This document shows positions 1-64,000 of a DNA stretch of 64,000 nucleotides, in pieces; position 1 is the first letter of the stretch; the number at the start of each line of letters is the position of its first letter. This stretch comes from Paramacrobiotus metropolitanus (taxonomy: Eukaryota > Tardigrada > Eutardigrada > Parachela > Macrobiotidae). The position numbers were made by a program, and so were the translations under genes. The DNA lies in NCBI RefSeq assembly GCF_019649055.1, contig NW_026570243.1, forward strand, positions 1 through 64,000, in the 5' to 3' direction. The notes beneath the pieces are model-generated. The model saw only the letters and a list, made by a program, of their open reading frames with translations. It was not told where the DNA came from and did no database searches.

Positions 1-2300
<2,300 letters not shown>

Positions 2301-2805
2301 CGTGGTGTGATTCTACTTACAAGTTAAGAAATATGCGGATGGCCGTCCAACGACTGGGGTAAGAAAACTCCCGCACCCAGCGGGCATGCACGGCCGTACG
2401 CTGGGTCATCTGCTGCGCCTCCTACCTGGCCACCACCGTCACGAAACCCACCGCTTTGCATCTGGGGCACGACAACAGCCGCTACCGGTGGGTCCAGCGA
2501 CAGCGAAATCCAACGTTCGGGACGTTGGAAAAGCAACTGTGTTACCATCTATTTCCGGAGCCAAGTACCGACAGAAGAAATCAATCCAGACGTCTAATCA
2601 TGGATGTTGTTTGGGGTTTGTTTGGGGCCTTCGGTTGCGCAGGGCACTGGTCGCTCTCTTGCGCCGACCCCCGGTCGGCCGGCTTCTCGCTGACACAGCG
2701 TCACCGCACACAGCCGATCACGAGAGTACCAGCCGCCCAGCAGCCGGGGTTCCAGCACCCCCAGTGGATTCCGGAAGCGGTAACATTAAATGACAATTAA
2801 CAACG

Positions 2806-3614
2806 TTAATTGATGTTAATGTTAGCTGGCGGATGTGTGCTCCCGCGTTTTCCTTTTCGCCGTGTGTAGATCTTTCTGTAGGCCCGCTGACTAACCGCCG
2901 GACAACGGTCATTGACGGCGCAGAGGAACCGCCACCGCTGCTCCGAGGCTGTCTCTGTGGAGCAAATACGCAAAAACGGAAAACGGAAGGACAATATCCA
3001 ACACAGACGCACCGCCAGGAGATGGGGCGTCTTCCGACCATAAGGCTTCCATGAGCCACCATCTGGATCTTCCGGCCAATGAAATTCAGCATGGAGAACC
3101 AGCATCGTTATGCGCGATTTTCGACCGGAAAGGATCCTCACCGTGTAGTTGACAAGCAGTAGCTCCTCGCATACGGCCATCAACTGGACAGCGTATGGCA
3201 CACGTAATCCTCTCCAATACGGCCATGCAGTCTCAAAAGTGTGAAGCTGGCATCCTTTTTGGGATCACATGCGTTCTTAACTATAAGTAGTGGCACGCAA
3301 ATACCTTTGGCCTGCAGTGTTTGCCCCGGGATCTGCATTCTTTCTGCGCACTGCCACCAACGTTGCTCACGCCCTGGATTCTCTTCAATAATCGCCATTG
3401 TCCTTGTCTGCTGCGACACGGTACGGTCCAGCGTGGCTATCAGCCGCAGGCATGCCAGGTTTTTATGGACCTCACTGGCAATTTCTCTGAGGGTATCATA
3501 TTGTAAGGGCGTTTTGCTTATCTCCACGACGATATTGCGCCGGTTAGTAACGTCTTCACGCAGCAGAAGCCTCCACAGCACACACACCCTGACAGACACC
3601 AAAATAAAGGCCAC
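2806..3614 (-). CDS. possible two-exon gene fragment, unknown function
   Basis: Two minus-strand frames join cleanly. The upstream one starts with a hydrophobic stretch (MAFILVSVRVCVLW) and runs to a GTATTT donor after 3305. A 50-nt intron (3304-3255) ends in AAAAAG. The next frame begins at 3254 in matching phase 1 and reads ...FETAWPYWRGLRVPYAVQLM. It could splice again after 3142 (GTGAGG) or read on to a stop at 2806. The WPYWRG/VCEELLLVNY stretch looks like real protein, but I recognise no family. G+C content is higher than in the surroundings. This may be a gene relic; both the start and the end are uncertain. Confidence 0.3.
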
Positions 3615-3699
3615 CGGCCATTTGATATATCGACCTGTTCATTCATACACTGGTTGTGGATCGACACAGGTCAGATATAGAGCACCACTGCGGTAAAGG

Positions 3700-6177
3700 T
3701 CTCAATGAGAACATTATGAGAACGTTCATAAGCTGCTATAAGAGTACTAGTACTGTAGCGGCCTTCACACGTTAGACCACAGAGTTTGTGTACGGCAAAA
3801 CAGCACTACGGGCAGCGTGTGCATGGATCATGCAAATGCATTGGCGTACCCACGCTGCGTATGTGCTGTTTTCGTATTCACAAACTCTGTCGAGTTCTTT
3901 GTACTGAAAGTTTGTCTTACTTCCGGCAAAACTTAAACCATACCGATTCATATGTTTTTCTGGATCCTTTGTTTATTGAATTTTGCAAAAATTGTCAATA
4001 TTAAGGTTGCATACCCACATACGAGTAGCATATCAGGGAAGAAAAATACAAAATTTTGGTTCGGAGCGTGTGCGACTGTGCGTCCCGTTTTCAATCGCGA
4101 CGAATAGTTTGATGATGTCAGGCCATTAAGGGTTAGGTGTGCCGACTACAGAAGTTTGTTATATTAGTACTGTAAACAGATGCAGTACCTCAGAAACACT
4201 TCGCAAGTTTGCAACAGAAAACTAGGTCGCCCTCAGTGTCACAGCTACGTATCTTACTTAGCATACGGACATTATACCCTGCATTAACGTCAACGATTAA
4301 AAAAAACTTTTTTTTTTGGTTTTGCACTTTTGCTGATATTGTGTTCATCGGTTTCCGAGAGTGGGTCTGTTTGAAGAAAGTTAGAGGATGGATCATGAAA
4401 GAAATACCAGTGAAGGCGGTAACAAGCACAAGGCACATGCACATATGGTTTGTCTGTGCAGCCACGTCCAAGTCGACGCACTGCGCTTCATAATGTAATG
4501 CAGCATCGGAGGTCATAAAATTAAATGCTGATTTTTAACTTTTCCGGCTCGCCTAGTTTGAGGAGTCGAAGTTCTTTTTTTTCAAAACACTCCACTCTTC
4601 ATTTTCAGTCCGCTCTCTGCTCAAAACACTCAAAACACTCCACTCTCTGCTGAAATAACTATGTTGGCTGCATTTTGCGCAGCTGGACACCAATCATTTT
4701 CTAGACATTCGTTTTGACAATAAAGCAGCAAGGTGCAATACTGTGATATTACTGCAGGACGGTGTTCTGAGGGTTACGTGAATGGATTAGGTTTTGGCGG
4801 GGACGAAAGCAAATATGACGGTAAATTAAAAAAAGCAAACTGGCAAAAAAAGCAAAAGCAAATGGAAGGCAAAGTCTGGCAAACGGAAGGTAGACCGTGT
4901 CCAAGACGGCCGATGCACTGAATTTATTTTGCCGTCTGACAGGAAATAACGCCCCTAAATTGCAGCTACTGCTGCATTAAGTCATCACCAATTCTCAAAC
5001 ACATAATAATGCTTCTGTACATCGAATCGGTCCCGATAATTATGGAATCATGTGCATCTGTACAGGTGAAATGTACGGAATACATACGTTAATTAGAATG
5101 AAAGAGAAGCAACTCCATGTAGCAGTAAGCACCACAGTAAGTAACTTGAGATTTTTGACGACCGGAACCGCATATTATTTGGGTAAGATCCATTATTTTG
5201 TTGCTAATTGTACGGTCATCGCAACGCGCTTCCGGTAACAGTGCTCAGATTCCACTGCACCGCATCTGAGCGCAAATGATCTTGATGAAGTATGTAATGT
5301 CGCCTCGTGTCTGAATAGCAGTATGCGATATACGGTGCGTCCGTGACGCTATATAATCAGCTGACACGCTGTGCGTCTGTTCGCAGAGTCACTTTGGCAA
5401 GAAGCATCCATCACTTTTAACCCAGATCATTGTGCAAACTGGGGGAACGTCAAATCATCACAGTGACTATTACATTAGCGCCCTATCACAGTGACTATTA
5501 CATTAGCGCCCTGATACAAGTGTACTAGCCATTTCCGAACCCTGAGAGCGTTATTACGTTACCTTGTCGTAACGCTTTGTCAATAGCGATACCTTTCTGT
5601 CTATTGGAATTCCTTTTCTTTATATGGTCATGACAGTGTGTGCTGGGAATGGGCTGAACATTTTGTTGTCTATCATTTAAAAATGATTATGGAATCCTGC
5701 ATACACAGGACATACTGCGCCTGTTTCAAACATTCTGTATTTTGCAGACTGAGAATGGTTCATTGCTCCTGAAGGGAAAAATTTTGCTAATGGATTTATT
5801 TTTATACCATCTTGGCACCTCTAAACACTGTCTTGCACGGTAGGCCTGCAAAATACAGTACAATCGACTCCCACTTGTACGAGTAACTCAAAGCGTCATA
5901 ATCACCTGCACAGATTCCAGTTGCGAAGAACGAGGGTGTAATGAGGCAGGAATCTACCGGAAGTAGGACAATTATACTGACGCTGCAATGCTCGCCGGGG
6001 GGAGGCTTTTATGTTCTACAGAAAGGTCATCTCACAGCGTTTTTCCAGCAGCACATATATTACTGTAATACCGGTAGAATTGTACGAATATACTAATAAT
6101 ACGAGTGCCTCCTAATTATTAATTTTCCCTACTTTCTTTCAAAAGTTTTTCATGCGATCAATATTTTTCCGAGTGCG
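3700..6177. other. intergenic, no gene recognised
   Basis: Apart from one 28-bp direct repeat near 5,457, only short random frames are visible. It contains the promoter side of the GPCR gene that starts at 6178, but I could not pick out a convincing TATA box. Confidence 0.5.
5457..5512. repeat. 28-bp perfect tandem duplication
   Basis: ATCACAGTGACTATTACATT... is present as two identical, adjacent 28-base copies (5457-5484 and 5485-5512). It lies about 670 bp upstream of the GPCR start. No function is evident. Confidence 0.9.
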
Positions 6178-7137
6178 ATGAATAATTCAACACGCGCAGA
6201 CGAATGGGACACTACGGATTTTCTGTCGACCTACACGGCTACCATCATCGTGGCTAGCGTATATTCGTTAATTCTGCTGTTAATTATTGTTTTCAATATT
6301 CAAGCATTGTGGTCGTTATACAAAGCCAAAACTGAGCATTCTACTTCCTTCAGTGTGTATTTAGCCCATCTCTTCGTGATGAACGTGCTGGCCAGTGTCA
6401 CCGTGGTTCCATTGGACGTTGTGGACACTCTTCTTAGCGACAACCTAACGATATCACAGTGCGCATTCGCGACATTCGCTAACTGGGCGCTCTTCGCCGT
6501 TGTCGTTAACTCGCATCTTCTGATTACCATCAACCGCTTGTGGGCGGTGCTGTGGCCGCATAATTACCGCGAAGTGCACTCCATCCGTTTTGCCGGTCTG
6601 TCGTGTCTAATTTTGTGGTTGTATGTGTTTGTATGGATTCTGCCGGTGTTCACACACCGCATCAGTCACACCGATGATTACCGGTGTCGCTTGGATCTCA
6701 TGGATTTCCCACTCAACCAGCAGACGTCAGTGTCGGTGTGGGAAGGTGCAACGTTCGTTGTGACGTTCTTTGTTCCCGTAGCCGTTGTTATTGCCGTGTA
6801 TCCTATCATTGAGTACAAGCGTCGTCGTGCCATGTTCTTGCGCGTTAGACCAGCGCCCAAGGTCGATTCTCAGCAGCACAGCGGTGGTAGCAGCCGCCGG
6901 CGTGCCGGACACAACCCGGATCCCCGGACATTCCGTATACTGATGACGCTGACGTGCAGTCTGCTTTTCTCTTGGATGCCGCAGTTATGCTGGGATTTAG
7001 TACAGTATCAAGTGCAGTACCAAATGGATCCATCGGTCTATGCTCTGGTGGATTTGATTCTTAATTTGTTCTGGACTGCGCAAGCGGTGATCGATCCCAT
7101 TTTGTTTATCTTCGTCTTCCGCGTTAGGGCGCTTTAA
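6178..7137 (+). CDS. rhodopsin-class G protein-coupled receptor, single exon
   Basis: A 319-residue seven-helix membrane receptor. Hydrophobic helices lie near residues 21-48, 58-82, 92-118, 138-158, 189-211, 252-276 and 288-314. Cys95 at the top of helix 3 and Cys170 in the second extracellular loop can form the usual disulfide. The helix-3 box is NRLWAVLWP (119-127) in place of DRY, helix 6 has FSWMP with the conserved Pro268, and helix 7 has DPILF in place of NPxxY. Asn3 and Asn89 are in N-glycosylation sequons. The basic third loop (KRRRAMFLRVR) suits G protein contact. The start MNNSTRADEW is supported by the paralogue at 8.1-9.1 kb, which begins the same way. The tail after helix 7 is only about 5 residues, so the protein is either unusually short or spliced onto an exon I do not see. 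The ligand cannot be inferred. Confidence 0.85.
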   Translation: MNNSTRADEWDTTDFLSTYTATIIVASVYSLILLLIIVFNIQALWSLYKAKTEHSTSFSVYLAHLFVMNVLASVTVVPLDVVDTLLSDNLTISQCAFATFANWALFAVVVNSHLLITINRLWAVLWPHNYREVHSIRFAGLSCLILWLYVFVWILPVFTHRISHTDDYRCRLDLMDFPLNQQTSVSVWEGATFVVTFFVPVAVVIAVYPIIEYKRRRAMFLRVRPAPKVDSQQHSGGSSRRRAGHNPDPRTFRILMTLTCSLLFSWMPQLCWDLVQYQVQYQMDPSVYALVDLILNLFWTAQAVIDPILFIFVFRVRAL

Positions 7138-8094
7138 GGCCCGAACGCTTTAGCCTTTAAGGACCGTCATTTGAGTTTTGTTCAACAAAGAAAAAAATGT
7201 TAAAATGCGCATTATGTACACGAAGAGAAACGAAAATTAAACTTTTTTTCTCTATTACGTTGCATCTAAAGTTTTTATTTACTATTTAGCAGCTATCCTT
7301 ATTTATGTAATTACGCTAAAGCAGTCTAATCTGTTTAGCCTTGTTGAATACACCTGGTGTAGTACTCAGCCACTTTCAAATGTTCTGGCGCATAAGCTTA
7401 AATATGCCACTATCGGTAAACAGCCGCCAAGCTAAACCGGTTCGCAAGATCTAGACACTAGACACAGCGACTGGCTTGTACCGGGAGAGGACATTAAGTT
7501 CATGTAACACAAGTAGGGACGCCTGGCGGGAGTCACAACTAACCGCTAGTAACCGAAAATAGGAGCATGGAACTCATCTTAAAGCGGAAGTACTGTAATT
7601 CTTTAACAAGCTTTCCATTTTCCACTCTTTTCCAACCAGCATGTAATGCGCGCAGCGTGACTGCAAGCCCATTTGTAGGATACCAGGAATTTTCCAATTT
7701 CACCCTAGAAATAAGCGTTAATAAATTTTCAATTTTCACCTTACGTACGGAACGGTAAAATCAATAAAAAATTACAGCTGCAATTCGGCGATTTCTAAAT
7801 CTAATAATCTCAATCATACCAGCATGGAAATGTTGCACCTTTTTTTAGAATGCACAGCTAGATGCTTTTTCAAAGCGCTGATAAGCAGTTCGACTTAAGA
7901 TGCTGTAGCAGCCAAAGTTGTAATGCTTTCCGCACTGCCTGCTACATGCTGAAATTAAGAACGTCAGCTGAACCGGGTTTATATGCACGTCGCAGCTTGT
8001 GCAGATATTTTTCGTCAAAATGAGGCATTTATCTTTTCTAAACTGTTTTTCCCTGTTAATTGCAACAGCCTTCTGTTGGCATCATCAGAAAAAA
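7138..8094. other. spacer between convergent GPCR genes
   Basis: The shared 3' flank of the tail-to-tail GPCR pair. It holds only short frames and no recognisable gene, repeat or RNA. Confidence 0.5.
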
Positions 8095-9093
8095 TTAATA
8101 GCATCCGCGAATATAGAAAAAACATTCATGCCGTATGCGAAACCAGCCGTACGCGAAAGACAAAAAAATAAACAAGATCGGATCGATTACCGCTTGAGCA
8201 GTCCAAAACAAAGCAAGAATTAGGTCTACCAAAGCGTATATCGAGGGATCCATTCGGTACTGCACGCGATATTGTACCAAATCCCAGCATAGCTGCGGCA
8301 TCCAGGAAATCAGCAAACTAGACGTCAGTGCCATTAGTATGCGAAATGTCCGCGGATCCGGGTTGTGCCCGGCAGGAGGCCGGCTGCTCCTGCTGCTGTG
8401 CTGAGGAGTCTTGATTGCTGGTGCAACACGCACAAACACGCCACGACGACGTTTGTGTTCAATGATAGGATACACAGCGATAACGATTACCACGGGGACA
8501 AAGAATATCACGACGAATGTTGTGGTTTGCCACACGGACACCGACATCTGCTAATTAACCGGGAAGTCCATGATATCCAAGTGACAGGGGTAATCAGTGG
8601 TGTGACTGACGCGGTACGTGAAAGCCGGCAGAACCCACACAAACACGTACAGCCATAAAATCAGACACGACAGGCCGGCGAAACGGACGGTGTGTACTTC
8701 GCGGTAATTATGCGGCCACAGTACCGCCCACAATCGGTTGATGGTGATCAGCAGATGGGAATTAACGACAATGGCGAAGAGTCCCCGGTTCGAGAATATA
8801 GCAAACGCGCACTGATTCGCCGTTAGGTTATTGTTGAGCAGAGTGTCCACCACGTCCAATGGGACAACAGTTATACTGGCTAATATATTCATCACGAACA
8901 GATGAGCTAAATAAACGCTGAAGGAAGTGGAGTGCTCGGTTTTGGCTCTGTACAACGACCACAACGCCAGTATGTTGAAGATGATGATTAGCAGGAGAAT
9001 TAAGGAATATACGCTGGCCACAATGACGGTAGCGGAGTAGGGTGACAGTACATCAGCAGTTTTCCAATCGTCTGCGCGAGTTGAATTATTCAT
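8095..9093 (-). pseudogene. GPCR paralogue broken by a nonsense codon and a frameshift
   Basis: Inverted copy of the receptor at 6178-7137, alike along its whole length (MNNSTRADDW start at 9093, INRLWAVLWPHNYREVH box, SWMPQLCWDLVQY in helix 6). An in-frame TAG at 8553-8551 replaces the first Gln of the NQQ triplet before helix 5; reading resumes in the same frame at the next codon. At the end of helix 7 the paralogue's 5-nt TCTTC is a run of seven T here (8162-8168), shifting the frame and giving an unrelated tail. Either lesion could truncate the product, so I call a pseudogene. The nonsense codon is a clean C-to-T change and less likely to be a sequencing error than the T-run. An upstream in-frame ATG-like extension to 9132 exists but is not conserved in the paralogue. 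Confidence 0.85.
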
Positions 9094-10192
9094 TTTCCGA
9101 ACTGGCGTCTGGTTTTCAAGAAATGAAAACACAGGAAGAATATTCTGCGGTCCAAGAGTTGCAATGCGGATTTCCTGTGGGACGTCACGGCTGGCGCCCT
9201 GGGGAGCAAAGAGAAGAAAAGGCTCTGTCGTATTTCCGGTACTTACAGGCTACAGCCACATTCGGTAGCGAGCAATGATAATCGACAAAAGATGCATATT
9301 TTTTCTCCTGTAGTAATTTCCCTCGGCAACCTGAAACGCTGCTTCGGAGCAAATGCGCTTCGAGCTAGAACCCGCATTCGTTATTCAAAAGTTGATGTTC
9401 AGCTCACAATGACGTCCTGAGCAACCGCAAAACGGCAATCCAGAAATATAAATGCCGGGTAACAGGAAACGTCGAAATGCACCATCACGGAATGTGATGG
9501 CATGCAATTAAGTCTGGCAAAGGATTTGCGCAGTGGTATTCCATATTCCACAATTGCCAACTCTGTAGCGGTTTGATTCTCCCTAAGGTGCACCGGTAAT
9601 CAGTCGGAACGAGCATTCGTCTAATGATGCCCGTTGTTACAACCAACTAGCGCATGACCGACATGACCAGACATTCCGTGTATCATCACTTTTGTGCCAT
9701 CCTTTTGCTGTGTATTGAGGTGCAAATGCCTTTGTGATGTATGGAGCATAGGGATGTACGTACAAGTAACCCGCGGCGCCATAGCCATAGCCAGGATGCC
9801 ATAGCCGCGCACACTGGAATCCGCATTATCATTGCATTATCATTCTTAATGCAATGAACCATTTCTTAATGATTATGACCCATTCGCCGTAAGGGAAAAT
9901 TCATAACAATCACATGCATGGTAATAATTGTATGATGAAAGGTCCGTCTTTGCAATTAACTGACACAGACATAACGAACGAAGAAAGCACTGTACCACCA
10001 ATTTTAATTGTACAACACATGATTTATACATAGGCACTTATTCCGCTACACACAAGTCATTCTTTAGCAAGAATATGACTAAGAAGTTGTAATTGCAATG
10101 TTTGACGAGAGTCGGTAAAAAACCGCGATGTTGGCGTGGTTACGATTACCCCGTAATCCCGCTAATCCCGATGTTCCCGCTGATTCAGTGTT

Positions 10193-11262
10193 TCATTGCG
10201 TGAAGCCCTTAGAGCCAGCCTTGGACGCTGTTTTAGGGGCGGCCGCTTTCGGAGCAGCAGCTTTACGGGCAGCGGCCTTAGGGGCGGCGACGGCTTTCGG
10301 GGAAGCGGAAATGGCAGCGGCCGTCTCCTCGTAGGTGGTCTCGTCGTCCAACAGGACAGCGTTCTCCTGGTACAGACGGCTGTTGGAGTAATCGTAGAAT
10401 GTCTCGGATTTGCTGCAGTCAACATCCCAGAACCAGTGGCACACCAGGGTGATCTGGTTGAAGACCTGTACGATGACATAATGCAAATTTGTAGTCAACG
10501 TGTTAACAAGGCAGGGTGGGTATTCGGTGGACGTACGGTCATGTTGGGGCACAGGAAAGAAGTCTGGTTGCCGTTGACATCGCAGCGGCGGACAACTGCA
10601 AGGGTGCTCAGTTATGTAAAAATTTTACTTTTTAGCGCCAATATACTCGCAACAATTTATTAGTAAACGGAATTCGGAAGCATGGCAAAAAAGGCCTGGC
10701 TTACACGTGACAAGTGATTCAATGCTGATGAGTGGTGGTCAATCGTACTGATCTGGTGGACTATTTTTATAGCCCATACGAGAAAAGAAGAAAATAATAT
10801 CGACAAAATTAAATATATGCCCCTTTAAATACGTAAGGCAAAATAAAGTAAATATTTTGAAAATATATTATTTCATCAACTGTCTTTATATTTTAATATA
10901 CCGTAGTAAAAAGATAAGAGCATTGTATAACGCATAATTGTATAACGCATATTACTAGTATTACATAACTTATTTGGATACTGAAATGTAGCTTTACCTT
11001 GACAGCGCTGGGAGACGTCAGCGTAGAATCCGGGTTTGTGGGCGCTGCAGTCAAAGGTGGAGTCAGGAATGCTGGACAAATTAGGATAGTCTTGACCGGC
11101 CTGCGCATTCAGCACCATATTGCGGATATCGTCGTTGCTCAGCTTGCTCTTGCCGCGCAGGAGATCCAACGCGCTGAACACACCCGGACTCTGGGCCTGC
11201 CGCTTAACCACACCGGCGGTGGAGACGCCTAGCACAACGGCCAACACAATCAGACACTTCAT
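10193..11262 (-). CDS. secreted chitin-binding (CBM14/peritrophin-A) protein with Ala/Pro/Lys tail, copy 1
   Basis: Three exons: 11262-10998, 10595-10537 and 10465-10193, with GTAAAG and GTACGT donors and TGCAG/TACAG acceptors. They total 597 nt, or 198 residues. A signal peptide (MKCLIVLAVVLGVSTAG) is followed by a KR site and an acidic linker. One CBM14 domain is split across all three exons. It has six cysteines (FDCSAHKPGFYADV, RC, RRCDVNGNQ, FLCPN, LVCHWFW, VDCS) and the family's aromatic residues. The C-terminus is a flexible PKAAA-type tail. The domain binds chitin, so cuticle or gut-lining matrix is the likely site. It is nearly identical to the gene at 24.8-25.8 kb but has a shorter, more degenerate tail ending KGFTQ. 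Confidence 0.88.
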
Positions 11263-11299
11263 TCTTTACCGGCTTGTGGGACCAAAAAACAACTGGGTT

Positions 11300-11440
11300 G
11301 TAAGAATGTGAATGTACCGCTGACTGTGATGTGATCATGTGCAACGTAGCGTTTTAAATGAATCAGCTGCGCCGGGTGTTGTCGTTAACTGGTTATTGCC
11401 GGGCCGCGTCCGTTCGCCTGGCTATTATAACCGAGTGTTC
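11300..11440 (-). promoter_or_regulatory. candidate promoter of CBM14 copy 1
   Basis: Two TATA-like elements upstream of the ATG on the minus strand are kept in both duplicated copies: TTATAATAGC (11430-11421) and CATTTAAAAC (around 11358-11349). The intervening sequence is also well conserved between copies. The second element is at a more usual distance for a short 5' leader. Assignment is by position and conservation only. Confidence 0.4.
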
Positions 11441-11822
11441 GTTTCCTTACCACGCCGCTATAATATAGCGGCGCGGTTGACAATCTCAGTGCGTATGCCG
11501 GTGCTGATCGAATGCCGATTATGCGTTCGTGCACTCGTAATTGGATTTATGCAAAAGTAATTGTTTTAATGCCATTGCCAAGTTCAGGGCCTTGAACTTG
11601 CGCCGTGCTTTTCTCATCGATATTTCGTATGGAAAGCTCGTATGGAGATAGTTAAATGTTTGCATAACTGCTGATAATCTACCGGTAGCGGTATAACACT
11701 GGTTGCAGTTGTTTGTGCTACTCTTATACCAATCGATTAGAAAAATTTCGAAAATTAATAGTGATTGTATCATTTATCGGCTAATGAACGGCTACTGCGA
11801 ATTTTTCTTTGTGTGTTTTACG

Positions 11823-12632
11823 TCGGTCAGATAAAATGCTCTCGAGCTGGTAATATGAACACTGAAATTTGAAGGGATTATGAGTGAAGCGTTTTTGACT
11901 TCCAGACCGGTAGCGTTGTCGGTAGATTGGTGATCGGCCCAATGGACTTGGTCGAACCCTCAGGTTTCCAAAATGTGCGAGTCTGTCGCGCTGCGTAAGA
12001 ATACGGACCGTACAAGGAAGCCGGCTACGATAGTCGCGGTTATTGGCTCGGCAGGGTGCAAAATTCGGGCTTCTGTTTGGTTAAGCGGTCAAAAAAACGG
12101 TAATTATCAGCGGGCGGCAGGCTTAGTTCTCAAGTTTTTTATTACGTTTTGCGCCCTACGAAACTACACCCTGTAGTTAACTACGTTAGGGGACGGTCGG
12201 TGCTCAGGCCGGACTTGGGCATAAACTGTTCAAATGAAATTTGCCGTTTCTCGCATTCCTCCTGGCCGCGTTTTGCGCGTTTTCAGCGGCTTCCGTACCG
12301 GTTTAGCGATTTTGACAAAATCGCTGTGACAAAATCGCTGTGTAAGATCACCCGGGCAAGTCTCGCACAGGGTATTCTGTGTGAGACTCGCCCGGGTGAT
12401 CCTTGTGAGGATCGGCATCGGGAAGTTATCGTATCCGTTTATGCATGTTTCATATCGCGAAGCGCTGATTAATGGTGTTCAGCCGTCTGTAAGGTCCCAA
12501 AGCATTTTGTCAGATTGCCTTATCAAGGCAAAAAATTTTAATTTCGCTAACGGGTACACTCCGGTTTCTGTTTTGATTTGTTCTTCGATTGCGCTAGCTT
12601 CGGTTGGGTGTGCGAACCTTGCCGCGGAACAT
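11823..12632. other. intergenic with one strong hairpin
   Basis: No gene recognised. It contains a 25-bp inverted repeat at 12,346-12,401 and a 12-bp tandem repeat (ACAAAATCGCTGTG) just before it. Confidence 0.5.
12346..12401. repeat. 25-bp stem, 6-base loop inverted repeat
   Basis: The arm GATCACCCGGGCAAGTCTCG... (12346-12370) pairs with 12377-12401 with two mismatches around the loop GGTATT. It could form a stable hairpin. It lies about 240 bp left of the large transposon and may be a remnant of a small inverted-repeat element. Confidence 0.8.
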
Positions 12633-12641
12633 TTGGTCGCG

Positions 12642-12923
12642 GGCAGGGGGTAAAACGTGGCATTGGCACCTGCCAGTGGCACTGCCAATGGCATGGCGAG
12701 CAATAAAACCTGGAGACTCTGGCAGCTGGCATGCGATAAAATCTGGCAGATGCCGCATAAAATGTGGCAATTAATAAGTTTTTAGTCAACTACATAATTT
12801 TCAAAAAATCTTGCCGGTAAATCGTCAGTTTGACATGTATAGTGTTGTTCGCATTATTGGTCATGCACGAAGTTCTTAAGTAATCGCCGGCATAAACAAT
12901 TTCAAAAGGTCACATTGCATTCT
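12642..12923 (+). repeat. left terminal inverted repeat
   Basis: 282 bases, the reverse complement of 17926-18207 with about four substitutions (for example CAAAAAATC against CAAAACATC). It contains a GC-rich outer part with the short palindromic words TGCCAGTGGCACTGCC and an AT-rich inner part. Confidence 0.93.
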
Positions 12924-14724
12924 GAGCAAAGTAACTCCATAAAACAGAATCGCAAGGCGCGTAATACAATCGCGGCTGACGAGGCACTCACAGATAGACG
13001 AGTAGAAGGCAAGCCGCTGAAATATAGGGGGAAGAACAAGTCTAGTCGAACCAGTCGCTCGTACTACTAGCCTATTTCAGATTCCATATGGTAGAGGCTC
13101 CGTACATAGACTCGCACGGCGTCAGATAAGCAGTACGTTGGCAGGATGAGAACTGCTTCAGATCTTTGTGCGGTTACACTTTGGTCACGTACAGCAACGA
13201 AAAAATTACTATAATCGAGTTGAGTGCGAGCGAGGACGTGACCTCCCTGCTAACGGTCGGCGGTCTGAGTGCTAAAAAAAGATCCACGGGCAGCATACGC
13301 TGGCCTGCCATTCACTCATGTGTCTGAGCCGTTGCAAGCATCCGCGTAAGGCAGATAGTTTTTACGCGTCACCGCACGACGCTAGGTTACAGCTTCTAAC
13401 GTCGCGAACGGACGTAAAACAATCCGGAACCGAAGGTTCCACATGGAACCGGAGCCGAAACTAACACAAACCGTGCAATCTGAAATAGACTTCTGACTGA
13501 TGTCAGCCGGCTGGTGTTTTACGTTGTGGCTATACATGGTGCTTATGTACCGCACCTGATTTAACCGTATGTAATGCCGTAACGTCATACTCCATGCAGG
13601 TGACGGCAGCAGTACAGGGAAACGGGCCGAGTAGATTATATGCCTTGCGCCGCAAGGCTTGCGGCATACACTGTCCACCTTGCTCGCGGTTAACCATAAA
13701 GCTGCCTGATAATTTATTTGGTTAATCAGGTGTGGTTAATTGGTGAAAAAATGAGTCTTCAGTTTTCTCCGCACACTCATTTGATGGTTTAACTTGTGAT
13801 GGCTGCCGTAAGTCAACGCCAGTGTTAAAGTAATTAAACACTTCTGTCAAATCCAAAACAAATTTGATCTAATTTTATGAGATCAACTGGAAATATGAAC
13901 GTTTAGACCCGTTTTACTAACATTTACATATTCCGTTGATTTTCCCAGTTATTTTCAGTTATTTTTAGTGCAGCATAGTACCGTACTATAGCATGCAAAA
14001 CTATTCGCACATTACACCTAACACAGCAATTCTATTTAAAATTTGTATGATTCCCACCCTCCAGTGAACCGACTCAGGAGTTGACAAACAATTCATGGTG
14101 TATAACGTTATACTTCTCGAAGGTGGACAAACTCAATGATTGTACCCAAAATTGCATCTACAAACATATTTGGCTGAAAAATGTGTGCAAAGCATATATC
14201 TGTACAGTGCACTGTACAGATATCAAGATTCAGATCTATATTGCCACGAATGGGATACACCAGAGCCGGCAAACCAGAAAAGACTGACTAAAACCAATAT
14301 TAAATTCTGAAAGCCCGTAGTCGAAAACCCGGCCAGATAGTATTCATTTTTTTAAAACCTCTCCCGCTTCGAGCGCCACAGCGGAAGAGTTTTGACTACC
14401 TTCACCAAATGTAACTAAATTATTATAATAATAATTATCATCGTGGCATTTTTAACCAGGCAATGTTGCCACGTAAACCAAATAAAATATAGTTAAAAAT
14501 GAAAGCATTTTCCACTAATTAAAATATCAGAATCAGTTTAATTAGGAGACCGTTGGCGTTATTGCGACAAGAACGACTACATATCCAACGTTGTCATCGA
14601 GGACAATTTCTAAACAAGTGCCTGCCAAGCAGCGATAGGCAGAACTACCGCCACTGTTCAGTGCACAAGCCCGTTAGTTTACCGAAATACCACTACATTC
14701 TAGTTAAAATAGCCCGCTAAGCCA

Positions 14725-15745
14725 GTGAGTGACCGAAGTGCCACTATGGATAGCTATGTGAGCGGTTGACCGAGCTGTCATTACTGTCCGATGCCGAGTG
14801 ACCGAGCTGTCACTACTTTTCAGTGTAAAAAGCCCGTTAGGGAACGAGTGACCGAGTTATCACTACTGCCCGGTGCACAGAGCCCGGAAGGAGAGCGGGT
14901 GACCGCGCTGTCACTAATGTCCGGCGCAGAAAGTCCGTTAGCGCAGCGGGTGACCGGGCTACCAATGCTGTCCGGCGCAAAAAGCCCGTTTGGTGAAGGA
15001 GTGCTGAGCTGCCACTACTGTCCGTGCACAGATCCCGGAAGTTGAGCGGGTGACCGCGCTGTCACTAATGTCAGGCGCAGAAAGTCCGCTAGGACAGCGG
15101 GTGACCGCGCTACCACTGCTGTTCGGCGCAAAAAGCCCGTGCGGTGATGGAGTGCTGAGCTGCCACTATTGTCCGTGCACAGATCCCGGAAGGAAAGCGG
15201 GTGACTGAGCTGCTACTACTGTCCAGTGTACAAAGTCCGTTAGATTTGCGAGTGACCGAGCAACCACTACTGTCCGGCGCAGAAAGCCCCACCAGTCCAC
15301 CACTACAGTCCAGTTGACAGAGCCAAAAGATACGAATAAAAACGATTTAAAATAGAAATTCGAACAGACCGGTTGTAGACCTCAAGAAACGCGGAAGCGA
15401 AGCCGAGATAAAACGAGTGACCGAGCTTTCACTACTATCCGGCGCAGAAATCCCGTTGGAGAACGAATGGCTGAGCTACTACTACCGTCCGTGCCGTCCG
15501 TGCACAGAGCCGGTAGGTGAGCGAGTGACCGAGCTGTCACTACTGTCCAGTGTACAAAGCAGGTTAAGGAACGAGTGACCGAGTTACCACTACTGCCCGG
15601 TGCAGAGAGCCCGGTAGGTAAACGAGTGACCAAGCTGTCATTATTGTACAGTGTACATGAGTGACCGAGCTACCACTACTGTTCAGCGAACGGAACCGGT
15701 TAGCTAAGCAAGTAATTGAGCCACCACATTTGACCGGACATACAC
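14725..15745. repeat. ~51-bp tandem repeat array with higher-order structure
   Basis: About 18 imperfect units of 49-51 bp, each starting GTGACCGAGCTGTCACTACT with a following GTCCGGTGCA...AGCCCG. Units of the type GTGACCGCGCTGTCACTAATG recur about 152 bp apart, and so do GTGCTGAGCTGCCACTA units, so the array has a three-unit higher-order period in its centre. It is interrupted by non-repeat sequence at about 15,290-15,415. The frames across it look like repeats of the array, not a gene. Confidence 0.85.
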
Positions 15746-17249
15746 CACTGGGCACACACCAACTTCCAGTGAAAAGAGCCAGTGAAGTGATGATTTACCG
15801 AACTAGTGATCCAGTGCACTATCACTGTTTCGGATTTCACACCTTATTGACTGTTATTTCGGCTTTCTTTTCGGGAGGGGATATCGTAGAATTATCTGTA
15901 TGTACAGCGAAAGGGAATGCTTTCACGGTTGAGAGAATCATGAACTGATTTTCATAGAAAATTCGTGTTTGCCCTATTGGATGTACCGATCATCTTTCGA
16001 CGAATAGACTGATGTTAATCTAATAAATATTCATTCAAATTCAAATAAAATGGCCATGGACCACAAGAAACGCGGAGGCGGAGCCGAGGCTGTTTCTTGT
16101 ATGCTTTATGTCAAACCACTGATAAAAATAACTGAAATTGTAACATACTCTAAAACGTGAACTATACTGACGCGGCGCTAGCTGTAGTTAACTGATTATT
16201 AATAACTATGCGGATACGTAATAATATTGCATCATTATCAATCAAAACTGATAATAAAATAATTATAACCTAGTGCTCATACTTTTACAGTCATAAAAAA
16301 ATAAATTATCGGTAAAGTCAGACACTGTAATGTTAATTAAACATACCCAGTAATTCTCCACGATCTGCCGTAATATTGAAGACAAAATGTTTCGATCACA
16401 AGGGAAACTATAGTGTTGTAATTTGTAAAGCATCACCACGAATTGATTTCTGCCGAGAAAAGGATAGTTAATAAGTGAGTGAAGCCGCGCTTTTGCAGCA
16501 CGATCTATCTGTGCTGGCTACAGAATGTTTTGACTGCTGACTATCGCCGGCTCGGCTCATGTTCAGTATGCGTGCATGTGAAACTTCGATGTTATTCTAA
16601 AAAAATCGGCGCCTTGTATGCGCCCACTTTTACATTTGCAGTATACAGACAAACAGTAGCTCTACAAACAGCTAGCCTTATCAGCTCTTATAGTTTTGCT
16701 AGATGATTTAATTTCGCCCGTTGTACTTAAAAGACGACACAAGCAGAGCTCAGATGAACCCAAGCGGCAAAGCTAACAGAAATGGATTTGTTTGTTTTAT
16801 ATTTTTGGTGTGCGATAGCGACAGTGTGCGCACGTTAAAATCGGTTGCGTTGAAATGTTCATAGTATTAGTAACTTCATACACATTTGAATCTGATTGGA
16901 ACGCTGTTTTTGGAGTGCCTAACAATGCCGGCTTCTGCCGCAGTACTGTCATGTTCATGAAATATTGACTCCACCAAGGTAGACAGGATCATAGTGGGAC
17001 ATACTACGGGAAAATAAATTCGTGTTAGTCTACATTTGCGTACTATATTTGCGTATTCGACTGTTATGTCAATTTGCGCAAGTAATATTAAGTTCATAAT
17101 TTCTGCGTTTTGAATTTGATCAACTAAATTTCGAGTATAAACTACGCATGAAGCGAAGGTCGTTTTGCTGACTTCGTGGATATAAACCGGAGCTCAGTGC
17201 CGTCTTTCTCACGGTCATCTATTCAAGGTAAGTGTGCCTGTGGATGGTA

Positions 17250-17625
17250 CCAAATTGTATGCATTGCATGCATGGTACCAAATTGTCTACGGTATTTCTC
17301 GCTTTCGCGCACTTTCGAACACCTTTTGGTATTGTTTCACGACATTTTTATAGCCAAATTATTTGTCATCATTGTCCTGAAGACCGTTTTTGTGCACAGG
17401 AAAGAAACTATGGAAACCTGGCTTAGTGTTGTTCAAGGTAAAGGGCAATCTATAGTGAGACTTTTGTACAATGCAGTGCGTTCGAACTGCTGAAATTTTA
17501 TTTCTATCCTTCTCTTTCCAACCGGATGTTGCACGCACCACAAATAATTTTCTCGCCAAGTATTTGATTATGATAGCTTAAAGCAAGGGAAAAAGGTGCT
17601 CGAAAGTGAATGTGTTAGTTAACAC
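17250..17625. repeat. degenerate foldback-element copy nested in the large transposon
   Basis: The left part (CGCGCACTTTCGAACACCTT...) and right part (ACCGGATGTTGCACGCAC...AAGGTGCTCGAAAGTG) are diverged inverted copies of each other. Both match the arms of the foldback elements at 59.45-60.88 kb, including the CCGGATGTTGC motif. The copy is short and decayed, so it is older than those. Confidence 0.55.
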
Positions 17626-17925
17626 ACACCTGCTTTGCACAACGTACCGGCACACTTCCCTTAATTTCTTGCACACAAGTGCTCATCTGTGTGTGTGCAT
17701 TTTTACCGGAGGTAAAAACAGTGCAACAAAAGTCGAGTAAAAGCAGGCCCAGGTGATGTGTCATCGGGCGTCTACCGTGCTGGAAGCCTGGTTGTCTGGT
17801 ACTGCACTGACCCGGTGAGTGTAATCAACACTGTACCCTACCTATAACGCTGATAACCGATTAAAGCACCGCGGTCATTCGCAAGCCTTATTCCAGCGGC
17901 GTGCTTTCTACTTTGTAGATCTGGA

Positions 17926-18207
17926 AGAATGCAATGTGACCTTTTGAAATTGTTTGTGCCGGCGATTACTTAAGAACTTCATGCATGGCCAATAATGCGA
18001 ACAACACTATACATGTCAAACTGACGATTTACCGGCAAGATGTTTTGAAAATTATGTAGTTGACTAAAAACTTATTAATTGCCACATTTTATGCGGCATC
18101 TGCCAGATTTTATCGCATGCCAGCTGCCAGAGTCTCCAGGTTTTATTGCTCGCCATGCCATTGGCAGTGCCACTGGCAGGTGCCAATGCCACGTTTTACC
18201 CCCTGCC
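17926..18207 (-). repeat. right terminal inverted repeat
   Basis: Mate of 12642-12923. Its inner boundary is where AGAATGCAATGTG gives way to unrelated sequence. Its outer end is CGTTTTACCCCCTGCC, followed at once by the target-site copy TTGGTCGCG. Confidence 0.93.
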
Positions 18208-18216
18208 TTGGTCGCG

Positions 18217-20024
18217 TGCCATTTCGCCGGAGACGGTTGATTTTAAGGACAAACGCCGTGCGACAGTTAATAGTTATGGGACAATTAGTGTAGGAACAAT
18301 CGGTGACGTTTAGTTCTGAGACATTTCGTCATCTGATTTTTGGTCTAAGAGACAACACGCAGTAAAGGTTTTCGCCATAGGGACATTTGGTCTCAATGTT
18401 CAGATTGTGAGAACTAAGAAACATTAGATTTCAACAGACAGGCAGTTTTAATCAAAAAATATTTTGCGTCAATGCTGTAAAACATCAAAATAAAAACAAA
18501 TACGAGCACATACTACGGTATGGATATACCATCAAAATGAAATTATTGTAAAAGCGGCGCAGGCTAAATATTTAGAAACGTCTTTGCTTAACTCGTAACA
18601 CCGATGAAAAAATGTTAATGAATGTTTAACCCATTAGCATACCAAAGACACAGCCAATAAATTCAACCCAAAAGCATACCGAGCCACAGCCAATAAAAAC
18701 GGAACTACGTCTACCAGGGTAACCAGACCGATTATTCATAAAGCTCCAAGGGCCAAGTTGCATGCGATGTTCCGAAAGAACCCAATCTGTCCCGTTTACC
18801 GTAGCAGTTCCCATTGTTGGCAAGCCGATTAATTTGGTCAGATTTGCTCGAGCAGCGCCGAAACGCCGGCAGAACTTTCTTCCGGCCGAACTATGGTTTT
18901 GCCAAAACGCCGGCCGACTTTCCGGTGGCCAGCACAGCGGCAGAAAGTTTTCCGAAAGAATTTTTATTCGGTCAAAATGCCAGCCGGATTTTTGGTGCTC
19001 TCTGGTCACATACTGAACACACGCCCACTGTCACCCTGGGCGATCATCGGACAGTTTTGGTGGGCGTACTTTGTACACTCAGTGTCTGGAGCAAAATATC
19101 GATAAATGCAATAAGCACTAGATGAGTTCCCGATGGATGAGCATCGGTCATAATTTTTCTAACTATTTGTACAGCAGTCCAATGAATGTGTCTCTTTTTG
19201 TCTTAACTAAGAGCACTTCATACGATTAAGATCACAAAAACTGTTTTTTTTTGGAAAATGTTAATGTGACGTACGAGTGTTTAAGAGTTCAGTACATCCG
19301 CATTTCACGAGAACCTTTCCGTGGTCTTGGTAACCGGCCACAGGTAATTTTTCATTTGGCTTGGTCAGTTGTATTGTTGGGTTTAGTTGCGTTTTGATTA
19401 AAGAGCAGTAGAAAATTAATAAAAGCTACAATAAAAACTGCTTAATAATAAAATCTCTATACAGGGTATTTTCTCGAACTGCAGTAGTACCCGGTAGACT
19501 TGGATTTCGTAATCCTTTATTGCCACGGGAAATCTTTAAATAGCCAATTTTCTAGCAATAATTCTAAATTAGCAGTAACGTTTTTTTCACTCGCTGGAAG
19601 TTAGCGGAAGGCCAACCAGGTTTCGCCTGTCGTGGACTTACCGAGTACTCAGTGCGTTATTGCATATCCAGAAATACTGAACTGAGGGAGGGTCTGATAA
19701 GTGATTTCCTAAGCGTATCTCACTACGATGCAGCACTGTATCTAGTTTCGCTACAATACGGAAGTGGGATAGTATTATAGTAATAACTATGTACATCAGG
19801 AATAACTATGTATAAGGTGCGCGCCACGAAGATAGAGTACAGTCTATGCCCATCGCAACGATACCGGTTTCCAGTGCAACCTGCGTCGCATCGCTTCGAT
19901 CGCATCTTGCCGCGCATAACTGTTTTTATGCAAGCGGCGATCAGTTTTTGCTTTTAACTTCGACCTTCGGTAGCAGTGTAGGTTAATACGAGTATGCTAT
20001 GCTCGTAGTATGCTAGCTCTGTAG
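18217..20024. other. intergenic, no gene recognised
   Basis: Only short frames. Around 18,850-18,990 there are small repeated words (CGCCGGC, TTTTCCGAAAGAA) that give moderately long overlapping frames on both strands without protein character. Confidence 0.45.
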
Positions 20025-20036
20025 TTTTCAAAGCTT

Positions 20037-20066
20037 CCAGTCGTCCGCGCGGGTTGAGTTATCCAC
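20037..20066 (-). pseudogene. 10-codon GPCR stub at the duplication breakpoint
   Basis: Reads VDNSTRADDW, matching the MNNSTRADDW start of the GPCR at 9,093. The ATG has become GTG, and a TGA follows three codons later. Nothing of the rest of the receptor is present to the left. This marks where the segmental duplication ended or where the receptor was later deleted. Confidence 0.7.
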
Positions 20067-21649
20067 TTCGTATCAGGTGTACAGTTTTCAAGAACAGAAC
20101 TTGGTGATATTCTCCTAGTACTCTGTACTTACTTTACAGTTATGTATTCACGCGATTATGGCTGACCTTGTCCGAGTCCGAGTGCTCTGCATAGCAATAT
20201 GATTGCTGTATTTGTCAGTCTCATTACTTTTATATTTAGTTGTTGTTCGGTAGCGCTGCTGTGGAGATATTAAAATCTTACATTACTTACGAACACGACA
20301 GAACTGGAAGCAATGAAGGACAGGCTACGGCTGAAAAGCTGCAGAGCGGAATTCCTGTTGACATCTGCAGCTGGCACCCTGGGCAACGAAGAGAAGAAAA
20401 GGCGGCTCTGCCTTAGTTCCGCTACTTATAGTCACATTTAAGACAGCGAACAACAGTCAGTATTCGACATGCGAAAAACAACATGCGTATTTCCTTACAC
20501 TATGCAGACGAGCAGTTCTCAGCTGCAACCCTAAAAATCCATATAAAAAAGCTTTTGGTCGAGCTAGACCCATAACTCGTTAATCAGAAGTTTAGCGAGG
20601 GCATTCGCTGTACAGTCCACACACCACGGGGCCAAATTCCACTGCCAGCGGTAACTTCACAGAAATATAGAACGCCGGCAACAGGAAGCGGCTATGACTG
20701 CACAATCACGTAATATGATGTCGATTAAGCGTGCCACATGATACGCGCAGAGGTCTTCCACATTCAACGATTGCCAACTGCCCGACTCTGCTTCTGTAGC
20801 GGTTTGATTCTCCCCAATGTACTGCGGTAATCAGTCGCAACGAGCATTCGTCTAATGATGCCCGCCAATTTTGTTATAGCCAACACACGGCAGGGCCTGA
20901 CAAGACACTTCCGTGCATCAGCACTTTTGTACCATCCTTTTGCGGCGTAATAAGGTGGGAAAGACTTGTGATGCACGGAGCACAGTGATGTACCAGGGTA
21001 CCATAGTGCCAGAGTGCCCGCGGTGTGCCAGGGTACCACAGTGCGCACAACGGAATCCGCATTATCATTCTGCTCGACCCAGCAGTTCTGAATCACGTCG
21101 ACATATATTAAATGATTAGCGCATACGCCTAATGGAAAATTGGAGCTTCTTGGACGGCACTGGGATCCAGTTATTAGTTATTACCGGCAAGCTGGGATGG
21201 TTAAGATCATCGCGTGCAGGTCTTTCTTGTGATAAATCTGGCAACAATTAAGTGAGACTACTATTCAGTACGCGAACCCGGCCAGCAACTGCTCAAAGAA
21301 AATCCACACGAAACCAATTCTGTCTCAGTTAACATGAGCCGAGGCTGCCACCCAGAACGCCAAGCTCGGACGCTGAAGCAACCCACAAGTAGAGCGGCAC
21401 CTCTTGTTTGAAAAAATTTTCTTATCGGTCTGCAACATATCTGCTCTGTACTGCAGCATGACACGAAATTTTAACGGTTCGGAAAAGCAAATGAGTCAGC
21501 TAAAACCGAGACTAATGCATCTGTTCCTAAATCTAGCGTACATGTAGCACAAGTACTGCACGCTTCTTTATGTCCATTCATAATTGTTATCACGGATATA
21601 ACCCGACGCTACCACTTTAAAATTAGGTTACTAGGTATTACCGAAACAT

Positions 21650-24328
21650 TCAATAGCATTCAGGATCCCCAAAGCAGTGCGACGTCAGTGTGCTCGCACC
21701 CTAACCGATCTCGTCCAGAAGTGTGTGCGCACCAACGACTCTGCCAGCTGGATCGCATTGCTGCTTTTTGCACCAGCTGCTCTGTCGCTTCCCCCTGCAA
21801 AATCACTACGAAAAGACTCGCTCGCGGCAGTTGTTAGAAGGAATCTCGCCGATCTGTCCCTGGACAAACGCCAAGCCGTCCCTCAGCGCGAATATCCCCA
21901 CAAGCGAGACGCTACAGCCGATCACCTGCGCGCGCAGATGACGTCCATGCTGCAGGACGGCAATGTTAAGGGCGCGATCAGAGTTTTACTTGCGGACGAC
22001 AAAATTGCAGAAATCAATCCTCGGACTGTGGAATCGCTTCGTGATAAGCATCCACCTGCGCCGGAGGACTGCAATTTCCCAGCGCCACCTGATGATACAG
22101 CACACGCCACAGCTGTTTCTCCAGCCGAGTTGATGTCAGCCACATTCAGCTTTCCGCCCGGTTCAGCTGGAGGAGTGTTTGGTCTACGCCCGCAACATCT
22201 GAAGGACCTCCTCGGACGTAAGGATGACACACAGAGTGAGCTTTGTCTTGCCCTGACGGATCTGGCCACCATGTTGCTACGGAAAGATGTACCTGAGGAT
22301 ATCAGGCCGTTTCTTTTCGGAGCTAATCTAATTCCTCTACTGAAAAAGGACGGAGGTATACGGCCGATTGCTGTCGGGGACACTTTGCGTAGCCTGTGGT
22401 CAAAGATCGTTAGTAGGCGATGCGCAGATGAAGCTGCTGCAATGTTTACCTCATCTCAGTTGGGTTTTGGGATACGAGGAGGAGCTGAAGCGGCTGTGCA
22501 TGCAGTAAGGAATTATGTGGAGGAGGTTCATAATGACGCACGGGTGATTGTTAAACTGGACTTTCGTAACGCCTTTAACACTTTGCGTCGTGACGTTCTC
22601 CTGTCCACCATAAAATCCCATTTCCCTGCCTACTACCGTTATTTCTGGCAGTGCTACCGTCATCCCTCCCGCTTGTCTTGTGGCTCTTACCAGATTTCGT
22701 CCGAGACGGGAGTGCAACAAGGCGACCCGAATGGCCCCTTTGGATATAGTCTGGCAACCTTACCGCTTTTCGACGATCTAGACTGTGACATAGCGATCGG
22801 TTTTCTGGATGACGTCACACTAGCCGGACCTGCTGAGAAAGTTATCGCAGCCATACGCCTTATTATTACTCGCGGCTTCAGTATGGGATTAGAGTTGAAT
22901 CTGGACAAGTGTGAAGTCTACGGTGTGGGACGTTTTTCTGCGGATCGCCAGCACGCTGTCCAGTCAGTACTTAATGTTTGGCCCAATATGCGTGTCACCG
23001 GCGAAGATGACTTTGTTTTGTTGGGATCACCACTAACATCAGCAGCGTGCGTGACATTTCTGAAGAGCATAACTGCGCAGCTGAAAGAGTTTCTCGGCCG
23101 CCTTAAAGAGATACCCGCACATTTCAGCCTTTATCTCCTCAAACACTGTCTGCTAATCCCAAAGTTACTCTATGGTTTCCGTACATCTAGGTGCTACGAG
23201 CACATGGCGCTCACTGACGTCATGGATGAATGTGTACGTGTCGGGATGCAGTCTATTCTGAATATCCGTGCTACAGATCTCCAGTGGAGCCAGATGACCT
23301 TGCCTGTGAGGGACGGTGGACTTGGACTGCGAACCACTAAAGCGCTAGTTTTTCCCGCCTTTCTGGCGTCGGCGTTTTCGGTGGTTTCGCTGGTTTCCGA
23401 AATCTACCAGCCTGCGACGGTGGCGTTACTGGATTCCGTTGTAGAAGAATGGTCCAAATGGTCAAATTGCAAACCACCATCCGAGGAAAGCAGGAAATTT
23501 CAGTGGGCCTGGGATCGACCTTCGATAGACTGTGTCGTGTCATCCCTGAAAGCGGCTGCTGTAAATGAAACGGACAAGGCAGTGCTGCTGGCTGCTCTCC
23601 AACGTGACTCCGGCGCCTGGTTAAATGCCCTTCCAGCACCTGCTCTACATACATTCTTGCGAGATGAAGAAGTCAGAGTTGGTATTGCTCTTCGATTTGG
23701 GCTGCCCGTTGTGGAGGAACACGACTGCGTAAACTGTGGAAGCCGAGTGGAAACAAACGGCCACCACGGTTTGTCTTGTCCTAGCAGCAAAGGCAGATGG
23801 TCGCGACATGTTGAGCTGAACAATGAGACGAAACGCGGCTTGGAGCTCGCCGGCTATCCCTGCCAAAGCGAACCGGCTGGATTGTCTGACAAAGACGGCA
23901 AGCGGCCGGATGGGATGACTTTGATTCCTGTGCGCGAAGGAAAGGCCGTGGTATGGGATGCAACTTGTTGGGATACTGTGGCCGTGTCGCATGTACATGC
24001 TAGCTCCCTGAAAGCCGGGAGTGTCGCACAACTGGCGGAAAATTTCAAGCGGCGGAAGTACGCATTCGTTGAGGGCTTGGGCTATTTTTTCTACGCTCTG
24101 GCGGTCGAGACGTTCGGAACTTTTGGAACATCGTTTGCGGAACTGATTCGTTTTGTTGGCCGGAAGATCCGCGACGCTACAGGAGAGCCTAGATCCACGG
24201 CCTTTTTAAGGCAGCGATTAAGTTTGGCTGTAGTAAGAGGAAACGCAGCAGCTGTTCTGGGTACCTTGAGTGCACATCATAAGATTTTGAATGACAATAA
24301 TGATTATGGGTGTTTTTTCAATGTTTAA
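21650..24328 (+). CDS. reverse transcriptase with C-terminal zinc knuckle and restriction-like endonuclease, 5'-truncated
   Basis: About 890 codons, counting residues from 21677. The N-terminal region is followed by the reverse transcriptase: fingers (IPLLKKDGGIRPIAVGDTLR), motif A DFRNAFN with Asp295, GVQQGDPNGPFGYSL, and motif C FLDD with Asp378/379 in place of YxDD. Near the end a CVNCG...HHGLSC cysteine-histidine cluster precedes KRPDGMTL...VVWDATC, in which Asp745 and Asp761 fit a PD-(D/E)xK nuclease. This layout is known from R2-like non-LTR elements that cut their target with a restriction-like endonuclease; the exact clade cannot be fixed by eye. There is no in-frame ATG before the region of residue 87. 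The frame is otherwise intact, so insertion is probably recent. Confidence 0.85.
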   Translation, partial: SIAFRIPKAVRRQCARTLTDLVQKCVRTNDSASWIALLLFAPAALSLPPAKSLRKDSLAAVVRRNLADLSLDKRQAVPQREYPHKRDATADHLRAQMTSMLQDGNVKGAIRVLLADDKIAEINPRTVESLRDKHPPAPEDCNFPAPPDDTAHATAVSPAELMSATFSFPPGSAGGVFGLRPQHLKDLLGRKDDTQSELCLALTDLATMLLRKDVPEDIRPFLFGANLIPLLKKDGGIRPIAVGDTLRSLWSKIVSRRCADEAAAMFTSSQLGFGIRGGAEAAVHAVRNYVEEVHNDARVIVKLDFRNAFNTLRRDVLLSTIKSHFPAYYRYFWQCYRHPSRLSCGSYQISSETGVQQGDPNGPFGYSLATLPLFDDLDCDIAIGFLDDVTLAGPAEKVIAAIRLIITRGFSMGLELNLDKCEVYGVGRFSADRQHAVQSVLNVWPNMRVTGEDDFVLLGSPLTSAACVTFLKSITAQLKEFLGRLKEIPAHFSLYLLKHCLLIPKLLYGFRTSRCYEHMALTDVMDECVRVGMQSILNIRATDLQWSQMTLPVRDGGLGLRTTKALVFPAFLASAFSVVSLVSEIYQPATVALLDSVVEEWSKWSNCKPPSEESRKFQWAWDRPSIDCVVSSLKAAAVNETDKAVLLAALQRDSGAWLNALPAPALHTFLRDEEVRVGIALRFGLPVVEEHDCVNCGSRVETNGHHGLSCPSSKGRWSRHVELNNETKRGLELAGYPCQSEPAGLSDKDGKRPDGMTLIPVREGKAVVWDATCWDTVAVSHVHASSLKAGSVAQLAENFKRRKYAFVEGLGYFFYALAVETFGTFGTSFAELIRFVGRKIRDATGEPRSTAFLRQRLSLAVVRGNAAAVLGTLSAHHKILNDNNDYGCFFNV

Positions 24329-24418
24329 AATTTAATCATTTTAATTAGTGTAAACCTGCTGAAGCATACCGATATGTGGATTGGCTGTTGCCCATTAAAA
24401 AAATAGCATCATTAGCGT
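21650..24418 (+). mobile_element. 5'-truncated non-LTR retrotransposon with 14-bp target duplication
   Basis: A 14-bp direct repeat TATTACCGAAACAT stands at 21636-21649, directly before the open frame, and again at 24419-24432, just after the 3' UTR. The reading frame is open from the upstream copy onward without an ATG, which is the usual result of incomplete reverse transcription. The 3' UTR of about 90 bp ends in AAAAAAATAGCATCATTAGCG and has no long poly(A). The duplicated paralogous block at 9.8-9.95 kb lacks the insertion. Confidence 0.78.
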
Positions 24419-24761
24419 TATTACCGAAACATCCGATATCATCATTAGCACGCTTCAAAGTGCACAAGTTGTCATTATCAAAGCACCCTCCTAATAGTCA
24501 TTAGTAATATCATCGTTATTATTATGTGATGAAAGGTTTGCGTCTTTATTCTCTTGACATAAACACAGCGCACCTAGAAACCGGAATACCGACAAGTTTA
24601 AATAATTGTACAACGCACGTATTTGTACACAAACAGCAGACCATTACACACTACTAGTAAAAATATTCAGAAGTTGTAACCGAAAAGTTTGACATGATTT
24701 AGAAAACCGCAATGGTGGCGCGGTAACGAATCCTTAACTGCCTCTTTCCGCTTATTCCGTT

Positions 24762-25819
24762 TTATGGCTTTTTGGCCGCTGCTTTCGCTTTAGGAGCAGC
24801 AGCTTTAGGGGCGGCGGCTTTAGGGGCAGCGGCTTTAGGGGCAGCGGCTTTAGGGGCAGCAGCTTTAGGGGCAGCGGCCTTAGGGGCGGCGGCGGCTTTC
24901 GGGGAAGCAGATATGGCAGCGGCTGTCTCTTCGTAGGTGGTCTCGTCATCCAACAGGACAGCGTTCTCCTGGTACAGACGGCTGTTGGAGTAATCGTAGA
25001 ACGTCTCGGACAGGCTGCAGTCAACGTCCCAGAACCAGTGGCATACCAGTGTGATCTGGTTGAAGACCTGTACAATAAATGCAGAATGGTAGTGCACATA
25101 GCATCAAGAAAGCCCGGGGTGTATTGGATGACGTACGGTCATGTTGGGGCAAAGGAAAGAAGTCTGGTTGCCGTTGACATCGCAGCGGCGGACAACTGCA
25201 AAGGTCATCAGTTAAGTAACGGTGCAATAATTTTCAGTTTTTCGCGCCAATATTCTCGCAACATTTTATTAGTAATGGGAATTCGGAAGGATGACAGAAA
25301 GGACGTGGCTGACAAGCGACGAGTGATCACGTATTAATTTGGTGGACTATCTTTTTAGCCTATACGAGAAGCGAGGAAAATAATGTCGGCAAAAATAGAA
25401 TATGTCCCTTTACATATAAAAGTCAAAATAATGCAATTGTTCTGAAAACATATATAATCAAATATATTTTTTTTTAAAAGTACAGTAGCTAAAAAATTAA
25501 TTGCATGACGCATATTATTACATAACTTATTTGGATATCAAAATTCAGTTTTACCTTGGCAGCGTTGGGAGACGTCAGCATAGAATCCGGGCTTGTGGGC
25601 GCTGCAGTCAAAGGTGGAGTCAGGAATGCTGGCCAGATTAGGATAGTCTTGGCCGGCCTGCGCAGTCAGCACCATGTTGCGGATGTCGTCATTGCTCAGC
25701 TTGCTCTTGCCGCGCAGCAGATCCAACGCGCTGAACACACCCGGGCTTTGGGCTTGCCGCTTAACCACACCGGCGCTGGACACGCCCAGCACAACGGCCA
25801 ACACAATCAGACACTTCAT
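24762..25819 (-). CDS. secreted chitin-binding (CBM14/peritrophin-A) protein with expanded Ala/Pro/Lys tail, copy 2
   Basis: Exons 25819-25555, 25195-25137 and 25067-24762 have lengths 265, 59 and 306 nt, for a product of 209 residues. The first two exons match copy 1 in length and phase (1, then 0). The signal peptide MKCLIVLAVVLGVSSAG and the six-cysteine CBM14 domain are as in copy 1. The tail contains about seven regular PKAAA units ending AKAAAKKP, produced by a 15-base tandem repeat in the DNA, and is more regular than in copy 1. It probably binds cuticular or peritrophic chitin. The two genes arose by the local segmental duplication. Confidence 0.88.
24780..24895. repeat. coding (PKAAA)n minisatellite in CBM14 copy 2
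   Basis: Near-perfect tandem GGCAGCGGCTTTAGG-type 15-base units encoding Pro-Lys-Ala-Ala-Ala on the minus strand. Copy 1 has fewer and more diverged units at the same place, so the tract has expanded or been homogenised since duplication. Confidence 0.8.
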
Positions 25820-25977
25820 TCTTTACCGGCTTGTCAGTGAAAAAACCACTTGTTGAGTAAGAATGCGAATGTACCGCTGACTGCTGTGATCATGCGCAAC
25901 GTAGTGCTTTTAAATGAATCTGTTGTGCCGGGTGTTCTTGGTTGACTGGTTAACGCCGGGCCGCGTCCGTTCGCTCC

Positions 25978-25992
25978 GGTCTATTATAAACG
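25978..25992 (-). promoter_or_regulatory. candidate TATA element of CBM14 copy 2
   Basis: TTTATAATAG on the minus strand, at the same place as in copy 1. A second conserved TTTAAAA-type element lies closer to the ATG (about 25,910). Inferred from position and conservation between the two copies. Confidence 0.35.
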
Positions 25993-26349
25993 CCTGTTCG
26001 TTTCCTTGTTATAGCGGCGCGGCTCACAATGTCAGTGTATATGCCGGTGCTGATCGAATGGCGATTATGCGTGCGTGCTATGCAAGAGTAATTGTTTTAG
26101 GGCCATTATCAAATTCTCTGCCTTGAACTTGCCGTGCTGTTCTCATCGAGATTTTAAAGTTCGTGTACAGGTAATTTTGTGTCGGCATAATTGCTGACGG
26201 TCTAGCGGCAGAGGCATTGCACTAATTACAACTATTTTTTTACTGTTACAATAAATGATTACGGATTTTATTAATTAGGAGTGACGATATAATTTATCGG
26301 TTTATGATGAACGGTGTTCTGCGGCGAACTTTTCTTTGTCTAGCAGATG

Positions 26350-27180
26350 CTGTAATTTTTATTTGACAGTTTCCCTTTTATCTCAGGTACAATGCACTCC
26401 GGCAGTGAATATCACTGTTCGTTGTGTATGTAACTATTGTAATTATACCGCTAAACGTTTTCAGTGGAAACGTTTCCAGATGGCGACAACAACATAACAA
26501 TCGATGATCGTAATATTGATTGTGAAATGTGCTCATGTGTTGTACTCTGTACAGTACTACCGTTATCTGTTTTCAGTGAATGTTCTTGAAAAAAATTGTT
26601 TATCGCATGATTCGCATCTAACAAATTCTGCAGTTCAAACTAATCTTGCAGATTTTTCCGCTACAGGTTTTACTTTTACCTTTAGAAGAGATGAAAAAAA
26701 TTAACAAAAATACTGCGCAAAAAAGGAATATAATTTTAATGTCATTCCAAATAAATCTCTTTCGGTTTTTCCTTTGCATCACAAATATTTTCTATTTACC
26801 GGTGTTTTCTTTATGATGTTATTTTTTTCAGAATTTTTAATTTTTTGTTGTTTTGTCATATTAAAATTTAATAGCATTATTGCTGACTGAACTGCAAATT
26901 ATCCCGGAAGGAAAATCTTGTCATTAACGATGAGTTCATCAAGCGCCTTATCATGCACAAATTAACTGGCATGCAGTATTCGGCAAAATTAAATGTGGTT
27001 TGCATGGATTACATAACGCTTTGTATCCAGCATTACAATTGCGATAACGATCTGCTGACTGGTTCAGGTGTTTTTAATAACAGTACGACGGTATACACTG
27101 CAGAATGCTGCTTGCGGTCAATTGATTCATCAAATATGAACCTGTTTGCCAGGAACCCTCCCGCAAGGTACAAACAGGTG
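26350..27180. other. intergenic, no gene recognised
   Basis: AT-rich, with only short frames lacking protein-like character. It forms the upstream region of gene A. Confidence 0.45.
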
Positions 27181-27185
27181 AGGCT

Positions 27186-27195
27186 TATATATAAG
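27186..27195 (+). promoter_or_regulatory. TATA box of gene A
   Basis: TATATATAAG lies 130 bp upstream of the gene A start codon. A GCAGACAGTCGG segment about 45 bp downstream could hold the initiator. Gene B has a TATATAAAG at a similar distance (about 80 bp), which supports the call. Confidence 0.55.
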
Positions 27196-27315
27196 CCGGT
27201 CCAATAGATGTAATTAATTCGTTGTTGCAGACAGTCGGCTTGGATAATCGGCTCACCGTGATTGAGCCCAGACAATACGCAGTAGTGGCATCGGTTGTCT
27301 GCTAAAAACGACGAT

Positions 27316-30300
27316 ATGACGACGGGATTGCTGGTGGGATGCGCTACGGCGCTGATTCTGGTAAGACTGATTAACAATGTTACCCAAATTAAATCTAAAA
27401 AATTCTTGATTTTAGCGAGTACATGTGTACAGGTACATTAGTACAGTATTTATTTATTTATTTTCCAGCCAAAATTATTTAAATTGTTTTGACGATGACT
27501 TTATCCAGTTCGCTCAAAAAAAGTTCGGGTGCAACTTGATAAAATAATTTATTCTTACTGCAAAATCCATCCCAGCTAATATCAGTGTACATAACGCATA
27601 GCCATAATTTACAACCATAGCGCATAACGCATAGCGCATAGCGCATTTGTTGCAGCCAAATTGAAACAATTAATTAACTTTTTAAATTAGAGCTTACAAA
27701 GTTTGTTGTATGTCCTTTCTTATGATGATGATTTGTTTTACGCCCTAAAATTATAGTTACCGATTATCAAAACTAACTGTATTAGCTGAAAGGAGCGGCC
27801 AACAGAAGTTTTGCAATGTCATTTTGTACAGATGCCGTTTTTGCTGTTGAACAGGTTTTTGCCGGCAATAACGATGCGGCCGTTATGAAAGGTAAAACAG
27901 ACAATAATTAACCGGTTACTCAATCCCTCATTCGTACATGAAAATTGCATAACATTTACATAGAGTTTAATGTTCTTAGGCACACTATCTTGGCAGATCG
28001 AAGTGACCGCCTTCTTCTCGTACAAGTCCACCGCCGACCGGGACAGTATGCTGCAGCAAATACTGGATGTGTGGAAAACAAAATTTGATGGTAATCTTCC
28101 CTATGATAACACGGCTGTGGCAATAATAATATTGATCTTCTACCGTACAACAATAAAATAGCAGTTCAATTGAAATATTATCGTGTTGTTGCAAATGGGT
28201 AATACAATTTAGCCCTGGGGCGATGCGGCAGTGTAGCCAAATGGGAAACAATACTTAATCGGCAGAGCGCAACCCGTAAACTTTCCGTGATTAATTTTAA
28301 TTACCGCGCTTAATTTGCCGGCAGATAAATACCAGCTGTACGATGAGAAGATCACGGTCGTCACCGAACTGCCGGGTCCAGAAGCCTTCGAGCAGTACAA
28401 ACAGCTGACATTCCGCATCAGCGGGAAAGGACCAACCGGCTTCAATCTCAAGCCCCTTGTCAGCAGTTTTAACACCGCTATTACGGCGGCCGCTATTCCC
28501 GGCGTGGAACTCTATCTGACCAGCGGCTCCAGCACTGACGGTACTAACGTGTTTCCTAACTAAAGAACACCGCTTCGTTTCCAAAATAAACGCTTGCGGT
28601 GTAACAGGATACATACTGTAACTGTAATTTATTTTTACATGCTGCTTATACATTTGTAATTATTAAGTATAACTTAAGTGTTGCGAAAAACTGTTCTTTG
28701 TCTCATCGATCTGAATTTACAGATTCAAAGTTTCCTTTGGTAATACATTACACGTTAATTACCTATATCGAAACGTTAAAGATCTTTTTATCAGGCAAAA
28801 AAATTATCATTTACATGTTTTTCAAGGTTTTCGAGAAATCAACATCTCAAACGTTTTGCTCTTGCTTTAATCCCGTTGAAGCAAAGACTGCTATTGGGCA
28901 AAGAAATGCGATTTGGACGTCTTTGCCATGAAATTCTTACTGGCAATCCTGAAAATCTCAATAGCGAATTCTGTACCTGTTTTCGAATTTATGGCTAAAC
29001 GTGATGTCTCTCAAGAGGTTTTAGAACATTTGTCAATAAGCGTTTTCCATTGCTCTGCATTTTTAAGTCGGCTGTGCAAAAATTTATGATACTTGTGCCC
29101 TTCAGGCTCGACAAGGTTCAATGTCGACGTCCAGGCCAACTTTGTGTACTCGTCCAGTGGAGCTCGGGATCGTCTTTTGCAGCAGATTCTGGCTCTGTTC
29201 AAGACCCAATTCGGTGCGTATTCAGTGCTTCGAAAATTATTGTCACAACAAGAAATTAATTACTTGTAAAACTGCAGCGAAATTGATTAGACTTCAGATA
29301 ATTTACTTGCAACTAGTACGCTTGTATTTGGTATGTGTCTTATTTAACGCTTGTCTTGGGAATGTGTAGCGAGTTATTCCTTCACCAACCTGAAAATCGC
29401 CGTCCAATCGGAACAACCGTCGGACGTGGAGGGAGCCAAACTGTTGACCTTCCGTATCTCTGGTCAGAGCAGCGGTGACATCGATATTAAGACGCTCAAC
29501 ACCAAATTCATGGCGGCCATCAAGACCTCCAAGATTACCGGTATCACCCTGCCTGAATCCAGCGGCGACACCGACGAAGCTACCACAGCTTCGACGGAAA
29601 CGGACGAGGGTGCCACATCCAGCAACGACACTGACGAAGGCACATCAGCCACGGGTGGCAATAAATTTACCGTCACGTTTAACGTCGTCGTCAAGTACAA
29701 CACCCAGACGGAGCTGGACGCCATCCTGCAACAAATCCTGCAGATTTTTAAACAGAAATACGGTAATACAATTGCCGTTAAGATGCCGGAGCAAGATCTA
29801 GGTTCATTCGGATTTCTGGTTTATAGGTTCCCTGTACGGCGCCACACAAATTACCATCAAAGTCACCGGGAACAAACCAAACCCGTCTGGAGGATTCTCG
29901 TTGACCATTGTGATTACCGGCTCCAGCAAGACACCGATCAACGTTACCAAAGTTACCAAGGAATTTGTTACTGTCGTTTCGTCTTCAAAGATCACGGGAG
30001 TACAGATCGTCACGGGAGGCAGCGCTACCGGCGGTGGTAGCGGCACCTCGGAAGAGGGTGGTGAGACCGAAGAAGGAACCACGCCCAAGGCTGATACTGA
30101 GGAAGGAACCACACTGTCATCTGAAACCGAAGGTGGTTCCACACCAAAATCAGAAACCGAGGAAGGTACCACGCCAGCTTCAGGAACCGAGGAAGGTACC
30201 ACGCCAGCTTCAGGAACCGAGGAAGGTACCACGCCAACGTCAGGAAGCGAGGATGGTACCACACCTAAATCTGGAACCGAAGAAGGCACTACACCAGCTT

Positions 30301-33300
30301 CCGGAACCGAGGAAGGTACTACACCAAGATCAGGTACTGAGGAAGGTACCACGTCAGCTTCAGGAACCGAGGAAGGCACCATGCCAAATTCCGGAACCGA
30401 AGACGGTACCACACCTCAGGCTGGCACGGAAGAGGGTACTACACCCAAAACCGATACAGATGAGGCGACCACACCCAAGAACGATAGCGAAGAAGGCACA
30501 ACACCGCAGTCAAAGCCTGATGATGGCACTAGCGGTAATGCTCATTGGTACTTACGTCGATTACGCATTACAACCACTCATTACAGATTCCGGCAACACG
30601 TTCACGTTGGAATACACCGTTATACTACGCTTTGTCACCCCGGTGCAGCGCGACCGTTTGCTGCAGCAGATCCTGCAATTGTGGATCAAAACTTACGGTA
30701 GCACCAACTGTCTACAGCTGAATAAGAAACGCCCATAAAACAATTGTTTTGTGACTGTAGGTGGTAAATACGGCGTGGTCAATCCACAGATCACTGCCAC
30801 TGGCTCTGCGAAACCGAGCACCAGCGTCACCGGTTCCTTCGTGGTGACTTACACCATCACCGGCACGAGTAGCACCCCGGTTCCCGACACCGTCAAAGTG
30901 GACTTTAACAAGGTTCTGAACAACGCTAAGATCAGCGGAGTGGTGGTCGACGAGGACACCACCCAGGGCGACAACAGCGTGGAAGGCAGCACGGGTGACG
31001 GATCCAGCGGGGATCAGGAGGTCACCAATACCGGTACGCACTGTGCCCACATGGTTTATTGGAGGTTCTGATGTGCATTGACGTAGGGGCGGCAGGACGC
31101 GATCTGTGCAGTACCGTCAGCGTCAACCAGATCAACGGCCGAACCATTAGTAAGTCGGCTGAAGCGGTATCTATTACCAAGAATTAAAAACCGAATTGGG
31201 ATTGAAATTTGTAATTACAGCACGTGGAACCTTCAGCACCAACTTCACGGTGTACTTAACGTACAAGACCGCATCAGTCAGGAATGACATCTTGCAGAAG
31301 CTGTTGGCTATTTGGGGCGACACCTTAGGTAAAATAAATCGCTAATAGCGCACATTAATTATTTTGTCAACAATTTATTTATTTGAGTAATAAGCTTTTT
31401 GAAATATTGCTGTTTTTGTTAAGATGAGAAAAGTTTTCCTTGAAACTAGGATTTAGTTTCATTTTTTAAATACCTAGCAGTCTTAATATGTCATTTGATA
31501 AATTTTTAAATTTGGAAACCTGTTTTTTGGAAAAATTTGTTTATGATTTTTTTTATTTGATATGAGTAAATTTTTCGTTTTTGAAAAAGAAGTCAGTTTA
31601 ACAAATTTAAATTTTTGTCTAGAAATTTGTTTTTTTATGTATTTGTATTTTTTTTAACAGATCAGGCCACCAAGCTGAAAATGTGTTTCTACACGGAGCA
31701 GCTGAGCATCGGGAAACTGGAAGGCGGACTGGTGGTCAACAAGGTCACCTACGGGATCAGCGGTATGGCCACGGTGAATTTCAATACCGCGGCGGTGGCC
31801 AAAGTCTTCGAGCAAGCTGTTGCTGACTCCAGCCTGCAGAATGTCTTCTTTACCACCGATTTCGGAGACTGCAGCACCAAAGCCGGTAACACAGTATTTA
31901 GACAGAGAAGTCTGACGGCTGAGTAACGTTGCTTTTCGTCTGTGTTTCAAGTTCCTGACACCAATCAGTTCACGATTACCGTCAGCGTGATCATTAAGTA
32001 CAAGTCACAAACGGAGCTGGACACCATTTTACAGCAGATCCTCAGGCTTTGGATCCAGAAATACGGTAATGTTTCCGTTGTTTTAGAAAGAATTATTTAC
32101 AAAATTGTAACAGGTGGTCATTTGTGTCATCAGGTTCGATTTACGGCGCTACCCGTGTCACGATTAAAGTAACCGGAAAGAAACCCAATCCCAGCGGAGG
32201 CTTCTCGTTGACAATCGTCATTTCCGGATCCAGCAGAACCGTGATCGATGTCACTAAAGTTACCAAGGAGTTCATCACCGTCATTTCTAAATCCAAGATC
32301 ACCGGAGTGACAATTACCACTGGCGGTAGCGTTACCGGTGGTGGCAGTGCCACATCGGAGGAAGGTGGTGAAACCGAAGAAGGAACCACACCAAAATCTC
32401 AAGCCGAGGAAGGTACCACACCGAAATCGGAAACCGAAGAGGGAACCACACCCAAATCCGAAACCGAAGAGGGAACCACACCCAAGTCGGAAACCAACGA
32501 AGGCACAACCCCGTCTGGAAACACCGACGAAGGTACCACCCCGAAATCGCACACCGGTTCCACACCTCAGCCTGATGTTGACCTGGACACCACACCTAAA
32601 TCCGGAACGGAGGAAGGTACCACGCCGAACTCAGGAACCGAAGAAGGAACCACACCCAAAGCCGATACCGAAGAACGTACCACCCCGCAGTCGAAAACCG
32701 AAGAGGGCACCACGCCCAGCGGCGAGACCGAAGAAGGTACTCCGTCCACGGGCGGCAACAAGTTCACCGTGACTGTCAACGTCATCGTTAAGTATAGTAC
32801 GCAAACGGAATTGGACGCTATTCTGCAACAACTCTTGAAGATCTGGATCCAGAAATACGGTAACGTTTGCGTTATTTATATGCTAATACGGTGGAGAGTT
32901 CAGTGCATTCTGGCCATTTCTGGGCTTTTTTATAATTAGGTTCGCTGTACGGTGCGACACACGTTACCATTAAGGTCACTGGAAAGAAACCAAACCCAAG
33001 CGGAGGATTCTCCTTGACCATTATCATTACCGGCTCCAGCAAGACCGTGATCAACGTCACCAAAGTCACCAAGGGAATTCGTTACGGTTATTTCCTCTTC
33101 CAAAATTACCGGAGTGCAGATCATCACAGGAGGTAGCGTGACCGGTGGTGGCAGCGGTACATCGGAGGAAGGCGGAGAGACCGAAGAAGGAACTACCCCC
33201 AAAAGTGAAACCGAGGAGGGCACCACACCAAAGTCCGAGGCGGAAGAAGGTACTACACCCAGATCAGGAACCGAAGAAGGAACATCGCCCAAGACCGACT

Positions 33301-36300
33301 CTGAGGAAGGAACCACACCCAACTCAGGAACTCAGGAAGGAACTACGCCCAAGAGTGAAACCGAGGAGGGTACCACAGCAAAAACCGATACAGAAGAAGG
33401 TACCACGCCGAAATCAGGAACGGAAAAAGGCACCACTCACCAAGCCGGAATTGAGGAAGGCACAACCCCACAGTCAAAGACCGAAGATGGTACCACACCC
33501 AGCGGAGAGACGGAAGAAGGCACTCCCTCATCCGGTGGCAACAAGTTCACCGTGACCGTCAACGTCGTCATCAAATATACCACCCAAACAGAACTGGATT
33601 CCATTCTGCAGCAAATTCTGAAGCTTTGGATCAAGAAATACGGTAATAGTTATGGTATTATTGAGAGAGAAAATTTCGGTTAACTGAGTTTTGATGATTA
33701 GGTTCCATGTACGGCGCCACCAAGGTTACCATCAAAGTTACCGGAAAGAAACCAAACCCAGCTGGAGGATTCTCGTTGACCATTGTGATTACCGGCTCCA
33801 GCAAAACCGTGATTGATGTCACCAAAGTCACCAAAGAGTTTATTACGGTCATTTCAACGTCCAAGATTACAGGAGTGACAATCTCCACTGGCGGCAGCGG
33901 TACATCGGAGGATGGTGGTGAGACAGAAGAAGGAACCACACCCAAATCCGACGCCGGGGAAGTCACCACACCAAAAACCGAAACGGAAGATGGCACTACA
34001 CCAAAATCGGATACTGAAGAAGGCACTACACCCAAGAGCGAAGGAGGAGAGGGCACCACACCTAAAGGGGATGCCGAAGAAGGAACAACTCCGCAGTCGA
34101 AGTCGGAAGAAGGTACCACACCGGGCTCGGATTCTGGTGAAGAAACCACGCCTGCGTCAACCGAAACCACAGGAGGTTCGATCGCTCATAAACATTGACG
34201 ATGTATACGCAAACACACATTGGTACTTATGGGTTGTAATTTGCTTTGCTTTGACATAGGCAATTCCTTCAAAGTCACCGTCACCATTGTCGTTACTTAC
34301 AAAACTCAGACGGAACTCGACAGCATCCTGCAACAAATTCTGAAGTTGTGGATCCAGAAATATGGTAACGATACCAATGCAAATCCATTTACCTGATTAA
34401 AAACCAGCGCTTTCTGATTAGGTACTAAATACGGCGCGACCGGTGTGACCATCAAGGTCGGCGTTAAGAAACCAAATCCGAGCGGTGGCTATATAATCAG
34501 CATCATCATTTCCGGATCGAGCAAGACCGTGGTGGATGTGCAGACCGTCAGCAAGCAGTTCATCACCGTTATCAGCACGGCCAAGATCACCGGCGTGCAG
34601 GTTCCCGATAATGAAACTTCCGGTGACGACAACGAAGTGACCACCGCTGCCACCGAAGGCGACGATACCAAAGGATCTGGTAACCCAGAAGCACAAAACA
34701 CCTGGGAAAAATTCTGCAGCAATGTTTTTACGCATTTTAGGAAAGAAGTTCACCTTCGATTACACCGTGACCATTACCTACAAAACCGAGACCGAGTACA
34801 ACAATCTTCTCCAGAAAATCCTCACCATCTGGATCAAACATTTCGGTGCAACGCAAGGTGTCACACATTTTCAGAAATTGAATTGAATAGTTATGTTCTG
34901 CAGGTACCAAATACGGTATCTCCGGCGGCAAGACCGTTATAACTGGCACACCCACGCCCACCTCTACCAAGGGCAAGTACACACTGCACATGACCATCAC
35001 CGGCACGTACACTACCGGTACCTTCGATGTGGACACGGTGACCAGCGAATTCAAGGTGGCCATCACCAGAACGAGATCCCCGGCGTCACCGTGTCGGAGG
35101 AGAAAGAGGACGGTGCGGCGACCGAAGCACCGGAAGAGGGAGCGACACCTAAAGCCGACGAAGAGGGCGCCACGACCGCTCCCAGCAAGGAGACATCGGA
35201 GGGCAGCGAAGAAGCCGTCACACCAACTGGTAAATAAACAGTAGTTTTTGGAAATATTTCAAGGGCTCGTGAAAGAAGACCCGGTAACCTTTTCGAAAGG
35301 TTTAAAATTAATTAGCCTCCAAGTGTTAACGGTTTATTTTTAATCGCGCATGGTTATGATGTAGCTGCTCCGGGAATCGACAAATCTGGAACGGACCACG
35401 ATATGGAAGACGTTTTCGGTACAATCAGACATCACATTGGGGCCGTCTAGCGTTACTTTAGATACCTGGTTTTCTAACAGGTCATAGTATTACCCTGCAT
35501 TTCACGCGGTACATCACGTACACCACGGAGGCGCAACTCAAGGACATCCTCAACCAAGTGTACTTTGTATTCATGAATAGCTTCGGTACGTCATGACAAA
35601 TTTTCTAACCCGTTACCAAAAGCGTAATAAGCTAACTGGTGCACAGGGCCGACGATCCAACTGACCCGAGACCAGCATTCGGAAATCCACGTGTATGGCA
35701 CGCCCAAACCCACCAGCGTCAAGACAACATTCCAGGTGGAATTCGTCATTACCTTCTGGGCCAAAACGACACTGTCCACGACGGAACTGGAAACCCGCTT
35801 CGATGGAATGCTGAAGGAAAGCCATGTCAAAGGCATCTCCACTGATCTGCCCAGTGAATCTACTGACGACAGCTCCAGCGATGATGACGGCGGTAAGAAA
35901 CCGTCTTTCGTGCAGCTGCAGTCTTACTGCGGACACATGTACTTATTTGTTACAGCTCATGATTTCGAACTGGACCTGACGCTCTTCATCAAATACAAAA
36001 CCGATGCCGAGCTGCAGAAGAAGCTCGATGAGATCCTGAAAGTATGGATCGCAAAGTTCGGTGAGGGCCCATCAAAATTTGCAGAAAATGGCCGCGTTAA
36101 TAATGACTATAGTTACGAAGGGGTCCATGATTACAGGCACAGAATACCAAGTGACCGAGCAGAAGATCCAACTGGTCGGTAAACCATCGTCCACGAGCGT
36201 TAAAGGCATCTTCCAGGTGCACTTCACCATCGACGGTACCACGACCATGTTCGCCAAGATGACCGATAAGGTCGTGGGCAAATCCAAGACACCCCGTTTC

Positions 36301-36940
36301 TCGGAGATGCTGAAGAGCCACCCGATTGCCGGTGTGTATCTGGAACTGCCCAGCAGTGCATCCGATGACAGTGGAAACGAGTCGGATGACGGCGAAGACA
36401 CCGAAGACAACGACGCCAATAAAGTCACCGAAAACGACAACGGTAAGCGGGACTATTAACCGGTTCACGACATCAAGGTGACCATGAAGGATTGTACAGG
36501 TGGCAAATTCGGTGTCAGCGAAAACCAGAAAAACGGCAAAACTGTCGGTACGTGAAGACAAACGCTTGTACAAATATTTGCTCTCACTGGCAACTGTTTC
36601 TGCTACAAAGGACCTGGAAATTTTGATGTGACATTGACCGTATATCTTGCCTACGACACCACCGGTATTCGGGATAACTTCTTGCAGCGTTTGTTGGTTA
36701 TCTGGAGGAATAGCCTGAGTAAGAACGCTTTTAGAACGATTTATGTGTTTATAAAATACCGGCTCCTTTCTGACTGGTTTGCGTTGTACAGATGACTACC
36801 AAGTGACCAACCTGAAGATCGAATTCGAAAAGGACGCCATGAGCGTGGGCAAACTCCCGAAAGACCAGGGCGGCGCCAAGGTAACGCAGGAAAATATGGT
36901 TCAAAGTTACGTACAGTACATGAATGATTACTGCGGTTAA
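27316..36940 (+). CDS. gene A: large secreted mucin-like protein with 13 two-exon SEA-like modules
   Basis: About 2,110 codons in 28 exons: 27316-27360, 27855-27891, 27980-28090, 28325-28540, 29106-29213, 29370-29762, 29827-30534, 30587-30697, 30761-31033, 31087-31149, 31221-31328, 31661-31885, 31952-32065, 32134-32859, 32940-33642, 33702-34175, 34260-34364, 34422-34679, 34741-34845, 34904-35229, 35365-35418, 35481-35585, 35647-35892, 35956-36060, 36137-36442, 36500-36547, 36611-36718, 36792-36940. After exon 1, every splice is phase 1. Exons 1-2 give a signal peptide (MTTGLLVGCATALILVFAG). Each module is a strand-helix half (KYxTQTELDxILQQILKLW) plus a strand-strand-helix-strand half (GGFSLTIVISGSS...FITVISxSKITGV). 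Acidic Thr/Ser linkers follow several modules. Exons 15 and 20 each carry a 1-nt frameshift. The protein is probably extracellular and glycosylated. An alternative is two genes split at a TAA at 31924-31926. Confidence 0.75.
29565..29655 (+). repeat. short Thr/Asp/Glu linker in gene A exon 6
   Basis: Encodes a spacer with repeated TDEATT/TDEGTS words between the second and third modules. Exon 6 is unusual because linker and next half-module are fused in one exon without an intervening intron. Confidence 0.7.
30050..30534 (+). repeat. acidic EEGTTP(K/A)S tandem linker, gene A exon 7
   Basis: About 17 copies of a nine-residue word, S/G-TEEGTTPxS (27-bp DNA units such as GGAACCGAGGAAGGTACCACG). 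Every unit has Glu residues beside a TTP triplet, the kind of Thr-Pro context that is often O-glycosylated. Unit identity is highest in the middle, suggesting recent unequal exchange. Confidence 0.9.
32365..32755 (+). repeat. acidic EEGTTPKSE tandem linker, gene A exon 14
   Basis: About 14 nine-residue EEGTTPKSE-like units, slightly disturbed in the centre by a GSTPQPDVDLDTTP variant. They lie between a second half-module and the next first half-module inside a single 726-nt exon. Confidence 0.9.
33165..33535 (+). repeat. acidic EEGTTPKSE tandem linker, gene A exon 15
   Basis: About 13 units of the same nine-residue word. It follows the frameshift at 33073-33075 and is open only in the +1 frame relative to the exon start. 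Confidence 0.88.
33910..34170 (+). repeat. acidic EEGTTPKS tandem linker, gene A exon 16
   Basis: About nine units, more diverged (EGGEGTTPKGDAEEGTTP). It ends at a GTTCGA donor that is weaker than the others in this gene. If that site is not used, the frame runs to TGA at 34196-34198. Confidence 0.85.
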
Positions 36941-37211
36941 GGATTACGCTGGTACTGTCGCCAATACCTTATGGTTCACAGTAATTAATTCATGCTACAA
37001 TGGCCGGCGTAATACGGTAATTAGACAGTTATTATGCGCGATAACAACCGCTGTAGGGAGAAGTAAATAATACTACGGCTAGAGTTTGTTTGTAACTAAT
37101 TAACAAGGGAAGTGCCTATTTTTGTTATTTAAATTATGCAAAAATGAGTTTCGCTTCCACAAAAGGAATTATACATTAGAAAATTACATTTATTTTAAAA
37201 GTTTATTGAAC

Positions 37212-37232
37212 TAAATAAATAAGAATAAATAA
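37212..37232 (+). terminator. candidate poly(A) signals of gene A
   Basis: Overlapping AATAAA hexamers (AAATAAATAAGAATAAATAAG) lie about 275 bp after the gene A stop codon and before the gene B promoter. The region is AT-rich, so chance occurrence is possible. Confidence 0.35.
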
Positions 37233-37728
37233 GGCAAATTTCCGAAAAGAAAATCTTTTTTTGAAAGATATTGAGTTAATGAAACAAAAGTTCCAGACGC
37301 CGGTGAGGGCGGGGCCATCGATTTGTTAATACGTACAAATAAAAACAACGGCCACACAAAAAGTCTGCTGCTTTATAAAAACAACCTGGAACCGGCAAAA
37401 ATACAACAACAACATAATTTAATAGTCGATCAACTGGTACCGCCAGTGATTATCTTTGCTGTTAGTAATCCGTTTCGGAGCAATTATGCTCAGCAGAGAT
37501 TACAATCTCACCATAAGGTATGCCAAATTGCAGCATATATTGCGCTTCATCAGTTGCATAAGCATCGAAATGATCAAGTTAATGTAGACAGAAATAATCC
37601 GTTGGTTATTAGATCACACCCTCGTATGTCATTTTGCAATGGAAATTTGACTGCAAGGTGTGTTAACTGCAGGCAAGACTGCACAGCTCTTATAAAATTT
37701 TTTAGCTCAATACGGCGGCGGCTGTTTG

Positions 37729-37737
37729 TATATAAAG
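37729..37737 (+). promoter_or_regulatory. TATA box of gene B
   Basis: TATATAAAG lies 82 bp upstream of the gene B ATG (37811). The 5' leader would be about 50 nt (…CAGCCATTCGTGTCCAGTACACATCAACAAAA before the ATG). Confidence 0.6.
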
Positions 37738-37810
37738 CGACTGTTTGCTGTTGTTGTCGTGTGTGCATTAAAAGTCGTCAGCCATTCGTGTCCAGTACAC
37801 ATCAACAAAA

Positions 37811-40800
37811 ATGATGCTAGCTGGAGTTGTACTACTTATTGCGCAGGTAATGAGTTCTTGCATTAAATTTTTAAAGTACTTTTCTATGTTATTTACCGAT
37901 CAAAAATCATAAAACCTGCCTAACTGTTTTAGTAGTGCAAGTAGCGCCTATTAATCTATCGCTGACGCTTGAATAATTGTTAGTTAATTAAAACATGTTA
38001 TCAGTCTTATGTTCTTGCAGTTTTTGGCGGGAGGCAGCGATGCGGCCGTTTTCAACAGGGTGGTCACAGGTACACACAGGAAAATCTTCCCTCGGAACAT
38101 CGAGGATTCAAAGATTATTTGTTGTTCTGTTTTACTCAGGAACGATTTCCTGGCAAATCGACGTGACAACTTATTTCTCATATAAATCCACGGCCGAACG
38201 CGACAGCTTATTGCAGCAGATACTGGATTTATGGAAATCATCCTTTAATGGTAATTACAGTCATTAGCGATTATCAAAGAAGCCGGTATGGCCAATTAAC
38301 ACATAATTACGACGATTTATGCAACGTGCCGTTATCGTGCCAAAGCCGCTTGTTTGCCGACGTTTTGCTTATGGGGATTATAAATAATTACGGAACGAAG
38401 AAGCCGGCCGCTAAATCTCATAACAATCTGACACATTGCAGCCAAGTTCAGTCTGACCGACGAGCAGATCAAGGTCGTCAGCGAAAAACCGGCGCCGGCG
38501 GGCTTCGATGAATTTAAACAGATCACCTTCAAGATCAGCGGCAAAGGCCCCACCGGCACCAACCTCCAGTCCATCGTGGCCAGCTTCCAGACGATCCTCA
38601 CGCAGGCCAACATTCCCGGTGTCCAGATGACACTGTCCCGAAAAACATCCCAAAGTAAGAAGACTATTGCGAATCCTATTTTTTAACCTAGTGACAATGA
38701 TATACAACGGCACCGAATTGCTTCACCGGAAAGTGTTTTTCGAAATCAACATTAGCCACCGGATTATTTAAGCACTGACACTATTGATAAATTTACTAGC
38801 CGCCATGGGCTTACATATACTTCAAGCAGTGCATGTCTTAGCCTAACAGTATGCCATGAAAATGTACGAACATGGTGACACCCATAATAATAATTATTAT
38901 TATTATACAGTATACACTTGTACATACGTACGTAGTACGTATGTACATGCGATACGTATAGACACAGTGTTACTTTTTATATATTTGTTTGGCGAATAAT
39001 TGTTACAGCTGATCCATCGATTTTTACTCTGTACAGCTTCCACATTGTCCGATTAAATCATGATGCAATGTTCTATATTTCAGCGGTCTACACTATCAAT
39101 ATTGATGTGGAAGCCAATTTCCGGTACACCACACTAACCGAGCGTGATCGCATGTTGCAGCAGATCCTTAACCTGTTCCGGACGAAATTCGGTAAAGACT
39201 TAACTGATAATAATTTCTACATCTTATACTGGCTTTAACTACATCCACAAGCGAAGTTACCTTTGTAATCCTACGTTAATATTACAGCTAAATACTCTTT
39301 CACCAACCTGAAAATCGAAGTGATCTCCGAACGGCCTTCCGTCGTACCCGGCATGAAACTGCTCAAATTCCGTATCAGTGGACAAACCACCATCCGCATC
39401 GACGTCAACGATCTCAGCCAGCAACTGCAGCAGCAGATCCGTATTTCGCACATTATCGGCGTTGAGCTGCCGTCCGAAACCATACGTACGAAAAATTTTA
39501 ATTTATTTGTTTTTCATTTCATAAATTTGGAACCAGTTATTGGAAATGTTACAGATACGTTCACGTTGGAAAGCACGGTAACGCTGAAATACACCACGAC
39601 GATCGAGCGCGATCGTCTGCTGCAGCAAATCCTGAAATTATGGATCCAAACTTACGGTGACTCGCTTCAGTATATTTTATTGGCGATCATTCGGTATATT
39701 TCACAATTTCATTTAGGTATCAGATATGGAATTCAAAACCCGCAAATCACCGTCGTCACCACGACGCGGTTATCCAACGGTTTATTCCTGATCAAGTTCC
39801 GTATCACCGGTACCAGCACCGTTACCATTAACATCCCCGACCTGATCATCAGTTTCCGCAAGATCCTGTTCAGCGCCCACATTACCGGCATCATTATAAC
39901 CGTGGATGAAGGCGACGAGACCACACCTGGCAGCAGCAGTAGTGAGAGCACCGAATCCAGCGACGCCACAATTCCACCCACCGATGCCCCGCCGACACCG
40001 GAGCCGGAAACGCCGGCCCCTGAAACTCCGGCTCCACCGACACCCGAACCGGAAACTCCAGCTCCTGAAACTCCAGCTCCGCCCACGCCGGAGCCCGACA
40101 CCCCGGCTCCTGAAACCCCAGCTCCTGAGACACCAGCACCGCCAACACCGGAACCCGAAACTCCGGCTCCAGAAACCCCAGCGCCGCCGACACCGGAGCC
40201 AGAAACACCGGCCCCCGAAACTCCAGCTCCACCCACTCCCGAACCAGAAACACCGGCACCGGCGACCCCGGAATCCCGGACGCCGGAACCGGATGTTACA
40301 ACGCCCGACACTTCAGTCACCGAAACACCGGGTAACGGTATCCAATCACACGTCCCCACTGCCAATATGAACTAAACGTGTCATGTTCTTTATAGAAAAG
40401 AAAGTGTGCGGAAAAATTAGCATCAACCAGATCAACGGAAAAGTTGTCTGTACGTCCAAAAATAAATATACGCATTGTGACGTAATCCTACATTTTAGCG
40501 GTGGTTTTTCAGATCGTGGATCCTTCACCGCCTCGTTCACCGTGTACTTAACGTACAAAACAACAACCATCCGCAACGATTTGCTGCAGCTGCTGTTGGC
40601 CGTCTGGGGTGATATTTTGGGTAAGAGAAAGTGTGACCTTTACAAGAACCCTATCAAATGGCAAAGGATATGTTTATTGCAGACAACCAAGCCACCAACT
40701 TAAAGATGTGCTACGTTAGCGAAGAAATCAACGTGGGCAAAACGCTGACAGGAATTATTATGAATAAGGTCACCTATAATATCAGCGGTGTGGCCACGAC

Positions 40801-40909
40801 CACGTTCAACACAGCAGCCGTGGCCAAGCTCTTTGAAGCCGCTGTAGCCGCAGGGACCATGACGAATGTCTTCTTCACTGCGGATTTCGGGCAGTGCGCA
40901 GCCCAATAA
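37811..40909 (+). CDS. gene B: secreted protein with four SEA-like modules and a Pro/Glu/Thr linker
   Basis: Eleven exons: 37811-37846, 38021-38069, 38140-38250, 38442-38654, 39084-39191, 39288-39485, 39555-39656, 39717-40331, 40396-40449, 40513-40620, 40683-40909. They sum to 1,821 nt and give an intact 606-residue frame; every junction after the first is phase 1. The signal peptide MMLAGVVLLIAQFLAGG spans exons 1-2. Modules 1-3 follow, each as a helix half (AERDSLLQQILDLW in module 1) and a strand/helix/strand half (IPGV). A rod of PEPETPAP repeats follows module 3. The C-terminal block has a small CGKISINQINGK exon and a fourth module with two pairs of cysteines, ending DFGQCAAQ. Exon lengths and order match the first part of gene A, so it looks like the ancestral, minimal form. 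The function is unknown, probably extracellular matrix. Confidence 0.85.
38886..38945. repeat. AT-rich and TACGTA palindromes in a gene B intron
   Basis: A short AATAATAATTATTATTATTAT palindrome is followed by TACATACGTAC/GTA/GTACGTATGTA with perfect 11-bp arms (38921-38931 and 38935-38945), in the 429-bp intron between exons 4 and 5 of gene B. Confidence 0.85.
39980..40275 (+). repeat. PEPETPAPETPAPPT tandem linker in gene B
   Basis: A run of about 100 residues made of PEPETPAP and ETPAPPT words (DNA units of 24-45 bp). It is proline-rich and acidic with regularly spaced Thr-Pro, which predicts an extended, possibly O-glycosylated rod. It occupies the position of the EEGTTP linkers in gene A but has no sequence similarity to them. 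Confidence 0.92.
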
Positions 40910-42316
40910 TCTTTCCTGAATGCTCAACGGCCGCCTGCTTTCCCGATCTGAACGCAAGATAGATAGTCCCCTTTTCGAGCACAATATTTTGCGATTATTT
41001 CTATTTAAAGGTCATTAGACGCCTGTCATGGGTGTGTCTTTCCGGGTGCTTCCGGTAATTTGCCGCCTAAATCAAATCCAAAATTTTAAAGCCCTTATTA
41101 ACGGCAAAAAAAATTTAAATATGCAGTGCCTGATGCCTGTTATTGTTGGAAATCAAGAGTATGACGCTATGTTTTGGAAACTCTCTATTTAATATGGGTT
41201 GCCGGTTTTTGAAAAGAGGAAATTCGGTAGTAACAAAAATGCATTCTCAGATCTTGAGCGTCGGTGCGCCACCTATGCAAAGCAGGAAAAAGCGCCACTA
41301 AGATACTAAAGTTTCATTGTGTTGTTCTCGGTTGATATTATAAGTGAACAAGAAATTAAGGCTAATGGTACCGATTAGTAAGTGGGCATACACTTAATTT
41401 TGCCAGTACGTGTACAACCATGGAATACGTACAGATATATCTGTGAACCCGCCATACCAGGGAAACCGCAATGCGTAACCAGTTGCAAGGGGAGCCGGAA
41501 CGTCTATCATTTACATCATATACTCGTAGCATTTTTGTCATTCTGCGCATTAATCGTCGCAAACAATCCATCTGCCGAACAAAGCAGCTAAAATGATGAC
41601 TACCGGAGAAACACTTCTGGTTGCCCAGTTTAGAGAATTGGATATTAACGCAAAGTAAGCTTCGAGTAATGCAGCGATGAACTGGTTGACCTTACCACGT
41701 GTAGTTTTTGTTATTTAACAGTTAAATTAATACCATAAAAGCCATTTTGAGAATACTTTTGTAATAGCATAAAGCCATTTTTTTAACGCACTGAAAGCGC
41801 TGAGGCACAAGCGTATTTAATACTGTACATGTATGTGTTTTGTCCGAATCTGCAGCCAGCCAAACGCCCTAATAAATAAGTAAGGTTTTGCCGTGTACAG
41901 AGTATTGTGGGTTCCGTTGTGCTTGCACTAGAAGTATCTGTAATTTGTTCTTAAACGGTGACACTATATTTTTATTTGGAACGATTGTGCTGTGAGAAGA
42001 TGCACGTGCCAGATTTAATAGGTAACTGGTTTATCCATTCCGGCAGAGTTATAATGAATTTTTTTTATTGTTTTTACTATGCTGCTGAATTACGCCCCGT
42101 AAACATATTCGCATTGGCAAATAAACTGCGCAATAGTAGCGTAATTAAAATATTACTGAACAATGCAAAATATGTGTATTATACATGTTATCACGAATTA
42201 TTACTGTACAGAAAACACCTGTACATAAATTTACAGAAATCTTATGTGCAATCCTATGTAAAACCTATGTGCACTCGTTGAGCAAAACCGGGATCACGGT
42301 TCAAGTTAAAAAAAAA
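40910..42316. other. convergent intergenic region between genes B and C
   Basis: 3' flanks of gene B (plus) and gene C (minus). Only short frames; no gene, RNA or repeat recognised. Confidence 0.5.
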
Positions 42317-45300
42317 TTATCTCCTGTCAAAAAGCGATCTACGGCGTGGCCTTGTCGGACGTCCCGAAGGCGTCACCGGAGGCGGGGTCGTCGGTTTCGG
42401 TGGTAGCGTCCAACACAGCGTCGTGCCGCTCAACGGCGCCGGGGTGGTCGGGGACTCGGGGTAGCCCGGCGTGGTGGCGCGCTTCGGAGGCAGTGTCCAG
42501 CAGATCCTCGTCGGCGTCGTGGTCACCCGCAGGCGGCTGACGGTAGTCGCCGCTGGCGGTGGTGTGGGCGGTGGGATCGTGATCGTCGGTTCGGTCTCGG
42601 TGGCGCCGATCAGCTCGGTGTAGAGTCGAGAGCGGGTGCTTGGGGCCAAGGTCACCACTGGACGGGTAGGTGGTTGGGTACGAGGCTATGTCGACAAAGA
42701 AGCTTTTAGGATACTCCTGAACGACGACTTGTGATTGTCACCCTACGGGAAATAAATCAGTTACCTTAGTAGGGATATCCGTAACGACCTCTGGGGTCAC
42801 GGTTTCCGGCGGCGGGGATTGTTGCGTCGTGGTGCTTGGGCTCTTGGTGCGTGGAGGCAATGTCCAGCACAAGACAGGCGGTTGGGTCGCTGGGGACCAT
42901 GGCATGGTGGTCGTTCGGATGAAGACCTTCTGTGTGGTGGTGGCGATCGCGGGCGGTTGCGTCGGTTTGCCCGGTGTGGTTTCCTCAAGGTACTCCGTGG
43001 TGGTAGTTTGCAGTTCGGGTACTGTTGATGCTTCGGTAAGTACAGACCTAACGGGAAGAAAACAACCTAGTTAATCCATAGGGCTTTTGACATGTATTCT
43101 TGAAGCATACTTGGTAGTTGTCTCTAGTGCTTTTTGGGTCTTTGGTTTGGTAACAATGATAACCGGTTTGCGGGTCGTCGTTAGCGGTACGAGGTTCTTC
43201 GTTGTCACTGGAACCGGAGTGTCCGTCACCGGGACCTCGGTGGTGGTCTTGATGCGAGGTGGTAATGTCCAGCAGAGTTGCGTCAACGGAGTCGTGACCT
43301 TTGACGGAATGGTAGTGACTTCCGGAACCTCCGGGGTTGTTTTTTCCTGTTCAGTTGGCGAAGTGGTGATCGGTGGCGTAACCCGCACGGTGGTCACCGG
43401 TGGTAATGGGTGTGGTGTGGTCGTTTTAAATCTAAGGCTTGGTGTTGTGGTTACTTTCCAGGGTGTTAGTGGCGGTAATGTCCGTTTCACTGTCGATGTA
43501 ACTACTGATGCTCGAGTTGTCGTTGCCGCGGCCAATTTTGTTGTGGCTTCCGGTAACGGTGTTTCCGTAACTGCTGGTTCCGTTGCCGGGATAGTAACGG
43601 GTGGCGCCTCGGTAGTGACGACTTCCGAGGGAGTTGTGGTGGCATCTGTTTTCTTAGGCGGGATCGTCCAGCACAGCATGGGTGTAGTGGTTGGTAACGG
43701 TGCTTCCGTGGTGGTTATGATCAGTTTTGGAGTGCTCGTTTTCGGTGGCGTGGTTGTCGTTGTTGACGCTTTGGCGGCATCGTCCAGCAAATTTTAATCG
43801 GTGGCGTGGTAACGGCTTTAGGAATTGTTGTCGTTGCTCCTAGTAACGGCGTCGTTACAACTCTCGCTGCTGTTGTTATCACCGGTGCCTTTCTTGTGGT
43901 CGTCAATGCTGGTTTTGGCGTCCAGACAAACTTGGTAGCTAACGTAGCCGGCGCTGTAGTCGTCGTCTCTTCCTCGACCGGAGTAGTTGTTTCCATAATC
44001 GGGGTTGTCGTCCTCTCGCGCCAACCAAGTGTCGTTGTAACTGCCTTCCATGGCGTCCATGGTTTCTTCGTGGTTACGACCTCCTTGGCTTTCGTGGTAC
44101 CCGGCGCTTGGGTGGTTGTTTTCGGCGGAACCGTCCAGCAGATCATGGGCGTGGTGCTCTCTTCTTCCGTTCGCGGGGTGCTGGTCACGAAGACCTTGGG
44201 AAGGGTTGTGCGGGTGGGTGACGGCGTTGTGGCCGCGTGCGGGGGCAGGGTCCAGCAGATGCGGGTGGTGGCGGTGGATGCCACCGGTTTCGGGGTAGTA
44301 ATAGTGACGGCTGTGGCTGTAGTTTCTACGGTTTCGGTGGTGGTAATGATGGGTACTTCAGTGGTTACTCTCTCGGTGATTGTGGTTTCTTTGTAACCGG
44401 GAGTTGTGGTGCGCAGTTTCCATGGTGTCCATGGTGGCAGTGTCTTTGCCCGCGTGGTTGGAATCTAATGGAAAGAAGCGCTTTTTGGTAAGTATTAAAG
44501 ATTGAATTTGACAAATTAGTATACGAGTACTGTAAAACATGTACAGCGCGATAGGCTAAGATTTTGGAGCATGAGTAAAAACTCTAAAGGCTTTTGACCA
44601 TTAAAAACTTTCGTCGACATTTCGGCATTGACACTGGTGAAATGCTGCTTAGTCGCAGCTACTTTGACTGCCTTTGAAATGACAGACTATTTAAACTTGG
44701 CAACTATTCTGTTTATACTTGATTATTCTACAAAGGTTACGTTTTCACCAGCCAAATACAGTGCTAAAACTAAATCTATATTTATCGAAAACTTTAAATG
44801 CAATTCGTACGACATGTACGACCCGTACGTGCGACTAAGCTGCCATTGACTGGAGCCCTTTTGCCGCTCAGCCCTTTTGCGTTTTCACTTCGTCATTGCT
44901 GGCTAAATACGGTTGTTGACCTCCTGTTAACACTGATTAATTTTTCTGTGCGGTTTTTTTCCGCGCCTGGTTGCTTACCGTGGACGCGGCGGTCACCGGC
45001 GGCTTTTCCTTTACAACAGTCGACGCTGTCGTCAGTGGTCGCGCCGTTGTCATCTTCGCGGTCCGTGGCGGCAGCGTCCAGCAGAGAACCGACGGTACCG
45101 TTGCTGGCGTTGGCGGGGAAGGCTGTTCCGTTGTTGTACGGATAAACACCTTCGGAGTCGTCGTCCTGGGCGGGAGCGTCCCTCTTGCCTGGGTAGTTAC
45201 TTCAGGAATTTCCGTCGTTGTTATTGTCTCCGCTTCACTGGTGGTTGTCATAACTTTTCCAGGGGTGGTCGTCTGCGTTTTGGTGGGGGTTGTCCGTGGC

Positions 45301-48300
45301 GGCAGTGTCCAGCATAATTGGTACGTCGGCGTAGTCGGTTTCACGGTCGCCTTGGTGGTCACCTGGTTCGCCGGGGTGGTAACGGGGATCGGTCTCTTGG
45401 TGGTCTTTCCTGCGGTCGTCGTGGTAGTTCTCGCTGGTGTTGTGACTACTTTTGGTGGTAGCGTCCATCTGAAGGTAGGCAAAGTCTTTCTCGTAGTTGC
45501 CACCGCTGGTCGGGTGGTCGTAACGCTTGGCGCCTCGGTGGTGGAGGTTTCTGGCGTCTCGGGTGTGGTCGTTTCCACCAAATCTCGAGACGGTACCGTT
45601 GTTCTCTCGGTCTGAACGAATTCCGTGGTATCGACGGCCGGAGTTGTTGTGGTTGCCTCGGCGGTTACGGTGACCTTTGGTGGTACTGTCCAGCAGATGA
45701 CCGGGGTGGTCGACTCTTCGTAAGATTGGGGAGTCGTTGTGATGAAAAATTTCGGGGTTGTGGCGACCGGTCGCGGAGTGGTTCCTGATACCGAGGTTGT
45801 CTTGGGAGTTAACGTCCAGCAAATCTTAACCGGCGGGGTTGTTGTGGCAATCGGTATTTTACTGGTTGTGCTTGGGATTATCGCTTCCGTGGTGGTGCCC
45901 TCTGGTTTCTCCGTGGTAACGATTTCCGCTTGAGTGGTGGTAACGACTCGTGGCGGCAAAGTCCATGATTTAGTGGTTACTACTTGTTTCGGTGTGGTAG
46001 TGAGAAGTGGCTTCCTGGTGGTTATTTCGGTCGCCTCGGTGGTAGTTGTTTCCGGAACTTCGGTAGTGACGATTACCGCTTGAGTGGTGGTAATGACTCG
46101 CGGCGGCGGAGTCCATGATTTCGTGGTTACTATCTGTTTCAATGTGGTAGTGACAGGTAACTTACTGGTGGTCGGTTCAGTCGCCTCGGTGGTAGTTGTT
46201 TCCGGGACTTCAGTGGTAGCGATTTCCGGCGGCGCGGTCGTCCGAACCTTCGGCAGCGTCCAGCGTGCTGTTGTCGAAACTGGTGGCGGGGTTGCGGTTT
46301 TCGGTGGGACTGTCCAACAGATTACCGGGGTGGTTGATTCGGGAACCGGTGACTCGGTTGTCGTAATGAAGAACTTGGGTGTCGTTGCCACAGGCGGAAC
46401 CCGAGTGGACGGTTTCGGTGTCAATGTCCAGCAGATTTTGGTCGCAGGCGTTACCGTTCTAGACGACTGAGTCGTTGTTGCGGGTGACAATTCGGTGGTT
46501 GTGGTTTCTGCTACCACCGGTGTAGTAACTTCCGTTACCGTCGGCGCAGTGGTTACAGATCGAATTGGAGTTACCGTATTCGTCGCTTCAGGAGTGGTCG
46601 TTTCAGGGATCTCGGTGGTCACTGCCTCCGTCACCGTGACCTTTGGTGGAGCGGTCGTGAACAATGGTTTAGCTGTTGCTGGTTTTGTAACTGGAGGTAA
46701 CGTCACCGATGGTTTGGTTGTTGCTCGCGGTGGCAGTGTCCAACACATCACAGGCGGCACGGTGGCAGGTGTGGGTGGCTGCTCCGTTGTGGTTCGAATG
46801 AACACCTTGGGAGTTGTTGTTCGTGGCTGTACCGTTGCCTTGAATTGCGTAGTTTTGGTTGCTGGGGGTGGTGGTACTTCCGTCGTAGTCACTACCTCAG
46901 CCTCGGTCGTTGTTGCCACTTGCTGTGTGGTGGTGCGAGGTGGTAATGTCCAGCATAACTGGTACGTTGTAGTGCCGATCCGTGCAGCCGTTGTGGTGAC
47001 TTCGGGTTTCTTGGTGGTAACCAGCGGTTTCACCGTGGCACGCGTCGTTGCGACTGGAGCCACTGTAGTTGAAGGTATTTCCTCGGTGGTCGTGGTAACT
47101 TCTTCGGCTTCCGTTGTGGTAGTCCTGGCTGCAGTGGCGGTTGTTACGACTTTCGGTGGCAGCGTCCATTTAGTGGTCACCACTGGGCGGTTCGTCGCGA
47201 CCGTGGATTTTACGGTCGGGATAGATGGCGCCTCCGTCGTGGTGGTTTCCGCAAGTTCCGGTGTTGTTGTTTCTACGAGTTCCCGCGACGGCACGGTGGT
47301 AACAACTGGAGGGGCGGTCGTCACCTTTGGCGGAACTGTCCAGCAAATCACGGGCGTGGTGGTCTCTTCAAGAGGAGTTTCCGGTGTCGTGGTTTCCGTT
47401 TCCGACACCGTGGTGACGAAAAACTTGGGGGTAGTTGTAGCAGGCCTGGCTGTTGTGGTTTTTGGTGTGAGCGTCCAGCATATCTTTATTGGCGCCGTGG
47501 TTGACAGAACTTTAGGAGCTGTAGTTACAACTGCAACTTCGGTTGTGGTTGTTTCTGGTGCCTCGGTTGTCGTGGTGATCCGTGGTGGTAATGTCGATGG
47601 TTTGGACGCTGTTTGCTTCTGTGTCGGTGTAACCGGTGGGATTCTCACTGTGGTGCTTTCTGTTACCTCCGGGGTTGTGGTCTCCGTTACCTCGGTGGTG
47701 ACCACTTCCGGCGGTCTCGTCGTACGCATTCTTGGTAACGTCCACGGTGGTACCGTTGAGCGAGGAACGGCGGGTGTCGTAGTTACCAACAAGGGTGCTG
47801 TTGTCTTTGCGAGTTTCGGAGTGGTGGTGGTAGTTTTAGCCGGAAGCGTCCAGCAAATCATCGGCGTGGTGGTTTCTTCCGATGGTGATTCTGGCGTGGT
47901 CGTCTCCGTTTCCGCCACCGTCGTAACGAAAAATTTCGAGGTGGTAGTCGCCGGTTTTGGTGTCGAAGTTTTGGGCGGTAATGTCCAACACATTTTGATC
48001 GGTGGTGTTGCCGTGGTCCCTTTGCCTGGTTGCGTGGGCCTTGTCGTAGCTGCTGATGGTATTTCCGTGGCAGTTACCTCCGGAATTTCCGTCGTCGTTG
48101 CTTCCTTTAGAGTTGTGGTTGGTAACCGTTGGGGGACCGTCCATCTTACCGTTGTCGCACGTTTAGTTGTCGTGGTAGTTATTTCGGGTTTTTCCGGGGT
48201 GGTATTTGTTAGAGTGGTGGTCACCAGTCGCGCCTCGGTGGTCAACACTTCCGCTGGTGTAGTTACGACTGGTGCTTCTGTGGTTACCACTTCTGGCGGT

Positions 48301-51300
48301 GCAGTCGTGACTTCCGGAACTTCGGTGGTCACGACGCTTGGCAACGTGGTAGTTTCTTCCGGTACTTCCGTAGTTACTATTTCCGTGGGCGTGGTCGTTC
48401 GAATCCTGGGCACAGTCGGTGGCAGTGTAACCGACTTCGTTGTACCGATTGGTTTTGCGGTGGTAGCTTTCGGCGGAACGGTCCAGCACATAACCGGAGT
48501 GGTGGTACCCTCTTCCACCGGAGTTTCAGGGGTGGTAGTTTCGGATTCGGCGACGGTGGTAACAAAGAACTTCGGTGTGGTAACCGCCGCCGACGGCGTA
48601 GTTGTATCCAACGACGGTTTCGGTGTAAGGGTCCAGCAAATCTTAATCGGTGGTTTTGCTGTGGTTACCAGTGGCTGGACGCGTTTGGTGGTGCTGACGG
48701 CCGGTACTTCGGTAGTAGTAATTTCTGGTGCCTCGGTGGTCGTAATCTGCTGGGTGGTAGTGATAACGCGGGGCGGAAGTGTCCAGCGTTTGGTGGTCAC
48801 TACTGGTCTCCCATTGGTTGTGGTAATGGACGGTACGGTGACTTCGGTGGTCACCACTTCCGGTACGGTAGTAGTTACCACCGGAGCTTCTGTGGTTACC
48901 ACTTCTGAAGGTGTGGTAGTTACTTCTGGTGCCTCGGTTGTCACAACATTGGCTGGCGTGGTCGTTTCTTCAGACACTTCCGTAGTTGTAACCTGCGCGG
49001 GCTTGGTAGAGCGAATTCTGGGAACTGTTGATGGCAGTGTAACTGGTGTCGTTGTACCAATCGGTTGCGCGGTGGTGGCTTTCGGAGGAACGGTCCAGCA
49101 CATAACAGGTGTGGTGGTACCCTCTTCCACCGGGGTTTCGGTAGTCGTGGTCTCGCTTTCGGCTACGGTGGTAATGAAGAACTTAGGTGTGGTAACGGCA
49201 GCCGACGGCGTAGTTGTATCCGATGACGGTTTCGGCGTTAGAGTCCAGCAGATCTTAATCGGTGGTGTTGCAGTGCTTACTGGTGGCTGGACGCGCTTGG
49301 TGGTGCTGAATGCCGGTGCTTCGGTGGTAGTAATTTCTGGTGACTCCGTGGTCGTAGTTTCTTTTAAGGATGTGGTTACACGGGGTGGAAGTGTCCAGCG
49401 TTTGGTGGTCACTACTGGTTTCACCGCCGGTGTAGTGGTAGTGGGCGTTACGGTAACCTCCGGTGTGGTCACTTCCGGGAGCTCCGTGGTTGGCTTCTCC
49501 GTAACTGCGGTTGTCCTTCTAACAGTTGACGTTTTAGTGCGGGGTGGCAAAGTCCAACATAAAACCGGTGGCGCTGTTGCCGGTGTGGGTGGTTGCTCGG
49601 TCGTCGTGCGGATGAAGATCTTCGCCGCCGTTCCAGCTGGTACCGTTGGTTTTATCGTCGTTTTAGGCGCTAAGGTAGATTTCGCGGTCGTGGTAACCGG
49701 CGCTGCAACGGTTGTCGGCGCTTCGGTAGTTGTCTCGGCTTCGGTGGTAGTGCTTTCCGTAGCAGTAACAGTTTCTGCTGGCTGTGTTGCGCGAGTGGTA
49801 GTGCGTGGTGGCAGTGTCCAACACAGCTGAAACGTCGGTGTCGTCGTCGGTTGTGGTCGCACCGTTGTTCCCTGCGTTCGTTCGGTTGTCACGACTTCTT
49901 CTGTAGTGGTAGTTGGTTTCAGCGGCGGAAGAGTTACGGGTTTCACAGTGGTTACAGATTTTGGTGTCCATCGCGTTGTGGCCGGTGTGGGTCGCGTTGT
50001 TACCGCTTTGGCAACCGTGGAAATAACCGGTTTTTCGGTGGTACTGATTTCCGGGATTTCGGTTGTTGTCGTTTCTACTTGCTCACGCGATGGAATTGTG
50101 GTGGTTACGGAGGGAACCACCTCAGTGGTTTCAGTTGGTAACGTAGTTGTTTCCACTGCAGGTGTAGCAGTGACCTTTGGTGGGACGGTCCAGCAGATTA
50201 TCGGGGTGGTGCTTTCTTCTTCAACCGGATTTTCGGTTGTGGTAACGAAAAATTTCGGTGTGGTGGCAACAGGTCCCGGTGTGCTAGCTCCAGCCGTTGG
50301 TTTCGGTTTCAAGGTCCAGCAAATCTTGATGGGCGGTGTAGTGGTAACAGGTTGAATTAGTTTGGTGGTACTTTCCACAGGAATTTCCGGTGTGGTAACC
50401 TCTGGCTTTTCTGTAGTATAGACTTCTGGTTTCGCTGTCGTAACGATTGACAGGGCCGTAGTAGGGCTTTCTGTCACCTCGGGCGTTGTGGCTTCAGTAA
50501 CCTCTGGGGTTATCACTTCTGCAGGGGTCGTAGTGCGAATCCGCGGTAATGTCCACGGTACAGCTGTGGTAATGCGGTTCGGTGTAGCTGTTAACATGGT
50601 TTTAGTTGTTGTTTCAGCTAGTTTTCTGGTAGTTGTCGTCTTGCCCGGCACCGGTGTCACTGTCTGTTTCGCTTCCGTGGTCGTCGTTTCCGGTGCCTCT
50701 GTAGTAACCGCTTCAGTCGGCGAGGTGGTACCATCACGTATTGGTACCGTTTGCTGTCTTGTCGTTACCGCTGGTTTTGTCGTTGTGCTTTCTGTCACTT
50801 CTGGCGTTGTCGTTTCCGCAACTTCCGTGGTGACCACTTCCCGGGTTGTGGTGGTACGGATTCTGCGAATGGTAACCGGTAACGTGGCCGTTACACGCTT
50901 CGCAGTAGTAGATTTAACTGCGCCTGGTGTGGTCAAATGTTCGATTTTTGGCGTCGTCGTGGTAGTTTTCACCGGTAGCGTCCAGCAAATCATCGGTGTA
51001 GTGGTTTCCTCCACCGGAGTTTTAGGTGTTGTAGTTTCTGCTTCGGCCACCGTGGTAACGAAAAACTTCGGCGTTGTCGTAGCTGGTTTCTTCGTTGTGG
51101 TCTTTGGTGGCAGCGTCCAGCACATCTTTATCGGCGCTGTTGTGCTTTTTATCGGTGACGGTGGTGTGGTGGTAATTTGTGGGACGACTTCGGTGGTAGT
51201 CGTTTCTGGTATCTCTGTGGTTACGATTTCGTTTGCGGTGGTTGTCTGCACTTTTGGTGGCAGTGTCGGTTGAGTTACCGCTTTGCCTGGCGTAGTCGTT

Positions 51301-54300
51301 GCTTCTGGTGTTTCCGTTGTAACCACCTCATTGCTTGTTGTTGTCTGGATTTTCGGAGGCGGTGTCGGTCGAGTGGCCACTTCGCCTGGAGTAGTCGTTA
51401 CTTCCGGCACCTCCGTTGTAACGACCTCATTACTTGTTGTTGTCTGAATTCTGGGTGGAAGTGTTGGCTGAGTTACCACTTTGCCCGGCGTAGTCGTTAC
51501 TTCTGACGCCTCCGTTGTAACCACTTCAGGTTGTGTCGTGGTACGGATGCGTGGCGGTAACGTCCACCGTCCTGTTGTGGTAACTGCACCTAACGGCGTG
51601 GTTGTCTCTTCAGCCGATGGGGTGGTCGTTTCGTGTTCCGGTGTGGTCGAAGCTACTGGCGGAGCAGTGCTCCCCTCGCCTTCCGGTGTTGTCGTGCTGG
51701 ATCGAGGCGGAATAGTCCAGCAAATAACAGGAGCGGTGGTTTCCTCCACCGGCGTTTCCGGCGTCGTGGTCTCGGCCTCGCTGACCGTGGTTACAAAGAA
51801 TTTGGGAGTGGTAACGGCTGGCTTGGCTGTCGAGGATTTCGGAGACAGTGTCCAGCACATCTTCAGCGGCGGCGTAGTCGTCAACGCCTCGCGCGACGTC
51901 GTTACCGCTGGGGCGGTTGTCGCTTCCGATACCTCCGTCGTAGTTGTCACTTCCGGTACCTCCGTCGTTACCAGTTCTCCGGTCGGCGTTGTCGTGGTAC
52001 CCACCAATGGAACCGTTGTCCTTTGCCGAGGAGCGGTTGTTGTCTTGACCTTTTTGGGCGGTAAGGTCCAGCACAAGGGCGTGTGCCACCCTTCGGTGGT
52101 AGTGGTGACGGCCGGAGGTTTGTGGGTAATCGTTACTTCAGTGGTTACCACCGGCGATTCCGTGGTCGTCGTTGTATCTGCAAAAACCAACATTGAAAAT
52201 CTGCCAGTCAGTTGAGGGTGCTTTTATGGTACCTTCGTATTGGTTAATGGTGATAATTCCCGGAACGTATTTTTGTTTCAGTGTCTTCTCGAACTCGTAC
52301 CACACTTGAGCGATATCGATGGTGCCGCCTTTATAGGTGATTTTGTACGTGAGAATCTTCCCCGGTAACGGTTTCTCGCTGATGACCGTGATTTCCGGGT
52401 TAACGTAGCCGAATCTTCCTGCAGAACGTCATATTGGTTAAAATGCGCTACATCATGTCGGCTGCCTCATCTGCGTACCAAGAATCACTTTCCAAATGGA
52501 GAAGATCTGTTGCAGTTTGGCATTACGTTCGTCCTCCGTCGTGTAGCTAACACCGATGGAATCAATGAGACTCTGCACGGAACCTATCCACAAACTCTTC
52601 CTTAAAACGACGTAGAGTGATAGAGAGCAATCATAATAAGCGTACCGGCCATCGTGTCGGTCATAGGAATGAGCGTCACGCCCAGAATCGGTTTCACCTG
52701 GAACGCCGTCTGGAAACTGATGAGGAGATCGTTGACGCTGATGGTCAACTTGGGCCCGGTGAAGATGATGTGATAGGTCACGGTGATCTTGGTTTGACCC
52801 GGCGCCGGGAGTTTGGCGTGAACGAACTCGATGCGGACATCCGTGATATGGAAGCGTTCTGTAATGATTCCAGTACTCAGAGTGGATCTTAACCAAGGAG
52901 AGTTCACTGGGCAGCGAAAAACGTTCTTGAAAGCATCAGACAGCCACATGCTAACGTACAGCTGATAGCTTCTTATAAAACGTCAAAAGCTGGTTGTGGA
53001 TGTTTTACGGATTGGAATGGGATAGTCTCTTAACGCCGCATTTAGAAGCTACAATCTCAGGATGACCGGTTGCAGAAACAAAGAAAACTACCTAGTTTTA
53101 TATGGCTAATAGCTTTTAATAAAAGGTCACCACTGCTAAGTGTTCGGATAAGAATTTACCGAGAACGGATTTCCAGATGATGAGGATAGCCTCCAGCAGT
53201 CGATCGCGCTCGGTCTCCGTCGTATAGCTTAGGACGATGTTGTCGGTAATGGTCTGCGTCGCCATGGTTGTTTTAACAATGGTGTTGCCTAAAGAAACCC
53301 GCTGTTTATTATAGCATACAGCTTTGCAGGATGCGCGAATAGAAGACGAGTAACTGACTGCTGAATGCTCCACCGGGAATCAGGGCCACATCGGCGATGG
53401 GCGTCTCCTGCATTTTAGCCAGGAACTGTCCGGCCACATCGTTCAGGTTGATCTGGGTGCTCAAACCCGAGAAGATGACATTGTACACCACGATGGACAT
53501 TGACGGTCGCTCCCGGTTTATCCGAGTCGAGCTCGATGCGGACGTTGACCGCATCTTTGGCCGCTGTTCAGTGCGAAACACCGGTTAATTTGCAAGGCTC
53601 CAGAAAACTGATGAGATGGCAAATACATTACTTAATATAGGCTGCCAAACAGCCAGAATTCGTTGCAGTAACGCCGCTCGCTGCCAGTCCGCGGTGTACG
53701 TAAGGCTGATGGTGTGGGAGATGGTCTGGACGGCTGTCGATGAGTCGGTAACAGTGTCTTTAACCAGCACCGTCGTGGACGTCGTCGTACTGTCCACATT
53801 ATCGGTAACTGTGCCAAAATTTGAAAAAAACAACATTCTATCCCGTTTTTCGTAAAAGTGAATTCTTTTTGCCAACCATATTAGTTTTACTTTGGGAATT
53901 TCGCAAACTGTTTTTATGAGAAACGTGAGTATGTATCCTGAATTTTGCAGCTCTTGATACGACAGTTTCGTATTAGAGCAAAAAATGTACTGTATGCTAC
54001 GAATGTTTACGTATATCAAATTGGCCAGCGTCTGGCTAGTTCAGTACTTTATGTTTGTCGAACATTGTCAGTATAATGTACCTGATGTATCACTTGCGTC
54101 AATAGACTTGTCGGTCTCTGTAAATAAACAAACTGCGTTAAATGCGAGTATTAAATGCGACAAGCTCGAACAACGATATACAGTATCTATGACAATTTAA
54201 TTATCACTGCACATGCTTAAATACTAACTAATGCAATTACTGTGCCGGTAATGGTGTTGATTACTGTAATGCTGTTTAGCGCTAATTATTGTAGTCTGTT

Positions 54301-56620
54301 TCATTATTATTGTACGAGTATCCGTAATAGTTTTATTGCCACATTGATACCATGTTCAATAATATTTTACGACTGAAACAATTTTCCGTACTTGTACTGT
54401 AATCTATTCACTGCGAATTACGTACGCGGTTGACAAGGATTTCCATCGTCATCCACCCATTTCACTGTGCACTTGCTGTTATCGCCCAATGCGCCTAAAA
54501 TACACAAGCTAAGTACAATGCAGTTTTGGTTAATTGGAGTCAGATTTTATTAATCGGTCAAGAACACTGCAATTAATTTTCCGAATTCACTAAATTTGTA
54601 CCCGCGACAAACTTCGTTACATAGACATCATAATCATTGAGTTGTTATTGCTTGCCGGATTAATTGTAATTAGGTGCAATTATTAATCAACGGACATTGT
54701 ATGTCGCTCAGTTCGGCGAGAACAAGAATGTAACGCCCGTTCGCTTTCACTCTCGCCGAGTGCCGGGTAAACGAACTCCACAGAACACAACGAAGGCCGT
54801 TACATTGATACATTATTTCTTTTTGCACGGCACGCCCAGACTACGTGTCTTCGGTTTTTATGCATAACAAGGGTAGATTTAATATAATTTATGCTGATTA
54901 ACATAATTTACGGAAACACCAATATGCGGTGACCAAAGCCCTAACCGCTTTATTATCGATACATTAACAAAGTTCCATGCCAAACGGACACAGTTTACTA
55001 TTCGTCCAGTCTCGTGATTGTTCAAATAAAATAAAGGGTGAGACTATAGGCACCCCTTTCACCCCCGTTTGCTATAGGCACCCCCTTTTGCACCCTGTTT
55101 TACTATAGGCACCCCTTTTCCATTAGATAATTCTCGCACCCCGTTTTTTTCCGCGGACTATAGGCACCCATTTTTAAACTTTTTTCCCAGAAGACTGCCA
55201 CAATGTTTTGACAGTTGTTTTGTTTCACAAAATATTTTGACGATCTGACATTCTGACATAATTAGGTCACGCATTCAAAAAAGAAAGGTATGTTAGGCAC
55301 TCCATCCGACAATTGGCCGGTTTGGCTGATCGGCCAGCATAGATCGATGCGCATGGCATCTTCCACGCGCACGACAATATCGCCCTTTTGGATGGGTTGC
55401 TCGTTCGCTGGTTTCCGTCCGACGCGTTTTGGGCATCTTAGCAGGATTTCAGTTTCTATAACCTCTGCTAGCCATGCACGGTGGGTGGCAGCTTTTGTGA
55501 AAACTGCGTTCTCTGGCCTGTGCCCTTGCACAATTTCACACTGCCAAGCGCAGACCAGTGGCCCGCATTGATTCGTGCCAGGCAACTGGCGCTGCACAAC
55601 CGGAAGCCTAATGTTCACATCACGCGTTTCGCGTCCATAGAGCATGGATAACTGAAGGAAGATATGCTCCGGAAGCGCGGGGTCCAGGCTGTTGTATACG
55701 GTGACGAACGGGTCACCTTGTCGCTTATGTGACAAAACAAAATGATGTGCGCCATACAACACCTGCACGCATCCCATTCCGGCGTCAACTTCGTCCTGAA
55801 TTCGGGTGTGTGCGACAAAACAAAATTCGACCTTAAAACATAGCAACGGACAATAGGGGGTGCCTATAGCTTTCGCACACGACGGGGTGCAGAGATTAAT
55901 TAATCGAAAAGGGGGTGCCTATAGTCTAAGTGGGTGCGAAAGGGGGTGCCTATAGATAACGGGGGTGAAAGGGGTGCCTATAGCCATTTCCTAAAATAAA
56001 TTAGGTTTCAGTCGTTACTATCGTCCGTACTGTCTGTGTTTGTCATGACTAAAATTATTCGGATAACAATGTTACAATGGACATAGTGCAAACTTGCATT
56101 TAATCCCCGCAAATGCCAGGGTGGTTTCAGAAATTTATCAACACAACTTAACCCGTTTATTCATTTGAAAACTGATTACTGTCAATTAATACTGAAATGC
56201 TTACTAAAAAAACTTGCAAATTCAAAAAAGCCAGCTTCGAAATTCAGAATAAATGAATTCATTAGAAAATCTCAGTAATATGAATTCTGTTAAAATGAAC
56301 TTTGCAGAGGACAATTGTAATATGTATTAAAATTTACCCTAAATTACGTAGTCGCGGTAAAATAAAATTTATCTAAAAATTCGTAGTCAAACAACCTGCT
56401 ACGTCCCTGAATAATGCCTACATTCAATGGATACAATGAAATTCAAATAAATGCAAGGGTAATTAGTCAAATCAGTTTGATAATAAGCAGCGCTTACCGC
56501 ATTCAGACGAATCGAAACTTTCACTTTCGCTGATATCGCTGCTTGAGTTCACACCTTTCACTGATGATCCGCCGGATACACTCGCTGAGCCGCCGGCAAA
56601 AGCGCCTGACTTCGAAGAAG
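42317..56620 (-). CDS. gene C: giant Thr-rich mucin-like protein with three SEA-like modules and ~33 CWT motifs (5' end missing)
   Basis: Recognised exons, 5' to 3': 56620-56498 (Ser/Gly/acidic), 54494-54426 (small, two Cys), 53808-53632, 53563-53358 (or -53373), 53288-53160, 52858-52646, 52583-52479, 52418-52233, 52177-44979 (7.2 kb), 44464-43111, 43047-42765, 42685-42317. They total about 10.4 kb, or 3,470 codons. Three copies of the A/B module (ERDRLLEAILIIW, DERNAKLQQIFSIW and so on) precede a rod of about 2,800 residues of TTT, TEVPE and KFFVTT words. CWT(L/V)PPK recurs about 33 times, usually with single cysteines 25-90 residues apart. Upstream junctions are phase 1; the three 3' junctions are phases 0, 2 and 0. 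Single-base frameshifts occur near 43,771 and 53,485-53,505. I found no signal-peptide exon. Probable role: secreted, glycosylated, cysteine-crosslinked structural mucin. Confidence 0.7.
44979..52177 (-). repeat. 7.2-kb Thr-rich repeat exon of gene C
   Basis: One uninterrupted exon of about 2,400 codons. It contains 25 CWT motifs in recurring pairs: KICWTLTPKP, then about 25 residues later KFFVTTVAES, then ETTTPETPVEE and VICWTVPPKA. Larger blocks repeat. For example, the segments around 47.1-48.7 kb and 48.7-49.3 kb share whole 100-residue stretches. The exon begins in phase 1 with DTTTTTESPV and ends at a GTAAGC donor in phase 0. Confidence 0.9.
55036..55991 (-). mobile_element. ~956-bp inverted-repeat DNA element carrying a Ulp1-like frame, in an intron of gene C
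   Basis: Both ends hold three copies of the word CTATAGGCACCCCCTTT in inverted orientation (55049-55170 and about 55,855-55,985), separated by variable CACCC tracts. Outside them is a 9-bp direct repeat TAAAATAAA at 55027-55035 and 55992-56000. That word is AT-rich, so chance cannot be excluded. The element lies in the 2-kb intron between the first two recognised exons of gene C. A 9-bp duplication with a Ulp1-type protease frame recalls Mutator-like elements that carry such frames, but no transposase is present. Confidence 0.65.
55262..55846 (-). CDS. Ulp1/C48-like cysteine protease fragment inside the element
   Basis: 194 codons with no ATG at the open start, so partial. GAHHFVLSH (His34/35) and VYNSLDP (Asn52) are followed by QRQLPGTNQCGPLVCAW with Cys94. 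This is the order and spacing of His, Asn/Asp, Gln and Cys in SUMO-protease-like domains, which are common cargo of animal and plant transposons. After Cys94 the EIVQG...HRAWL segment resembles the domain's helical end. A short basic and then acidic tail follows to the stop at 55262. It is the same strand as gene C but is not joined to its exons. Activity cannot be judged. Confidence 0.5.
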   Translation of the reverse strand: MLCFKVEFCFVAHTRIQDEVDAGMGCVQVLYGAHHFVLSHKRQGDPFVTVYNSLDPALPEHIFLQLSMLYGRETRDVNIRLPVVQRQLPGTNQCGPLVCAWQCEIVQGHRPENAVFTKAATHRAWLAEVIETEILLRCPKRVGRKPANEQPIQKGDIVVRVEDAMRIDLCWPISQTGQLSDGVPNIPFFFECVT

Positions 56621-57189
56621 CTACAATACGATCACGCTTACTGTACCATGCATAATACTATGTATTAAACAAAATGGTCAACGAATAACTTGGCCGGTTA
56701 ATAAAGCACACGCACGCTGCAAATCGGTCAAGAACACTTACAACTCGCGCTAGCAGTGACCACTTTGTGGCAGCCTTTTGAAGGCACGCGTTGCGAATCG
56801 GATCCTATAAAACCGCCAACAATCGTTGCTTAAACATTCCACAATAAAGGATCATATTATTGTTAGCACCGTAATTATAATATTATGATAAACATAATTA
56901 TGTTTAATCCAAACTTGCCATCTGAAAGCGCCGATAAAACTGAACGATATTCTCCAGATAACAACAACAAAGAGATCAACAACTGCACACCCAAGGCGGT
57001 GCTGTGGTGACATCCCACCATGGTCATCCGTGCATGGAGATGCATGCGGAAAAAATGAAAAAAGTAAACAATGAGGCGGAAATTCTTTATATGACACGCC
57101 GCCGCCCTTCACATAATCCTTTAATTCAGATTATTCATGTTGCTGTAATCAACTACGCCTTTACATGTAATCTGACAATAGGCTAATTA

Positions 57190-58240
57190 CAGCAACTATT
57201 CTAGTAAAAAGCGGCCAAAATTTCGATGTCGTGGAGGTCGTTTAGCAATTTTTTTGCCTGAGTAATGTGTATCGAACAGGCATCGGACAGTCGCTGTTGG
57301 TTAAGTGCACAGGCCTGATTTCAGGTGCGACAATGAGCTTGACCTTTGTCAGTATGCACGGAGAATGGGCCGTTAAACGGTGAATGTTGTGCAAGGTCGA
57401 ATGGCCGTCGTAGCCGGCGGGGGACGGTGGTACATATTGACATTTTACAGACATTGAAATATCATTAATTACGTGCTTCTCTCGGCGTATAAAAAAGGTC
57501 TGAGCCGTTTTATTTTGTAATTCAACATTAGTAATTTGTTCGACAGGCCGAAGAAATCTAAGAAGTTCCGAAACTTTCAGGGTACCGGTGATGGATACTT
57601 TTTGTAAACTCCATTATTTAATAGAACTATAGCGCAAATCTTATGTAGATCAATCGATTGACATTTAGATATTGCAACTGGGTTATTAGTATTATTTCAG
57701 TCCTTTTTTATTATATTTTTTAAATCAACCATAAACTCTTTGAAAAAAGAGAAATTTTCTGTATGAAGAACCTATTTTATTTATTTCGGTAGTGTGTAAT
57801 GTATCATACGGTGAGTTCGCTTTAGTTTGCGATATAAGTGACTGAATGTGATATGGTTTTGCCTTACGGCGCTTTTGTCTGCTTCGTTCGCCTTGCCGTC
57901 TGCTCGTTACAGACTGACTGCCTTTTGCTACAGTAGACTGCATACGTTATGACTCTGCAAATACCTATATAGTTGTTATCGTTAAATTAAATTTCTTCTC
58001 TTCCAAAAATGCAGCGGCTGACCTTTTAAATTTTCTAACAAATGTTTATTATTAAAATAATTATACTGTAGGCGCAATAGATAAAAAATCTGAAAACTGC
58101 AATGTTTTTCGCGGTTAAGTGCCAGTTTGTGGTCAAATAAGTCTTCCGTGACCTTCAAACATCCTAACACACAGAGCTGACACTAGCGCGCAGGACAAAA
58201 GGATAATAAATTCTTGCTATAAAAACTCTACAATCCAGTT
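57190..58240. other. intergenic, no gene recognised
   Basis: Upstream side of gene C. I looked here for a signal-peptide exon on the minus strand and found none that fits. It contains a plus-strand TATAAAAAA at about 57,489 without a convincing gene after it. Confidence 0.4.
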
Positions 58241-58247
58241 TCTACTG

Positions 58248-58607
58248 TCAGCCTAGAAACCAGTTGCCATCCGAGCGCGTTGCGACCGGTGTTGGGTTGT
58301 CCAGCATCTGGAGCTGGCGCAGGATCGCGATGGGTCCGAGCGGGGTATGATAGTAGCGCGGCAACGCTGGCGGATTCTGCAGTGCTGTGGAAGCACAATT
58401 GTGATTCGTCACACAAGGCGCTGGGTTACCCTTGTGCACTGAAAACAATGTCCGGGCGTGCCTTCCGGCAGAGAGTAATTCATTTTCTTCACGGGTAAAG
58501 TGCTGAGCCAGTTTGAAGTAGAACGGAAATATCCCTTTGTAGATGTAGCGCGGAACCGGTAGCGCGGTGTTTCCTGCAACCATAATAAGCAAAAGAACGA
58601 GCAGCAT
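58248..58607 (-). CDS. small secreted protein, unknown family
   Basis: Single-exon frame of 119 residues starting MLLVLLLIMVAGNTALPVPR, a clear signal peptide with cleavage after AGNTA or nearby. The mature part is about 100 residues with basic stretches and two cysteines four residues apart from the ends of a CVTNHNC loop. It ends DGNWFLG and then stop. No dibasic-flanked repeated peptides are seen, so a neuropeptide precursor is possible but unsupported. A TATATG lies just upstream on the minus strand. No paralogue is visible in the window. Confidence 0.45.
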   Translation of the reverse strand: MLLVLLLIMVAGNTALPVPRYIYKGIFPFYFKLAQHFTREENELLSAGRHARTLFSVHKGNPAPCVTNHNCASTALQNPPALPRYYHTPLGPIAILRQLQMLDNPTPVATRSDGNWFLG

Positions 58608-59449
58608 GTTGCATATACTCGTACTGTGGGCACCCGAATTAGCAGTCCAATATCACACTTAGAGTGCAACGATGTGCTAATCTTATCTGTGCTAATATAG
58701 TGTAACTCTGTTAGTAAGCACTCTAAATAAATTTCGTAAAATTTTGTAGAAATATGCCGTAAAATTTAGCCGGTAACATAAAAACGTAGTACTTGTAGCA
58801 AAAAAGTATACATGAAATGCATCACCACTGCGACACGTGTACTGCAATCTGCCTTTATATCCTCGCCACTTAGTGTACAAATTGCGATCATTAGGTACAC
58901 ATTACGCATACTAGGTATTGTAGATTCTATAAAACTATTGATCGATGTGACCGTATAATTCTTCACATGAGCATGTTCATAACTGGATACAGAGGTTTCT
59001 CAATAAAATAAGACGATGTCTCGATAGCTGATAACAATACTGGGATTTCCTGGAGACCCCAAATGTCGAACACACCCGCATCGTTGCAAGTGCATTCCTG
59101 CTGGACCGTTAATAACTGACCGTTCGATTTTACACATTTCACTCACTATATAATCACATTTTACACGTTGTATACCGTTCGATTTACGCATTCGTACGCT
59201 ACAATTACTTTTGTAGTAAAACTGCGTTGCAGAGCAAACCTAAACCTGCACCCCAAAATTCCCTTAACGGATTCCATTTCAAAATGGTTGATATTAGCCA
59301 AAATTACCTCTAATTAGTTTTTAAAACCTAATGATACAGCGTTCTTAGAAAAGCAGTTGTCGTTGTTCATCCCTAGGGGAAATTTTTACCAAGTGCTACC
59401 GATATACAGACCTCTGTACGTGCTGCAAAATTTCAGCTTCAATACAATT

Positions 59450-60165
59450 AAGGAAAGTGGCCTGGTACATGGTCCCAAAGTCGTGTACATGCACAAAATC
59501 TTTCAGTTCCGCGCACTTCCGAACCCGTTTTCTCTTGTTTTATGACATTCTGTAGCCAGATGATTTGTATACACGGGCGTGAAAACCGTTTGTGCGCGCA
59601 ACATCCGGCTCGGGAGTACTTCCGAGCCGGATGTTGCGCGCCATAACTAGTTATGGCTCTAAGAAAATTACACAAAGTTTAAATGCGGTCAGGTGAACCA
59701 AAAGTCTTAATATGGACTGATCTTCTCAGATAATGCACGTAACCACGAAGAACGTTTTTACACCGATGACCGATCCACTGTTCTATCATGCTTTTCAAGT
59801 TTTAAAATGAATTTCAAAAATTTTAAAATTCATTTTAAAATTTGAAAAAAATCATGGGCGTCTGGATCGGTGTAAAAACGACCTTCATGGCCATGTGCAT
59901 TCACGTGCAAAATTTGAAGGAGATCGGCATAATAAGGCTTTTGGTTCGCTTGAATGCATTTAAACTTTTTGGAGTTTCCTAACAGCCGTAAATCCCGAAC
60001 CGGATGTTGCGTGCACAAACGGTTTTCACGCTGGCTACAAAATGTTTAAAAAATTATCTGGTTACAAAATATCATAAATCAAAGCAAAAAGGTGTTTGGA
60101 GGTGCGCGAAAGTGAAAGTTTTCGTACATGTACACGAATTGTTACCATGAACCGGGCCACTTCCC
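59450..60165. mobile_element. ~716-bp foldback element, unit 1
   Basis: The whole unit is an imperfect palindrome centred near 59,815. The left arm (AAGGAAAGTGGCCTGGTACATG, TGTGCGCGCAACATCCGG, TTTAAATGC, GAACCAAAAGTCTTA) is mirrored by the right arm (TAAGGCTTTTGGTTCGC, GCATTTAAAC, CCGGATGTTGCGTGCAC, CGGGCCACTTCC). The centre is TTTTAAAATGAATTTCAAAAATTTTAAAATTC. No coding frame is present. It resembles snap-back MITEs. Confidence 0.8.
59594..59641. repeat. perfect 20-bp stem, 8-base loop
   Basis: GCGCGCAACATCCGGCTCGG and its exact complement flank an 8-base spacer inside the left arm of foldback unit 1. It is a second, local palindrome not present in unit 2. It may record an inverted micro-duplication at the CCGGATGTTGCGCGC motif. 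Confidence 0.9.
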
Positions 60166-60880
60166 TAAGGAAAGTGGCCCGGTACATAGTGTCAAAAATG
60201 GGATACATCAAACATACACTAAAAATTTCGCTTGTGCGCACTCCGAATTACAATTTTGTAATACTTTATGTCATTCTAAAGCTAAATGATTTGTATACAT
60301 TGTTCTGAAAACCGTATGCGCGCGCAAGATCCGGTTGCCGAGATATAGTCCATTAAAATGGGTGAAAAGTTAAATGCATTGTTGTTACCAAAAGTCTTGT
60401 TACCAAAGTACGAATTGTTGCCAAAGTACCCGATCTTCTTGAAACTTTGGTGCAAAAGACACATGGTCACAAAGTCGAAAGTGAACCAATACCGGACCCA
60501 TAGCATTTTTTTCCGATTTTAAAATGAATTTCAAAAATTTTAAAATTTATTTTTAATTTATGGGAAAGTGCTATGGACCTGAAATTGGTTCACTTTCGGC
60601 TTTGTGGCCATGTGTCTTTTGCAGCAAAGTTTCAAGAAGATCGGGTATTAACCAGACTTTTGGTACAAACAATGCATTTAAACTTTTCGCCCATTATAGA
60701 ACACCTTATCTCGGCAAACGGATGTTGCGCGCGCATACGGTTTCCAGAACAATGTATGCGAATCATTTAGCTTTAGAATGACATAAAGTATTACAAAATA
60801 GTCATTCAGAGAGTGCGCGCAAGCGAAAATTTTGGTGTATGTATCCCATTTTTGACGCTATGTACCGGGCCATTTCTCTT
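60166..60880. mobile_element. ~715-bp foldback element, unit 2
   Basis: A second full palindrome, centred near 60,530, directly abutting unit 1 at TTCCCTAAGGAAAG. Its left arm (GTGGCCCGGTACATAG, ATGATTTGTATACATTG, AAAACCGTATGCGCGCGCAAGATCCGG) mirrors its right arm (CCGGGCCATTTCTCTTACC at the end). It shares ends, centre and the CCGGATGTTGCGCGC word with unit 1 but differs across much of the arms. Confidence 0.8.
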
Positions 60881-60889
60881 ACCATTTCT

Positions 60890-62890
60890 CTCTGGTTAAT
60901 AATGCTAATGTAATGTATAATATGTGTATCATGCGCTGCAAAACGTTTACAAACCAGCAGCTTCTTATATGGGTTTATTAGGCGTTATTTGGAGAAAGTG
61001 ACTTTACAGTTGCGCTGCAGTGTACACAGGCTTTTTTATCTCATTATGAAAGAGCCGTTTCTCCTCTACGTAGCAATATAGTTTTCCGCATAAGCTACGT
61101 TTTTATCAAATGAACGTAACTGAATCCTGCAGACTCGCAAGGCTAAGCTTTAAAAAACAGTTTTAACGGTCAAGTTTGCAACCGGCTTAGTCGGTTGCAA
61201 ACTTGATCATTTAAACTAATTTAATTTTTAGTTTCAGTTTAAAATAATTCTTAAATTCTTTTTCTGAAGCATAAGAAAATGCCGATAGTGTACCCCTGTA
61301 CTGCGCAAAACGCTTACAGTGTAAGCTGCTTAGCCGGGTTAGCTCCTCTTTGAAGTTTAAGTGATATAGCGCGTCAGCATCCCAAAAATTAATCGTAAAA
61401 GGCGACTGTCAAAACCACTGCTTCTGCAGAGTACGCGCTCCATACGATTTCCATACAGACCAAATACAATTTGAAAATGTAGTAGACGCGGCCTCGACAA
61501 AAATAAGTTTTCTTCTTTGTTTTCGGCGAAGAGACATTATTGTCACTTCTTCAGCTTCCTGTCTACACAAGATTTAGACAAGAACAACAGAAGAAGTGTT
61601 TCCGGCTGGGAAGTGACGCACCTGTTGTCTCGTGTTAAGTAGTATCACGATCAGGCGTCATAAATAGCGCGTTGTGTACGAAGTAAGTGCGCAATTGCGC
61701 AGACTGAAATGCGCAATCGCCGGCAGCACCTGAGTCCTGACCGTTGCTGACAAATTTGTCCTGAATCTTTTACTTCCCTGATAAAGTTACTATTATGCTC
61801 TTTACTTTTGCACTGCCATAGTAGTACGCAGTTAAGTGTGGAGAACGTTGCATATTTTAGGTGCATCATAATTCGTTGCATTAATTTCTCAAAGATTACA
61901 TACATTACATATGCTACTGATTACTGTGTTACATGCTCGGGCTTGTCCAGGCATCACAATTTTTGGACGAATAATTGCATGTCTTTGATTTTTTGCCATT
62001 GAGAAATTTTACACTTACCTTAATTCTTTTTCTAAACACCAACCGAGATCCTTGGTAACGCAGCTCATCCGCCGATATCAGCTGACATTTTCCGCGCACA
62101 GGCGACTTAATCTTCAGCAGCTGGATAGGTGCTAAGCAAAAGTAACTGGTACTGTTGCAAGGATTACATCGCTTTCTACTGAGTATACCTTAATTCTCAA
62201 CACATCCATACAGTTTTATTGGTGGAAATTTTAGTTTTTATAATAACGGCTGAATGTCAAAAGATCTCTGATTCTCAGCCGACCGTTTTAACCAACAGGA
62301 AATTCTGTTTTCAAATTCCACCTTTTCCTGTGCTAATCGCAGGACGCAAAGCTGTACGAACCTGGTAGCGATTCACGCAGTATCTCCTGGGAGTTTTCGA
62401 GGAGTTGCAATACTGGAAATCCACAGTCCCGTTGATCGGAATACTGCTTTTTCCAAATAGAAAACAACGTTACCGTCAGTTACGTAAGCTTATTCTTTAA
62501 CACGGTTAAAACGGTTCCGGGGACGCACAAAAAATTTACCCAGGAGACGAAGAGTTACCGCTTATACCCTTGATGCAATTCAGTCCTATTTTACCTGCGC
62601 CTTAATCCAGCGGTAGCATTAATCTAATTGGCTTAAAAGGTTTGATCAAAAGCCGATCGCTGTTATCCGAAACAGCTTAGTATGCAAATACATTGAACAT
62701 ATAAAATCTGTTTTGCGCCTAGACGTACCGTTGCAGCTGTTATCTGTACAGTTGTGGTCCTAGTTATGTTCTATGACGTGATGCATTGCGCTTTAAATAA
62801 TTTATTAGCAAACCGGGAAAAGTCACATTGACGGTTGTGTGTATTATTCCTGTTGTACTATTTGCACTGCCTTACGGATTTAAAACATTC
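60890..62890. other. intergenic, no gene recognised
   Basis: Only short frames. Includes a small perfect inverted repeat (CAAGTTTGCAACCG...CGGTTGCAAACTTG, about 61,171-61,206). The last part is the upstream region of the third GPCR. Confidence 0.45.
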
Positions 62891-62893
62891 ACC

Positions 62894-64000
62894 ATGATGG
62901 ACGGAAAGATGACCAATCTATCCGGATATCTCAACGCATCTGCATACTATTTAAACGAAACCGCGATGCTGGGTACAACAAACGCCAGCAACACCACTGG
63001 AGATAAACTGACAACTTCTTGGTTGATGGGCACATCCACTACCACACTGCTGACCAACTGCGGCGTGCTCCTGCTATTCCTGCGCGACAAATCCCTGCGC
63101 ACGCCCTTCAACGTGTACATCATAGCGCTGCTGGCCACCAATGTCGTCTACACCGGCACCACCGCGACATTGAAAATCCTCCAATACTCGCACGGCGCCT
63201 GGTGGATGGGGATTCCCGCCTGCACCATGAACCTGTACTTCGTGTACATCTTTGGCTCATACGCCGTTCATCTTCATCTGCTGATCACTTTGAACCGCAC
63301 CTGGGCCTTGTTCTGGCCGGTGTCCTACCGTAACCGCCATTCGACAACGATGGCTGTATGTCTGTGTGTGGGAATGTTCCTGTATCTCAATGCTCTGGTT
63401 GTGCCGGGTCTGGTCATCGATGCGCTGCACTATCGTGTTCCCGTGGAAATAGGTAATTGTATAGTTGAAATCAAATTCGAAAGGTCTCCAGTTTTAAGCG
63501 CCGAAGCAATTTTATTAGCCAAATCTAGCACAAATTTGAGTAATTGACCATGCAAAAATTTGAAACAAAAACATTATTTTTTTAAAAATAACTGTATAAT
63601 CTAGCTATTAAATCATAAATAACAATAAAAAACAAAGGTCTGGTGAACAACAACTGATGAAATGTTATGGCTAAGCAGAAAACCGCTTTTCCGGAAGAAA
63701 GCTTCTTCTGGGACGTTTCTGGAAGAAAGTAATGCAATATATTGTGTCAATCTCAAATTTAACTGTATTATCTATTATTGCGAAAATGGATATACCGTGC
63801 ATGCTTGAATTTCAACCTTAGGTTGCTGGGTGAATCTAAAACAGCAGTTCACATGGGCAACTTTCGTCAACTTCTGGGTGTACGATGCACCAAAAGTCTA
63901 CATTGCCGTATGCTATCCATTCTTGCTTCACCGGCAGTTACGACGGCGACGTATGGCGGCTGTTGCTCGCAAAGCGGGAACAACCGCCGGGTCATCGCAG
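62894..64000 (+). CDS. rhodopsin-class GPCR, two exons visible, cut by the window end
   Basis: Exon 1 runs from the first in-frame ATG (62894, MMDGKMTNLSGYLN) to a GTAATT donor after 63452. Exon 2 starts at 63832 after CCTTAG in matching phase 1 (VEIG joined to CWVNLKQQF) and is open to the edge. The N-terminus has several N-glycosylation sequons (NLS, NAS, NET, NTT). Helices 1-4 lie in exon 1, with RTPFNVYIIALLATNVVY as helix 2, GIPAC for the helix-3 cysteine, LNRTWALFWPVSYR as the DRY region and LYLNALVVPGLVI as helix 4. Helix 5 and a basic RQLRRRRMAAVARK loop are in exon 2. The NRxWAxxWP box ties it to the receptors at 6-9 kb, but it is only distantly similar and has an intron. An open frame continues upstream of the chosen ATG. 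Confidence 0.78.

Follow-up and report, generated by a model that had tools for sequence, protein, structure and literature searches.

A repeated two-exon module, unrecognised by any family library searched, in putative mucin-like genes of a tardigrade

What kind of protein is encoded by a tardigrade locus in which three neighbouring genes appear to be built from one repeated pair of exons? The question arises from a 64,000-nucleotide stretch of a Paramacrobiotus metropolitanus contig, analysed here as a whole and referred to as the window, for which the original prediction counted about 13, 4 and 3 such units in genes A, B and C. Half-module HMMs, built from hand-picked window seeds (nine first halves and six second halves, which match their own HMMs by construction), were run on six frames of the window. 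The first-half HMM returned 20 copies (17 on the + strand, 3 on the - strand) between 27,988 and 53,725, with E-values from 4.4e-20 to 5.5e-5, the top match outside this interval having E 0.37. Second halves were found at E <=4.8e-4 in 17 of the 20, the weak ones being those of A5 (E 0.0034), A13 (E 6.1, cut short by a stop) and C1 (E 1.3, frameshifted), and the top second-half match outside the interval had E 0.13. With 20 first and 20 second halves and the phase-1 GT..AG pattern considered below, the repeated two-exon module is real, and the predicted unit counts agree with those of the HMMs.

The module comprises ca. 95 residues and is mostly cysteine-free. Its first half consists of a strand followed by a helix carrying LLQQILxLW, while the second half consists of two strands (ending I-T/S-G), a helix and a strand (IxGV). 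Alignment columns L22, I25, L26, W29, G71, I81, G83, F105 and G116 are conserved in at least 82% of 40 modules. The locus encodes a repeated two-exon module that is unrecognised by any family library searched: Pfam and NCBIfam gave no convincing match, as had been anticipated, with three NCBIfam families each matching once and weakly, PDB sequence profiles reaching best E-values of 0.47 and 0.1, and a viral structure library yielding nothing at E <=0.001. Weak Pfam matches, including FecR_C (0.0046) and ParB_C (6 of 38 modules, best 1.5e-4), were treated as chance; the two shown in full score below the cut-off. Judged by titles and abstract openings, the literature gave no description of such a module family.

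Gene A lies on the + strand and is composed as follows.

27316-27360, + strand: first coding exon, where a signal-peptide-like sequence (MTTGLLVGCATALIL) begins, its hydrophobic character assessed by eye
27855-27891, + strand: second exon, ending ...NNDAAVMK-G (compare ...TADAAVMKG in the C67 paralog)
27988-28512, + strand: module A1, first-module type (HMM, splice scan, tree)
29114-29551, + strand: module A2, second-module type (HMM, splice scan, tree)
29663-30008, + strand: module A3, middle type (HMM, splice scan, tree)
30009-30534, + strand: linker rich in Thr/Ser/Glu/Gly, with EEGTTPxSGT repeats (sequence composition)
30598-30948, + strand: module A4, with TGSFVVTY at the beta2-beta3 hairpin (HMM)
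31229-31885, + strand: module A5, terminal type (HMM, tree), with a frame stop at 31924 and a candidate phase-1 donor after 31885
31966-32315, + strand: module A6, middle type (HMM, splice scan)
32760-33122, + strand: module A7, one-base frameshift near 33066 in the second exon (HMM)
33543-33883, + strand: module A8, middle type (HMM, splice scan)
34265-34603, + strand: module A9, middle type, AlphaFold2 model 2 (HMM, splice scan, AlphaFold2)
34746-35079, + strand: module A10, one-base frameshift near 35050 in the second exon (HMM)
35486-35843, + strand: module A11, divergent (HMM, splice scan)
35961-36342, + strand: module A12, divergent (HMM, splice scan)
36619-36938, + strand: module A13, first exon of terminal type, second exon cut short by a stop (HMM, similarity)

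Gene B follows on the same strand, and its start resembles that of gene A, with DAAV after a hydrophobic stretch in both. Its assembly has ten exons encoding 588 amino acids and four modules with no internal stop and a signal-peptide-like hydrophobic N-terminus; seven of the eight internal exons are multiples of three in length, the exception being the 49-base second exon.

37811-37846, + strand: first coding exon (MMLAGVVLLIAQ; gene B assembly)
38021-38069, + strand: second exon, completing the signal-peptide-like sequence (gene B assembly)
38140-38654, + strand: module B1, exons 38140-38250 and 38442-38654 (HMM, gene B assembly)
39084-39485, + strand: module B2, exons 39084-39191 and 39288-39485 (HMM, gene B assembly)
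39555-39898, + strand: module B3, with in-frame intron 39657-39716, AlphaFold2 model 1 (HMM, AlphaFold2)
39899-40331, + strand: linker rich in Pro/Thr/Glu, 35% Pro and 22% Thr (composition)
40513-40909, + strand: module B4, terminal type, including the gene B stop (HMM, tree)

Gene C runs on the opposite strand, listed here from its 5' side.

56502-56657, - strand: candidate 5' exon, Ser/Gly-rich, uncertain (sequence)
54426-54494, - strand: 5' exon (GALGDNSKCTVKWVDDDGNPCQP), similar to an exon in the contig C1 paralog (similarity)
53381-53725, - strand: module C1, one-base frameshift near 53500 in the second exon (HMM)
52671-53259, - strand: module C2 (HMM, joining script)
52233-52581, - strand: module C3 and exon end (HMM), from which intron 52178-52232 leads to the mucin-like exon
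44937-52177, - strand: mucin-like part, inside a 2,428-residue open frame at 44937-52223 (composition)
42370-44461, - strand: further Thr/Pro-rich frames sharing the CWT(L/V/I)PP motif, ending ...RPRRRSLFDRR (open frames)

Between the candidate 5' exons of gene C lies an element of ca. 940 bp (55044-55985) with terminal inverted repeats of ca. 126 bp and a 218-residue frame, for which 135 genome matches are listed, many of them partial or to the ends only; no Pfam family matches the frame at E <=0.01. Elsewhere in the window, an 897-residue open frame at 21635-24328 (+) carries a reverse transcriptase domain (RVT_1, E 2e-17), and rhodopsin-type GPCR-like frames are present at 6100-7137 (+), 8095-9249 (-) and 62801-63547 (+). 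By eye, the first two of these resemble an inverted duplicate pair, and the tested part of the 8095-9249 frame falls below the Pfam cut-off.

The idea of a two-exon unit depends on the exons being joined, and here genomic DNA answers as far as it can, through GT positions, the co-variation of the halves and one intronless copy. A phase-1 GT..AG intron between helix 1 and strand 2 is possible in all 17 + strand modules (the A5 acceptor, placed by eye at 31,661, was taken again by the joining script). Across four loci, joining by a phase-1 intron succeeded for 44 of 50 first-half copies; of the others, three lacked a second half within range and three a usable pair of sites. Phase 1 was imposed both in the intron scans and in the joining script, the independent check being where GT falls relative to the first-half end: of the same 50 copies, 22 have GT at offset +1 and 20 at offset +4, both phase-1 positions, with 0-7 copies at each of the remaining offsets between -15 and +15.

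Distances between 40 modules measured on half 1 and on half 2 are correlated (Mantel r 0.675, with 0 of 2000 permutations as high), and the nearest neighbour is identical by either half in 24 modules and different in 16. Exchange of half-module exons between modules is accordingly unsupported, the halves being largely concordant. A divergent copy at C67:507,982-508,284 (L042:3983-4285) carries both halves in a single uninterrupted frame, unlike the other joined copies, in which the internal intron is present.

The modules also bear marks of constraint, with dN/dS of 0.06-0.35 in eight chosen pairs (rough values, dS being high at 0.86-3.17), and these low ratios point to purifying selection. 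That the exons are chance open frames or unrelated look-alike genes is extremely improbable, being ruled out by the HMM E-values against the window background, the conserved intron site and the co-variation of the halves; the intronless copy and the selection values also speak against it. Partial decay deserves more weight, since one-base frameshifts in A7, A10 and C1 and the truncated A13 occur while gene B and the 7.3-kb gene C frame are clean, and the part of gene A downstream of A5 and module 1 of gene C would then be pseudogenes. However, the frameshifts may be assembly errors, dN/dS is 0.06-0.17 in five pairs tested among A3, A6, A8 and A9, and symmetric exons could be skipped, so that decay is regarded as a minority possibility. 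Indeed, most module exons are symmetric (1-1), which makes in-frame duplication or skipping of modules possible.

What, then, does the module fold into? The predicted order beta-alpha-beta-beta-alpha-beta was recovered in AlphaFold2 models of B3 and A9, both ferredoxin-like alpha/beta sandwiches with a last strand of two residues. The accompanying suggestion of a SEA/ferredoxin-like domain held at the level of this predicted fold; for sequence-level homology, the hhalign score fell within the shuffled range. Against eight SEA sequences, including fragments, the profile of 38 modules scored 13.3, a value exceeded in 7 of 150 column shuffles and by the reversed profile (13.55); five SEA sequences gave a score of 12.5, and a three-sequence SEA profile a probability of 1.4 (P 0.036), against a probability of 89 for SEA versus SEA as positive control. 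None of the 38 modules was listed for Pfam SEA (PF01390) at E <=10, a search in which few matches above about 0.1 pass the HMMER filters, though the same profile finds two SEA domains over the cut-off elsewhere in this genome. Searches with 16 modules, and with five more divergent modules at E <=1, likewise gave no SEA match.

The SEA cleavage motif GSVVV, which had been reported as lacking, is indeed absent in exact form from all 40 modules, and a loose GS-x-x-V-like motif at the hairpin of strands 2 and 3 occurs in two (A4 and one C67 copy), leaving 38 unlike SEA in this respect. This type of self-cleavage motif between strands 2 and 3 is missing from some accepted SEA domains. The SEA domain (PF01390; MUC16, Gpr126) is like the module in predicted fold, similar size, adjoining Thr/Pro-rich stretches and probably extracellular proteins, while the helix-1 signature LLQQILxLW and the fixed intron place between helix 1 and strand 2 are specific to the module. 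Fold prediction and setting thus liken the module to SEA-type domains, making it a candidate rather than an established member.

Two origins can be weighed for this resemblance. Common ancestry, the module being a true but highly divergent SEA domain like that of Gpr126, which was reportedly recognised only from its structure, stands at about an even chance; the failure of the Pfam SEA profile and the shuffled-range hhalign score count against it, as does the preference of the second model (A9) for phenylalanyl-tRNA synthetase. The C-terminal domain of that enzyme (FDX-ACB) matched with Z 7.6 and 8.2, comparable to or better than SEA; it is a domain of an intracellular enzyme and shares only a common fold with the module. 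Gpr126 was not among the matches listed for the second structure search, an uninformative absence. The other origin, an independent extracellular ferredoxin-like domain arisen in this lineage without SEA ancestry, seems rather unlikely: the ferredoxin-like fold is common, yet SEA is the only animal extracellular superfamily recognised in the structure lists, and missing sequence similarity is weak evidence at such divergence.

A parallel may be drawn with a Schistosoma japonicum SEA-like gene family, described as an expanded surface family whose domain was recognised only by structure modelling (PMC3886910). Recombinant proteins of that family bound glycosaminoglycans and heme, making glycan binding a reasonable first function to consider for the module (PMC3886910).

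The family extends well beyond the window, with further loci on C67 (about 475,900-512,000), C57, C85, C1 and C29. The genome was searched with gene B, C-type modules and divergent modules, only the best candidates being scored, and re-scanning of the fetched stretches gave first halves at E<0.05 on C23 (20), C67 (28), C57 (1), C85 (1), C1 (3) and C29 (2), at least 55 in all, with at least 55 second halves at the same threshold and loci. More divergent module-like exons run on at C29 (L046, C29:803000-812999) and C67 (L042, C67:504000-513999), so these counts probably understate the family. A C67 gene opens with a signal-like exon ending TADAAVMKG, comparable to the second exon of gene A, and the gene on contig C1 shares with gene C a similar KW-D--GNPC exon and basic C-terminus (RRRTVFDRK against RRRSLFDRR), alongside four second and three first halves (E<0.05) and a Thr/Pro-rich tail. 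A prokaryote contig collection scanned with gene B gave 36 pattern matches, none of them confirmed as a relative. A lipocalin search aimed at tardigrade SAHS proteins yielded a single FABP of ordinary appearance together with two short stretches.

In a tree of 40 modules, first modules of different genes cluster, together with two further C67 modules (97/94), as do second modules (81/81, weaker) and terminal modules (100/100) across loci, whereas among middle modules the strongest support goes to local groups (100/98 for four from C23, 100/99 for four from C67). On a simple reading, the ancestral gene would already have had all four types of module (first, second, middle and terminal) when it was duplicated, with middle modules then multiplied locally. 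A5, although placed mid-way in gene A, falls in the terminal clade with B4 (100/100), and A13 is a second terminal-type module by similarity; gene A may therefore be a five-module B-like gene followed by a second gene, or a fusion. Either a gene of five modules finishes with the stop at 31,924, or the phase-1 donor after 31,885 may continue gene A.

The expected tie between modules and mucin-type stretches is borne out by the gene B linker and by gene C, where a 55-base phase-1 GT..AG intron joins C3 in frame to the Thr/Pro-rich exon. This part, counted over 2,411 residues, contains 32% Thr, 14% Pro and 4% Ser, as in the long Pro/Thr/Ser-rich regions that define a mucin-like protein, and runs on to about 42,370. 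All 25 of its cysteines lie in CW motifs, mostly (I/L/M)CWT(L/V/I)xP(K/R), with 9 of 24 spacings at 38-50 residues, and such motifs may serve to cross-link a mucin-like polymer. SEA mucins such as MUC16 carry tandem SEA modules beside long Thr/Pro-rich stretches, an architecture that the locus shares in its tandem SEA-like modules; it differs from them in that no hydrophobic anchor was seen by eye at the gene B end and in that the modules show no detectable relation by sequence. Hydrophobic N-termini were judged by eye in gene A, gene B and one C67 gene, with none identified for gene C. Two similar neighbouring genes, at 10200-11265 (-) and 24762-25822 (-), encode a small secreted-looking protein; once joined by eye, the former gives a match to CBM_14, a chitin-binding family (E 2e-9), which fits a putative surface setting.

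Taken further, the module could found a new, non-SEA superfamily of animal extracellular domains, numbering 55 or more first halves across six loci, as the scaffold of a lineage-specific mucin-like coat, a proposal that we hold to be doubtful. The reading that we prefer, and consider probable, is that the locus encodes secreted mucin-like proteins whose folded part would be a tandem array of ca. 95-residue ferredoxin-like, SEA-like modules, each from two exons joined by a phase-1 intron at the helix 1/strand 2 boundary. The modules would alternate with, or precede, Thr/Pro/Ser/Glu-rich stretches presumed to carry O-glycans, and the product may form a hydrated surface or matrix coat of cuticle, gut or egg, in which the modules could act as compact rigid spacers or as glycan-binding or assembly units.

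A module that is abundant and invisible to family libraries means that part of the animal's surface and matrix proteins would stay unannotated. With the 38-module alignment and the paralog map, other genomes can be searched for it directly, and the predicted fold suggests a connection between SEA mucins and the matrix proteins of invertebrates that can be put to the test.
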